The translations under genes were made by a program, and so were the position numbers. Below are positions 1-64,000 of a stretch of 64,000 nucleotides of DNA, in pieces. The notes beneath the pieces were generated by a model. It was given only the letters and a program-made list of their open reading frames with translations. It did no database searches and was not told where the DNA came from. This DNA comes from Basidiobolus meristosporus CBS 931.73 (lineage: Eukaryota; Basidiobolomycota; Basidiobolomycetes; Basidiobolales; Basidiobolaceae): assembly GCA_002104905.1 (NCBI GenBank), contig MCFE01000237.1, positions 55,707-119,706 on the forward strand, written 5' to 3'. Position 1 is the first letter of the stretch, and every line of letters begins with the position of its first letter.

Positions 1-479
1 ACCGTGAGCGTATGGTCATGTGATGATATCAATTTCGCGATGATATTCTAGAGCTTATTATCAGATTTACATCTGGTAAGACTACAACAGACTCTTTATT
101 GGACAATTTGCGAATAAATGCAGAATTACTTCACAAGCCAGTCATCATACAATTTAAATACAGTTATTTGTGATGCAGCTTCAACCTTATTGTAACTCAA
201 GGCAGTGTACTTTAGGAGCAACAAGGTGGTGTGTTGTTTTAACATCATATAGAAGCCAAGTTAGTAGCATGGGCCTTGGGATAAAAGCAAAAAACCTACG
301 AATATCAATCTAGCTGGTAATATAATGATGCTATTTTATTCGAGACAATATACAAATGGCACTGAATTAGTAGCCCACAGGGAGATCGACCATGAATTAT
401 CATTCGATTTCACAGTCCCATAGGATTAGGTTGGCTGTGAAGACTGGGAAGGATTCAACGGACATACACAACGGAACCA
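1..479. other. Left window edge, no gene recognised
   Basis: I see no protein with a recognisable family here. The open frame in this stretch lies antisense to the last HAUS1 exons and has no coding signature of its own. The segment probably holds the 3' untranslated region of the HAUS1-like gene and part of an intergenic spacer. Confidence 0.4.
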
Positions 480-2059
480 TTACTGAATCCCGTCTGCCAT
501 TTTGGAAATCAATGCCTCCCGTTGTTGATTTAATTGCTCCTATAGAAATAAATAAAAATCAACTCTCTGAGATACAAGCATGCTATTTTCATGTGTTCAC
601 TGACCAGCTCAGTCTGCTTGCTTTCCACTTTCATTTTCGCCAGCTCGAGGTCCTATTAAACAGAAAAAACAAACACAATTAGACAAGACTCAAGGGCAAC
701 TGCTGCAAGTGCATTTAGCATACCGGAGGTAAATCAAGATAGGTTTTGATTTGTTTGTGTTGATTCCGCAGCTGCTGCTTGGCCTCACGGATTTGATTAT
801 CCAGTTTCCACAGGGAAGAGATGGAAAGGTCTTTACATTCAGGAATAATCTCCGACTAAACTCGATCAGAATAAACCTTCAAAATACTAAAGTACAAAGC
901 AGTAGCTACCTCAATAGTTGAGATTTTATCTCTAATCTGCTTAATCCACTTCTCCATCTCGGTGTTCTGAATCTCAAATCGACTGAACAATGCTTCATTG
1001 TATTCCTTCTCACCATCAAGCGCCAATATCTCCCTAATCACGAATTAGTGGTATCCATACTGTATATAAGCATGTGGCTAAACATACCTTTCGACTCTAT
1101 TCTTTGCGTCATTTAGCTTTCCGATAAAATGATGTACCGCTTCGATATCCGTATCCCTAGTAGAGTTGAGTAGGCTCAATTCGTTCTGGCGCTCACTAAA
1201 ATCCAAGATTCCTTCAAAGAAGCTACATCGTGGATTAGTATTGTATTCATGGTTCATTCTCGGTAGGGATCGTACCTGCTTATTTCTAGATCCGCCAAAC
1301 CCAGCTTCTCAGCCACTGCAACCAAAGTATTCAGCGGACTTCCTTCCTCTTGGAAATCTTCAATGAACAATCCAATATCATTCAAGCAATTTTCCATTGA
1401 TTGCGCTACATATGGAGGAAAATCAGAATACTAGTAAGGCATGCAAAACAGTCTCATACGGTTACCTTCAAGACGGTACTCCTGGGAAATTTTTTCCTCT
1501 TCTTCCTCGATATATGGGAGGATTTCATCTTGTTGTTCATTGTGTATAGCGATGTCATATAGTAAATCGACTGTCTCCGATGTTTTTTCCCATTTTGGTA
1601 TAGGATTGCGACCGTACTTGGATTTCAGCCATTGTTGAACCTATTTTAACAGAAAACAGTCGAAACTTTGTTACTACAGGTGAGCGTGCAGTAATACAGC
1701 TGAGATGTATGTACTTTTTTCAATTTAACAGGATTGGGACGCTTCTTTTCGAGCCCTCGTCTGTGTTGCGGAGTGCAAAGGTATATATCTGATATCATGG
1801 TTTCTTCGATCATGGACGTTCTATCGAGAAAGCTATGTCTAATGGGGGGCGCAATTCCTTCGCTGGAAATAGTTCTTGTGGGTGGTGAGACAGAATTCAA
1901 ATCAAAGCGCACTTTTTTTTCCACGGTGGCAGGGGAAGCGCTGCCGTTTTTTCTAGGTGTTGTTTGGGGAGAGACTTGGCCTTCCGAAGAAACCTCCTGA
2001 GACTCGGAGGAAGGCTGTACATGCATAGATGAGGGTTTGTTGAGCGGGCTAGAATCCAT
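480..2059 (-). CDS. HAUS1: HAUS augmin-like complex subunit 1 (CCDC5 family), 8 exons
   Basis: Inferred role: coiled-coil subunit of augmin, which recruits gamma-tubulin to existing spindle microtubules. I assembled eight minus-strand exons: 1715-2059, 1466-1640, 1276-1405, 1088-1222, 910-1033, 724-855, 605-652 and 480-539. All have GT-AG introns and consistent phase, giving 382 residues. The first exon is a low-complexity Ser/Pro-rich leader of about 115 residues that animal HAUS1 lacks. Exon 2 opens with VQQWLKSKYGRNPIPKWE, which lines up with the start of HAUS1 (VAAWLKKIFGDHPIPQYE). The C-terminal part is coiled coil and has the family-like KTYLDLPP block, followed by a short helix ending in SKMADGIQ. 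The last small intron was chosen because it restores the coiled coil; reading through instead gives an unrelated tail. The family call rests on the two short motifs plus overall coiled-coil layout and length. Confidence 0.78.
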
Positions 2060-3443
2060 TTTGTCAAATTATTTCACTGGAATGTTAGAGTTTATCACAC
2101 CGAAGCGAGGAACATTCAATGTGGATGCTCTAGTACCTTTTCACACTGGCTGTGATTAGTGAATTTTTGTTAACTGTCAATAAAAACAATCGAATGATTT
2201 GTGGCCGCATAATTCCCAACTATTCAATGAAATTACCAGTTGCAAATCATTATGAAGTATAAAATTCAATGACTCCAGTATATGCATAGCAATAAAATGA
2301 TCCTCGCAATGCACCATTCTTAAGCAAAGGGCTGTCTAAACTTTGAGCCAAGAGGTGAAGTCAGCGGGTCTGCCTGCTTATGCACCAGTCTACTATAATG
2401 CAATACCATTGCGTATGCGCAATTATTCGTTTTCTACTGCTCGAGCGTCACTTTACTGAGGCATGATAATATAAGAAGATCAGGTTCAAAACGACCATTG
2501 ACCCAGTATTTTATGAAGCATTGTCACTTCAACTGATGCCACTCAGCCAACACTCACCCACAGATTCAAGTTACCAACGTGCTGGCAACGCCATGCATCT
2601 TCATTAGTCGTGTAAATAAAAACATGAGCTTATACATCATCATTTCATATTGAGGCTACATATTTGGGCTCAGCATCAACATCACTCATGAGTAAGATCT
2701 GAGCTTAGAAGAAGCCCAACTTGATAGATATACTGGTCAGTGATACATTGTTGGTGGGTGCATATCTACAACATTTTTATCCCCTTGATCAGTCTCCTCG
2801 TTCTGGATTGGTGTCCACAGCCGAACAACGTATTACATTCCGATAATATCATGTATCATATCAAAGAGAACCCCATAGAAAATGACCATTTGTTTACTAT
2901 CAAGCTTAACAAACTGGGTTTCGTAGTATTATATATTATGCAAGTGCTGATTTGATGATGATTCCAACTTGATGTACACAACTAGGGGAGTCGTCACTAT
3001 TTATAAATGGTTAGTGATAACCAAACAATCGATATCTGTACCCCAAATCATGAGGCAGGATGTTCCTAATCATAGATAATACGGTTATCTTTTTTCTATC
3101 GTAGAAGCTAGTTTGTTCGATGATGTTTACATGGGAAATATTCCCTTTTATTAATGTTTGACTATAGCATCATGGGTTCGTCATTGGGTATTTGTTTGAT
3201 AATCTGTTGCTTCTGGCAGATATGATGCATTTATTCTAGTACTCTGTATCCTGAATGCTTGAAAAGCCAATGATTGTCAACACATTTGAATCAATCGATA
3301 ATGTAGTTAAAGAATGCCATTACTCAACTTGTGGGAATTCATTGGTGAGCAGGCTCCAAAAAAAATCATTAGGGTATATATGTGGAGTATGAACCCTTAC
3401 GTTTTTCCTCTGATTCTATTCCAATTTACGTTTCAGAATCACC
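2060..3443. other. Intergenic spacer between divergent HAUS1 and ARB1 genes
   Basis: About 1.4 kb separates two divergently transcribed genes, so it should contain both promoters. A TATATAT stretch near 3375, some 70 bases before the ARB1 start codon, is a possible TATA element. The only open frame (71 codons near 2740) has no recognisable motif. I see no RNA gene or repeat. Confidence 0.4.
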
Positions 3444-5207
3444 ATGGCCTCAGTTTCTAAGCAAAAGCGTTTAGCTGCCAGAGCTGCAAAGTCAAAGGCA
3501 AAGACAGCCCAAAAGCAAGAGGTTGATGACCTTGACTTGCAAAATTTAAAGATTGAAGCTGAGAGAACTTCAACTGGTGTGCTCACTTCGCAACCTGCTT
3601 CACGTGATATCAAGATTGAGTCTTTTACTCTCTCTTTCTTTGGACGAGAGCTCATCTCTAACGCCACAATTGAGCTTAACTTCGGCCGTCGGTATGGTCT
3701 TATAGGCGCTAACGGGTCTGGAAAAAGTACTTTCCTCAAAGCATTAGGCAACCGTGAAGTGCCGATTCCTCCTCATGTTGATATTTATTTGCTCAGTGAA
3801 GAGGCTGCTCCCAGTGAGTACACTGCTGTTGAAGCGGTCATTAAAAATGCTGAGGAGGAAGTCAAGCGTTTAGAAAAGGAGGTGGAGGAGCTCTTAACTG
3901 AGGAGGATGCGGCTGATAATCCTATTCTGGAAGATATTTATGAGCGTATTGAGAACCTGGATCCTACTACTTTCGAAGTCCGTGCTTGCACGCTTCTTCA
4001 TGGCCTTGGGTTCTCTAAAGACCAAATGGCCAAGAAGACAAAGGACATGTCTGGTGGTTGGCGTATGCGTGTAGCCCTTGCCAAGGCTCTTTTCATTCGT
4101 CCCACTCTTTTGCTTCTTGATGAGCCCACTAATCATTTGGATTTGGAGGCTTGTGTGTGGCTTGAAGAGTATCTCAAAGGCTATGACCGTATTTTGGTGG
4201 TCGTATCGCACTCTCAAGATTTCTTGAATAACGTATGCACAAACATCATGCACCTTACCCATCAACGCAAGTTGACGTATTATGGTGGTAATTATGACAC
4301 ATTCATCAAAACCAAAGCTGAGTTGGAAGCCAATCAGATGAAGGCATACTACAAACAACAGGATGAAATTGCCCATATTAAGAAGTTCATTGCTTCTGCT
4401 GGTACTTACGCCAACTTGGTGAGACAAGCCAAGAGTAAGCAGAAGATTATCGACAAAATGGAAGCTGCAGGCCTAATTGAGAAGGTCGAGCCACCACCAG
4501 CTTTCAAGTTTAACTTCACTGATGTCCCCAAGCTTCCACCCCCAGTCTTGTCATTTGACAAGGTGTGGTTCTCGTACGACGGCAAAGAAGAAAATTCGCT
4601 GTACAGAGATTTGGAATTGGGTGTTGACATGGACTCCCGTATAGCCTTGGTTGGACCTAATGGTGCAGGTAAATCCACACTGCTGAAGCTGATGATGGGC
4701 GAGCTTGTCCCAATTAGTGGGCGTGTATCTCGGCATACCCACTTGAAAATTGGCAAGTACAACCAGCATTCAGCTGATCAACTGGATATGACTGTCAGTC
4801 CCATCGATTACATGCGTAACAAATTCGGTGAGGAGTTCGGTAAGGACGTAAGCTTTTGGCGAACCCAGATTGGCCGCTATGGCCTCACCGGTACCCACCA
4901 GACCTCATTGATCTCGAACTTGTCTGATGGATTGAAGACACGTCTGGTATTTGCTGAATTGGCTTTAGCACAACCGCACATTATTCTTCTGGACGAACCT
5001 ACCAATCACTTGGATATGGAGTCTATTGATTCCTTAGCTGACGCCATTAACCAGTTCAGTGGTGGCGTTGTTTTAGTTTCTCACGATTTCAGACTGATTT
5101 CGCAAGTTGCTCAAGCTATATGGGTCTGCGAGAAAGGAACAGTTACCCCTTGGAATGACGATATTGCCGCTTACAAGGAACATCTTCGTAAGAATGTTAA
5201 ATTGTAA
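3444..5207 (+). CDS. ARB1: ABC-F ATPase, ARB1/ABCF2 type ribosome biogenesis factor
   Basis: Intronless gene of 587 residues, close to yeast Arb1 (610) and human ABCF2. It has two ABC cassettes and no membrane segment. Cassette 1 has Walker A GANGSGKS (residues 88-95), signature MSGGW near 201 and Walker B LLLLDEPTNHLD near 222. Cassette 2 has GPNGAGKS near 404, the ABCF2-type signature LSDGLK near 492 and HIILLDEPTNHLD near 513. The N-terminus is Lys/Ala-rich and is followed by TGVLTSQPASRDIKIES, which matches the ARB1 leader TGVLSSLETSRDIKLSS. In yeast, Arb1 shuttles between nucleus and cytoplasm and supports 40S and 60S maturation; I infer the same role. The first ATG fits the family's start. 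Gcn20 and eEF3 are less likely because their extra N-terminal domains are absent. Confidence 0.95.
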   Translation: MASVSKQKRLAARAAKSKAKTAQKQEVDDLDLQNLKIEAERTSTGVLTSQPASRDIKIESFTLSFFGRELISNATIELNFGRRYGLIGANGSGKSTFLKALGNREVPIPPHVDIYLLSEEAAPSEYTAVEAVIKNAEEEVKRLEKEVEELLTEEDAADNPILEDIYERIENLDPTTFEVRACTLLHGLGFSKDQMAKKTKDMSGGWRMRVALAKALFIRPTLLLLDEPTNHLDLEACVWLEEYLKGYDRILVVVSHSQDFLNNVCTNIMHLTHQRKLTYYGGNYDTFIKTKAELEANQMKAYYKQQDEIAHIKKFIASAGTYANLVRQAKSKQKIIDKMEAAGLIEKVEPPPAFKFNFTDVPKLPPPVLSFDKVWFSYDGKEENSLYRDLELGVDMDSRIALVGPNGAGKSTLLKLMMGELVPISGRVSRHTHLKIGKYNQHSADQLDMTVSPIDYMRNKFGEEFGKDVSFWRTQIGRYGLTGTHQTSLISNLSDGLKTRLVFAELALAQPHIILLDEPTNHLDMESIDSLADAINQFSGGVVLVSHDFRLISQVAQAIWVCEKGTVTPWNDDIAAYKEHLRKNVKL

Positions 5208-5388
5208 ATGTAATATTATCATATATCTTCTATCATCCTTCGCATCAAATATTTGCACCTAGACCGTCTGTAACTAAAATGTATTTCAACAATTCGAAAC
5301 TCTGGATGCTTTTCTAGAAATAAACCACCATTAAGCCCAAAAGAATTCCGCACATCTCTACGTTTATTTGTGATGTATGATACACTAT

Positions 5389-6831
5389 CTACTTGCCAAT
5401 GCGTTGGCGCATGTTGGCTAAAAATGAATTAATCGCGTCATCTAGCTGGTGACTGGTCATATCTATTGGTGCTTGGTTTTCAGTTTGGGTGGAGACCCGA
5501 ATAGTGGGTTCAGCGTTGCTCAGGGTCTCCTCTGGCATCTTGTGATTTCGTTTCTGTCGCTTGAGGCGCAGAAGCTCTTTGCGGGCTTCAAGTTGTTCTT
5601 TACGTTTGTCCTTGATATTCTTGTGGAGAGCTCGGACTTGCTCTGTCTGTTGGCAAACAGGTGAGTATACTATCACTTCGATGTATATAATAGATGTCGT
5701 TAATTTACCTCGTTTCTTAAGTTTTTGAGTTCTAGCAGTTGGGCTCTTCTCTCTTCTTCGTTCGTGGAAAATCGGTAGTACCCAACACCCTTGGTTCGAA
5801 TCTCTGTAATGGCTGATTAGTGGGAAACCAAGCTGATATTTCTGTAGTTCTTCTATACCATGAGCATCATCGTAATGTGCGGGTCCAGCTACAATATATG
5901 AGATGAGTTTGGGATGGCTGTTTACATATTCTCACTCCATAAAAAAGTTCACCTGCTATTTCTGCTCTAGCTTCAGCTTCCCATCTTTCCCTCTCAAGCT
6001 CTCTTCGCATGTCAGCGGACATCATGGTCGGAAGTCCATCTCTAAGTGGTTTTAGTTCAGTTTGTTAACTGTTCTATCGTAAATTCACTGTTGAACACTA
6101 ACTCGTATTGAGGAGAAGGTGATCTCTCTTTGGGGACTTCGCTTTGTCTGAGCAAACGAGTTCTTCCAAATTCATCAATGTACTCAACCCACGGATCATC
6201 GGTTTCCTTTTCCTTTTCTGAGAGATCACTTTCCTAGAATAAACTTGGTTACTTCGAGAGTTTACTTCTTAGGATTGCGAATAAACCCACATCGGCCTGT
6301 TCCCATTGTTTCCGTTCAAAATCTACAAGCATCTCTTCGATATCTTTTTCATTCATATCATCTATACATTGATGTCACGTTTAGAAGTGTCTTAGAAGCT
6401 TCATAAAAAGGATTCTGAACACAAACCTAAGTTTGTGCGTTTTAACTTTTCGTAAAGTTTTGCTTTCCGCTCTAGAGCTTTCCTACTCGCATCCAGGCTT
6501 GGCTTTTCCGCCTCCTGCTCAAGTTTATCTTTGGCCGATCGTTGTTCTACGCCTTTGTTGGGCTTTGCCCAAGCAGGTAGTTTCTGTGTGATAAAAGTTT
6601 AAAAACTCCATTTTACACTCTATGGTGAGCGAAAGAGTACCTTGCTTTGGATCCTGGAAGCAGCAGGTGCATTTTTTCCTTGAGCTCTTTCTTTTCGAAA
6701 ACTTTCCTCGTGCTTTAAGAGCTCCGCTTTGAAGTCAAGTACCTATTTTAAAATTGGTGTAAGTTGGTGTACCACGATTCTTGGTGAAAAACACTTACTG
6801 AAGACGAGCTAATGTCAATGACTTTCTTCAT
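5389..6831 (-). CDS. CCDC174 family nuclear protein, multi-exon
   Basis: A minus-strand gene in about eight exons. The first is 6799-6831 (MKKVIDISSSS) and the last ends with the stop at 5389. The pieces read in order as VLDFKAELLKHEESFRKE, then KALERKAKLYEKLKR, DDMNEKDIEEMLVDFERK, DPWVEYIDEFGRTRLL, MMSADMRRELERERWE, GPAHYDD, GVGYYRFS and a basic coiled coil with KNIKDKRKEQLEARKELLRLKRQK. The same blocks in the same order define human CCDC174 (DLKAELFRKQEEFKQEK, EKAKLYEKM, WVDYVDSLGRSRR, DMRKELQRQQWE, GPVHYED). The vertebrate protein is nuclear and linked to the exon-junction complex; the role here is inferred. The C-terminus after the basic coil is short and shows no match. It converges on ARB1 with only about 180 bases between the stop codons. 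Confidence 0.8.
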
Positions 6832-9694
6832 TTCTAATACAGTCTACTCATACTTGTCGAAATATCTAGTTAATATTGGCGAAAATAGACTGAACTTTAT
6901 TGGCTAAGATTTTCTAGTCGCATCAATTATTCATTCACAGCTGATTCTTATGGCAAAACCAATTGATGGATACGCTGGGTTAGTGATTTGTATCATTCTA
7001 TTTTAGACTAAACGCCTGCATAAGCTGGTTAATGATACCATTTGCAGAAAGCCTCCTACTAGTATTAAGGGCTCTAGAGAAAGTATGTACTTGAGTCTAA
7101 TTCTCGGTCACTTCCCCACATGACTATTAGTGTTCACGGTTTTGAAGTAACTAAACAGCCATGTGCCTATTTGTTCATATCCTTGATCTACGTTTAGTGA
7201 CATCATAAGTCATTTGTATCATATTTATGTATTACTGAAAGTTCTGTGAAAATGTTGTAAACTATTGTATGCCATATTTAATAACATATGCCTTTAGGTT
7301 ATATTAAAGTACCACACCAAGATATTTAAGTCTTAAACCAGAGCATTCAGGATCAAGGCTTGTACAGTATGTACAAACTGGAATTTGAAAGTGTTCCAAA
7401 GTTCTACAAAAAGTTCAAGTACTTATGTTTCTGCAATAAACCAGCAAGTAAAATACTATCTGATTAACACTAGCTGTTGCAAGTTTCTAAAGAGTATTGG
7501 AAGCGATCTGGAGAACTAGAAGAATTGTGTGATATCCACTTGTTGTTTTTTAAGCTCTAATAAGTATTATGCTTTTTGGGGAACTTTGTTAAAATAATGA
7601 CAAAGATGTCTAACAGAGGTCACAGAAAGCGGTGTGCAAAGTTTGTGGTATTTGGACGAGTTTGATAAATCTTGATAACTTGCAGGCCTTCACTAATCCC
7701 AAGATAAACCCTAAGTAAATAATTCATAATTTAACAACAAGCTAAATAGAATCTCAAGGTATATGAGTAGTTTAGGTGTGAACTAAACATTTACTACACT
7801 AACTCACTTCCAAGTCTCAGTTTAGCTTTCAAAGGTGATGTTAAAATTTAAGAATGAGTGATTCTCTCAGTGATGTAACCAGTGGAAATAAAATATTGAT
7901 GCTGCAACAGGTAGCTTTGAATGCAAGGTTGAATTTTGTGGTCAGTTTTGAAGATGGGTTTTTCTTGGAACAAATTTAGGATAGCGCTTTACTAATTGCT
8001 CAGAAGTACCCAAGTCAGGAATTAACCTTATTTCGAAGTAATTCAGACGATTTCAACTTGTCACTTGATTTTGTTTATAAATATAGACACTTAAGTTCAT
8101 GTCGAGTCCCGATATCCTTCACTAGGCGTATTTTTTAGCATCATCGTATGTATTTGTATTATTCAATATGCATCAATGAAGCCCGCACCTTATGCTTACT
8201 AGATCATATTACTTCCGCTTCAATCACAATGTCCTTATTACTCGTACTTGATTTGTTGAAAGTACAAATCTACGCAGTGGAGATGTTACTATTCTGGCTT
8301 GGGAGCTTACAGTTTGACTTGATGTACGTTGGCAATTGATCTATAGGATAGATATAAGCATGGACCACATGGTTGATGTTGTGAAATGATTATATACGCA
8401 TTTCGATTCTAGCCAAGAAATTGGGACACTTCATGTCTTGGAAATTGATTTAAATATTAGCGTCACAATGGTTTACTTGGGGGCTTGACTAACTAGTCGC
8501 AACAAAAGTCACTTACACAGTAAAACCACCTCCATAAATGATTTTGGCTCACACCAACACCCTTTGATTTCGTCCATCGCAGCCGATCTCTGAGCACTGG
8601 GTCTGATTATTCCATGCTGTTTTTGGTATCAAGCAAGTCGAGTAAATTAGAAATCACAACCCAGAAAATCCATCTTCTCACAGACTTCGATGGAACATTT
8701 AGTTACCAACCGTGCATCATAGTTTGTTCCGGTCATGGATCCCATTATAGCCACACATTGGCGGGCTGGAAAACGAGAATATCCCCAAGTGGGATGCGGG
8801 CCTCTCCAGTGATTGAAAGTTTATAGCGACCTTCTCGGATGAGTCACTAATTGTTGTATTGGCTGGTGAAGAAACCAAAATATGATTTCGGAATCACTAG
8901 GACGGTTGGTGACAATGGCACTTCTGCAAAACATCGCCAATCTCAATGTTGAAATATTTCTAATTTAAATATAGTAAATCATGTAGGCATGCATGGTTCT
9001 GGTGTCTCATGACAGATAGTGTAATGTTAATGGACTTGTATGACTAATGGTGAAATACAGTGCAGAGGTGCATTGCTTCTCATTAACAGGTGGTCTGGTT
9101 GCCAACTATGTGGAAACACTACCAAATTAGAACTATCGTGGAATCATGAGCCTGATTGGATTCAATTTCTCCGGGTGCTACATTTGGGAAGATTTAGAAT
9201 CAAGTGGTCAAGAAATTTCGCTGGCCCTAGGCTTCAGCTCTATTACATACAAGCATTGCACTTACACTGTTGCAACGGATGGATGATTCTACCATACCTG
9301 ACGGATGAGTTTATCTCTAAGCCCTTAAGCCTAATATAAAGTAACCTGTTTTCTGTCGCTGGCACTTTCGCTAACAATGCAAATCAAAGCATATGTGGAG
9401 AAGAGTCTCCAGGTTTTTAAGCGATGATTCAAAATCATCTCCTTCTATATCCTAGTTTCTCCGGTGCGTTTTCGGGGAAACTAGTTCAAATTTGGTAAAT
9501 ACCGCAATTGAGCCATCTCGATTCTTTTGATTCGTACTACGTCCATCATTTACGAGAAGGGAAAGATAATGGAAATGGAATTTGAACACTGGCCCAGCAA
9601 TATACAATGAAAATTTTACCGAATCATATAAAAGCTCAGGCTCATTGGAAAAGCGCATCACCACAGCAGGAATTCCTCGCTTTACACTTTCACC
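6832..9694. other. 2.9-kb spacer with no recognisable gene
   Basis: An AT-rich stretch between the divergent CCDC174 and HEM2 genes. Open frames of 60-99 codons (8148, 8614, 9040) carry no motif I recognise, are not linked by convincing splice sites and are interrupted on all sides. I see no transposase or reverse-transcriptase remnant and no tandem repeat. It may hold a rapidly evolving or non-coding transcript that cannot be judged from sequence alone. Confidence 0.35.
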
Positions 9695-10743
<1,049 letters not shown>

Positions 10744-11598
10744 CCTGCCTTCCGCCTCATGATTTAATTTGCATATCAAACGATACACACCACCATAATA
10801 TCCCTCTCTAGTTGTATTCTGTTGCAACTAGTTGTCATTAGCATCGATTGTATGTACCTGTAGATTTACCTCGTTGCAAAAAGAATAAAGAGCTGTTTCA
10901 TTTCATATATATCTTTAAAAGTACTAGCCGGGAATGAATATGGCTTACTGTGAGCTGCTGCATATCGTTTACCACTTCGTTCCTTTTGTATTTGTCAGCC
11001 GCAAGCCTGAGGGATAAAATGGAAAGTGGCACTATGCATGGATGAATGTATAAATTGTACTTATTGAAGCCAGTGAATCCTGGACCTAAGCATGAATTTT
11101 GTTGTATTGCTGACGATAGCTCCTTAATGCTCTCAGGGATTTTATCGAATAATAAATATTTATATGAAAAGAATAGAGTTTGCATTACAATATTAATGGT
11201 TTTTTGTAAACGATATATTTTAGAATCAATGATATGATGTCATCTAAAATATCATGATTATTTCATTCATAGTATTTTCTATGGATTTTCCCACTGTTGG
11301 CAGTCAGCTATCGTATTTGTCGTTTCTCTTCTGAGTTGTCACAAACTTGCTGACATTCAACTTACGGTGAAGCAAATTCCTTGTACATAATATACATCTC
11401 TTTTACTTGTTGTAGCAAAGGTTGTCTTACCAAATAACGAGGATTTTCGCATAGTTCCATACGCGACTTTTGCTGGGCATTGACTAGTGTGTAAAATACT
11501 ACATACTTGTTGTTGGTACATTACTCCTCCTACCTAACCTTACTTTGTGTATACCACTTAGTCTAATAATTTTTCCAGATAAAGCAAGCCTCCGTAAG
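10744..11598. other. Intergenic spacer, HEM2 to STK11IP-like gene
   Basis: About 850 bases between two genes on the same strand. It is AT-rich, with several AATAAA-like tracts after HEM2 (near 10880 and 11150) that could serve as 3' processing signals. I see no further coding evidence. Confidence 0.35.
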
Positions 11599-14500
11599 AT
11601 GAATTCTCCTGAGGAAATCATCTTAGCCTGTGCAAAGTATTTACGAGCCAACGAAGCTCGTTTTCGTAATAGTAAGGGAAAAGCCCTTGCTAATAATGAA
11701 GAGTCCTCTTTAGCAACATCACTTACCTCGGTGCTGACCTTAGGGTATGCTCGTCCCACTAATACTGCCGCAGAGCGAACTTTCACTGTCGATCCAGTCA
11801 AACTTTCTACTGTCATTTCAAAGTTTGAGGAGTACAATTTATTAATTGATGGTGTGCCCCAGGTCACTGAAGTGTCTCCTCCTCATTCACTGAAATCGGT
11901 TTCTTCTCTTGCATCAATTACTTCTTCCCTTTCAAGTCTTTCCTTCCTCGGCTGGAAGAAGAATGAAAATTCAGGGATTGACGCCAAACTGCATTTCCAA
12001 AACGAGTTGGAATACATATGTCGGTTTTTCCAACGTATTCGGAGACTTAGAATTAGCTGGCTTAACGCAAACCAAATCACTCAGCACGATAACCTACCAG
12101 TGCCTATTTCCTTGGGTCCTTTCCTGAATCTAGTCCATTTGGACCTTCAGAAATTACCGCCAAGATACTTTTCCTCTTGGGGCACTATTCATCTTAAGCT
12201 AGAGTCCATTGTATGCCAAGGTGGCATTGTCGATTTGCACGATTTGTTCATTGACACGATTGGTAAGGATATCAACTTAGAGACTGATGCTACCTGGCCG
12301 AAGCTTCATTCCATCGATCTGTCCCATAATGATTTGGCTGGCTTAGCCGTAGAGCCTGCCTTGAGAATCACTGCCTGCGAAACCTTAAATATATCCCATA
12401 ATCTGCTTCTCTCCGTCCCCCCGGCACTCACGGAGCTATTTCGATTAAGAAACCTTAATCTTAGTCACAATATGATATCCAACGTTACTGGGATAGATCA
12501 AATCTTGGGAAACATCACTTCACTTGACCTCAGTTACAACCGACTGAAAAGCTTGTGTGGCCTGCACAAACTGTGGGCTTTGGTGTTGATCAATGTTAGA
12601 GGAAACGATATCGCTGACGCTGGTGAGATCGGGCGGCTGGCGGAGTTACCTTCGCTTCAAGAAGTGTTTGTTGAAGGAAATCCTCTGACGCAAAAGGTGT
12701 GGACACATTACCATATCTCATACGTTCTCTTCTAATTTATGGTGATTGTTAATTCTTCTTATGCCAGGCGGATTATAGAGTGCAGATATTCTCCATCTTT
12801 TTTTCCCATGAGCTAGATATACTTTTAGATGGGACTGGTCCCTCCTTCTTGGAAAAAAGGGGTATTACTTCCGAACCAAAAGGCGAACCCGAAGTTGATT
12901 CCATTATGGCTGTACGCTCCCCCGAAGCATACGTGCCGCCTGCCAGTAACGGTAGCGCCGCATCCGAAAAAATGGATTCCAATGAAATCCCATCACTGAA
13001 GCCTCGACGTAAAGGTGCAGCTCCCAACAAAAGCAAACGCAAAGGCAAGCGTATTGTGGATATTAGCTCCGGTCAAGATCCACTCGATAGCATAGCGGAA
13101 TCACCGAGATTGCTAACAGCATCTCTCTCACGAAATTTTTCTGAAGATATCATGACTGACGAGCCTGAGGGAATGATAGGCGAAAGCAACGCACATCCTC
13201 AGTCTCAGCCAGATTCACAGAATCCATCCAGCGGTGAAGCCGCAACTAAAAAGTCTCCACTTCAACGAGCCACTTCCCCTGGTCGATTAGGGAGGCCTTT
13301 TGTCCATCGTTTGGCCGAGCTTGAGGGGACTATTCAAACAAATCGCAGTGAATTCCGGATCCCTACGCGAGGAAGATCTATCCAACGAGATTCTCAACCC
13401 TCATCCCCACGCAGCCGTTCCCCTACATCTATTCGCTCCTCAATGTCTGCGGTAACAGCAACTAATAACAGCGACGACTTCAGAAAGAAAATTGAAGCTC
13501 TTCGCAATGAGGCCGGATCCACATGGCTGAAAATTTACAGCGAAATTCAGCATCCTACTAATGCTGCCAGGAGGAGAAGTGTCATTGATAGCCCAGACCC
13601 AGAGGATGATAAATTTGTTGTTGGATCGCTCCCTTCGAAGCTGACGTTGGTATCTTTGCGTAAGCCAGAACCAAAGGCTATTGACCCCATGAACGAGGGT
13701 GAGCCCATTGACGATGAGGTTCGAAGTGCAAGTAGCCCGTCTTCAGCAAATTCGATAGCAAACAACGATAAGTTAGAAAGTATTTCCCCAATTCTTGAAT
13801 CAACAGAATTACCCGTATCCGAAGAGGTGATTGAAGCGGAGCCTGAAATCGATACAAAGAAATTACCTGACGGCAAACAGTATAGAATTCAGGTTGCCGA
13901 GTATTCCAGTCGTACCAGGTCTAAACGTTGCATTCGTATTCCTATGGGAGATCGTATATTAATTATCACCGATACTGCATTCGTTGAAGTACATCCTGAT
14001 ACTTGGGATATCGCCACTCAACGTGGTTTCCAAGGTCTTTTGCGAATTGAAGCCAAGCGAGTAGAAAAACCGGAACAACATACTCTTTTCCGTTTGGAGT
14101 TTAAATATCGTCGTTATGATAATCCTATATTTTGTGATTATAAAATCACCTCAACTCCCGAGCATCTCAAGGCCTCTGAAGAACTTCAAAATGAGCTCGA
14201 GACTATTCTCAGAAAAAACTGGCAAGAGGGCAGAGGCCACGAGGTTTATAAACAAGGGAAATGCTTAAATTGTTCGTGGATTGGGTTCTTAGACCTTGAA
14301 GATGACAAGGATAATGACTGGCTGAAGGTGAAGAAACTTAATAACAGTCTTTCCCCTGTTACCTCTGAGTCTGAAAATGATACCAAAGAGAAGGAACGAA
14401 AATGCCCTGTTTGCGCGGGAACTTTCTTGGTAGAATTCTTCGGCCAAGAAAATGGAGTGACACTGTCTAACGAGCCGCCCACCTGGGCTTTCACATCATC

Positions 14501-16427
14501 CTCTCATGTTACAGACTCGGAATCGCCAGCGAGTAACAAGCTTGGATTCTTCGATTCCTGGCTTGCCAATCCACTTGTTGGACTGGCCAATCGTATTGAT
14601 GCCAAATCGCCCGTCAAGTCCCGCATACTTTCGCCAACCTCCGCACAAGACACCAAGGAGTTAAAGAAAAAGAAGTCCGAAATTAATGAAGCGGAGATCT
14701 TAAAAACCGTGGAGCAAGTCGCTGGCTATGTTGCCTCGCTACCACCTTATCGTGGTCTTACCAATGCTATCCGGTTGCATTTCCAATTGACCATTCTTGA
14801 GGATGACGACGAAAAATTAATTACTTGGGTGTCTTCATCTTTCATCCCACACGCTCCAACATCTGTTGCAGTACCCTCCATGTGGTCTATCATGTCCTCA
14901 AACATCGAGCACGTTCCGAAATCTGCACCTGTGGAGAAACCGGTGTACATCGGATTGACAAATAAGACGATGTATATGTTTTCACCGCAAATTATACCTT
15001 TGCCCGAATCCACTTCTACGGTCGAGAACAGTCCTGCCAAGCATATGAAATTGCTATATGCAATCCCAATTTCACTAATCTCAAGGATTGACATTGGGCC
15101 CAATCGTCAAACATTAACCGTTCATCTGAATCTTGCCTCTTATAATGGCTCTACTTCTGTTCCAGCCCCGGTGTCGCTAACCCTGCCACCGCATTCGATT
15201 ACGATCTTGATCAGAGATCGCCTGGTTTGCTCCGACTTCCTGAATTCATTAGTAGAGATATGCTACGATTACGCGATGCATGTAGAGGAAGGCAAAGTGA
15301 AAGTAGTGAACCATGACATTGAGTGGGCAGTTAAAAATATACGACGACAGGTATTGATCAGCGAAATGGATTCGAAGTTGGAAAATCAAGAGAATTATCA
15401 CTTGACTGGAGCGGACCCTGCTAGCAGTGAAGCGGTGATTGTGGATAAAGTGACATTTGATTTCTTCAAGATTTATCATCTGGTAACTCGCCTGATCAAG
15501 CAGCCGAACTCATCCCCGGAACTATCCCAGTATCGCACTGAAGCGTTGACTCTGGTGGGGACTGAAAAGTACCTTTACCTCTGCGAAGAACGTCACGATG
15601 TCTGGCCTCCAGCTGTCACCAATATCGGGGAAATTATGGACACACCGCAAAACTCTCCGAATGTCCGGAAAGCTGAGGGTAGATGGGGAAGGAAGAAGAA
15701 CAACCCGTTAATGGCCAGCCTAGTTGAACAGTACAAACGGGTTGAGGTAGTCCCCATTTCATGGATCAGCGAGGTAGAAAAGATCAAGAAGGGAATGAGC
15801 ATGATCATTGGGAAAGAGAAAGAAGGCCCAAATGTTGGTTGTACCGCCGCAGGCTGGGAGGTGTTGATACGGATCACATTTAACAGGGAGAACGAGGAAA
15901 CAGACTCCAAGTCTGAACGCTCGGTTAAATCAGGAATTATCCTTCAAAACCCACCTCCACCACTGAATGTTGACGAAAATCAACCAGACTCCGAGAAGAA
16001 CCAAGAGGAGGAAAAAGGAGCCGAAAGTGTAGCGGACGTTGCTCCGGAAGAAGAAAATGCTGTGGCCAACGATGACACAGAAACCCCTATCCCTGAGGAC
16101 AAAGCAGACGGTGCGAGCACTGACATCCAAGAGGACTCGAAGCCCGACGATGAGCAAGCCACTATAGTTGAACCAAAGATTGAGACGCCCAAGGACCCCG
16201 ATACGCAGAGTGTCACCTCCAGTGTCGGGGGAATCAATGAAACTTCTGTGAAGTCCGAAGATACAAAGGAAGTGGAATCCGAAAAACACGACAGCAATGA
16301 GGAATTGAGTAAAATTATCTCGTGGAATATATTGTACACCACTCAAGCAAGTGCAGATGAATTCATTGAGAATCTACGTGGCGTGTGGAAAGATATCAAG
16401 GGGACCGAATTGAATGTACTAGAGTAG
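11599..16427 (+). CDS. STK11IP (LKB1-interacting protein 1)-like leucine-rich repeat protein, 1585 aa
   Basis: Two exons, 11599-12696 and 12768-16427, are joined in phase by a 71-nt intron. The splice produces NPLTQKADYRVQIFSIF, the usual LRR-cap pattern NP...YR..V...F. Residues from about 120 to 390 hold leucine-rich repeats of the SDS22/nischarin kind (LHSIDLSHNDLAGL, LNISHNLL, LNLSHNMI, LDLSYNRLKSL, NVRGNDI, VFVEGNPL). Their arrangement, including the long first repeat followed by LESIVCQGGIVDLHDL, parallels human STK11IP. A Ser/Pro-rich disordered stretch with basic RRKGAAPNKSKRKGKR follows. Next comes a globular part with a possible zinc site: CLNCSWIGF and CPVCAGTF form a CxxC pair set. 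PH-like folds are plausible and the tail is acidic. STK11IP acts at LKB1 and on endolysosomes in mammals; the function here is inferred only. Confidence 0.7.
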
Positions 16428-17017
16428 TCAAGAAGGAGCCCATATTATTATAGCTACGCTGTTTCAGGGATTCGTCTCTTCTGATTACCTCAGGAATGGA
16501 CTACTAATTCTCCTCACTTTCCGCCAAGGCTTGCTGATCTGCCATTTCTGTTACTGTCATTGCACCATATTTGAGGCACATCTATTTTATACAATCACCA
16601 ATCCTGTATCTTATATTACTTGTTCATTTCAAACGATTCTCTAATTTAGTGTTCTATCTAGCTAAGCACGCCTCTGAAATATTGAATCGACTTTTTAACC
16701 AATAGCAATATCTGGAAAATGTCCCACGTTATTTCTTAATGCGACCTATATATTATCGATGCTAACAATCCTGAAGAGCCATTGTAGCTTGGTCGCTTGT
16801 ATAGACAGCCATTGCTGAACATGTATTTTTTGGTAAATTGGCCTCAGATTTGTGTTTACGTTCCATCCCTAGTATCCATGGGAATAAATTATTCAAGAGC
16901 CCAAAAAACAGTCTCGGCTCACCAGCCTACGCTTGGCGTCGGTATTCAATCGGGAGAGAGAATATAATATATTAATCAAAGTTCACTACATAATATTCTT
17001 GGAGATTCGTTTCTGGC
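16428..17017. other. Intergenic spacer, nothing recognised
   Basis: About 590 bases between convergent features (the end of the STK11IP-like gene and the end of the zinc-finger pseudogene). I find no open frame, repeat or RNA signature worth calling. Confidence 0.35.
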
Positions 17018-17600
17018 TCAGTCTAAACAGAATGTGTATGTGTGGCTGGGAGAAAAACCTGGGTGCAGAAGAGGCAACTTAGAGCTACTCAAAATCCTGA
17101 GCTTGTGCATTGGTGCGGGTGCGGGTGCATCGCATTGCAGGCAAGCAGCTTTCGATTTAAAATTGTGGAAGGAGCAACAGGAGCAGACCCAGCCACCTTG
17201 AACATTTGAAGGGCTGGGTTTTTCGGAAGGGGCTGGGTTGGGGGCATCCCAATTCTTATACGCTTGGCGAGAACCGAAGTTTTCATATCCACAGCCGGGA
17301 CATTCCCAGTCTCCTGGCCCTCCGGAGAAGGACCTTGGCAATTGTTGCAGTTATCACTATATCCGAAATTATAGAAGGCACAGCTGGGACAAACCCAGTC
17401 TCCCGGACTCACTTCGCGATTGCCTTCGGCTTTCTCCCCACACTGGAAGCAATTGGAGCGAGAAGCAAAGTTGTGAGTTTGGCATTATGGACAGTTCCAA
17501 TCCCCAGGACGGAAGCGGCTGAAGTTACGCTCCTGAATCTGTTGATAATAGTTAAGTATCGGGCCAACGGAAAGTCTTGACAAAACTTGTACATACTATC
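17018..17600 (-). pseudogene. Broken gene for a multi-finger RanBP2-type zinc-finger protein
   Basis: Four RanBP2-type fingers (W-x-C-x2-C, then N-F, then C-x2-C) can be read on the minus strand, but not in one frame. Finger 1 (GDWNCP then HNFASRSNCFQC) has TAA where the residue after CP should be, near 17490. Finger 2 (GDWVCPSCAFYNF, CNNC) is intact. Finger 3 (GDWECPGCGYENF) is in another frame, so there is a shift near 17310-17340, and its second Cys pair has become YxxW. Finger 4 (GGWVCSCCSFHNF, CLQC) is intact in the frame of finger 3. No GT-AG intron removes the stop. Intact relatives bind single-stranded RNA. Two inactivating changes plus a lost Cys pair point to decay. A sequencing error could explain one change, not all three. 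Confidence 0.65.
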
Positions 17601-19146
17601 GAGATAGAAAGGGCCTTAGGAGCATAGGGACGGAGCAACTTACTAGTGGAAGCAAGGCGCTGGCTTAACTGGCCAACAACGCGGAGGCTCGCTAGTCTCC
17701 CGGTAGGGCTAGAGATCGCACGAAATCCAACAATTGGATTGTTTGTGACTGATGGGGATCTATATGAGGTCACTTGGGCGAGGAGCGGCTCCAAACAGTA
17801 ATAGCATGATTGAAATGGATTCTGGAGATGTTTCTGAGTACAATGTATAGTATCTACAAATTTAAACTTGTATTTGCATTCCCCTTACAACATTGTTGTC
17901 GTGGGTGTATCAAGCGCGAGTGGGGCATTCGTAATTGAGACATTCACACACCCACCACCAAATTGTACAAATTACCTCGGTTTGTGTTGGAACTGTTGGA
18001 CACCATCACATCAAACACCAGCACAACCCAGCATCCTGTGAGCATCATTTGTGTTGTCTCGGATACACTTGTGACTCTTGATTGGAGAGGGGATGTTAAA
18101 CATTCGATATTGGGGCTATGAACTACCCATCTGATCTTGATAACTCTAACAGGTTATGGGCTTGCGAACACATGCGGCCTATAGAGAGCAGGATTGAATG
18201 GTAGTTCCATGCCGATCAATACCATGTTCAAACACAGTCATATCGAGATGAACTTCATCTTCGTATTGGTAATGGGTCGGCCACTGAGATGGAAGCACGG
18301 CAGTCCCATTGTGGGAGTAAATAAGATAGGCTGTTTCAGTCAAGTGACAGGGACGCTTCTGACCTCCAGATCTGAATCAAACAATGTGGCCTGGTATTGA
18401 AATGATAAACTGCCCGTAGCCGAGATCAACGGCCTCTGCTTAAAGAGTAATCTTCCCTGCTTCTGAAACCCAACTGTAGAAAGAGGATCCTTACATCTGG
18501 TTGGTGTTGTTTCATAAGTAACCAGATCGCCTTCACCGAAGACACATTCTGGATCCGGCGCAGTACCGCCAAGTCTACGAGTACATTGGATCCACTTCCA
18601 TTTAACTATATTTATGTATTTTCCTGGGTATCAGCCTGTGGCAGGGATTTCCCACACCGCATCCGTTGGACAGTCTTGAATGCACGTTCGCTGGACAAAC
18701 ATCGGCTATTCCGATTGATGGTAGGCCATTCCTAACATGCCTTTCAGACGGTTACTACAGATAGGCTTCAGCCTATATGCGCTAGTTCTACGTAATGGAA
18801 ACCATTTGTGCAGCAAGATGACGCTGCCATGCTTTGTCTTAACGTGCCAATGGCCGTGATTAAATGGTGGATTTAGTAAATTAACTTGTTCCTAGGCGTG
18901 TCCATAGTGGATAGTATGATTTGAACAAAATTATGGATGTGGTTCATTCCGCGAAATTAATATACTTAATGTACAACGCTTGCACAGGTATGGAAGAATG
19001 GAGTCGGACCGAGACTTGCAAGTAACACACTTACATATATATACTTATATACTTCAAAGCTATGGTTTTTGCGTGTCACGAAGGCGCGCCCAGAACTTTG
19101 ACTAATCTTGGCTTGTATTGGTGCTGGAGATTGATGCGCTATAGGC
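17601..19146. other. Spacer with no convincing gene
   Basis: About 1.5 kb. The first 200 bases may hold the decayed 5' part of the zinc-finger gene. Small open frames near 18194 and 18966 show no known motif. No repeats were noticed. Confidence 0.35.
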
Positions 19147-20287
19147 TCAGCTTTCAAAACTGTCCTGTGTGTACCAGTTATAGAGGGAGACTGGTAGATT
19201 CTCCTCTACCGGAGCTTGCGACTGAAAGTGAAATTCACAGCCGCCTTGGATCGTGGGTCCTGAAGACAACCAAGGGGACAGCAGCGGGTTTGGTTGTGAT
19301 GGACATTGTAAATTCGTGGGTCGATCAAGCAGAGGAGCATACGAGTGTGGGGTTGTCTGCAGGGAGCCATCGAACGGCCACATGAAGTTTCCATAAGATG
19401 ATGGGTTCACTGGGCATGGATTCAGTATTTCACTCTTCTGAAACTTGGTTAGCGAAGGAGCCATAGATCCTGTCCTCATATTTGGCTTGAGCGTGGTTGT
19501 GGGATTCCCCACTTTGGCAAGTATGTTGTTCTGTAGCTGTTGAGCAAGCTGCTCCAATAAAGCTCGTTCCGAGAGGAGTTTCTGGCATTGAGAGCATTTT
19601 TCCCCACTTTCAGCAGGGGAATCACCATTGAGATTACCCATTCCGCGCGTTTCGTGAGGGAACGAAAGGTTCCTCTGTAGAGGTATTTCCTCCGTACATT
19701 CATTAACGCTGCTGTTGTCACTTGAGCAGTCCTCGACGCAGCTTTCAGAGTATGATGTTAAGTTGCCAGGGTTTCGGGGAACCACAACAGAGTCTGGCAC
19801 GGCAAGTTTGGCCGGCTGCCGAGTGATTAAATGGAGCAGATCTATACGATTCTGTCGGAAATTGATGTGACTAAAGGCCGAGGCCGAATGGTTCGTCGAC
19901 GCTTTCCCGCGGCGAGCATCAGATATTCTTCGGAAGTCGTATTTCTATCAGAGATTGGAGATGCTGGAATGAATTTAAATCACCTTCACATGCAGAATTG
20001 AGGAGTGCTTACATTGAGCTGCCGAACGAAGGAAGTGAAAATTGAGGTCTTAAAGAATATGGGAAGAACCACAGTGGCAAAGAGGGTGCTGTCCTGAATA
20101 ATGAAGCTGTCTCCTGAGGCACTCCAGCGAATAAACCGGGTGTACTTGTCACTTTCCAGGATTCTAGAAGGAAGACGTACGAGTTAGCTGGTAGCTACTG
20201 CAGGTGTCTGTGTGGACTCTACCTGTAGAGCTTTAAAACAAACAGCGAGATATCCTGCGTGGAGTCAGACAGGGAATTGTCGTCCAT
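19147..20287 (-). CDS. HSF-type DNA-binding transcription factor (Skn7/HSF-like), 337 aa
   Basis: Three minus-strand exons, 20223-20287, 20013-20163 and 19147-19944, join in phase to 337 residues. Residues from about 14 hold a heat-shock-factor DNA-binding domain: [20 protein letters not shown], then [43 protein letters not shown] is the form seen in Skn7 and in fungal HSF relatives. The stretch [25 protein letters not shown] matches the end of the family domain (F-xxHxxFxRxRpDLLxxIxR). A short coiled-coil oligomerisation stretch follows ([20 protein letters not shown]), then a Ser/Pro-rich tail. No response-regulator receiver domain is present, so a complete Skn7 is unlikely. Small HSF-type paralogs are common in fungi. 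The target genes cannot be told from this window. Confidence 0.85.
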
Positions 20288-21389
20288 TGGGTGAAAGTAT
20301 ACTAGGGGAAACTGAAGAGATCCCTCTTCCAAGGCTCTTTATAAAGCAATATGCTCGCTAAGACGGGCTTATTCCATTTTCAAGTGAAAAGGATCTACCA
20401 CCGATCTACATTAAAGAGCAGAAGATTTGAGCGAAGAATCCTTTGTTTATGCTTAATTGATCAAGCCACGACTGAATCTTTCCAAGACTTCGATCTCCCG
20501 CAAACCAGGAGGCCCGGATAAGCCACCCTGATCAAAGGTCTGAAATCTTGGGGATGACAACAATTCAAGCCCTATATTCATTGATTCTGTGGTTAGAACA
20601 GAGTTCGTGAATGATCCGTTGATCCGTAGCCACAAGTGTTCACAAATAATTCCATAAAAGTCTGTAGCTCATAGGAAGCGGTAGGGTAATCAATTTATAA
20701 TCTTCATGTCTAACTGGAGCTAAGCTGTGAACCAGAAACCCACCTAACCATGGTTCCCAACAAAGGAAGATAGTCATATACACAATTGCCACTAACCGGT
20801 CTACTTGACACGGTGTGCACAAGTGCACATACAGGCTTACACAAACTAATTGTTCGAGCCAGCCAAAAATACTTATTTGCCACCAGCAACAACCAGGTTG
20901 TGACTGGACTCCAAAACATGGTGATTACCAATTATTAAGTATTCCGTTTATGGTCGATTAGTATCGCAGTCGGTCAACCCATGTTGATGGGGCTTTATTC
21001 ATACTAACGGAAACCATTTGACTAAATAGGCATATTGGCTGTTCTCATCTGGTGTACAAAATGCTCTCATAGCTGTACATTTCTCTATCCAATCTGCTGC
21101 AAGAGATTCATTAATTACCATCAATCGTGATTTGATAGAGTAGGCCACACTGGTTTGCGCTTGGCCTGTTTCTACTATTTCAGATGGCACATGCTTGTGG
21201 CAGTGGCAGTATGGGGTCCACGTGATTTCAGTAATACAGCACTGTGACTTTCAGACATCAATCAGATTAATCAGGGGTTGAATGGTTGATTAGTCCCATT
21301 GAAATACATGCCGCTATGGGATGATTCCTATGTCATGAAAAAGGACTGGTAAATCAATATTACGAAGATACAGTGCTACGACAACATTA
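20288..21389. other. Divergent promoter region between the HSF-type gene and ATG7
   Basis: About 1.1 kb. The short open frames on the minus strand carry no motif. It should contain the promoters of both flanking genes, but I cannot point to a specific element. Confidence 0.35.
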
Positions 21390-24147
21390 ATGAGTAAAGA
21401 ACAGACGATCCTACAATTCGAGCCTTTCTGCAGTGCCATCGAAGCGCCTTTCTGGCACACGCTTACACAGCTAAAGATCGAGGAATTTAAACTTGATGAC
21501 GAAATCAAAGATATTACAGGTTATTACCAAATGCTCGGTGGTGTGTCTTTCACAGGCAAAGAAGGGGCGCTTCCCTCTCGATTATGTTTAGGAAATTTTT
21601 CGTATGAAGAGGGGACCGAAGAGTGAGGTTTATGCTTTCCCATCAACCAGTGCTAAAGATTAATGCTCGCTTTGGATAGTCTTCCGCCATTTTCAATTTG
21701 TGCACCAGGCTTCATCAAAAATACCAACACCATCGAGGAATTTAAACAACTTAATAAGAGTCAAACGCTTGCTGAGTGTGCTAAGAGGGTATATTGTGCC
21801 GTTAGTTTATACCACCGTCGATACAAGTCTTGTTAAGCGCTACTTTGTGACAGGTATTGGAGGACATCGAGTCAGGGGCTGCACTGAATACTCCTCATCT
21901 ACTTGCTCGCTTCATACTCCTCACTTTTGCCAATCTCAAAAACTACAAATATTATTACTGGTTCGGATGCCCCGCCTTAACTACCAACCCTACATATTCC
22001 TTGAGGGATATTAGTGGCCTCTCCTCAATCTTTGATGACAACCAAGTATTGTTTAGCTACACCCTTACCAGCCAGCCAGCCATCTAAATAAGCCTTCAAT
22101 ATGCAGATTTGTGAAATCCAATGTAAATATCAGGATTATCGAGGTGCCCGTCCCCAGGAACAGCATGGCTTCTTCGTTCTCAACCAAACCGGGGCCGAAA
22201 TCGAAATACTAACCTTGCAAGAAGCGAAAAATCTTCAAGCCTCTCAGGTTCGCTCGACACCATCATCGGCTTGGAGTTCGTGATTATTGATGTTTTCTCA
22301 GCTCATCTTTGGGTTTGCCGATCCTAGTAGCCTGCCCTCGAATCCCGGGTGGCCGTTGAGAAATTATTTAGCACTGATTCGACAGACGTTTAGTGTCAAT
22401 GAAGCCAGGATACTATGCTACCGCGAGATCATCGGCAAGAAAGATATCTCACCTAGCAAGCTCCTTCGTGTGGACTTGGATGTTCAATTGAATGTCGATG
22501 GTCAGGCTCACCTTTGATAAAACCCCACACAACCATTCGAGCTAACGATACGGAGCTCTAGAAAATAACCACCCCAAGTCGACTGGTTGGGAACGGAATG
22601 CCCAAGGCAAATTGGGTCCTCGTGTAGCGGACCTTGCCCCATTAATGGATCCTCACAAGTAACGAAAACTATTTCATTATGAATGTACACGCTGATAATT
22701 TTTATTTTGTACGAATTCAACAGACTAGCTAACACAGCAGTAGACCTAAACCTGAAACTTATGCGATGGCGTTTGCTCCCAAGCCTCAATCTAGAGAAGA
22801 TTGCTTCTCAGAAATGCCTGCTACTTGGGTCCGGGACGCTGGGCTGCTATGTTGCTAGGAGCTTGCTGGTAACTTATATCTCCCTATCTTCATGTCTTCA
22901 ATGTTAAATTTTTCACCTGCAATTCCAAACAGGGTTGGGGAGTCCGACACATCACCTTTGTAGACAATTCCCGCGTTTCTTTTTCTAACCCTGCACGCCA
23001 ACCTTTGTTTAACTTCGAGGATAGCTTGGGTGGCGGCAAGGAAAAGGCCAAGTGTGCCGCGGACAATCTCAAGAAAGTTTTCCCTGGAGTGGTTAGTACG
23101 GATGTAGCGTTAGAAGCCAAAAGCAAAAAAACTAACTCTCCCAAAGGTGTCCGAGGGGCATACAATTTCTATACCCATGCCTGGACATCCGGTGGTCGAT
23201 GCTGAAAAGAGTAAATCTGAAGTGGAAAAAATCGCCAACCTTATCAGCACACACGATGTGATTTTTCTTCTGATGGACAGTCGCGAGAGTAGATGGCTTC
23301 CCACACTACTGGGCGCCCATTTCAAAAAGGTGAGACGTCTAACAACAAGCCAATGTGTATATCGAGTAATGATCTAAGTCAGCTATAGTTAGTTGTCAAT
23401 GCCGCGCTGGGCTTCGATACCTATATGGTCATGCGCCATGGTGTTCCTGCTTACGGAGACCCCGCTGAAGCAAAGCCTGATGGCATGCAGCTTGGATGTT
23501 ATTTTTGTAATGATATTGTTGCACCAACCGACGTTCGTATTGTTCAAGCACTGTTAAGCCAGCAGCCACCATAATTACCTTTCCTTGTAGTCATTAAGCA
23601 ACCGCACATTGGATCAGCAATGCACTGTAACTAGACCCGGACTGTCAGCAATAGCTAGTGCGACCGCAGTGGAACTATTGGTATCCGTTCTTCAACACGA
23701 AGATGGGTATGCCATACATCATATACGACATTCGGCTTTAAGAACCTCGATTGATCACGAGTTTCAATATAGGGCCCTAGCACCAGCGGATAATTCTAGA
23801 TCCATATCGGAGTCAACCACCACCCCGTTAGGACTGGTGCCCCACCAGATTCGAGGATTTCTATCTCACTTCAGCCAAATGCTTGTCGTTGGCCGTGCTT
23901 ATGACAAGTGTACCGCATGCTCAAAGATTGTAAGTAATCATTCTATATGGAGATGTTCGGGATACTGACAATTGGCATTGTTTAGGTCCTTGATGCCTAT
24001 GCCGACCGAGGGTTTGAGTTCCTAAAGCAGGCATTCGATTCATCTGACTACCTGGAGGAAATTACTGGTCTTACCCAGCTGCACGCAGAAAGCGAATTAG
24101 CTGATTGGGATAGTGAGATTGATGACGAAGACATAAGCATCATTTAA
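21390..24147 (+). CDS. ATG7: Autophagy E1-like activating enzyme ATG7, about 9-11 exons
   Basis: E1-like enzyme that activates Atg8 and Atg12 and passes them to Atg3 and Atg10, in the cytosol. The start is [26 protein letters not shown], matching the family N-terminus ([20 protein letters not shown]). Further exons read [17 protein letters not shown], then [19 protein letters not shown] with [10 protein letters not shown], then [13 protein letters not shown]. The catalytic half follows: [34 protein letters not shown] (nucleotide loop, about 22800-22860), [42 protein letters not shown] and [14 protein letters not shown]. The catalytic cysteine is in [11 protein letters not shown] (about 23610-23640). 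The tail is [34 protein letters not shown] and an acidic end. Stops in the raw frames fall at GT-AG introns. I did not fix every splice site in the N-terminal third (21620-22300). Confidence 0.93.
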
Positions 24148-25207
24148 AAGCGCCTGAGATACCTCAACAGGTGGTTGAAACATCCACCCCAGCAAGTACA
24201 ATAAAAGCCACAGCTGTTATTTATTCTACGGATTCCGCAGCATCATGCTAATCGCATGCTCTTTTCGATAACACCAAGAACATTGCGACTTCACTGATTA
24301 CATCATATATATATGCCACACACAATGCCCATGAGACGTACATATTCAACTTGCATGGCAAACTCTGGGCAACCTTTCTTTGTCAAGCTAGAAGTCATTA
24401 ATGGTTTATTACGCACCCTTGCGATATCGCTCCATTTGAACGCAACGTCCATTCCAGAACAGTGGGCGACCTTTACTGTTCCCGCGACTCAGCATCACCC
24501 TATGCCCCTTAAAAACACCACACGAGATTGAGGCTGTCCATGCATATTTCCCACAAGTGAGGTGACAATCTGAGAGTCATCGTGTACACGTAGACATATA
24601 CAAAGCGGCGAATAGAGGTAGCACAGGCAGTCATATAATTAGTAGCGTGTCTACTACTTTCTGTTTCTCGCCGAATGACGAGAAAATGGGAGCAGCTGTA
24701 GGCGGGGTTAAGATGTTTACAGTGGAGGTCTTGTTCTTGGAAGTCGCATTGTTAGTACTACGACGAAGTGTTTGTGAAATCCAGGTGAACATTGTTGAAG
24801 AGACTTGACTGGTAGGTGGACACCGACTGGACAAGTTTATATAAATGACAAGGTTCTGGTTGAACAGGGGGTCGTACAAACTTCTCCACGTAAAACTGCA
24901 CTTTGGAGGTGATTGATGAAGCGATTTGTAAAGAGCTGGATCAAGCAATCGAGACCAATAATGCACCTCACATGCTCAATCGATTGAAACCAATTGATTG
25001 GAGCTTGGTACACCAGGTGAAGACCGTAATATGTCCAGATTGGAACAAGTGCCGGACCAAGCCTTGATTGGGACACTGAAATCAAGAACAGCCTGGTTTC
25101 TGGTAATTAACCTACAGGCTCACACATGAATTGCGGCAACTGTGCAATCCACCCAATGTGCCATTTGAAATGAATTAGTAACCACAATCAGCATGTTTAT
25201 GGTGCCA
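24148..25207. other. Spacer after ATG7, weak antisense frames only
   Basis: About 1 kb. Two overlapping minus-strand frames (24631-24966 and 24837-25085) are open but have no recognised motif and no clear start or splice link, so I do not call a gene. Confidence 0.3.
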
Positions 25208-26759
25208 TTGATTTACGCGCTCTACATCACTTCACACAAACTCAAGTGACCGGTTTTAGTCAACGATACAGCGAGCACAGCACCTTGACCGGTAATCAAA
25301 ACCCCGATCTACCTAAATTTACCGTACATGCTACCGTTCCTGCACCCAATGGAACGAACATACCATTTTTCATTGATGCCTTACGTGGTGATACAATGTT
25401 GCCTGAAACACATCCCTTAAACATCGACGTGTCCCATGGGCATCGGGATTTTTCTAATGGGCCAGTGAATATAGAAGCGATTGTTGCATTCATTGAGCAT
25501 ACCAAGTGTTTCCAGCCTCCTGGCTAAACATTGGACTTGATTTTTTCCCAATGAATTATCCTTGGATTGTGTAATCGTTCATCAGCTCGCAATTGTAGAT
25601 GGATTTTTCTTAACGACACAAGATCATCAACCTGGCCTAGAGCGGTGGGTTCCTAGCTTGATTAATTTCCGAGTATCAGGCAGTTTTCATTCAGCGTATT
25701 CTCTGTATCAAGCCATCTCTTGCAACCCCCTTTGGCGCCAGTTTGCCCTTCATTGTGGGGATATCGAGAAGTGTACAACATCAAACACTTGTGGAGTGTT
25801 TATCTTGGGCTTTAGTGACCAAGAACCAGACAACTGTTCCTAAAACGTTGCCAATGTCAGTAGTCATACCTTTTGCCACTTACGAAGATCCAGAGCCTGG
25901 TTTCCAGTTCCATTTGCCTTACCATACAAAATCCACCAATACACAGGCATTCCAGTCATACACTATCATGGGCAGCCCTCCTCATAGCTGGAGCGAGAAA
26001 GAGGACTACCAGCGAAGCCCAGAAGAGGGTTATGATATGTCAGATTCTCCAGGCATTCGGCATAGACTTCAAGGTAAACAACTAGCTTCCCACGAAAAGA
26101 AAGTCTCTTCCAGTGAATATGATAGTACCGAGAAAAAAGGTGATTTTTCTGGTGATTCAATGGCTGGTGGATACAGCGTCGGCCAAAGGAGTGTTAAATC
26201 TGGTTACTTTTCGGATAGTAAGAAGGACCCGAAGCCCACCAAAAACAGGGAACTGGGATTTGAAACGTCCGAGCACCTCGACGTAGGCCTTTCAGTAGTC
26301 CTGAACTCAGCTCACCATTTTCTCCAGGGCTTCTTGGTCCTTTTCAAAACCAACCAGACAGCATTTCTGGCAACAGCAGGCTGGCATCTTATCGTTGGCT
26401 ACTCCTTGACCAAGACTGCCGCCTCTTCACTCCTGGCACATGCCCACCTACCATCAGGTAGCGACCAACTGAATCCAACAACGATCCTTTTCTCCAAGCT
26501 CTTGGGGGAAATGAACACTCCATGGGCATTCCTAGCACTGATGGGCTTTCGAATGAAAGATATATCTTCGCAAAAGATGCTTCTTTTAACGTTCGCGCTT
26601 AGCGCAATTCTTCAACTTCGTTTTCATGTTAAATACTTGTCAAATCGACAACAGTGGAAGTACGTGTTCTCCAAACACAATATGGGATCGGCTGCGGTGG
26701 CATTGATAAACCTTGGGTGCTACTTGGCGTCAGTCCGAAGGAGTGGGCATTTGTTATAG
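25208..26759 (+). CDS. Unrecognised protein(s); C-terminal part with about four membrane helices
   Basis: I do not recognise this family. An open block at about 25208-25527 (KFTVHATVPAPNGTNIPFF, VSHGHRDFSNGPVNIEAIV) lacks an ATG upstream in frame, so it must be an inner exon or part of a broken gene. A second long block, about 25660-26759, reads through FIVGISRSVQHQTLVECLSW into a Ser/Lys/Asp-rich hydrophilic stretch (GSPPHSWSEKEDYQRSPEEG). It then has hydrophobic segments (HHFLQGFLVLF, TAFLATAGWHLIVGYSL, TPWAFLALMGF, MLLLTFALSAILQL, AAVALINLGCYLA). Whether the two blocks are one gene is uncertain because the 25528-25660 link has stops in all frames and no clear intron. The second block looks like a small multi-pass membrane protein. 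The start shown is the left limit of open sequence, not a start codon. Confidence 0.45.
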
Positions 26760-27373
26760 TGAGCTCGTCCAAGTCACCTCTAATTATTATATCAGACATT
26801 TTGAAAGCAGCACATTCGCCGATGGAAACATCGTTTTCCACGAAAGTACCTTGAGGGCTATTCGTGACGGTTCAACATATTAGTACATCGATGTTGCGCA
26901 GAAACTAAGTCTCCCTTCCATCTTTCACTAGCAAAGCGGTTCTACCAGCATTGGAAGACTAGGTATTTGATATATTGTGGAGGAGGCTTAGATTCGGCCT
27001 TCTTTGTAGGATTCGTCAACAATCGAGCGAGTGCATCACTTCGATTGATATGATAATAGAGGGTCATCAAACATGAAGTAGTGTGCGTAAATAATAAACT
27101 TGATTTAATTTTCGCCCACAGTAATGGCTGTGTGCTTGTGCAATGCAGGATTCCTGGCACCTTGCGGTGGGTGTTTCTACTAGTGGATAATGGGATCACC
27201 TCTAAGATTAAGCTTAATACGGGGGTAGCCAATCAGTTGATCATTCATATTCCGAAAGGTGCAACGGTTGAGGATTTCAAAATTTCCTGGAAAAATTTAC
27301 TCGTCCATCAGGCGTCATAAATAATGTAGAAATTATCACTTCCCGGAACCAAAGTGGCAAATACTTGACCCAC
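26760..27373. other. Spacer with one ambiguous open frame
   Basis: A plus-strand frame, 27081-27320 (ending KISWKNLLVHQAS), is open for 79 codons and ends about 50 bases before the DusA-like gene, but it matches no family I know. An antisense frame over the same bases is equally long, so coding cannot be decided. Confidence 0.3.
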
Positions 27374-28743
27374 ATGTTGTCAATTCGTCCAGCCGTTTGG
27401 CGACATGGCCATTGGAAGAAAAGATATGCACTCACTAAGATTAGGGGAACTAATAGCTATACAACCCAAGTCTTGGCTGGCCACCAACCTTTCGACAAAC
27501 CCATTAGTGTTGCTCCTATGGTCGATGTTACCGATCCTCATTTCTTGCAACTTTTGAGGATTATCTCTCCTTCCAAAAGAAATATATACTACACCCAGAT
27601 GTACCATGTCAATGCCATTATCAATCGAGAGCAGAAATTGGACAGATTGTGTGGCCCGCCGGAGGAGAATACTGTGGTCCAAATAGGTGGAACCGAACCA
27701 GAAGCAATGGCACAAGCAACAAAAATACTGCAATCCGCCGGATTCCCCGAAGTGAACATCAATGTTGGCTGCCCGAGTTCCCGAGTTCAGGTATGCCTTG
27801 GCCAAGCTACAGTTACGCTTTGCAGCTATTGGGTATTAAAACATTCCTTACTTAGGCAGGTTCGTTTGGAGCCGTCCTAATGAAGACTCCGGAAAGAGTG
27901 CACGAGATACTGAAAAGCATCTCGAATATTGGAGTTACGATACCCATCACCGTTAAATGTAGAATTGGAGTAGACGAATACGATAGCTATGAATACTTGT
28001 GCGAATTTGTATGTGCTCTTATTCTCTCAAACCCGCAGACTTTCATCTCATCTGGCTTTCCTCCCTACTTAATTAGCTTGAGGCTATAACCAATCAAACA
28101 CCGGTTCAACATATCATAGTTCATGCTAGAAAGGCCTGGCTAAAGGGACTTTCCCCAGAAGAGAATCGAAGAATACCTCCACTTGATTACTCCAGAGTCT
28201 ATAGGTTACGGCAGGATTTCCCACATCTAAAGCTTACCATAAATGGTGGAATCGAAACGGTTGAACAGACCCGAGAGCACTTGAAGACGGTTCATGGCGT
28301 CATGTTGGGCCGTAAGAGTACGTGACTGATGCACCTTTACAAAGAGCTACCATGGTTTAGTTGCTAATACCCTCCTCCCTTAGTTCGAGAGAATCCAATG
28401 TTTTTAGACACTCTAGACCGTGGTACGTATTTATGAACATCGTCGATGCTGATCTCAGTACTTCTTGGAACAATAACCAACTTGCGCAACAGAACTACTT
28501 GGCGATACGCAGAAAGCTGAGCTTACCGAAGAAGCCGTTGTTCTAAGCTATTTAGATTATGCCATGAAATTGCATGAAAGGGGAGATATGAGTATCAGCG
28601 TATTGATAAGGCCGTTGTACAACATATTCCGCGGCGGGAGAGGAAGGGCGTTTCGACGGACCATACAGGCCAATTTGGCTCAAAGAGACACCTTGTCACT
28701 ACAAGAGATAGTTGTAGGTGCTCTTGAAGCCACTGTGCGGTGA
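27374..28743 (+). CDS. DusA-type tRNA-dihydrouridine synthase, 5 exons, possible mitochondrial targeting
   Basis: FMN-dependent reductase that converts uridine to dihydrouridine in the tRNA D-loop. Exons 27374-27790, 27856-28008, 28077-28317, 28384-28422 and 28493-28743 join in phase to 366 residues. Compared with E. coli DusA, the order and wording are close: [50 protein letters not shown] (catalytic Cys133), [80 protein letters not shown] and GVMLGRK. These are DusA traits, not those of the usual eukaryotic Dus1-4. The N-terminal 30 or so residues are rich in Arg/Lys with no Asp or Glu ([20 protein letters not shown]), as in mitochondrial presequences. Introns rule out simple bacterial contamination. 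Confidence 0.93.
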
Positions 28744-29172
28744 TTCGAACCACAAATCACCCCTTCCGCAAGCACGCATTCAAATCATAAACTGCAGCCT
28801 CGCATTATCAAAATTATTGCATGTTCCTCTAGACACTTGAAACATTACTAAAGAGCGTTCAGCTATAGAATATTCACACAAATGATTTCACTTTCTTTTG
28901 AGCACTGTTGGCATAATGACTGGCTTATCCGTGATTTCCCACTAGTACCTTTACTCGATGAATCTACAGGCACCAGCCTGGGATTTGCTAATCCGCTAGT
29001 ATCAAGTAAATCTGCAAGGGCATGGCCGTGAATTATCACAACGGCTATAAGTGCTATTTATAAAATTCTGAGTTTCGTGGATTTTTTTTGAAAAGGAATT
29101 TTTCGAGATAACATTTACAAAGCCCGAAACCTAAGATTCACTATCCAAGCCTCTTCGTGCAGTATACTAGTC
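28744..29172. other. Short spacer, nothing recognised
   Basis: About 430 AT-rich bases between DusA-like and MTQ2 genes on the same strand. I see no motif beyond a T-run near 29080 that could be part of the MTQ2 promoter. Confidence 0.35.
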
Positions 29173-30186
29173 ATGATACCGACTCCTCATTTGACCCACT
29201 TTAATTCCAAGGATTACGAAAAATTTTACGAGCCAGCAGGTTTTCTCTCGGATTGTTTTACCTGCATTTAGAATTCTGTTGCTGATATGTGGGCGTACAT
29301 AGAGGATACGTTCTTACTTTTAGATGCATTTGAAGAGGATTTCGAAGCCCTGAAGTCTCTTAGGGGAGGAATCTGTCTAGAAATAGGGTGATTATTTTCT
29401 GAACCACAAGAAACTGTTGCTCTTGATTTAAACATTGCTTTGGCAGGTCGGGCTCAGGTTGCGTTATCACGTTCTTAGAGAAACTGATGGGCTCAGGCTG
29501 TGAGTAGTTTGTCAGGCTCCAATCAAGCAAAGGTTACTCAACGTCGCCATGTCCTGTAGTGTTTTTATCCACAGATATAAATCCTGACGCAGCTCAGGCC
29601 ACCCTCTTAACTGCTTCCAAGAACAAGGCAAGGGCTAGATCGCAGACAAAGCGAGTACAATACAAGCAATGATAATAATTCCCGATATTCACTAGGCCAC
29701 AATCAATCCGATCATCACCAACTTCACTCAAGGGTTGGACACGCGCCTTCATAAGTCAATTGACGTGCTGGTTTTTAATCCTCCATACGTGGTTACTCCT
29801 TCAGAAGAGGTTGGCAGTAATTCGATTGAAGCAGCATGGGCAGGTGGAATAGATGGACGAGAAGTCATTGATAAGATGCTTCCCACTGTGCAGGTAACAC
29901 TCAGGCAGCTTGCATTCCGATAGCCAACTCTAATGAGGCGAATGTTCTAGGATCTTCTATCCCCCAGGGGAGTCTTCTACCTGGTATTGATTCTGGAAAA
30001 CCGGCCACAAGAAATCATGAACATCATGAAATCACAATATGGATTTGAATCCAAGGTAATCTCCACATATAAATGCTTCCGAATGGTAACTAAACATAGA
30101 CTCCAATCTATTCTCAGATAATTACCCAGCGGAAGGCAGGTAGAGAAAAACTGTATATTGTGCGTTTCTCTAGAGTGCAGATTTAA
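29173..30186 (+). CDS. MTQ2: eRF1 glutamine N5-methyltransferase (MTQ2/N6AMT1)
   Basis: Rossmann-fold SAM methyltransferase that, with its Trm112 partner, methylates the GGQ glutamine of release factor eRF1. Seven exons: 29173-29239, 29303-29387, 29447-29499, 29560 to about 29626, 29696-29893, 29951-30055 and 30118-30186. Diagnostic blocks are YEPAEDTFLLLDAFE, CLEIGSGSGCV (SAM-binding), STDINPDAAQATLLTASKNK, VLVFNPPYVVTPSEEVGS (catalytic NPPY), IEAAWAGGIDGREVIDKMLP, DLLSPRGVFYLVLI and the short end QRKAGREKLYIVRFS. The order and spacing follow human N6AMT1 throughout. The fourth intron seems to use a GC-AG pair: splicing AAG|GCAAGG gives SKNKATINPIITN, which aligns without a gap. The nearest GT donor would add nine basic residues. 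Confidence 0.93.
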
Positions 30187-30513
30187 GCGTAGAAAAGGCC
30201 TATGTTACCGATAGATATTCTATAAGATCCATGCTGTAGAGCGATGAACACGAGCTTTTGCTTTGGACGGAAATACTGGACTGTATCAATACCAAGCCCT
30301 GGGCAACGTGCAATACTCAAAATTATCATGTAACAAGTAAAGCTGGTTTATTTGACGTTTCTACCATTATGTATTCTTGGCGGAGATATTTACCATTGAA
30401 ATGCACATTGACATTGACAGTGTATGGAAATCAAAGGTGCTTTGTGGTGTGGATAAGTGAACTAACAGAGATACATCGACGATTTGGCCAAGTTAAAGTA
30501 CCCATTCCATCCC
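30187..30513. other. Convergent 3' spacer
   Basis: About 330 bases between the 3' ends of the MTQ2 gene and the UBX gene. No independent feature is seen; it probably holds both 3' untranslated regions. Confidence 0.4.
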
Positions 30514-31739
30514 TTATGGTGATAGTACTAGGGCTGCAGATGGGACCAACTGTAACTCTTTAAGTGATTTTCCACCTTCCTCCCGACCCAGGACTTTACG
30601 GGGGAAAGTTGTCATTAGTTTAAACCCAGGTCCAGCTTGACCAGTGCCCTCGACATACAGATAAAGGTCTTCAAGAGTGTCGTCGGCTTTGAAATTGTTA
30701 TGAAGCGTGCTTCCATCAGGGAAGCGGATCTGAATTCTAGCATCTGTATAATCACCAGTTAATTTTTGCGCTGTAGGAGCGGAGGCCGGCGCTTCAGTCA
30801 CAACAGGAGCCTGCCCTTGAGCAGCAAGTTTAGCTGCCTCCCTTTTGGCGGCACGCTCTTTTTTGTCGGCTTCAATCTGAGCCCGAATCCTAGCCTTCGC
30901 CTCTTTCTCGGCTTTCTGCTCTCTTTTCTTTTCTTCCAAAGCTTTCTGCATCTCCTTTTGTGCCATCTTCTCTTTGATTTCAGTCAAATCCTGACCGCTC
31001 TTGCGACGAATTCGCTCCCTTTCTTTCTCCTCTTCGATCTCCTTGATTCTTTGCAATTCACGCTTTGTAGACAATCTATTCTTCAGCTCGGCCAATTTCG
31101 CCGCTTTTTCCTCTGGAGTCAAGGACTTGATAGCTTCGGTGGACTCGGAAAAGTTCGCGTGCTGAGTTTTGATGGCATGAAATTCGGCAGCATTGGCTAT
31201 CGGTGGCAGAAATTTCGTCGAGAATGAGTCGAACTATCCAGAGAATCTTCAACTCGGTAAAAATAACTTTGAAAGCATACCGTCGCGGAATAACTTGCCA
31301 CAATCATTGCATCTTAAACTTTCAGCTGACTGCTCGCTCTCTTGAACTTCACCTAATACAGAGATTGGTCTAAATGTATGTGGTTGGCCAAGGGAGTTGG
31401 AAATACCCCATACCTGTTTCGGCATCTTGTCCAGGCTGTGTGGCCTCCTCAACTGGTGCGTCAATGTTGGGATCTTCAGCGTGAGCAATTAACCTTTATG
31501 ATTGAAGGCAAAAGGAACTTGAATATGCCTATTCTCTATAAGACAATAACTGAGACTCACCAGTCCATGGCGGGCTGAAGACCAGCATTGTTGGTAGCTT
31601 TCAAGGCTTTCTTGCTTCAAGAGGAAAAGCGGTATGTGAGCGAAGTCTCTTGAAGGTAAGACAAACATGAAAAGGCCACTCACACTCGAACTTCAGGAAA
31701 GCCCATATCGAGAAGGGATTGTAAATCGGATTGACCCAT
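30514..31739 (-). CDS. UBA-UBX domain protein, UBXN1/SAKS1-like
   Basis: Adaptor linking ubiquitin and the p97/Cdc48 ATPase. The first minus-strand exon starts at 31739 (MGQSDLQSLLDMGFPEVR, a UBA helix-1 pattern with MGFP). The next pieces give ATNNAGLQPAMDWL and AHAEDPNIDAPVEE, matching the SAKS1 UBA end (AAMDWLMEHEDDPDVDEP). A short exon holds a CxxC motif (SLRCNDCGKLFRDG) that mammalian UBXN1 lacks at this place. The last exon (30514 to about 31190) is a long charged coiled coil (EEEKERERIRRKSGQDL) followed by a C-terminal UBX fold: DARIQIRFPDGSTLHNNFKA, FPRKVLG, LKELQLVPSAALVLSP. The human family keeps the same domain order. Exact edges of the middle exons were not all fixed. It lies tail to tail with MTQ2. 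Confidence 0.88.
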
Positions 31740-32761
31740 TATATTTATCAACTAGGTTTGAACCAAACGAGCACTTGATATGAAGAGTTTCTTTTGAGAG
31801 GCACCGTTAGGGCAACTGGATAAATACTTCAAAATTACTTCATAATTTTACGTCATCTAGCAAGATCACTAAAATGGAGTTAGCACGTCACCAAGCACTA
31901 ACTAATCCATTTCCCAGTTCTCAATATTGTCTATTCTGATTCAGTGTGGCAACTACATGGCACGAAACATCACCCAAATACTCATCACTGTCACAGGATT
32001 TAGCATTATAGCATAGAGTTATGCCAATTTCGTGGTACAGACAAGTTTACGCTCTGCTGTATAGGCATAGGCAAGACGACATGGTATCTTAGAATGAAAA
32101 GCCAGCTAGAGTTAGCTATCAAGGTACCCCATCTGGCTATTCTTGCTGATTATACGTTGGCCATATGTATCCGGTTAATGGAAGATTAGAAGATAATTAA
32201 TAGCGCCTTTTGCAAATTGCTACCGTCGGATGTATAGAAAATCCATGCATGATTAGCAATCAATTCTCAAGGAAACCAACAAATTGAAATTGTAGGATTA
32301 AGGTTATGACTATGTAGCCACACCGCTAACCGGCGGTCTGAAGGGCACTAGGTTAAGAAGAAATTTATCCAAACTCAGCCATTTGGCAAATTGCTTTTTC
32401 GAAATCGGTGGGAAATGGGCCTGAACTACCAATGGATTGTAGACTAAATATACATTTCGCAACTGAGAGTGTAGGTGGGGTCCAAGTGGTGACTTGGTTG
32501 GTGATCCTTTATCCACTGTTACACGAATCTACGAATTGGCTCTACGCCTTCGTAGGTATTCCGTATATGAGTAAATATTCTTCGGGCTCTTCGATTCAAG
32601 TGGGTTGCCAGCTCCAAAAGGGATTTCATTATCTGTATTTTCAAAAAGATTTCCGAGTAGAAGCAATATGCTCTATTGGTTTCTTCCTGGTGACTTCAGG
32701 TTGCTTTTTGTATATAAAGGAATGATAAACGCAGACAATTGATTTCATCTCACAACCTACC
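31740..32761. other. Intergenic spacer upstream of the GPI-type gene
   Basis: About 1 kb between divergent genes. Apart from the TATA-like element at 32711 I recognise nothing. The 105-codon frame at 32408 has no signal or motif and is probably chance. Confidence 0.4.
32711..32718 (+). promoter_or_regulatory. TATA-box-like element
   Basis: TATATAAA ends about 43 bases before the start codon of the GPI-type gene at 32762, a sensible core-promoter distance for a short 5' leader. Based on motif and position only. Confidence 0.5.
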
Positions 32762-33259
32762 ATGAAATTCGGCGCTTCGATTCTCCTAGCTCTCTCTGCC
32801 ACCTCTGCCGCTTCTGCTGCTGTGTACCTTCGCAGAGCCGAGGCTGGAAATTCATGTACTGACGCAACTACCTACAACCAATGTTTCGACAACATCATGA
32901 CTACTACATGTGAAGCAACGGACGCGGCATGCAACTGCCAGCTATCCAAAGGCCTAATGGCATGCTTGTCATTCTGTAATAACGACCCTGTCCTCGCTAG
33001 TCTTGGTAACGCACAGCAAAGCGAAACAGAGAAATGGTGCAACGCCCCCAGCTCTGCCTCCACCACCTCAACCTCTACTGGGGCTAGCACCACTCCTAGC
33101 ACCACTGAGGCCTCGGCTGGACCCGCATCTACCACTGACAACAATACCTCACCATCAAAGGATACTCAAACCCCAACAACCACACCTAACAACAGCAATA
33201 AGGTTAAGCTTGCCTCCGGTTTAATTGCTCTTACTGGCATGGTTGCGCTCTTGATGTAA
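32762..33259 (+). CDS. Secreted GPI-type cell-surface protein with eight-cysteine domain
   Basis: Intronless, 165 residues. An N-terminal signal peptide (MKFGASILLALSATSAASAA) is followed by a compact domain with eight cysteines spaced C-x8-C-x8-C-x6-C-x-C-x8-C-x3-C-x20-C. A Ser/Thr-rich stretch follows (about residues 98-148), then a hydrophobic C-terminus (VKLASGLIALTGMVALLM) typical of GPI attachment. The count of eight cysteines recalls CFEM domains, but the spacing differs and I do not call it CFEM. It is likely O-mannosylated and anchored in the plasma membrane or wall. It converges with a diverged paralog 390 bases away with identical cysteine spacing. The biological role is unknown. 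Confidence 0.8.
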   Translation: MKFGASILLALSATSAASAAVYLRRAEAGNSCTDATTYNQCFDNIMTTTCEATDAACNCQLSKGLMACLSFCNNDPVLASLGNAQQSETEKWCNAPSSASTTSTSTGASTTPSTTEASAGPASTTDNNTSPSKDTQTPTTTPNNSNKVKLASGLIALTGMVALLM

Positions 33260-33650
33260 TTGCTCTTCAGCTGGTCAAAGGCAACAGCTCAGCGGATCTG
33301 ATCGTTACACATACGTGGTAATACGTTAGGATTGTCAGGTTGAGATATATGTATAGTTCGAGTATAAACTTTTGCTCCTTAATAATCCCTATGGAAAAAT
33401 AAACTCCCTTAGCGCACCCGTTATTAGCAACTGTGGATTAGAGTCGGCTGAGAAGCGAATGGTGATCCTATACTCACGCTGGCCAGGTGAGAAACGGTTT
33501 GAGGCATAGGCAATCTCGATGCTACAGCAAATCCTTCCTTGGGTTTGATGGGTCATATATGTGAATATATATAATATTTATTAAGCTGTAACTACTTTCG
33601 GTTTGGTCAGGAAAGGGGACATTATGGCTTATGATGAAGGTAAGAGGTAA
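33260..33650. other. Spacer between convergent paralogs
   Basis: About 390 bases between the two stop codons. AT-rich tracts (near 33560-33580) may contain poly(A) signals. No gene is seen. Confidence 0.4.
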
Positions 33651-34124
33651 CTAGAAGTTGATGCTTCTCAACACCAGCACCACCATACTACCACCCAGCA
33701 AATAAAGGGGCTTTTGATGACCTGCCGAATTCAGAATTGATGATTGTCTGGTGTTACCACCCGTGGTGCTGCTCGAACTAGCCGACGATGCCGGGCTAGT
33801 CATCGTAGGTTCCGCAGTGAGAAGGCTGGTTGGCACTAACGGGCAATACTTCTGAACCTCGGCAGATTGGGGGCCTGACAACTTCGCAATAGTGGGCTCC
33901 CGTGTGCACGAAGACAAACACCGCAAAAGATTCTGAGCCTGCCGACAGTTGCACAAATTGTCACTAGGGGGACAATTTGCCGAAAGAGCATTGCTTCGAC
34001 ATATCGAGTATGTCGGAGCATCCTCACACGTGCTGTTGGGCGGGAGTTGTGGAAGATAGTTCTCAGCTGTCAGGACTGAGCCGATGATTGTAATGAGGAT
34101 ACCAGCAACAAGACTCAGCTTCAT
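33651..34124 (-). CDS. Secreted GPI-type protein, paralog with the same eight-cysteine spacing
   Basis: Intronless, 157 residues. Signal peptide MKLSLVAGILITIIGSVLTA, then the same C-x8-C-x8-C-x6-C-x-C-x8-C-x3-C-x20-C pattern as the neighbour. A Ser/Thr-rich linker follows (SPASSASSSSTTGG), then a C-terminal hydrophobic segment (LYLLGGSMVVLVL). Outside the cysteines and a few positions (TY near Cys2, CxC, LxxCLSxC) the sequences have diverged strongly, so the duplication is old, yet the spacing is exactly kept. An inverted (tail-to-tail) duplication explains the arrangement. Function unknown; probably wall or membrane associated. Confidence 0.78.
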   Translation of the reverse strand: MKLSLVAGILITIIGSVLTAENYLPQLPPNSTCEDAPTYSICRSNALSANCPPSDNLCNCRQAQNLLRCLSSCTREPTIAKLSGPQSAEVQKYCPLVPTSLLTAEPTMTSPASSASSSSTTGGNTRQSSILNSAGHQKPLYLLGGSMVVLVLRSINF

Positions 34125-37040
34125 TTCTATCGGTTAAGAGAGTAGCGATTGCAAATAAAATATGTCGATTTTAACAAAATCAGAAGTGGAACCTAGATGG
34201 ATGCCCAGTCAACAAAATACGGAGCAACGGCTGCTATTAAAAGAAAAAAGCAATCAACCATGTAATTTAAGAAGGGGACAGTGTCAACGGAATTAAGGGA
34301 GAGACTGCAGCTTTTGGCATTAGGAATACAGTTACCAAGAAAGGGCTTGAACTGTGCCTGCTTATAGGTACATACTCTACATGCTTCAACCATCGAATTA
34401 GCTAGGAACTTAATAGCACTAAGCCTTCGTTGCATTTTTCAATTGTAATGGCATGGCTTTACTGCCGACGTATGTCAGGTACAAGTCCTGATCAAGGGCT
34501 CCAATTGAAAGTTATCGAGGCTATCTGCGGATTCCATCACTGTGTTGGAGAAATTTTAATCAACACCGAAACCCCTCTAGGGAATCAATCACAGATCAAC
34601 CCATCTGCCCTTCAACAGAATGGCTGGAATTTGTATGGAATGCTGTCAACTTCGTCTCCTACCTCATTTTAAAGCTCTAGTCATATAAAAACGTGATGCC
34701 TCGATGCATAAGTCTACTATATCTTACATCTTGATACTCTGGATCATTATGATCAAGGCCGCTGGGCCTTCAATGCAGGATTGGAACGTATATTCCGACG
34801 GTGAATTTAATATGGATTATTGTGTACCCTTGGCTACCTGTACATGCTTATACCAGAAGTCAACACCCTAGATAAATTGTGGGCACTTTTACTTTCGACA
34901 TTCGTGCACTCCTTCGGGATAGTCGAAAGCGTATCGAAGCAGGTTTCCTGAGAGAGTTAACAAGCCTCTTATGATAACTGATCTAGAAGATATTGCAATA
35001 AGACATATAGAATCGTATATGAAAGGTTACTTTCAATAGACTACAATGCTTTCAGCTCACGACAACTAGCATCCAATGATATTATCCAACGACGGTCCCA
35101 CAGTAGTTGTCGAAATGACACCTGAATCAAATAATGGTGCAGTGCTTTGCCTTCAATGAATAACATTGGGGCCTTCATATGGCAACCCCACCGCCATTAT
35201 CAAGCACCCATTACGATGGTATACAACCCAAAATATGGGCTTGGATATAGGTTGGGCTCCCAAACATGCAGTCAAAAGATAACAAGTGTGTCCCTACACT
35301 GTGTCGACGCCACTCTTTCCGAGCCCTGATAGGGGTTGATACACAGTTCAGCACTCGAAAATCAGTCAACCAAGTTGTTGCAATGTGGAATGGGTTTTCA
35401 GGGGCCAGAATTCTGGCGCTTTACTTAAAACGGTCTCAAGTTTATTGTGTGCAATACCTTTGTCAATGATCTCTACATTATGGCAATCGTAGTCTTGCTT
35501 TAGTAGTCCAATGGGTACCTATGAGAAGCTTGAGCACAAAACTGGTTACTTCTGGCTTGAACTGTGCCAAATCTTAACCTGGTAGATGGAATGGTGACGA
35601 TCGGTCTGACAAGAATTGATACAAAAAAAGCATACTCATCCATTACCAAGAATACAGAACACGGCAGATCCCTCGCGACACATGCTGTGCTTAGCCAACT
35701 TCGCGAAATAGGCCTCGAGTAAAACATTTATCACGCTTCGATGTATTATTGGCAACCCATGACGCTGTAGCACCCAACGATTTCATTATCTGTGTTGGCC
35801 AACGGAGTACAGAATAGCTTGCCAATCATATATGGACATACTAGTCACATTGAGCTTTGAGAATAATACAACCCATGGTAAAACCCCTCAAACTTTACCG
35901 TTATTGCGAGTGACCACTTTTAGTAAGCAATATTCGAATGCTAGCTCCGATAGACATGCGACTCAGATGGTTATCTGAAAAATCACGTTCCAATTGCCTT
36001 GATATCGATGAATAAAGCAGACCAATCACCCAATGACGTAATATGCGGTTGACAGCCCATAACCACCACATGGTATGGTATAGGTCGATGTTAGCAAGAG
36101 TGTTCAACATCCTGATCGCTAGGGATATATCACTCAAAGCTATATTCAAACTGAAAGCACGTCATTACCCCAACAGTGAGATGACTTCCCGGGAACGTCG
36201 TCCGTCGTTCCAGATGTAGACGCAGAGCTACTCTCTAGAGATCAAAGATTCGAATAGGTATCTTGGCGAGGTTCACCAAGACTGCCTGCTAGTTACATAC
36301 AAAACAGTCAAGCTTCATGGATCCACATAGACACCAGCCTGGCTTCATCACAATGAACTACAATCGTGTTCAGCGGTGTGTAGGTAGAACAAGGTGTTAC
36401 CCAAAATGAACAATCATGCTGTGCCACCATCCATCGACACTATTGTTTGTTTACAAACAAACCAGATTCTATCAGAGCCATTCGAGAGATCCGATCATTT
36501 TATTCATTGTTTTTTCTAAAACTAATGAGTTTTCCGATAAATTCACCAGCTCTTTACTGACCATCTTGTGATCCATCTTAGATACCCACTATAGCTGCAT
36601 ATAGTTTTACACTGAACAATAAATTGAGTCGTATTATCGTGGGTTTCAGGAATGAATATTTCCGCATCTTTCGAATACACCTCATCATTTTAGTCATTCC
36701 TGTTTGTTTTCTGTTCGCTCAGAGGGGTTTTTTTTATATAAGGCCTATTTTCCCAAAATGGATCCTTCAGTTGCTGACTCGGGATCATCACTCTTCAGAT
36801 AAGGTGCTCGGATTTGTTACTCTGTTTGAATCACTCTTGTTGACTTCTCGAAACGAATCTTGATAGTTACTCAAATAATCACGTCTGGAAATTACTAAAC
36901 TAGACGCGTTCAACCCATAAATCACGCGACAGTACAGTTTGTTAGTGTACCGGGCCAAGAATTTCATACACCAACTGAACTAGCCAACACGCATTGTGCA
37001 TTTACTTATTGAATACAACACTTGGAGGCGAGGTTAGAAA
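34125..37040. other. 2.9-kb spacer with no recognisable gene
   Basis: Only frames of 60-82 codons occur, on both strands, without known motifs or linked splice sites. The last part upstream of the HAP2 gene is presumably promoter. No repeats or mobile-element remnants are apparent to me. Confidence 0.35.
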
Positions 37041-37776
37041 ATGATGGACGAGCACCATTCTCAATCCCATATACTACACAACCCATACGCCCAGGATTTT
37101 TCGGCTTACGGGGTGGCCCTACCACAAACTGCTACCGCAACGGCAATGCAGCAAGCGGTTGACCCGCTCGCGGTTCAGGTATACTCTTATTTATTTGCCG
37201 AGCGATTACGGTTTAGCTAATGCGTTTATATGTTGATTAGAGTGATCCGCAAAAAGTGGCTACGAATCAGTATAACGTGGCCAGACAGCAACTGAATTAC
37301 AACACTTCTTATAATAATATGGTACGTTGCATTCTTTCTGGTTATTGGAATCAAGGCTAACTCGTTTTGTATAGCATTTGTTGCCCACAGCTTCACCGGC
37401 TTCGGTCGTTAGTCCCATGTATCGAGTTCCGTTACCAAGCGAGGTTGTTTCCACCGGTGAAGAAGAACCACTTTATGTTAATGCCAAACAATACCACCGT
37501 ATTCTGAAGCGCAGAGCCGCTCGCGCCAAGCTAGAAGAACGGAATCGCATTCAAAGAAATAGAAAAGTAGGCTCGATATTCTCTTTTACTCTTTATTGAA
37601 TGAATAGCTAAAGCTCCTTTTAGCCTTACTTGCACGAGTCACGCCATCGACATGCCATGAGGCGGCCCAGAGGTCCTGGAGGAAGATTCCTGACAGCCGC
37701 GGAAATAGCCGAGCTAGACAAAAACAAGGAGAATGAAAATGATGATGGTCAGAACGATAGTTCCAAAGGAAACTAG
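37041..37776 (+). CDS. HAP2: CCAAT-binding factor subunit HAP2/NF-YA
   Basis: DNA-contacting subunit of the heterotrimeric CCAAT-binding factor. Four exons, 37041-37178, 37241-37321, 37375-37566 and 37624-37776, are all in phase and give 187 residues. The core near residues 103-165 is nearly consensus: [19 protein letters not shown] (NF-YB/NF-YC-interaction helix), the linker [16 protein letters not shown], then [20 protein letters not shown] and [12 protein letters not shown] (CCAAT-contact helix and GxGGRF loop). The N-terminus is short and Gln/Ala-rich and the C-terminus acidic. An intron splits the core exactly between the linker and the DNA-binding helix. In fungi this complex controls respiratory, iron and nitrogen genes; which apply here is not visible. 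Confidence 0.96.
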
Positions 37777-38105
37777 ACGGAGATAATAGATTGTAGGAAA
37801 ACGTACACAACTCCTCAATATCGAGAATTCTTTCAAGAACTGGTCTTCCTGAAGTAGGTTAATCCTACCACCACCTATCAAGTATATTATATATATTTCA
37901 TTTTGATATTCTCACTAGTCTTCTCTTATTCATAAGCCCTTTTTTGTTTGAAAATTTCCTTTACCTGTTCTATAACACGTTTACTATTCTTTCTCCTTCG
38001 TTTGTCACTTTAGGTTTTTGTTGTTAGCTTGTCTTTATTTTCCTTTTTGTTTTCCTTAAGAGTCACTATAGAAAATGTTAATTTATCTAAAGAAAGATTC
38101 ATTCT
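37777..38105. other. Spacer after HAP2, T-rich
   Basis: About 330 bases, T-rich (37920-38060), likely the HAP2 3' untranslated region and processing signals. No gene seen. Confidence 0.35.
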
Positions 38106-38440
38106 TCACAATTCGTCTACACCCCTCTCCTGAGCGGCAGCTGCTGCCGAGGTAACATGGTCGAATGAGTAGTCAAGGTCGTTTTTAGAGATGTTCTCAA
38201 CGTCGAGGTCGTAATAAAGGGAAATGCCGTTTTGGTACATAGTTAAAATAAGCACCGTATACATTCCCCATAAATAGACGCTCACCACGGAATATCTAGG
38301 GCTGTCGTGTGTTCCCAAACAGCATCATCAATCTGTCCATCGACAAGTTTGCATAAATACGTAACCTTCACAGCAGGTCATACAAGCGGTTTCCAAAATA
38401 TCGGGCATCTTCGCATATGTAGCAGGAATCAGTGGGTCGG
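38106..38440 (-). CDS. Possible C-terminal exons of an unrecognised gene
   Basis: On the minus strand a short open block (VTYLCKLVDGQIDD, then EHTTALDIPW) is followed by GTGAGC. After a plausible intron it continues as NGISLYYDLDVENISKNDLDYSFDHV, ending in an Ala-rich tail. It reads like protein, but I cannot place the family and see no 5' exons in the next kilobase. A distant echo of MutS C-terminal sequence (VTYLxKLVxG) is too short to use. It may be a gene remnant or a small lineage-specific gene. Confidence 0.25.
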
Positions 38441-39358
38441 ATGCTCTGGGTGAAACCTAAAAAAACCACTGGAAATCAGCTGCTGTGTACCCTCTACGGT
38501 GGGGGCTCAACAGAGCCGATGAAATGTAATTGATGGGACCGACTCTCTGGGTGAACCTTATGGAATGGAGGTCTCGTGGGTGGCTTGAGCGGCCTCCCCA
38601 TCTCTTGGCCTAGGTCGCTCACTCGGGTCGAATGGCTTTAAATTGGCGGCGAGGAAATTGAGTGCTGATTAGATTCGACGAATGTTACGAGCTCAGTTGA
38701 CCCATGTATTCTCATTTACCTGGATACGGGGTGCGGATTCAAAAAGGTGATCACAGGATCACGGATCGCGCGCGATTTTCAAAAACGGCATCGCCGGTTT
38801 GAGGTCTCACGGTTTAACATTTGATGTTTCAAAGCAACGGGCGATGGGAAATGAAAAGATGGAAGTACACACAAGGGTGAATGCAAGTACGATGACTCAG
38901 AATATGATGCCATCTGGCTTTGCTGGTAACTATTGGCGAAAGGTTGCATAATGCTAACCTCATGGCTAGTTGGAGTATGATCTCCATCACACCATACTTC
39001 CGCACATAAGGGTGACACCTGAGGCAGTGGAGCATATCTACCCTAACCCTGAGTGCTGACACGCTTGGTGGTGGTCATATGGATTGCTTCAATCGCTTTC
39101 GAGTTTTCGCTCATGAATAAGGGCAATCGTGGGCGATCTCAAGCTGTTTCAGGGTGACCCCACTGATTGACTTGGTGGCATACAATTTGCTAAACCATCT
39201 TAGCTGTCGCAAAAAAAGGGATGAAGCTGGCTGACTCGGAGATATCAAGGCAAGGTGATTTTCAACTATCCAATCAGTGGATTGCGTGTGAATTCATATT
39301 GGCTTCCTCGATAAGGTGAGGTTCTCCCTCTTTCCAGTTTGTCTGAAGTTATTTCAAG
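38441..39358. other. Spacer upstream of RPS30
   Basis: About 900 bases without a supported gene. The phrase CTCTGGGTGAA occurs twice (near 38445 and 38545). A pyrimidine-rich stretch at about 39321-39340 just before the RPS30 start codon suits a ribosomal-protein promoter or leader. Confidence 0.35.
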
Positions 39359-39622
39359 ATGGTATGTTTCCAAGTTCTCCATCAGGCACTGGGTATCCAT
39401 CCATTGAAGCTCATGCTGTATTTCTAGGGTAAAGTCCACGGATCCCTCGCTCGTGCCGGTAAGGTCAAGTCCCAATGTCCTAAGGTCGAAAAGCAAGAAA
39501 AGAAGAAGAAGAAGACCGGACGTGCCAAGAAGAGAATTCAATACAACCGCCGTTTTGTCAACGTTACCAACCTCATCGGTGGCAAGCGCAGAATGAACCC
39601 TGCCCCCACCTCTGACAAATAA
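39359..39622 (+). CDS. RPS30: 40S ribosomal protein eS30 (RPS30), unfused, start codon alone in exon 1
   Basis: Small-subunit protein of 65 residues. Exon 2 (39428-39622) reads [16 protein letters not shown], a lysine-rich middle ([19 protein letters not shown]) and the conserved end [17 protein letters not shown]. The only coding exon upstream that fits is the bare ATG at 39359-39361, followed at once by GTATGT and ending at TTTCTAG, giving M-GKVHGS. Yeast RPS30 genes also have an intron within the first codons. There is no ubiquitin-like FUBI domain ahead of it, unlike the animal FAU precursor. The gene is below the usual ORF length cut-off and easily missed. Basic composition and near-consensus sequence make the call firm. 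Confidence 0.93.
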
Positions 39623-39897
39623 GCTGTCGATGTATCAACTGCAGTTTGTCCAAACGATTGCGGCGCATATATTCATTCGTTACGCTTAGCCTATACAAAT
39701 CCTGAACAACTGAACAAAAATAAAGTTCTATTGTTCGTCAGACCATTATCGTTACCATCCACGGTTACCATATATATTTGCTCTGTTGTATTATTGATCA
39801 GATACTTACGGCATGGTTCTTTCGGTTGTCCTTCAAAAACAAGTATGACGAGAAGTTACTTTATTATTGCTCTATGTGTGAATAAATCAAGCAGGGC

Positions 39898-41563
39898 TCA
39901 TTGCTGTTCTCTAGTACTTTTGGGTCTTATGAACCAGCTGAGAATACAAGTGATCGTCCCTACCACAGAGATGGTAAAGAAGGCGGTGTGTTCGTTCAAT
40001 GGAAAAGGAAGCGGTGAACGAAGAGACCACGAGTATATTATTCCACACACGGTGGGGCCAATGGTGGTCATTAGGCTGAACATGCACTGAGAAAGCCCGT
40101 TGAGCGTCCCTAAGGTATGGCGGTCTGGCGTGGATTGATTAATCAATATCATGGAGCACGACATGCTTACTACACCACATAAAGTTTTGAAGCTGAGAAC
40201 CACGAACAACCCAACCCATACAGCTTCTTGGCCAAGTGGAACCAAATCACGAATCATTCCTTCTATGAAATATGTGACTGGCGAGATGTGTAAGATGATT
40301 CTCAACAGGTTGAGTGTGCCATATCTGTTGTGGGCCCATGGGAACCAGAGCAACTGGATCGCAAGCGTGATGAGACCTTGATACCCCAGGGCAATCCCGA
40401 TTTGCTCGCTTCCAAATGAAAGGCCACCATGACGGACGGAGGTGACAGCCCATATGGGGAAGAGTTCGCTGTTCATTACCTGCTGCAGTGCGATGAACAT
40501 GAACGTACACACAATCAACAGTATTTGTCTGGTGAATAAGGATTGTAGGCCACTCTTCTTGGCATCCTGGTCGATTGTGGCAGAAGAGTCGATGGTGCTC
40601 TGGTAAGCATTCCTGACACCGTCGTTGTCGTGCAGTAAGCTAGTAGTCTCTGTATCAACAAGCTCATCTTCCTTGTGCTTGCCAATCTTCGATGGCAAGG
40701 TTTCTTCAAGATACAAATATCCAATGGTTAACCCGATCAGACATATTATCGTGGTAATAATACAGGGTAGGAAGTAAGGGTATGTCTTGAGGAATTCCGA
40801 TTCACCAAACAGGTTAGGGTATTGCTCTGCAGGTTGACATAGGAAGCCACCTATGATGGAGCCTAGGAGAGAACCAAGCCCATATACAAATGGTAATAGG
40901 CTAATTGCACGTGCCTGGTTCGTTTCATCCGTGATCTCACCCACCATGGATCTCAGGACACCAATATTTCCACTAAGTAATCCACAAATGGTCCGGGCCG
41001 TCAACGCCATGGCGTAGCTACGAGCAAGACCAAAGGACAAGGCCGAAATGCTCACGCCAACAAGGCCTAGCAGAATAACCGGGCGTCTGCCGATACGATC
41101 CGAAAGCCATCCCCAAAACAACCCTGTAGTGAGGCAGTCAGCATAAATCCCAGAGAAATCTCATTAGAGGGGCACTTACCAGTTAAGAACTGTGCGAATG
41201 CGAAGCTAGAAGCCAAGTATCCAACGTAATATGCAATCTTGAATGGGTCGTCTGTCACATGGAAGTCCCTTACCTTGTAGTCAATTAGAATGGGTCAAGA
41301 AGAACTAGATGTGAAGCAAGCTCTTACCATCTATATTAAAGCGGTAATTAGTATGGATCAGGATTGTGTGAGTGCTTATTGACAACTTACGAAGTATACA
41401 AAAGGAAAGATCATTGAAAAATTGATGGGTTCCTAAAACAACATAACTAAGTTTCCAGGGTGATGGAGTGAGTAGTTAGACAAACAGCACCAACCGCTAT
41501 TCTAACACAGCAGATAATGAACATTTGCTTTTTAGGCAAAGGTGTTTCCTTTAAAGGTCTCAT
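39898..41563 (-). CDS. MFS transporter, ZIFL/TetA-like (DHA1 group)
   Basis: Twelve-helix major facilitator in several exons. The start is at 41563 (MRPLKETPLPKKQMFIICCVRIA). Short exons give EPINFSMIFPFVYF and VRDFHVTDDPFKIAYYVGYL (41180 to about 41274), and a long last exon runs 39898-41123. The splice FAQFLTG|LFWGWLSDRIGRRPV rebuilds the MFS motif A (GxLSDRxGRRPV) between helices 2 and 3. A hydrophilic central loop (SKIGKHKEDELVDTETT) separates the two halves. The N-terminal PLP...FPFxYFMxRDFH pattern is that of plant ZIFL and fungal multidrug/zinc-induced facilitator relatives. The substrate is unknown: organic cations, nicotianamine-like chelators or drugs are possible in this family. 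The C-terminus is short. Confidence 0.88.
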
Positions 41564-42689
41564 GAGGGGGAACTGCTTGATTACAAGTCAATGAGGTGAT
41601 GGTACTGAAGAATGGTGCCGCTTTTAAAGCTTAGGAGGTACTGTAGATAGTTTCAAGCGCTATCTGGGCAATTGGATTCAGTGTAATACAAGTTACAAAA
41701 ATTTGTTGATTGATATGTGTAAAAAGGAATACCGTAATTAAGTCCATTGAATATTGCTCTCCACAGCATATGAAATAGTCGTATTGTCATGTTATCTACA
41801 TGAAATATCACACAATAATGCGAAAATCTTATGCCAACTGATGAGTGTTACTTCAATGTAGTACAGATCATCGGGATATATGTTTCCGCAGTGGTTAGGA
41901 TTTCCGATCACAAGAGTTGTGTTCAGTTACAAATGTTGATGAATTTTTGCCTGAAATTTGCTGATTGTTTGAAGCTATGTTGCGTGAAAATTGCGACATT
42001 TTTGCCCCTTTGATTGTTGGTGTGACTGGGTGCCATGCGAAATCATAAACATCCTATATATGGACCAATTATTCTCCTGCCACTACTCGTAATTCCGCAG
42101 GAAAATTACCTTCGCTGTAGTATTGTACTTCTAGAATAAGCAGTGAGCATCTAGTTTTCTGTAACCTAGATCTTGGTGGACACCAACCACAAGCAACACT
42201 GAGATATCTACTGTAGCATTGGTGTGCCCGGGTGCTCCAGGTGCTTGATGACCCCAGGTGGTAACATTGAACATCCTTATCCGTTCCCTTCATGAGCCTG
42301 ATTGGCTAAAAGGGTACATGTGGTTCTGAGCGTTACTGTCATTCCAGGTTGCGTGGAGATCTACTATCAGCAAATACTTCAGTCTTGCATTTGTACATTA
42401 GGCCATGCGTGTCCCAAATATCCTAATCAATGAAATTGAAGTGAGGGGCTGTATTTCATGTATTATGCAAATTCGCTCCGATGATGATAAGTCAGGTATT
42501 GGCAGCTTATGAATCATTGGTTGAATCAATGAAGTATGACAGTTGGTGGATTCTACATGAATGGCTTGGCTACAAATTCTAGGCTAATAGCTAAATATAT
42601 GGATCACATTTTCCCACTTTCTCCTCGTTGAGACTAAGACTATCCTTTCTATGCAAGGATTATACATCTAACCAAAAGCAATATCCCTC
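41564..42689. other. Divergent spacer between the MFS and F-box genes
   Basis: About 1.1 kb of AT-rich sequence between two divergent genes; no motif recognised. It should contain both promoters. Confidence 0.35.
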
Positions 42690-44452
42690 ATGTCTGGCGT
42701 AGACAATGGTATTCGTACCATTTCCGACCTCGATTTCTTCACCGACGGATGCATTTTACAAACAATTCTAGGATATTTACAGCCTTATCATTTACCTGCA
42801 TGCTCCTTGGTTAATTCACGCTGGCACCACTTCGCAGTGGCAAATTTATACCGGAAAGTGCCACTTAAAAGACAATTCCTATTACCACAAGTAGTAAGCA
42901 TTAGTCAAAATACCCAACTAGGAGGCTATGTTCGTGAATTGAAAATAGATGCGTCCAAGTTGAATCACACCATCCAGATTGCAGGAGAACCACGAAAAAT
43001 CGTGGCAGTTTTGTGCCAAGCCTGTGTGAATCTGCAAAAACTATGGTTCACCTACGACTTTGAAGATGATTCTGACTGGCTTTCTCTACTGGCTCGTAGT
43101 GCCACAGGACTGAAATATCTTAACTTGAATGTGGTTAACAAGCCGAGTACAACATTCCGCTCGCTGATCAGTGCTTGGAAAAACCTTGAGATTCTGGAGC
43201 TGACACACTCAATTTCAGATTTTGCCAGAGAGAAAGAAGATTTTTCGGCAGTCTTGGAGTCCCATTCAAAGCTTACGCATATAGTAATAATGGGAGACGC
43301 TTACGTTCCCGATGTGCTGCTAAAAGGGCTCTCTAACCATTGTCCTCAATTAAGGAGTCTAACCATTGGTAGTCGTCATAGCTTTAGCTCTTTCTCCATC
43401 TCCGAAGAGGCGTTATCTATGATGGTCAGAAACACCACTGAGCTCCAAACTCTAAATCTGGGAACTGCAGACTCTAGTATGTTGCTTCAAGATTTGAACT
43501 GGTTGTCTGACGTGGGAAATCACTGCAAAGATTTAAGATCTTTGCGCTGGAATGTGTCATTCAATCCACATTCATTCCCGTACACCACAAAATTCCAGTC
43601 GCTATTGTTGCCCTTTACCTCGCTTACGACCCTCAGCCTGTCCGGTCTTACCATCCACCTGGTATTTGCGATGTTGGAGGGTGCCACCCACCTTTCTCAC
43701 ACACTTAGTACATTGATACTAAAAGAAGTTGGAGACAGCGACCAAATCGACGAGTCAGCTGGTTACTTATCACTAATACCTGCCTTGTTTCCATGCTTAG
43801 AACATTTAGAACTACACTGTTATTCACATCAGATATTGAACCGCTGTATGTCAAATGTACTTCGAGGATTAACCAAATTAGATGTTGTAGTAATAAGCTC
43901 CGTTGGTGCCGTTCTAGAGGACAAAGATATAGAGGGAGGCGATTCCAGTGGCTTCCCAGATCCAACTACTCAGACCAGTAGCTGGTTTAAAGACGAAGTA
44001 CAGGGCGCAGTGATCCTCCCAGCTCTAAGATATCTGAAGTTGGACAGTGTACGAGTCACTAACGACCTAATTAAAGCCATATATCGGAGTTGCCCAAATT
44101 TAGCAAAGCTTTACATGTTGTCCTACTTCTCCAGAATCTACACACCAATAGATTTTTCGGTTAGTAGTAAAATTTATCGTATACAACACAAGCATCTAAC
44201 CTTCCGATCGATTATTAGTTGATACGCACATTGGCCAATTCGCTGAGCCAGCTCAATACACTCCACCTACAATGGATTGCGCTAGAGGAGTCTCAGACTT
44301 TGATCAAAGAGTTTTTTGACAAACAAACCCTTATGCATGATGTAGAGATAGTATATCTAGCACCACTAAGGTGTGAGTTAGGGGAGACAAGCATGATAGC
44401 GAGTGATTACGAAGATGAGTTTATAAGTATTAAGATCAGCATTCATAAATGA
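42690..44452 (+). CDS. F-box/leucine-rich-repeat protein, 567 aa, 2 exons
   Basis: Likely substrate-recognition subunit of an SCF ubiquitin ligase. Residues about 14-60 form an F-box: FTDGCILQTILGYL, then HLPACSLVNSRWHHFAVANLYRKV. Degenerate LRRs follow to the end (for example LKYLNLNVV, LEILELTHSI, LRSLTIGS, LQTLNLGTAD, LTTLSLSGLTI, LEHLELHCY, LRYLKLDSVRV). The raw frame stops at 44222. A GTTAGT donor at 44160, a CTAAC branch-point-like sequence and ATTATTAG ending at 44218 remove 59 bases. The reading then continues from DFS to LIRTLANSLSQLNTLHLQW, with the stop at 44452. Such F-box/LRR genes form large, fast-evolving families in early-diverging fungi, often near chromosome ends. The substrate is unknown. 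Confidence 0.85.
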
Positions 44453-45772
44453 GTTGCTATCGAGAGTTATCGTGGTCCTAAAATAAAAGGCTATTGTGCG
44501 AACATTTTAGCAACAATGTCAGATTGACGGAAGTAGGCTTGAAGGTCCAAACGAAAATCGTTGGGAATTGACCTCCTAAATATGTAAATTTGATATTAGG
44601 GGACAGAGAATCATTAAGAAGCAGAATTGTTAGTCGGAAGTAAATCAAGAAGCCATTCAGTGGAAAGAAGTCTTCATGGTTGTTTTCACCTAGCCCTTGG
44701 GTGAATTTTTATATGTTGAAAAATTCCGAGACGGGCTGAAGATGGTTTTCTTAGGTATGAACCGTTGAAGCAAGCCGTTAAATTTATAGCTACTCTGCAT
44801 GAAATGTTTAGAAATTACTCGGTATTTGGACTGCAAACTCCACAAGCTCCTGTTGTAAAATCAAACACCGCTATTTAGGGTAGTATTATTGCACCTTCCG
44901 ACACATCTTGATTACTCGACAGCAATATAATATCTATCACGGCGGAGAATAGAATGTAACCACAGGCTCCAGTATCTAGAAAAAGTAACCTCGCAAATGC
45001 CGGCTTTTTTAGTAACGAAAATTTCCAAATTTTCTTGATACTGGTGGTACTGGGTGTAGCAGTATGGTCATGAGTGGAGTGGAGTTTAGAAGTTGGTAGT
45101 ACGGAAAAAATTGTGTTCTATGCATGATCTGCCATTATAAGCGGAAATATCCCCCAAAATCCCCTTCATCAGGCGAACTAGTTCACAGCGTTTATAGAAG
45201 TTTTCACTTGAAGACATAAAACAAAGAGCAAGTAACACATCAGTCAAGTGATAAAGCAATATTTCCGCTGGACAATGGGAAAGATACCCAAATAAAAATG
45301 TCGGAATGACCTCGTACCTTGAGAAAGAGTAGAGATGAGATGTACAACCGCTAATAAGGCAAAATGGAATACTCTCACATATGCTACACTTGCATTCCAC
45401 CCGGTTTGTTGTGGTACGAACTCCAACCCATTCCAAATCAGTATCTAAAGCTCCCAAATCACTTATCTAGATGGTAAATTGGCAATCTAGATTGGTGATT
45501 AGGGCCAAGCTCAAGGGTAATACAGAGGTGCACATTGTTAGCAAAATCTGGTTTATTCTGTTCAGTCTAGATTGCATCGTGTTGTAATACACATCGGATA
45601 TCAACAACACGATTATGCAACCAAGTATTTGCTAAGCTATCAAATTAAAATTTAGGAAGCCGGGAATATAAAGCATTCACCCGTATCGACAGGAAGCATA
45701 TACACGAGCTTCAACAAAAGCCTTTGTTAATAATTCAAGTACACGGCGAATCTGGTGGGCTGCTAAATTGAC
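44453..45772. other. Spacer, no supported gene
   Basis: About 1.3 kb. A 123-codon minus-strand frame at 45086-45457 is open but has no motif, and a second frame over the same bases is as long. I see no repeats. Confidence 0.35.
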
Positions 45773-47464
45773 ATGCTAGTGGTCAATTATACTACATCAG
45801 TCATATGTCTACGTTTGTTAGACTTACTTCTATCCGGGGTCATTAGCTATGTCATCATTTTATGTGCTGCTACTACGAACAGTCTAACCCTGGCGTGGAT
45901 AGCCGATCAAGGTCTTCTGTCTTCCGTGATATCTGCTGGAGCTGAGTTGGTGCTTTCAAGACATGGTCGAGCTAGACAGAGCAGATTGGCAATATTTGTG
46001 GTCTGCATAATTCTATTGCAAATCGCCGCAAACTTGGCCGGATTCTGGACAACACAGTTTGTTGAAGAGTTGGACGATTATGGCCAGCTCACTGAAATGA
46101 GTGAAGTACCATTCACGCGCCGAGATCTACGACAACAGAGTATGACGGTCCAAAGTAATGACTGGTTGGTGCCTATGAATGCCAACATTGCAAAGGATAT
46201 GACGGAGCCAAAGTATGGTAGCCGTTTTTTGAATGCAACACTAACCTCAGTGGGAATAGCAAAGGTATTAGATCTGCAGTGGGCAGAAGGGGGGATACCG
46301 CATAGTTTCTGCTCAAAAGAGCTGTCGTTTTGCATAAGGTTCCAGACGGAAGCTGCCGCGTACTACAACCTAACTACAAACTCGACTGACTACATTGAGC
46401 TTGTAGAAGACCCGACGGCCGGAAGATCACCCATGTACACAACTAGTGGGCTCATCCTAGCCGGACCAAAGCTATATGAGAATATGCTGCAGATTACGGA
46501 AGTTGCTGATAGTAGTATGGACCGTACCGGTGTAGGACGTATAGGCTCGTGGGCCAAGCTAACGAGAATGTCCTTTGGTAGGAGGGACTCGAAAACTGCA
46601 GCTCAATGCGCATTTACTGAAGTTCATCACGCAGATCCAAGTTTTATCAAAGGCAGGTGGAAAAGTAAGCTGATAGACTTTAACCTTTGGACCAACTTGT
46701 GGAGTAGAGCACCATCAAAAATGAGCACCAGCACATTTGGCGATCCATACCGATATGCATATGTACATAGATATGATAAAGCGGTGGCAATTTATGGAGT
46801 ATCCTCAGGAGCGTATGGGCCCAGATTAAGCTACAGGTTACTGAAGTGCTGGGGTGAAGGTCAGGTCATATTTAAAGCCAACCAAGATGCGCAAACCAAG
46901 ATCAGCGACATTTCAGGATACAGCTTTGACACTCAGGGGATCAAGCAACCATCAGACACAACCTATGAGATATATGAGCAGCACACTGAAACAAAGAAGA
47001 TAAGATTATCAAGTGAGCAGGACAAGTTGGGACATCCTACCGAGGAAAAAAGCATCCAATTGGAGCAATTGTTAGCTGCTGCTATGAATGATGACCAAGC
47101 TATTTTGTCATGGCTAGCCGCTTATCGGGAGGGGACCAATGTGGCGGTAGAGGTCACTTCGTACTACAAAATGTACAGAATTTCCAAAAAATACCTTTAC
47201 ACTGTAATTGCCCTAGTGGTGCTCTTGGCTTCTATTCGGTTGCTGTTGACCAAACATCAGTATAGAATATTCACTGCAGCGCCTCAGAATGTGATTTATA
47301 TGGCAAGTACTACTAGTGCCATGCCCCAGGTTGGTGTACCATGTGTTGAATCCAGGGGTACTCTAAACGGCCATATTGATGTGGTAGTATACTCTAAGGC
47401 AAATAAGCCGCTTGTTCTGGGAGTAAAAACTGCAGACAATGAGAAGCAACAACTTAATAGCTAA
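45773..47464 (+). CDS. Lineage-specific membrane protein of unknown function, 563 aa
   Basis: Single-exon gene; I do not recognise the family. The N-terminus has hydrophobic segments near residues 17-45 and 72-92 (LAIFVVCIILLQIAANLAGF). A large soluble part follows that seems extracytoplasmic, with sequons (NATL, NLTT, NSTD) and cysteines such as CSKELSFC and the pair around CAFTEV and LLKCWGEG. A last membrane helix sits near 480-498 (LYTVIALVVLLASIRLLL) and is followed by a short polar tail. The arrangement, two N-terminal helices, long exposed loop and one C-terminal helix, is common among uncharacterised membrane proteins of zygomycete-grade fungi, often in subtelomeric copies. It is the last apparently intact non-transposon gene before the retroelement array begins 130 bases downstream. 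Confidence 0.6.
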   Translation: MLVVNYTTSVICLRLLDLLLSGVISYVIILCAATTNSLTLAWIADQGLLSSVISAGAELVLSRHGRARQSRLAIFVVCIILLQIAANLAGFWTTQFVEELDDYGQLTEMSEVPFTRRDLRQQSMTVQSNDWLVPMNANIAKDMTEPKYGSRFLNATLTSVGIAKVLDLQWAEGGIPHSFCSKELSFCIRFQTEAAAYYNLTTNSTDYIELVEDPTAGRSPMYTTSGLILAGPKLYENMLQITEVADSSMDRTGVGRIGSWAKLTRMSFGRRDSKTAAQCAFTEVHHADPSFIKGRWKSKLIDFNLWTNLWSRAPSKMSTSTFGDPYRYAYVHRYDKAVAIYGVSSGAYGPRLSYRLLKCWGEGQVIFKANQDAQTKISDISGYSFDTQGIKQPSDTTYEIYEQHTETKKIRLSSEQDKLGHPTEEKSIQLEQLLAAAMNDDQAILSWLAAYREGTNVAVEVTSYYKMYRISKKYLYTVIALVVLLASIRLLLTKHQYRIFTAAPQNVIYMASTTSAMPQVGVPCVESRGTLNGHIDVVVYSKANKPLVLGVKTADNEKQQLNS

Positions 47465-47597
47465 ATACTCTTCAATACATATATTGAACTGTTTCTAAAA
47501 GCATCATATTAATTGCAAGTATAATAATAATAAGTTGACCAATCTGATATCTTTTGTGGCAAGTGTTCTGTTTTTGCATATGTTTAACTACCTTAAG
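47465..47597. other. Boundary between gene space and retroelement array
   Basis: AT-rich 3' flank of the membrane-protein gene. It ends in CCTTAAGGG, a degenerate telomere-like hexamer directly before the first element tail. This marks the innermost old chromosome end I can detect. Confidence 0.4.
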
Positions 47598-47643
47598 GGA
47601 GGGGGAGACAGTCACCAACAGGTGAAATCTTTATTTCAGTTGA
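47598..47643 (-). mobile_element. Family A LINE, 3'-end stub only
   Basis: About 46 bases identical in kind to the last bases of the family A LINE: GGGGGAGACAGTCACC, AACA, GGTGAAATCTTTATTTCAG. It stops inside the second conserved stem and is followed by two TTAGGG units. This is an extreme 5' truncation: reverse transcription started at the 3' hairpin and aborted. Confidence 0.75.
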
Positions 47644-47656
47644 GTTAGGGTTAGGG

Positions 47657-48270
47657 GAGGGAAAGTCACCAAGGTAGGTGAAATCTTTATTTGATTTCAG
47701 ACAAGTCTAACTACAAATAAAGAAGCCAGCTGGGAATAGAAGATTCCCAAAGTAAACACTAAATTGAATATGAATAAATCTAAGCTAAAGTTAAGGCAGT
47801 ATCCCAGAGTACACTGGAGTTCAGGTTCATGGGGGAGTGAAGTAGATAAGCTTGAGAGATATAATAATCTTTTAAGAAGTGGGTAACAGCAGGAGAAGGG
47901 GAGTTTCTGATAAGTGAAGTGAATCTTGAGAGCAAAGATTCCTCTAATGAGAAGGTCTTGTAAACTGGAGAATCAGGAAATTCTTTGAAGGCATGGTCAG
48001 TAGGTTCCCAGTAAAACTGGTCAGAGACATTTTGAGAGAACTCTTTAGCAATACTTTTGTCAAGTACTACCTCCAGAGTGTGATGGTTGATAAATCTCAT
48101 GTTAACAATCTTGGATAAATTGTTACCCTGTTGCTTGAGATACATCCTATGCTCAGATATAGGAATAAACTCCACATTGGCAAAGTAGCAGACAGCCCAG
48201 TCAGTAGCAGGAGGCAAATCAGAAGTGGCAGGAAACTTTCATTTAGTCTTGGGAAGAGCAGCAGGATGTC
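47657..48270 (-). mobile_element. Family B (ORF1-only) retroelement, 5'-truncated copy
   Basis: The left edge is TTAGGG joined to GAGGGAAAGTCACC, the family B 3' tail. Minus-strand ORF1 is open from 48217 to the stop at 47780 (PPATDWAVCYFANVEF to WDTALTLA). Just upstream, an AGA codon of intact copies has become TGA (48239-48241). The element is cut off at 48270, directly before the next TTAGGG. Truncated and mutated, it is a dead copy. Confidence 0.82.
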
Positions 48271-48276
48271 TTAGGG

Positions 48277-48877
48277 GGAGGGAAAGTCACCAAGTTGGTG
48301 AAATCTTTGTTTGAGTCAAGAACTAATCTAAGTACAAATAAAGAAGCCAATTAAGAAGTCTAGGACCTCTCTAATAAGTAGTCTAATTTATGTTTTGTTT
48401 CATCTCTAATGTTTGTTTCAATAAAGTAAAGCTCATCAGGGGTAAATATGAAATTCAAGGGTTTCGGGGGAAGTACAAATTGTAGATGTTTCTGATCAAT
48501 ATAATCCAAGACTGGAACCCAGCCTGGGATTAGGTGTAGTAGGAAAGGTGTGTGGACTTGTAGGTAGCTCTGCCACATAGATCTAAGATGGTCCTGAGCC
48601 AGTAGCCTTGGTTTCTCAGCTTTTTAAAGTTTTGAAGCAAGCTCTGTTACTACAGCAGAGCCAACCAGGGTGTGCCAGCAAGAAGATTTCAGGGAGGAGT
48701 AAGGGTGTAGGTGTTATAGTAAGGGCTAGGAAAAGGTTAGAAGAGCAGGGGGTCTGGGGGACGCAGTCCCCTAGAGAATAAAAAGCAGGGGGTTTGGGGG
48801 ATGCAATCTCCCATACTGCTCCCATACTCTTTAAATTCCCGTTGGATTACTTTTCTCTCATTCTTGGTTCTGGTCCC
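48277..48877 (-). mobile_element. Family E: diverged LINE, ORF2 C-terminal fragment
   Basis: The left edge is TTAGGG then GGAGGGAAAGTCACCAAGTTGGTGAAATC, the shared 3' module with its own loop. The minus-strand frame 48360-48626 reads KAEKPRLLAQDHLRSMWQSY then LQVHTPFLLHLIPGW and PPKPLNFIFTPDELYFIE. This parallels the family A ORF2 end (SEKPKLAY...LTDLWQQYLQQHTPF). It is clearly related but far from identical, so it belongs to another LINE lineage. A TAA at 48624-48626 breaks the frame. Upstream, 48680-48810 contains two copies of a G-rich hairpin unit (GGGGGACGCAGTCCCC). The right limit is set at the telomere-like motif at 48878 and is uncertain. Confidence 0.6.
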
Positions 48878-48919
48878 TTAGGGTTAGAATTCCTCCTCCT
48901 AACCCTTATCACCCTAACC
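48878..48919. other. Degenerate head-to-head telomere motif (possible fusion point)
   Basis: TTAGGGTTAG is followed, after a short AT/CT-rich link, by CCTAACCC and CCCTAACC. Forward and then reversed telomere units facing each other are what an end-to-end chromosome fusion leaves. The motif is short and has mutated links, so chance cannot be excluded. Confidence 0.45.
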
Positions 48920-49343
48920 ATAAATATTTTTACCCTACAATTGGCACATTGTCTGCTCATATAGTGGGCATGTCTGGGCCAATATTTGTCTCCCTATACT
49001 GTCCATATGCTCTGTATAAGTCTTGATGACTATTTAATTAATAAATTGTTATTTTTAATGTATATCTAATAATTAATGGGATTCATCCCAATCTGACCAC
49101 AATCCCATATTTTGATAAGCTTCAGGCACCATAAATTGCGCGGCCCTAATATGATAAAAAAATTCATGGCCAATACAAATTATCTGTAACCCAATTGCTT
49201 TTACCAAATATAAAGTGTATCCCAAAGTTCAATATATATTATGGCTATAATAGAAACTTTATTTGACACCATCACAACTACTACTTATGTTCTATGTGCA
49301 CATGTATCCCGCGGGAATTGTAAAACTTAGCCACGTGGTACAA
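48920..49343. other. AT-rich subtelomeric spacer
   Basis: About 420 AT-rich bases with no open frame or recognised repeat, between the telomere-like motif and the 154-bp satellite. Confidence 0.35.
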
Positions 49344-50040
49344 AAGTGCTTTTATTTTTCATCATGATAGTTTTACATGAGTTCCTAACGCACTTTGAAA
49401 GTACGCAGTAGCCATACCCCAACAGGTTTTAAGGATGTCCACTAGCTACGTCTACTTGTGTCTAGCGGGAGCCATCAATCATCAGCCGCGCAATACTGAA
49501 ATGCTTTTATTTTTCATCATGCTAGTTTTGTATGAATCCCTAACGCACTTTCATAGTGCGCGGTAACCATACCCCAACAGGTTTTAAGGATACCCACTTG
49601 CTACATTTACTTGTGTCTAGCGGGAGTCATCAATCATCAGCCGCGCGGTAATAAAGTGCTTTTATTTTTCATCATGATAGTTTTACATGAGTCCCTAACG
49701 CACTTTTATAGTGCGCGGTAACCATACCCCAACAGGTTTTAAGGATACCCACTTGCTACATTTACTTGTGTCTAGCGGGAGTTATCAATCATCAGCCGTG
49801 CGGTAATAAAGTGCTTTTATTTTTCATCATGATAGTTTTACATGAGTCCTTAATGCACTTTCATAGTGCGCGGTAACCATACCCCAACAGGTTTTAAGGA
49901 TACCCACTTGCTACGTTTACTTGTGTCTAGCGGGAGTTATCAATCATCAGCCGCGCGGTAATAAAGTGCTTTTATTTTTCATCATGATAGTTTTACATGA
50001 GTCCCTAATGCACTTTTATAGTACGCGGTAACCATACCCC
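49344..50040. repeat. Tandem satellite, about 154-bp unit, 4.5 copies
   Basis: The phrase GCTTTTATTTTTCATCATG recurs near 49348, 49504, 49658, 49812 and 49966, a period of about 154 bases. Each unit has a short palindrome (GCACTTTTATAGTGC or variants) followed by GCGGTAACCATACCCC and later a TCATCAATCATCAGCCG block. Units differ by scattered substitutions only. It has no coding capacity. It lies between the possible fusion point and the hypothetical genes. Confidence 0.85.
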
Positions 50041-50499
50041 CAGAAAGTAGTGTGGATGCTTACTTTAAACGCTCACTTGTGTATTGTATGGACTATCAAC
50101 AAACAGCCGTGTGGGAATGGAACATCATAGAAAAGCATTGCTTTGTTGTTAGCAAGTATTGATGCGCAAATAGTGGTACTATGTGAATTATTGAGTAACT
50201 ATTTACTCTAGTTGGTTCCAAGATATTCCTAGACAATATGCTCAAAATCAATATTAGCATCAATAGCTTGCTCTTTGATCACTAAACCACCGCACCCAAT
50301 ATGCGGTGGCCTTGGTTTTGTCTAGCTGTTGAGGAATGAAACCAGAGTACAGTCACAAGAGAGGCAAAAGTGAAATGTGGTGAAGTAAGTGTATATGAAA
50401 GTAATATAAATCTACAGGACAGAAGAGAACAACTAGTAGTTAAACAGCACTCACTGACACTCTACCAAGTAGAGCACCAACACAGACAATAAACAAGTC
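50041..50499. other. Spacer after the satellite
   Basis: AT-rich; the first 80 bases look like a diverged continuation of the satellite (ACCATACCCCCAG, TCAACAAACAGCCGTG). No gene recognised. Confidence 0.35.
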
Positions 50500-50835
50500 A
50501 TGAGGGGAAAGCTTAAGGACCGCTACTTGGGGATCAAGACCAAAAGAGGAAGCTGCCTCTACCATAGCAGTCCTTGCGCTCCAAAGGAAGACCAAGAGTC
50601 TATTATAGACAAAGATTGCGGCAAGAAGAGCAGTACAATTACCAGTTCTGGTAGTGGTACCTTTGGAAGTCCCAAATACCTGGAGAAAACTTGGAAAAAA
50701 TTGGCAGATGACTCAGTTGTCCTGAGGAGAAAACAAACCAATGCAATTGAGCAGTTCCAAAACAAACTTCAGCTTAGTCTTCTTTGCCTCACTATAAAGT
50801 ACTCCAAGTGGCTTATTTGGATTATAAGCGCATGA
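50500..50835 (+). CDS. Hypothetical short protein, doubtful
   Basis: An ATG-initiated frame of 111 codons, lysine-rich with a Ser/Gly stretch (STITSSGSGTFGSPKY). I do not recognise it, and no splice link extends it. It could be part of a decayed gene or a non-autonomous transposon. Confidence 0.2.
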   Translation: MRGKLKDRYLGIKTKRGSCLYHSSPCAPKEDQESIIDKDCGKKSSTITSSGSGTFGSPKYLEKTWKKLADDSVVLRRKQTNAIEQFQNKLQLSLLCLTIKYSKWLIWIISA

Positions 50836-51192
50836 AGGAGAATCAGGCAGAGACTGATAAATTAAGTGATAGTCAATTGCATCACTTCTTAGATCAGGTA
50901 GAGAAACAGTCGCACAGCCAAGAGATGGAACAAGAATTGACGATTACAGAAACCAGATAATTTTGCCAATGTAGTTTTGCATTTTAATAAAATAAAAGGG
51001 TGTTAATAAGAACAGAATAAAGTTAACTTATGTGTACATCAAATGATTCAAATACTGGCTAGATGGATGTTACGTAGGAGCAAGAAGCTCAGTAACCTCA
51101 AAGGAAAGATATGATGAATGGGCCACCAACATCATCCAAATGAGTATAAAAGTGGAGAAAGGAGACATAATCCTTCATAAAAAACAAGAAGC

Positions 51193-51966
51193 ATGGAAGC
51201 AGGCAGTAGCTGGGTAGATGCCAGGAGTGAAGGTAGAGTACAAAGACAGCAAGGAAGGGGACAAGGACGCGGAACTGGGCACGGAAGAGGAAGAGGGCAA
51301 GGAAGTGGCCAAATCCAAGAGGAGCGTGAAGGAGGTGTTGCAGCAAACGTGGATGATGCTGAGCAAGTTGCTGTAGTCACTACCAGGCGGCTGGTCAACC
51401 AAGTTTCCTAAGCATTGTCAGAGGTTTGACAAGAGCTTCCAGAATATAGGACAACATCGCACCATGAGATATTTCAACGTATGTGCCAGGAGATTAAACA
51501 GAGGAGGGGTGATATTGTAAAGCTAAATTGGGATATTGCTGGACTTCAAGCCCAGATTGATTTCAGTTTCCACCATTCTACTGAGGCATTAGTGGCACAA
51601 ATGGTGGAAAAGTTTGCCCGCATCAGGGCAAGCAATGAGCAGGGTGCATCTTCCGACCCAGGTGTACTTGCAAGCGACAGTATTGGAGGGGATACTACTT
51701 CCTCCCTCAAACCTACCACAAGCCAAGAGACAAGAGCAGAATCCTCCACAACAATGAGAATGGCCCCCACGCAGGTTGATATGGAAGTGTGCAAAGAAGA
51801 CGTGGAGAAGCAGAGTGGGGATACTATAGGCCAACCACAAACTGTAATGGAGGCGGAGAGACCAAGTCATATTGTCATCTTAAAAATACCACAGGTTGAT
51901 TCATTGCTATCACTTCCCCCATCATCACTATCTGTGCCCTCATCACCACCGCCATCCTCTGGCTAA
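51193..51966 (+). pseudogene. Hypothetical Gly/Arg/Gln-rich protein interrupted by two in-frame stops
   Basis: One frame runs from ATG at 51193 through an RGQGRGTGHGRGRGQGSG stretch to VNQVS. It meets TAA and then TGA within 30 bases (51409-51440). It continues in the same frame as QELPEYRTTSHHEIFQRM, a coiled-coil-like QRRGDIVKLNWDIAGLQAQI and a Ser/Pro-rich tail to 51966. The unchanged frame on both sides of the stops suggests a once single gene. No GT-AG intron of normal size removes both stops. The family is unknown; RGG-type stretches suggest RNA binding or a transposon gag, but this is a guess. Confidence 0.4.
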
Positions 51967-52157
51967 CTTGAGTAAATAAAGAATTTCCACCATCCCAAAT
52001 CAATGAATTGACAAGTAATAAGTTGAACTGATAAGATTGACAATTTACAGACTAATATATGTAAAGTATGTAGTACTTAAGAGCTTTCAAGTTGTGGTGT
52101 ATTATCAAGTATTCACCGTCACATAAATCACGCAGCAGTTGTTGTATCCCTATCCCA

Positions 52158-52511
52158 ATGGCATTAGAAGCCAGCAGTTACAAGGAGCATCGGAAAAATT
52201 TTGGCGTTTACCTGGCAACAGTGGCAGGTGTAACAAAACACAGCTATTGCTTGATGACCATTACCCCGTCTATGAGATACTTGCTATTATATGGAGGGTA
52301 TTCTGCTGAGCACTTTCAAGACAGCAAAATATCCCCACCTTATGATGAGCGTATAGCTGAAGAAACATCCGGCCGTGGAATACTCTATGAGCCCAGCTCA
52401 AAGGTTCAAATGATTCACCTTGCAGATCTACACAGTGATGAAGACATCACAGTGACAGTTCTCCCGACTCCAGACAACATATCTGTTGTAAAAATTCGTA
52501 TTTCCACCTAA
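52158..52511 (+). CDS. Hypothetical protein, 117 aa
   Basis: An ATG frame starting MALEASSYKEHRKNFGVYLA and ending SVVKIRIST, with a mixed, protein-like composition and alternating hydrophobic residues near the end (ITVTVLPTPDNISVVKIRI). No known domain. It may be a lineage-specific subtelomeric gene; coding status is uncertain. Confidence 0.3.
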   Translation: MALEASSYKEHRKNFGVYLATVAGVTKHSYCLMTITPSMRYLLLYGGYSAEHFQDSKISPPYDERIAEETSGRGILYEPSSKVQMIHLADLHSDEDITVTVLPTPDNISVVKIRIST

Positions 52512-52549
52512 ATATTCACCTGACTTAGTCACTTAGATCATTACCTTCA

Positions 52550-53416
52550 AATCCTAGAAAATACTGACCAAATTCCTTGTCGGGATTTACTTAGAATATT
52601 TTCACCAAAATACCAGGTACCCAGAACATGAAAATTCTCAAAGTTGTCCAAACAGCCCCAAACTTTGCACACATGTTCTTGGGACCTTCCTTAACCTATT
52701 CTACGTGTTTGTAATGCCAAGACCAGGTAAAAGTATAAATACTACTTTTACATTCAATAAATCATTAAGTGAAAACCACATAATCTACTTGTTCTCCCAA
52801 TCACTTCCAATATCTCCAAGACTCTTACAACAGGTTATGAGCCCCAAGCTGTCACTCTCTGCAATGTCTACTACTGCTATTACTGGAACTTTTCCCTCTG
52901 CTGAAAAGTTGGATGGATCTAACTACCAAGTGTGGAAGGTGAAGATGAAGATGCTGCTACAAGAAAGAGGCCTTTGGGATATTGTCATGGGAGAAGAATG
53001 CCCTCCTAAAAACGTGGGAGAGGAAGCCTTGAAGTACCAGAAGAAAGAACAAAGTGCCTTTAACTGCATTTGCCTTAATGTCAAGGACAAATTGCTAATT
53101 CAATGCTCAAGAGCAAAAACGGCAAAGAATGCCTGGAAGGCATTAGAAGACACCTACCAGTCATGTTCAGCTGCCAAGAAAATGTATCTGAGAAGAAAAT
53201 TCTTTACTACAAAGATGCTGCCAGGAGAAGAAATGAAAAATCTAATTAATAGAATTACCCTGCTGGTAGATGGGATGGAATCTGTGGGCGTACCAACTAC
53301 TGATGAGGATGTGATAGTTACCATCCTGAATAGCCTGACAGACGAGTTTCAGGGCCTTGTATCAGCCTTAGAGTCCAGAACTCAAGATTTGACCTTAAAT
53401 AATGTGTACAGAAGGG
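52550..53416 (+). mobile_element. Ty1/copia-type LTR retrotransposon, 5' part only, cut off inside gag
   Basis: Gag starts at 52864 (MSTTAITGTFPSAEKLDGSNYQVW) and has the copia gag (UBN2/DUF4219) pattern: LDGSNYQVWKVKMKMLL, LWDIVMG, AWKALEDTYQ, LINRITLLVDGM and LTDEFQGLVSALE. Just before it, GGTTATGAGCCCC (52834 on) resembles the copia primer-binding site, which in Drosophila copia is complementary to an internal part of initiator tRNA-Met. The preceding 280 bases, with TATAAATA near 52735, should be the 5' LTR; its left end is not certain. After VYRR the coding sequence turns directly into GGGTTAGGG and SINE. The pol region and 3' LTR are missing. The left limit is approximate. Confidence 0.75.
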
Positions 53417-53422
53417 TTAGGG
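53417..53422 (+). repeat. Interstitial telomere unit healing the copia break
   Basis: GGGTTAGGG follows the copia gag reading frame without any target-site feature. The next element starts directly after it. This is the signature of a broken end capped by telomere addition. Confidence 0.65.
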
Positions 53423-53501
53423 GGAGGAAAGTCACCAAGTGGTGAAATCTTTATTTACTTATGACAAGTATTTAAAGAAGCCAAGTTAATCTGAAGTAAT
53501 T

Positions 53502-53620
53502 CCTAGAAAGCTAGGTCTGAGAGATATCTTCCTGGTAAGCCAGGTCTGAGAGTTGAGAAGCTGAGTGGTACTATATTTCCTAGTTAGCTAGGTCTGAGAG
53601 AGGTTTCCTGGAAAGCCAGG
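53502..53620 (-). repeat. Four tandem covarying hairpins in the SINE body
   Basis: Plus-strand stems: CCTAG-AAAG-CTAGG, CCTGG-TAAG-CCAGG, CCTAG-TTAG-CTAGG and CCTGG-AAAG-CCAGG, each followed by (T/C)CTGAGA. The fourth stem base alternates A and G and its partner alternates T and C, so pairing is kept by double changes. All three SINE copies have the same set. Confidence 0.8.
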
Positions 53621-53878
53621 CCTGAGAAGTGAGAATCTGAGTATATCTGAGGTGAGTTGTACTGATTTGCGGTAGCTTGTTTGTGGCCAGAATGGCCAGT
53701 AGACTGGGGGAACTGAGGGGTATTTCTGGGCGATCACTGGCCAAATTTACTAGGCAAATTTGACCAATTAGCATTTCAAGGATTTCAGCCAATCAGAGCC
53801 TTTACTTTGCCCGATGGTTGATCAAGCCATCTCCCAATGAGCACACATCAATTTATTGATCAAATTTTGTTGGATCCA

Positions 53879-53933
53879 GGATTTGAACCCACAACCATGG
53901 GTATGGAAGGGTTAGGGATAACCACAAGGCTAA
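53879..53933 (-). promoter_or_regulatory. Internal RNA polymerase III promoter (A and B boxes) of SINE copy 1
   Basis: B box GGTTCAAATCC at 53879-53889 matches the GGTTCRANTCC consensus exactly. The A box TTAGCCTTGTGGTTA at 53919-53933 is a looser match. The same pair occurs in copy 2 (57890-57944) and copy 3 (62719-62773). Confidence 0.75.
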
Positions 53934-53949
53934 GTGTTCTTGGTTAGGG

Positions 53950-54908
53950 GGATGATCATCACCAAAGGGTGAAATCTTTATTTAAATAATCAATAAAGAA
54001 GCCAAGTTTGAATATGAATATCTGAGATGCAGGAAGCCTACAAGATAAACTTGGACTTTGCTGTATCCCAAATATCCTCAATATCAAAGTCTAGAGGAGA
54101 GTGTAGCAAGACTGCTTGTTCACTGTAGTATTTCTTGAGGAAGTTTGTGACTTGAAGGGAAGGAGAGTTTTTCAACAAGCTGGTAAATCTTTTGAGAAGT
54201 TCTTTTTCCAGAGAGAATGGCACAAAGAGTGGAATGTCCAAGTGATGTCTGAATATATGCTCTGAGAGCTCCCAATCCAGCATATTTTTGACTTCTTCTG
54301 TAAAATCTTCACCAATATCTTTGTCAAGAATAACTTCCAAGAGATCCCTGGCAATGTACTGAATGTTAATAATCTTAGGCATATGAATACCTAGGTCCTT
54401 GAGGTAGTTTCTTTGTTCTGATATTGGGAGATATCCTGCATTTCTGAAATAGCAAACAGCCCAGTTGGCAGTAGGAGGAGTATCAGGGCTGACAGGGAAT
54501 CTTCTTCTGGCTTTAGAGTGCACCGGCTTAGGAGACTGTCTTGATGGAAGGGCAGCTGGTTTTGGATGAGCTTGAAGTGCTTGAGAGTAGGTCTGAGTAC
54601 AAGTAGTAGAAGTTCCTGGTTGCTGAGAATTTTCAGATTGACTGGATGAAGAGCTAATTGAGGGGTTGCAAGGTAAGGAAGAAGCTGAAAGAGAAGTGGA
54701 GAGGGCTGGGTGAAGTTCAGAAAGAGTTTTGAAAAGAATTTGGATCTGATATTTCAACATTGAGTTTTCAGCTTCAAGAAGAGAAACTCTTTGTTCAAGG
54801 TAAGAAGTCTGTAAAGAGTGAAAGTTGGGTAAAGACATGGAAGTAATAAATAAGAAGAATGGAGTAGTTGGGGTGGGAGGGTGGGAAAATAGGTAAGAAG
54901 AAAAGAGA
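53950..54908 (-). mobile_element. Family C (ORF1-only) retroelement, copy 1, intact ORF
   Basis: A single TTAGGG precedes the 3' tail GGATGATCATCACC. ORF1 occupies 54038-54838 on the minus strand. The element continues past the start codon through a purine-rich 5' leader and ends AGAAGAAAAGAGAG at 54908, where the next family C copy starts with no TTAGGG unit between them. No reverse transcriptase frame exists, so it must move in trans. Confidence 0.85.
54038..54838 (-). CDS. ORF1 (gag-like) protein of family C element, copy 1
   Basis: 266 residues. The N-terminus is a leucine-zipper-like coiled coil (YLEQRVSLLEAENSMLKYQI). Then comes a Ser/Gln/Pro-rich linker with a basic patch (KARRRFPVSPDTPP), and a compact C-terminal domain from about residue 122 (NWAVCYFRNAGYLPISEQRN, YLKDLGIHMPKIINIQYI, LLEVILDKDI, TSLLKNSPSLQVTNFLKKYY). 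This layout resembles LINE ORF1 proteins with coiled-coil trimerisation and an RRM/CTD-like RNA-binding part; no CCHC zinc knuckle is present. It is homologous to family B ORF1 and more distantly to family A ORF1. The RNA-binding role is inferred. Confidence 0.8.
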   Translation of the reverse strand: MSLPNFHSLQTSYLEQRVSLLEAENSMLKYQIQILFKTLSELHPALSTSLSASSLPCNPSISSSSSQSENSQQPGTSTTCTQTYSQALQAHPKPAALPSRQSPKPVHSKARRRFPVSPDTPPTANWAVCYFRNAGYLPISEQRNYLKDLGIHMPKIINIQYIARDLLEVILDKDIGEDFTEEVKNMLDWELSEHIFRHHLDIPLFVPFSLEKELLKRFTSLLKNSPSLQVTNFLKKYYSEQAVLLHSPLDFDIEDIWDTAKSKFIL

Positions 54909-55979
54909 GGGGGATGATAATCACCACAGGGTGAAATCTTTATTTAAATTGTAAATAAAGAAGCCAAGTTTGAATATGAATATCTGAGATAAAGTAAGCC
55001 TACAAGATAAACTTGGACTTTGCTGTATCCCAGATATCCTCAATATCAAAGTTTAGAGGAGAATGTAGGAAAACTGCTTGTTCACTGTAGTATTTCTTGA
55101 GGAAGTTTGTGACTTGAAGGGAAGGAGAGTTTTTCAACAAGCTGGTAAACCTTTTGAGGAGTTCTTTTTCCAGAGAGAATGGTACAAAGAGTGCAATGTC
55201 TAAATGATGTCTGAATATATGCTCTGAGAGCTCCCAATCCAGCATATTTTTGACTTCCTCTGTAAAATCTTCCACAATATCTTTGTCAAGAATGACTTCC
55301 AAGAGATCCCTGGCAATGTACTGAATGTTAATAATCTTGGGCATATGAATACCTAGGTCCTTGAGGTAGTTTCTTTGTTCTGAAATTGGAAGATAGCCAG
55401 CATTTCTGAAATAGCAAACAGCCCAATTGGCAGTGGGAGGAGTATCAGGGCTGACAGGAAATCTTCTTCTGGCTTTAGGGTGCACTGGCTTAGGTGGCTG
55501 TCTTATTGGGAGAACAGTGGACTTTGGATGAGCTTGAAGTGCTTGGGAGTATGTCTGAGTAAGAATGGCAGGAGTTGCTGGTTGCTGACAGTGTTCAGGT
55601 TGACTGGAAGAAGTGCTGGTTGAGGGGTTGCAAGGTAAGGAAGTAGCTGAAAGAGAAGTAGAGAGTGCTGGGTGAAGTTCAGAGAGAGTTTTGAAGAGAA
55701 CCTGGATCTGAGATTTCAACATTGAGTTTTCAGCTTCAAGAAGAGAAACTCTTTGTTCAAGGTAAGAAGTCTGTAAAGAGTGAAAGTTGGGTAAAGACAT
55801 GGAAGAAGTAGATAATAAGAAGAAAAGAGTAGTTGGGGTGGGAGGGTGGGAAAATAGTTAAGAAGAAAAGAGAGGAAAGATCTGAAATTGAAAATCTCAG
55901 AATTTATAGATGGATGGACAAGGGTAAAGGATAGATTAATCCAGGGTTAGGGAAAAATAGTTAAGAAGAAAAGAGAGGG
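54909..55979 (-). mobile_element. Family C (ORF1-only) retroelement, copy 2, with repeated 5' leader
   Basis: The 3' tail (GGATGATAATCACCACAGGG) is joined straight to the 5' end of copy 1. ORF1 lies at 55000-55800. The 5' region contains two AATAGTTAAGAAGAAAAGAGAG blocks (ends near 55873 and 55977), about 100 bases apart, with CAGGGTTAGGG between them. The leader is therefore built of repeated monomers as in family B. It is followed by four TTAGGG units. Confidence 0.85.
55000..55800 (-). CDS. ORF1 (gag-like) protein of family C element, copy 2
   Basis: 266 residues, nearly identical to copy 1 except in the Ser/Gln/Pro-rich linker (for example PEHCQQPATPAILTQ in place of the copy 1 wording). 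Both the coiled coil and the C-terminal NWAVCYFRNAGYLPISE domain are preserved. Variation concentrated in the linker while the domains stay constant hints at selection on the protein. Confidence 0.8.
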   Translation of the reverse strand: MSLPNFHSLQTSYLEQRVSLLEAENSMLKSQIQVLFKTLSELHPALSTSLSATSLPCNPSTSTSSSQPEHCQQPATPAILTQTYSQALQAHPKSTVLPIRQPPKPVHPKARRRFPVSPDTPPTANWAVCYFRNAGYLPISEQRNYLKDLGIHMPKIINIQYIARDLLEVILDKDIVEDFTEEVKNMLDWELSEHIFRHHLDIALFVPFSLEKELLKRFTSLLKNSPSLQVTNFLKKYYSEQAVFLHSPLNFDIEDIWDTAKSKFIL

Positions 55980-56003
55980 TTAGGGTTAGGGTTAGGGTTA
56001 GGG
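55980..56003 (+). repeat. Interstitial telomere tract, four TTAGGG units
   Basis: Four perfect TTAGGG units between the 5' end of family C copy 2 and the 3' tail of family B copy 2. It is an old chromosome terminus buried by a later element. Confidence 0.9.
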
Positions 56004-56126
56004 GAGGGAAAGTCACCAAGGTAGGTGAAATCTTTATTTGAATGCAGACAAGTCTAACTACAAATAAAGAAGCCAGCTGGGAATAGAAGATTCCCAAAGT
56101 AAACACTAAGTTGAATATGAATAAAT

Positions 56127-56855
56127 CTAAGCTAAAGTTAAGGCAGTATCCCAGAGTACACTGGAGTTCAGGTTCATGGGGGAGTGAAGTAGATAAGCTT
56201 GAGATATATAATAATCTTTGAGGAAGTGGGTAACAGCAGGTGAAGGGGAGTTTTTGATAAGTGAAGTGAATCTTGAGAGCAGAGATTCCTCTAATGAGAA
56301 GGACTTGTAAACTGGAGAATCAGGAAACTCTTTAAAGGCATGGTCAGTAGGTTCCCAGTAAAACTGGTCAGAGACATTTTGAGAGAACTCTTTAGCAATA
56401 CTTTTGTCAAGTACTACCTCCAGAGTGTGATTGTTGATAAATCTCATGTTAACAATCTTGGATAAATTGTAACCTTGTTGCTTGAGATACATCCTATGCT
56501 CAGATATAGGAATGAACTCCACATTGGCAAAGTAGCAGACAGCCCAGTCAGTAGCAGGAGGCAAATCAGAAGTGGCAGGAAACTTTCTTTTAGTCTTGGG
56601 AGGAGCAGCAGGATGTCTTGAGGAAGCAGGAAAAGGCTTTTTGACAGCTTCAGAGTAGGAAGAGTGAGCAGGAGCAGATGATTCTTGGGGAGTCTTGTTG
56701 ACAGGAAGAGTTGGCACAGGGACAATAGATTCTTGCAGATCAGAGAAGGCAGAAAACAGCTTTTGAACTTGTTTCTTGAGTAAAGCATTTTCAGCTTCAA
56801 CAAGTGCAAGCCTTTCCTCAAGGAAGGAAATCTGAAGGGAATGGAGTGAAGGCAT
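56127..56855 (-). CDS. ORF1 (gag-like) protein of family B element, copy 2
   Basis: 242 residues from the first ATG (MPSLHSLQISFLEERLALVE); the open frame extends further upstream without an ATG. An N-terminal coiled coil (LEERLALVEAENALLKKQVQ) and a Pro/Ser-rich linker are followed by a basic patch (PPKTKRKFPATSDLPPATDW). The C-terminal domain reads AVCYFANVEFIPISEHRMYL, IVNMRFINNHTLEVVLDKSI, FSLEESLLSRFTSLI and VTHFLKDYYISQAYLLHSP. It aligns along its length with family C ORF1 and weakly with family A ORF1. No zinc knuckle. Confidence 0.8.
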   Translation of the reverse strand: MPSLHSLQISFLEERLALVEAENALLKKQVQKLFSAFSDLQESIVPVPTLPVNKTPQESSAPAHSSYSEAVKKPFPASSRHPAAPPKTKRKFPATSDLPPATDWAVCYFANVEFIPISEHRMYLKQQGYNLSKIVNMRFINNHTLEVVLDKSIAKEFSQNVSDQFYWEPTDHAFKEFPDSPVYKSFSLEESLLSRFTSLIKNSPSPAVTHFLKDYYISQAYLLHSPMNLNSSVLWDTALTLA

Positions 56856-56895
56856 AAGAAATAAGAAGAAGAGGGTAAGATGGGGTGGGTGGGTG

Positions 56896-57427
56896 GGAAA
56901 ATTAGCAGGGAGAAGAGAAGGAAGGAGCAAAAATTCCAGAAGTCAGAATTTATAGATGGATGGACAAGGGTAGATGGATGGATTATTCCTGGGTTAGGAA
57001 AATTAGCAGGGAGAAGAGAAGGAAGGAGCAAAAATTCCAGAAGTCAGAATTTATAGATGGATGGACAAGGGTAGATGGATGGATTATTCCTGGGTTAGGA
57101 AAATTAGCAGGGAGAAGAGAAGGAAGGAGCAAAAATTCCAGAAGTCAGAATTTATAGATGGATGGACAAGGGTAGATGGATGGATTATTCCTGGGTTAGG
57201 AAAATTAGCAGGGAGAAGAGAAGGAAGGAGCAAAAATTCCAGAAGTCAGAATTTATAGATGGATGGACAAGGGTAGATGGATGGATTATTCCTGGGTTAG
57301 GAAAATTAGCAGGGAGAAGAGAAGGAAGGAGCAAAAATTCCAGAAGTCAGAATTTATAGATGGATGGACAAGGGTAGATGGATGGATTATTCCTGGGTTA
57401 GGAAAATTAGCAGGGAGAAGAGAAGGG
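56896..57427 (-). repeat. 101-bp tandem monomers forming the 5' end of family B copy 2
   Basis: TATAGATGGATGGACAAGGG recurs near 56951, 57052, 57153, 57254 and 57355, spaced exactly 101 bases with virtually no differences. Each unit carries CCTGGGTTAGGAAAA, a telomere-like GGGTTAGG. Family B copy 3 has only about one unit at the same place, so the number varies. By analogy with mouse L1 these may be promoter monomers. Confidence 0.9.
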
Positions 57428-57433
57428 TTAGGG
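57428..57433 (+). repeat. Single interstitial TTAGGG between B copy 2 and SINE copy 2
   Basis: One TTAGGG unit separates the 5' end of the older element from the 3' tail of the newer one, the minimum seen at most junctions here. Confidence 0.8.
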
Positions 57434-57954
57434 GCAGGAAAGTCACCAAGTGGTGAAATCTTTATTTACTTATGACAAGTATCTAAAGAAGCCAAGTTAA
57501 TCTGAAGTTATTCCTAGAAAGCTAGGTCTGAGAGATATCTTCCTGGTAAGCCAGGTCTGAGAGTTGAGAAGCTGAGTGGTACTATATTTCCTAGTTAGCT
57601 AGGTCTGAGAGAGGTTTCCTGGAAAGCCAGGCCTGAGAAGTGAGAATCTGAATATATCTGAGCTAAGTTATACTGGTTTGCGGTAGCTGAATAGTGGCCG
57701 GAATGGCCAGTAGACTGGGGGAACTGAGATGAATTTCTGGGCGATCACTGGCCAAATTTACTAGGCAAATCTGGCCAAGTAGCATTTCAAGGATTTCAGC
57801 CAATCAGAGCCTTTACTTTGCCCGATGGTTGATCAAGCCATCTCCCAATGAGCACACATCAATTTATTAATCAAATTTTGCTGGATCCAGGATTTGAACC
57901 CACAACCATGGGTATGGAAGGGTTAGGGATAACCACAAGGCTAAGTGTTCTTGG
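57434..57954 (-). mobile_element. Family D tRNA-derived SINE, copy 2
   Basis: Same length, tRNA-like head, four hairpins and LINE-like tail as copy 1, differing by scattered substitutions (for example TTATTCC for TAATTCC near 57509). It runs from TTAGGG to TTAGGG, so it is full length. B box at 57890-57900 and A box at 57930-57944 are intact. Confidence 0.85.
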
Positions 57955-57960
57955 TTAGGG

Positions 57961-58352
57961 GGGAGACAGTCACCAACAGGTGAAATCTTTATTTCAGTTG
58001 AAACAAAGAAGCCAGCGCTACTGTTGTAGCTTTGATACAAGAGTGTATAGCTGAGGGGAATTTGTAGGTAAGTTAATAAGAAGTGATGATAGTTCTTCAG
58101 TGCTCAAGACACTGTTCAGTGGGAAGGGGGGTAGCAAGAGAGGTAAGAATGACTTGTGAACAACATTAATGAGGGGAATGTGATAAGGATTGATATTCAT
58201 CATAAAGGGAGTGTGCTGCTGCAGATATTGCTGCCAAAGGTCTGTCAAGTACTTCAGGTAGGCCAGCTTGGGTTTTTCTGACTGCAGAATATAGTGAGCA
58301 AACTTCTTGACTTCAGGATCTCCAAGTATAGTTCTCCAGCAGGAGTCAGGTG
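57961..58352 (-). mobile_element. Family A LINE, 5'-truncated copy (ORF2 C-terminus)
   Basis: TTAGGG, then the family A 3' tail, then ORF2 open from the cut edge to the stop at 58018 (LTDLWQQYLQQHTPFMMNIN to LVSKLQQ). The copy is nearly identical to the long family A copy beside it and stops abruptly at 58352 before the next TTAGGG. A typical aborted reverse-transcription product. Confidence 0.87.
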
Positions 58353-58416
58353 TTAGGGGGGGAGACAGTCACCAACAGGTGAAATCTTTATTTCAGTTGA
58401 AACAAAGAAGCCAGTG

Positions 58417-61185
58417 CTACTGTTGTAGCTTTGATACAAGAGTGTGTAGCTGAGGGGAATTTGTAGGTAAGTTAATAAGAAGTGATGATAGTTCTTCAGT
58501 GCTCAAGACACTGTTCAGTGGGAAGGGGGGTAGCAAGAGAGGTAAGAATGACTTGTGAACAACATTAATGAGGGGAATGTGATAAGGGTTGATATTCATC
58601 ATAAAGGGAGTGTGCTGCTGCAGATATTGCTGCCAAAGGTCTGTCAAGTACTTCAGGTAGGCCAGCTTGGGTTTTTCTGACTGCAGAATATAGTGAGCAA
58701 ACTTCTTGACTTCAGGATCTCCAAGTATAGTTCTCCAGCAGGAGCCAGGTGTAGTGTGGTGTGTTCTCTTCCAGGCCTTAATCAGTGGGTTGTTGCAGTT
58801 GTGAAGTCTGAGGTATAATCTGGTTCTAAGGTAGAGAAGTCTGATCTTATAGGGCATAAACCCAAAAGCACCAAGAATAGCATGTCTGTAGGGGCATTCA
58901 GGCAAATGAGGCACCAAGGAGGTAATGCACCATACTGCAAACTTGTCAAGCTTAGTGCAGTCTCTAGAAGTAAGAGAGAGAAGTGGTAAGCCAAATTCCA
59001 GGACAGGGAAGACAAACTGCTTGAGTAGAAGGAGGCAGCTGGGAGCTGAAGTTGTAGGAGCAGTAACAGCCAGTAGCTTGTGGAGTGCCTGTCTTGCCAG
59101 GATAATTCTCTTCTTCAGGTGTGCTCCAGAGTCTAGTCCAGTAGGAAGGAAAGGAAAGCCAAGATATGTAGCAGAAACCTGAGCAGGTAGAGTGGAGTTC
59201 TCCAAGTTGATGGGAGAGCCCAAAGGTACTGTCTTTGCAATGGAAAGCTGGAGATTATTCTTCTGCAGATACTGGTGGATGGTCTGGGAGTCTTGTTGCA
59301 CATTGGAGGAGGATATTCTGATGTCATCAGCAAAGAGAGTAACCAGGCAGTCAGCTGAGAGTCTTGGGAAATCATTCAGGAAGATGGCAAACAGTATAGG
59401 ACCAAGCACAGAGCCTTGAACCACTCCATTAGGAACTGAGAACACAGCTGATTGCTCACTTGGGTGCAGAATTCTTGCTTGTGGATCCAGAAACAGAGAC
59501 CTGACAAGGAGGGTGAGAGAGGTACTGGAGAAGCATTGCAACTTGGACCAAAGCAGATTTCTGTCAACTGAATCAAAGGCCTTAGTAATATCAAACAGAA
59601 CAGAGGGATACTTGCACTGGAGAGAGTGATCTTGGCTAAGTATGACTGCATATTCCAAGGAGAGGCCAGGAACAAAGCCAAACTGTGCAGGATGAAACTT
59701 GAGGGAGTCAGAGTAGAGCTCCTGAGCAAGCAGAAGCTCAAATACCTTTCTGCAGGTGGGCAGCAGATATATTGGCCTGTAGGAGCTAGGATCCAGGTGC
59801 TTTCCTTTACCCTTGTACAGTGGCAGAACATTTGCAAAGGACCATTCCTCAGGAGTAGAAAGCTGGGCTGAGCATTGCTGAAACAGTGGAAGCAGAAGTG
59901 CAGACATGGCCTTGGTACTAGTCTTCAGAAGCTCATAGGAGATTGTGTCCACACCTGGAGCAGTAGAGTTGGGAAGCCTCTTGAGCACATTATGGATTCT
60001 CCTTTGATCAAGTGCAAGTGGGATGGGCAGAGTCTTGAAGTCAGGATGAAAGCCAGGAGTTGAGTACTGCTTTGTAGAGAAGAAGATGTTAGCCAGCTGT
60101 TCTGTTGAAGGTAACTTCCTGGAAGAGGGCCTCATTGCCCTGTAGAGTCTTGATACTGTTCTTGTTATAGAGTTGGAAGATTGCAGAGGCAAGGAACTCA
60201 TAATATGATCCCAGAGCTGAGTATGCAGAGTGTGGTGAATTGCCTTGGAGTGGTGTATTGCTGTCAGGAGGAGTTTCTCTGTTTTTGGGTTAGGGAAGCT
60301 CAGGTAGCTTTGTTGCAGGGCTGAAACAATGGATTCCCATTTTCTTGAGGTAACAGCAGTAGTCTTGCATGGCAGTGAGAGGGAGGCAGACACCAGAATC
60401 AGATGCTTCACAAAGAGCCAGGCAAAGTTGAGATCATCTGGCAGAGAAAGTAGCAAACTGGCAAGCTTCAAGTAGTTCCCAAAGTCTTTCTTCTGATTCT
60501 TGGTAGCTTTGTGGGTGAGCACAGTAAGTTTTGGCAGCTTCTTCTTCACAACTGGTTGCATAGAAAGGGACCAGGCTGGGTGGTCAGAGGCTCTCAAGGA
60601 TCCTAGCTCAGCTCCAGAGAATTGCTTAACTTCATTCACAAAGTAGAGGGCAGCAGCAGAAGGGCAGATCCAGTCAACACATCTTTTCTCAGATTGAGCA
60701 CCTAGTGCTAGCAGGTGGCTTTCTCTCAGGAAGTTCAGTAGGAATGTAGACCTTGGCTTCATTCTTGCAGTCAGAGTAGTCTTGTTCTCAGGATGGGGAA
60801 TGTTGAGATCTCCAAGCAAGATAACAGGTGTTGATATAGATTGTTGGTATTGCTGAACCTTCTGGCATATTACTTGCACTTCCTGAAGGGCTAGACTTGG
60901 AGGCAGATAGCAGAGCACCAGACTGATAGTTGGCAACTGGAGAGCAGCACAGTAAGGGGAGTAAAGAGGAACACAGAGCTGAGGAGTATTGATGGTAGAA
61001 GAGATGAAGCAGATAGAGGAGGTATTCTTTGTTCTAGGAGTAGAAAAGCAATATAGATTAGTCAAAAGTATAGAGGGTAGCTGGACATCAATCAAACACA
61101 GGAGGGAAAATCTTGAAAGAAGTCTCTCTAGAGTTGGTCTTGATGGCTGTATGCTGTTGCAGTTAAGCAACAGAACTTCAGGTAG
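58417..61185 (-). CDS. ORF2: APE-type endonuclease and reverse transcriptase of family A LINE
   Basis: About 920 codons open from directly after the ORF1 UGA. Counting from the leucine at 61170, the endonuclease occupies residues 1-200: LNCNSI, CYLPP, GDLNIPH (120-126), VDWICP and the catalytic SDHPAW (195-200). The place where LQET(K)L normally supplies the metal-binding Glu reads LIDVQL, a possible Glu-to-Asp change. The RT domain has APGVDTISYELLK (404), SYRPIYLLPT (463), QFGFVPG, LFDITKAFDSVDR (525-537), NGVVQGSVLGP and LFADDI (612-617, catalytic Asp pair). The C-terminal third lacks a visible CCHC knuckle or RNase H. The first in-frame AUG is at residue 137, inside the endonuclease, so separate initiation is unlikely. 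Confidence 0.9.
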   Translation of the reverse strand, partial: LPEVLLLNCNSIQPSRPTLERLLSRFSLLCLIDVQLPSILLTNLYCFSTPRTKNTSSICFISSTINTPQLCVPLYSPYCAALQLPTISLVLCYLPPSLALQEVQVICQKVQQYQQSISTPVILLGDLNIPHPENKTTLTARMKPRSTFLLNFLRESHLLALGAQSEKRCVDWICPSAAALYFVNEVKQFSGAELGSLRASDHPAWSLSMQPVVKKKLPKLTVLTHKATKNQKKDFGNYLKLASLLLSLPDDLNFAWLFVKHLILVSASLSLPCKTTAVTSRKWESIVSALQQSYLSFPNPKTEKLLLTAIHHSKAIHHTLHTQLWDHIMSSLPLQSSNSITRTVSRLYRAMRPSSRKLPSTEQLANIFFSTKQYSTPGFHPDFKTLPIPLALDQRRIHNVLKRLPNSTAPGVDTISYELLKTSTKAMSALLLPLFQQCSAQLSTPEEWSFANVLPLYKGKGKHLDPSSYRPIYLLPTCRKVFELLLAQELYSDSLKFHPAQFGFVPGLSLEYAVILSQDHSLQCKYPSVLFDITKAFDSVDRNLLWSKLQCFSSTSLTLLVRSLFLDPQARILHPSEQSAVFSVPNGVVQGSVLGPILFAIFLNDFPRLSADCLVTLFADDIRISSSNVQQDSQTIHQYLQKNNLQLSIAKTVPLGSPINLENSTLPAQVSATYLGFPFLPTGLDSGAHLKKRIILARQALHKLLAVTAPTTSAPSCLLLLKQFVFPVLEFGLPLLSLTSRDCTKLDKFAVWCITSLVPHLPECPYRHAILGAFGFMPYKIRLLYLRTRLYLRLHNCNNPLIKAWKRTHHTTPGSCWRTILGDPEVKKFAHYILQSEKPKLAYLKYLTDLWQQYLQQHTPFMMNINPYHIPLINVVHKSFLPLLLPPFPLNSVLSTEELSSLLINLPTNSPQLHTLVSKLQQ

Positions 61186-62243
61186 TCAGGCAGAGGTTGT
61201 AGCTTCTTCAGAGGCAGCATTAACAATGTGACCTGCAGAGTCCCAGAGCTCTTCAAATGGTGCATCACTTAAGTCAGCAAGGAGGGAAATGGCATGGTTC
61301 TTGAGGAAGTATGCCACATCATAGGAGGGGGCTTGTCTCTTGATGGCAGCAAAGAAAGACAGAATGGCAACATGGGCTGGAGGCTTGTTGAACAGTAGAG
61401 AGTCAGAGGATTCAGATTCTTCAGGCACTATCTTGAAGTCAGTTTTCAGCCAGTTAAGGTTCTTCTCCACAAAGGCAACAAATGGGTCAGCAATGTTTTG
61501 GTCTAGGATAACCTCCAGAATCTTCCCTTTTCTCCAGGCCAGGTTGACAATTCTTGAGAGCTGAATATTGCATGCCTTGAGTGCTTTCCTGATGTTGGAA
61601 ATGGGGGTCCAGGGAACTTGCTTCAAGTACACCACAGTCCAGGTAGAAGCTGGTGGTAGGTTTGCTGGGGGCTTGTAAGTCCTTCTGTGTTGCAATGGAG
61701 CTGCAGTAGTCAGATTGGAGTCCACATTCTCAGTAGAAGGTTTTCTTGATGTGTCTTGCTGAATAGTACTGGAGCTGGATGTGCTGATAATTCTTGCCAG
61801 AACCTTGCCTGCATAAGTCTGAGGTATAGCTGAGGTGACTGTAGAGGTGGTGGCAGCTGGTGCAGGTGGAGAGGCAGAGACTGAAGCAGGAACTGAGGTC
61901 ACCTGGGAGAAGGCAGTAGAAGCAGGTTTTCTGGGAGGAACAGAGTTCACTATCCAGTTGTTCTGTAAAACACTGGAGTAGCTTTTCTGTGGAACAGGAT
62001 CTTGCTCTTGAACAGGAACAGAAGCAGGAGGCTGGGGCTGAGCAGAAGTGGTAAGGCAGTGGCACTCCAAGGAAGCTTTTTGCAAGGCATCTCTGGCAGT
62101 TTTCAGGGCAGTATTGGCTTCATTCTTGAGCTTCTTGCATTGGGCATCCAGTCTCTTGTTTTCAATAGCCAGGGCAGTATTGGCAGCCTCTAAATCAGCA
62201 ATTCTCTTCTCAATTGCAAGGAATCTCTGAAGAAATGCATCAG
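61186..62243 (-). CDS. ORF1 of family A LINE, 5'-truncated
   Basis: Open for about 352 codons from the truncation edge to UGA at 61186-61188. It starts in a coiled coil (LAIEKRIADLEAANTALAIE, KKLKNEANTALKTA). A long Ser/Pro/Ala-rich linker with a basic patch (QHRRTYKPPANLPPASTW) follows. The C-terminal domain (TVVYLKQVPWTPISNIRKAL, SRIVNLAWRKGKILEVILDQ, VAYFLKNHAISLL) is homologous to ORF1 of families B and C. No in-frame ATG lies near the left edge, so the true start was lost. The stop is followed by CUA in the ORF2 frame. Confidence 0.82.
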
Positions 62244-62260
62244 TAGGGTTAGGGTTAGGG
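62244..62260 (+). repeat. Interstitial telomere tract, about 2.7 units
   Basis: TAGGG then two TTAGGG units between the 5' edge of the long LINE and the next SINE tail. Confidence 0.85.
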
Positions 62261-62783
62261 GGGGAGGAAAGTCACCAAGTGGTGAAATCTTTATTTACTT
62301 ATGACAAGTATCTAAAGAAGCCAAGTTAATCTGAAGTAATTCCTAGAAAGCTAGGTCTGAGAGATATCTTCCTGGTAAGCCAGGTCTGAGAGTTGAGAAG
62401 CTGAGTGGTACTATATTTCCTAGTTAGCTAGGTCTGAGAGAGGTTTCCTGGAAAGCCAGGCCTGAGAAGTGAGAATCTGAATATATCTGAGCTAAGTTAT
62501 ACTGGTTTGCGGTAGCTGAATTGTGGCCGGAATGGCCAGTAGACTGGGGGAACTGAGAGGAATTTCTGGGCGATCACTGGCCAAATTTACTAGGCAAATC
62601 TGGCCAATTAGCATTTCAAGGATTTCAGCCAATCAGAGCCTTTACTTTGCCCGATGGTTGATCAAGCCATCTCCCAATGAGCACACATCAATTTATTAAT
62701 CAAATTTTGCTGGATCCAGGATTTGAACCCACAACCATGGGTATGGAAGGGTTAGGGATAACCACAAGGCTAAGTGTTCTTGG
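62261..62783 (-). mobile_element. Family D tRNA-derived SINE, copy 3
   Basis: Third full-length copy with the same head, four hairpins and tail (GGGAGGAAAGTCACCAAGTGG). B box 62719-62729, A box 62759-62773. Followed by a variant unit TTGGG and then TTAGGG. Confidence 0.85.
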
Positions 62784-62794
62784 TTGGGTTAGGG

Positions 62795-63811
62795 GAGGGA
62801 AAGTCACCAAGGCAGGTGAAATCTTTATTTGAATGCAGACAAGTCTAACTACAAATAAAGAAGCCAGCTGGGAATAGAAGATTCCCAAAGTAAACACTAA
62901 GTTGAATATGAATAAATCTAAGCTAAAGTTAAGGCAGTATCCCAGAGTACACTGGAGTTCAGGTTCATGGGGGAGTGAAGTAGATAAGCTTGAGAGATAT
63001 AATAATCTTTCAAGAAGTGGGTAACAGCAGGTGAAGGGGAGTTTTTGATAAGTGAAGTGAATCTTGAGAGCAGAGATTCCTCTAATGAGAAGGTCTTGTA
63101 AACTGGAGAATCAGGAAACTCTTTAAAGGCATGGTCAGTAGGCTCCCAGTAAAACTGGTCAGAGACATTTTGAGAGAACTCTTTAGCAATACTTTTGTCA
63201 AGTACTACCTCCAGAGTGTGATGGTTGATAAATCTCATGTTAACAATCTTGGATAAATTGTAACCTTGTTGCTTGAGATACATCCTATGCTCAGATATAG
63301 GAATAAACTCCACATTGGCAAAGTAGCAGACAGCCCAGTCAGTAGCAGGAGGCAAATCAGAAGTAGCAGGAAACTTTCTTTTAGTCTTGGGAGGAGCAGC
63401 AGGATTTCTTGAGGAAGCAGGAACAGGCTTTTTGACAGCTTCAGAGTAGGAAGAGTGAGCAGGAGCAGATGAATCTTGGGAAGTCTTGTTGACAGGAACA
63501 GCTGGCAGAGAGACAATAGATTCTTGCAGATCAGAGAAGGCAGAAAACAGCTTTTGAACTTGTTTCTTGAGTAAAGCATTTTCAGCTTCAGCAAGTGCAA
63601 GCCTTTCCTCAAGGAAGGAAATCTGAAGGGAATGGAGTGAAGGCATAAGAAATAAGAAGAAGAGGGTAGGATAGGGTGGGTGGGTGGGAATATTAGCAGG
63701 GAGAAGAGAAGGAAGGAGCAAAAATTCCAGAAGTCAGAATTTATAGATGGATGGACAAGGGTAGATGGATGGATTATTCCTGGGTTAGGAAAATTAGCAG
63801 GGAGAAGAGAA
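62795..63811 (-). mobile_element. Family B (ORF1-only) retroelement, copy 3, terminal element of the chromosome
   Basis: Outermost element: its 3' tail follows TTAGGG (62789-62794), ORF1 is intact (62918-63646), and the 5' leader has about one 101-base monomer ending GGAGAAGAGAA before the telomere. Being last before the telomere it should be among the youngest insertions. It shares the 5' edge of copy 2, so both copies end at the same 5' position and are probably full length. Confidence 0.87.
62918..63646 (-). CDS. ORF1 (gag-like) protein of family B element, copy 3
   Basis: 242 residues from the ATG at 63646, differing from copy 2 at few positions (for example SLPAVPVNKTSQD in place of PVPTLPVNKTPQE, and FINHHTLEV for FINNHTLEV). 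The coiled coil and the AVCYFANVEFIPISE domain are unchanged. It has an intact frame and sits next to the telomere, so it may be expressed if the 5' monomer is a promoter. Confidence 0.82.
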   Translation of the reverse strand: MPSLHSLQISFLEERLALAEAENALLKKQVQKLFSAFSDLQESIVSLPAVPVNKTSQDSSAPAHSSYSEAVKKPVPASSRNPAAPPKTKRKFPATSDLPPATDWAVCYFANVEFIPISEHRMYLKQQGYNLSKIVNMRFINHHTLEVVLDKSIAKEFSQNVSDQFYWEPTDHAFKEFPDSPVYKTFSLEESLLSRFTSLIKNSPSPAVTHFLKDYYISQAYLLHSPMNLNSSVLWDTALTLA

Positions 63812-64000
63812 GGGTTAGGGTTAGGGTTAGGGTTAGGGTTAGGGTTAGGGTTAGGGTTAGGGTTAGGGTTAGGGTTAGGGTTAGGGTTAGGGTTAGGGTT
63901 AGGGTTAGGGTTAGGGTTAGGGTTAGGGTTAGGGTTAGGGTTAGGGTTAGGGTTAGGGTTAGGGTTAGGGTTAGGGTTAGGGTTAGGGTTAGGGTTAGGG
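63812..64000 (+). repeat. Terminal telomere, (TTAGGG)31
   Basis: GGG then 31 perfect TTAGGG units to the end of the window, G-rich strand running 3' outward. The array is perfectly regular and at the edge, so this is the chromosome terminus, cut at an unknown point by assembly or read length. Confidence 0.97.

What the first reader, a model, noticed from the sequence alone, without database searches (positions are those of the whole stretch)
47598..64000. A telomere-building retroelement system on a TTAGGG chromosome end: one LINE, two gag-only families and a SINE
Twelve insertions of five families occupy most of the last 16 kb. All are on the minus strand, nearly all have the 3' end directly against TTAGGG on the inner side, and most are separated by one to four TTAGGG units. 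This is what results if the 3' G-strand of an eroded telomere primes reverse transcription and telomerase then re-caps the new end. Known parallels are TRAS/SART (insects), MoTeR (Magnaporthe), GilM/GilT (Giardia) and HeT-A/TART/TAHRE (Drosophila). The mixture of an APE-type LINE with gag-only partners and a tRNA SINE at one fungal telomere is, to my knowledge, not a standard described system.
Basis: partly seen in the sequence, partly recalled or inferred. Interest (0 to 1): 0.93.

Follow-up and report, generated by a model that had tools for sequence, protein, structure and literature searches.

The report
Retroelement consortium at fungal chromosome ends
In a fungus that is probably a Basidiobolus, the chromosome ends looked at here are built largely of five kinds of self-copying elements that share one tail and are stacked, all pointing the same way, on tiny stubs of telomere repeat, as if broken ends were patched by reverse transcription before telomerase recapped them.

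Summary
The last 16 kb of the window hold 12 same-strand insertions of five families. Genome-wide the shared 3' tail has 1507 matches; about 81-85% abut TTAGG on the inner side and none abut the reversed repeat. All 43 sampled copies on contigs of 40 kb or more lie within 9.2 kb of the right contig end. One correction: the fifth family is a second LINE. So there are two LINEs (the first with an APE-type endonuclease fold), two gag-only families under purifying selection (pN/pS 0.26 and 0.32) and a SINE with a Pol III-type B box.

New here: elements sit on telomeric seeds of median 8 nt, against roughly 100-240 nt at capped ends. Of 41 junctions on 5'-truncated elements, none shows the element resuming beyond the next insertion, and seeds share microhomology with truncated ends. 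A TERT domain is present.

Best reading: end-primed reverse transcription, one tail serving all families, telomerase re-seeding. Priming, trans-mobilisation and independence from nicking are inferred. It works like HeT-A/TART and MoTeR arrays but is a member of neither.

The parts
47601..47643 (-). LINE-1, 3'-terminal fragment (43 nt), first element of the inner array, joined to other DNA at CTACCTTAAGGGA
47653..48272 (-). gag-only family A, 5'-truncated (prototype position 403), on a seed GTTAGGGTTAGGG
48275..48700 (-).
48701..53415 (.). block between the two arrays: foreign repeat, 155-bp satellite (49,329-50,040), copia-type gag reading frame (52,714-53,445) cut at AGAAGGG|TTAGGG; not part of the element system
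53422..53944 (-). SINE, full length
53946..54910 (-). gag-only family B (ORF 54,038-54,838, 266 aa)
54908..55975 (-). gag-only family B, second copy (ORF 55,000-55,800), about 92% identical; joined to the previous copy without a TTAGGG seed
55976..56003 (+). longest telomeric tract between elements in the window (4.7 units)
56000..57426 (-). gag-only family A (ORF 56,127-56,855, 242 aa) with 5.3 tandem 101-bp 5' monomers (56,896-57,426)
57433..57955 (-). SINE, full length
57958..58354 (-). LINE-1, 397-nt 3' fragment
58357..62246 (-). LINE-1, 5'-truncated inside ORF1 (prototype position 784 of 4672)
58420..61185 (-). LINE-1 ORF2: APE-type endonuclease plus reverse transcriptase, open for 922 codons
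61186..61188 (-). in-frame TGA between ORF1 and ORF2, followed by CTA
61189..62244 (-). LINE-1 ORF1, start codon missing because of the 5' truncation
62262..62784 (-). SINE, full length; B box GGTTCAAATCC, A-box-like TAGCCTTGTGG
62791..63812 (-). gag-only family A, full length (ORF 62,918-63,646, 242 aa)
63811..64000 (+). terminal (TTAGGG)n, 31.7 units to the end of the window

Best explanation
This is a consortium of non-LTR retroelements that live at chromosome ends of a fungus, probably a Basidiobolus: two LINEs, two ORF1-derived gag-only families and one SINE, all ending in the same short 3' tail (two hairpins, then a C-run). Mechanism proposed: (1) an end that is broken, eroded or left by incomplete reverse transcription receives a few telomeric nucleotides, ending in GGG; (2) the C-run at the RNA 3' end of any family pairs with this GGG, and the LINE reverse transcriptase, recognising the shared tail in cis or in trans, copies the RNA outward from the G-strand 3' end; (3) copying often stops early, so elements are 5'-truncated; (4) the new end is seeded again by telomerase and the cycle repeats, or telomerase builds a full cap. 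Shown: shared tail, single polarity, terminal location of sampled copies, very short seeds, microhomology at truncation points, no resumption of truncated elements, selection on the gag-only ORFs, APE fold, TERT-like domain in the genome. Inferred: the priming substrate, trans-mobilisation, the role of telomerase in making the seeds.
Against: LINE-1 keeps an APE-type endonuclease fold with the GDLN and SDH motifs, so insertion by nicking is possible. In Magnaporthe, internal tracts longer than three repeats are prone to break, so long seeds could have existed and been lost. Recombination also spreads arrays: two contigs share the same family A truncation point (q822, C22 and C25), and LINE copies are nearly identical. 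20 of 98 junctions have less than a full TTAGGG, and three of nine fetched contig ends (C3, C14, C27) have no telomere cap. The hairpins are almost invariant, so covariation adds little (1 of 15 pairs). No RNA, RT assay or strain comparison is available. The genome searches score only the best 40 candidates or exact tails, so diverged internal relics would be missed.
Confidence: 0.7

Rival explanations
1. TRAS/SART-like or MoTeR-like target-primed insertion: the LINE endonuclease nicks the G-strand inside a normal telomere, the element inserts there, and the outer tract is later lost by breakage, leaving short stubs.
For: APE fold present; closest folds are R1Bm, APE1 and TRAS1 endonucleases, tied within 1 Z. 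Breakage of internal tracts >3 repeats is reported for MoTeR arrays.
Against: 88 of 93 seeds are at most 12 nt, while SART1 needs three repeats (abstract) and FoTeR 3' tracts have about 3-8 repeats. Seeds start in different phases directly on truncated elements or other DNA. The residue aligned with the Glu of 7 of 7 other LINE endonucleases is Asp in the window LINE and in the two relatives that cover it.
Confidence: 0.3
2. Few insertions, then spread of whole arrays between chromosome ends by break-induced replication and unequal exchange.
For: LINE-1 copies shown as 100% identical (rounded) over 601 bp in 40 of 40 scored; same family A truncation point in C22 and C25; a non-telomeric block lies between two arrays in the window. 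BIR is described for MoTeR arrays.
Against: 44 LINE-1 segments have 44 different start points, at least 7 of them set by locus edges and a few belonging to split copies. Junctions occur on many different non-element sequences (32 of 100, some of them locus edges or diverged elements). My attempt to count distinct junctions gave 64 clusters of 100, but its one cluster of 35 lumps SINE tails on unlike flanks, so it is no measure.
Confidence: 0.15
3. Template jumping: one reverse transcriptase copies several RNAs in a row, and the TTAGGG seeds come from read-through telomeric sequence at RNA 3' ends.
For: Head-to-tail strings of truncated elements with microhomology at the joins.
Against: Read-through RNAs should often carry inner flanking DNA along with the tail, but 98 of 110 segments end at the tail. 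Seeds also occur directly on non-element DNA.
Confidence: 0.08
4. Assembly artefact: contigs broken at repeats and turned to one orientation.
For: (TTAGGG)3 matches are almost only forward (8002 against 103), and none of 20 sampled left ends (first 200 nt) has a telomere array or tail. Many contigs are about read length, so 1507 may count some ends twice.
Against: Orientation is measured against the adjacent TTAGGG, not the contig: there are 94 reverse-strand matches with the correct polarity to their own TTAGG, for 121 reverse tails. Junctions differ between contigs.
Confidence: 0.03

Closest known systems
HeT-A / TART / TAHRE (Drosophila telomeres)
   Same: End-restricted head-to-tail arrays, 3' ends inward, 5' truncation frequent; gag-only elements that must borrow an RT (the Drosophila side is recalled knowledge; two searches gave listings only).
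   Different: Here telomerase repeats and a TERT domain remain; tails are C-runs, not poly(A); a SINE takes part; the host is a fungus.
MoTeR1/MoTeR2 (Magnaporthe) and FoTeR (Fusarium)
   Same: Fungal, TTAGGG ends, 5' end towards the telomere, a partner sharing the 3' sequence (MoTeR2), short internal telomeres, seed microhomology at truncations (passages of PMC7367193).
   Different: MoTeR/FoTeR have a restriction-like endonuclease and fall in a CRE/SLACS group (sections 16, 18, 19 of PMC12857005); here an APE-type endonuclease, ORF1-derived gag-only partners and a SINE. FoTeR 3' tracts are about 3-8 repeats; here about one.
TRAS / SART (insects)
   Same: APE-type endonuclease LINEs at telomere repeats; TRAS1 endonuclease is among the closest folds.
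   Different: SART1 needs at least three repeats and a long poly(A) tail (PMC7265360, abstract and outline only); no gag-only or SINE partner that I know of (recalled).
LINE/SINE pairs with a shared 3' tail (stringent-type recognition, recalled)
   Same: SINE and LINE share a structured 3' tail.
   Different: Five families share it and the sampled copies are at chromosome ends.
Zepp (Chlorella), GilM/GilT (Giardia), Tx1_ACar (Anolis)
   Same: Named in print as telomere-associated retrotransposons (passage of PMC10088271).
   Different: Not compared by sequence here.

Membership tests
Non-LTR retrotransposon with APE-type endonuclease (LINE-1 here) | RVT_1 reverse transcriptase | tested here: met
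   PF00078, 87.9 bits, E 1e-24
Non-LTR retrotransposon with APE-type endonuclease (LINE-1 here) | APE/EEP endonuclease fold at the N-terminus of ORF2 | tested here: met
TRAS/SART | telomere-repeat target | tested here: met
TRAS/SART | insertion in tracts of at least three repeats (SART1) | tested here: not met
   88 of 93 seeds are at most 12 nt; requirement from PMC7265360 abstract
TRAS/SART | poly(A) 3' end | tested here: not met
   all five families end in a C-run
TRAS/SART | R1-clade RT | not tested
   no labelled clade references were available; five relatives are 48-80% identical and unnamed, the next best are 24-32% identical
MoTeR/FoTeR | restriction-like endonuclease C-terminal to RT | tested here: not met
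   no such Pfam match; APE endonuclease N-terminal instead. The C-terminal part was not modelled on its own
MoTeR/FoTeR | 5' end towards the chromosome end, short internal telomeres | tested here: met
   compared with passages of PMC7367193
HeT-A/TART-type telomere | gag-only element family plus RT-bearing partner, confined to ends | tested here: met
   confinement is shown for the sampled copies only; LINE-2 ORF1 was not recovered, so its relation to A and B is open
HeT-A/TART-type telomere | retroelements replace telomerase repeats | tested here: not met
   the window end and 6 of 9 contig ends carry roughly 100-240 nt of TTAGGG; TERT RBD found
tRNA-type SINE | Pol III A and B boxes | tested here: inconclusive
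   B box matches a recalled consensus, A-box-like with one mismatch; no tRNA by ARAGORN or Rfam
tRNA-type SINE | 3' tail shared with a LINE | tested here: met
L1-ORF1p-like gag (coiled coil, RRM, C-terminal domain) | coiled coil then RRM fold | tested here: inconclusive

The most novel reading that the evidence does not exclude
The consortium acts as a second, RT-based chromosome-end repair system next to telomerase: retroelement RNA with a C-run tail is copied directly onto freshly broken ends that carry about one telomeric repeat, without need of its own nick. Gag-only and SINE passengers are kept because they lengthen ends. It would be a fungal, independently evolved counterpart of the Drosophila HeT-A/TART partnership, caught while telomerase is still present.
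Probability: 0.4. Interest if true: 0.92.

Novelty: new variant of a known kind. Interest (0 to 1): 0.78.

Why it matters
It gives a dense natural record of how a retroelement community extends chromosome ends while telomerase is still there: about 1500 tails in one assembly, with readable junctions. It makes two open questions testable: how a HeT-A-like division of labour (RT provider plus gag-only element) arises, and whether short or broken telomeres are themselves the landing site. The listings of my paper searches showed no description of an APE-type LINE with gag-only and SINE partners at fungal telomeres; that is no proof of absence in print, and repeat databases were not searched.
Full report
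What is there. The window is C466:55,707-119,706 of an assembly of 89.0 Mb and 1311 contigs; whether C466 goes on beyond the window was not seen. The last 16 kb hold 12 insertions, all on the minus strand, ending in 31.7 units of TTAGGG. The families are LINE-1 (three pieces, one of 3.9 kb), A (three), SINE (three), B (two) and one 3' fragment of a second LINE. Between 48,701 and 53,415 lies a block of ordinary DNA: a 155-bp satellite and a copia-type gag frame (PF14223, 140.5 bits) cut at AGAAGGG|TTAGGG, which I read as a broken and healed end (inference).

Organism. The family A protein has one relative at E <= 0.01 in the protein search, a partial protein of Basidiobolus ranarum, 50% identical over 67%. 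Assembly size fits B. meristosporus CBS 931.73 from memory; that name comes from no call.

Genome-wide distribution. The tail pattern GTCACCA-gap-GGTGAAATCTTTATTT has 1386 forward and 121 reverse matches, and none for the pattern read backwards. Family B tails with another start to this motif are not counted. TTAGG lies within 14 nt on the inner side in 1276 matches; 4 of the 100 listed rows are a second match to the same tail, so the true share is about 81-85%. The opposite polarity, CCTAA, gives 0. I obtained contig lengths for 49 copies: 37 of the 40 LINE-1 places (the other three lie in the window, L036 and L044), 5 of 40 A and 7 of 40 B places. The 43 on contigs of 40 kb or more all lie within 9,213 nt of the right end, a chance of about 10^-44; the other 6 are on shorter contigs. 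These places are the best 40 scored of 217, 230 and 116 candidates, so diverged copies elsewhere are not excluded. The 1507 tails may include redundant read-length contigs.

Contig orientation. Matches to (TTAGGG)3 are 8002 forward to 103 reverse, and the first 200 nt of 20 sampled contigs hold no telomere array or tail (one has a single TTAGGG). I take this as an assembler effect; it does not touch the polarity result, which is measured against the adjacent repeat.

Junctions. In 19 sources I found 98 tails (two counted twice in overlapping loci): LINE-1 41, SINE 32, A 12, LINE-2 7, B 6. A telomeric match of 4 nt or more precedes 93 of them: median 8 nt, 88 at most 12 nt, the longest 28 nt; 78 of 98 have at least TTAGGG. 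At full-length SINE 5' ends two of the eight nucleotides (GG) belong to the SINE. Caps are roughly 100-240 nt by a scan that stops at irregular units, at the window end and at 6 of 9 telomere-ward contig ends fetched; C3, C14 and C27 have none. The G-run length varies (LINE-1 5-10), as expected if GGG anneals at different places on a C-run (inference).

Additions at ends, not insertions into DNA. Of 66 element-element junctions, 41 follow a 5'-truncated inner element; in 0 of 41 does that element resume beyond the next one. Three copies in the same loci are split by other DNA and do resume, with overlaps of 5, 6 and 4 nt (L038, L042, L045), so the test can see internal insertions. The 44 LINE-1 segments have 44 different start points, at least 7 set by locus edges and a few belonging to split copies. 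In a separate set of 41 junctions, 29 could be measured: seed and truncated end share 1.90 nt on average against 0.76 in simulation (P 5e-5). Seed microhomology is also reported for truncated MoTeRs, 17 of 23 (passage of PMC7367193).

The shared tail. All five families end GGCTTCTTT...AAAGATTTCACC-loop-GGTGA...C-run. Each folds into two hairpins, z -4.3 (LINE-1), -3.1 (A), -2.7 (B), -1.6 (LINE-2), -2.4 (SINE). Invariance rather than covariation is seen.

LINE-1. The longest copy (L044) has ORF1 of 502 codons, a TGA, then ORF2 in the same frame; ORF2 of that copy is interrupted after 141 codons, while the window copy is open for 922. ORF2 carries an RT (best PDB match human L1 ORF2p, E 3.6e-12) and an APE-type endonuclease by fold. 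In the window LINE and the two relatives that cover the site, Asp stands where 7 of 7 other LINEs have Glu (alignment); that this is the metal-binding Glu is recalled. GDLN and SDH are kept. The endonuclease begins within a few residues of the TGA, with no ATG between. The stop is followed by CTA in 36 of 36 short stretches that cover it (a 37th ends at TGAC) and in six further places in the long loci; as these copies are nearly identical they are not independent. UGA CUA is a known readthrough context in fungi (passages of PMC4207609). The relative P0001 has a predicted start there instead.

LINE-2. Distal of the fifth tail lies an RT frame 52-57% identical to LINE-1 and 67-71% to the unnamed protein P0005. 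The copies read are interrupted by stops, frame changes or truncation. Its ORF1 was not recovered.

Gag-only families. A (242 aa) and B (266 aa) are 43% identical and related to LINE-1 ORF1 (A: 35%, E 6e-22). B: 10 copies, 45 pairs, pooled pN/pS 0.26; the two window copies dN 0.041, dS 0.238; 2 of 10 have a stop, one of these also a lost start. A: 4 copies, pooled 0.32, none broken. Selection acted while they spread as gag-only elements, unless A or B is fed by the unseen ORF1 of LINE-2. The model shows a long helix and an RRM-like fold, with weak structural matches.

SINE. 523 nt, 22 full-length hits in the loci, one of them counted twice; B box by recalled consensus, not recognised as a tRNA.

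5' ends. A has 101-bp monomers, 5.3 in one window copy; LINE-1 has 100-bp monomers, two in L044, and B one unit like A's. The two full A copies of the window carry different numbers of monomers but end at the same point of the unit (GAGAAGGG), which suggests a transcription start in the monomer (inference).

Telomerase. A TERT RNA-binding domain gives two adjacent matches at C880 (40.5 and 34.7 bits, cut-off 25; the weaker one reads through one TAG, perhaps an intron).

Comparison and verdict. It works like MoTeR arrays and like HeT-A/TART, but each membership test fails at one defining point: endonuclease type for MoTeR/FoTeR, retained telomerase repeats for Drosophila. SART1's three-repeat requirement (abstract) and poly(A) tail are not met. 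I rate it a new variant of a known kind, with the end-priming step likely but unproven; breakage of long internal tracts is the strongest alternative for the short seeds.

Noticed in passing
window 61,186-61,188 (minus) and short loci L060-L096: ORF1 and ORF2 of LINE-1 are separated by one in-frame TGA followed by CTA, a known leaky context, with no ATG before the endonuclease: ORF2 may be made by stop-codon readthrough.
   Followed up: partly
window 60,490-61,185 (minus), alignment A4: Asp replaces the conserved Glu of other LINE endonucleases in this group of LINEs, while GDLN and SDH remain; nicking activity may be weakened or altered.
   Followed up: partly
window 56,896-57,426; L044 7,696-7,905: Tandem 5' monomers of 101 bp (A) and 100 bp (LINE-1), like promoter monomers; the A unit contains GGGTTAGG.
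   Followed up: partly
window 48,701-53,415: A block of ordinary repeats and a copia-type gag truncated at a telomere seed lies between two telomeric arrays, as if an end was exchanged or captured.
   Followed up: partly
L038 540-5,222; L042 6,919-7,614; L045 6,326-6,677 (L042 in telomere orientation, i.e. reverse complement): Other DNA, probably transposable elements, has inserted into the telomeric elements with 4-6 nt overlaps.
   Followed up: partly
genome G000: Telomere repeats are almost confined to the forward strand of contigs; 20 left ends sampled have no array, probably an assembler effect that hides many chromosome ends.
   Followed up: partly
L044, about 7,600-7,700 (LINE-1 5' UTR): The LINE-1 5' UTR carries its own TTAGGGTTAGGG stretch near the ORF1 start; role unknown.
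   Followed up: no
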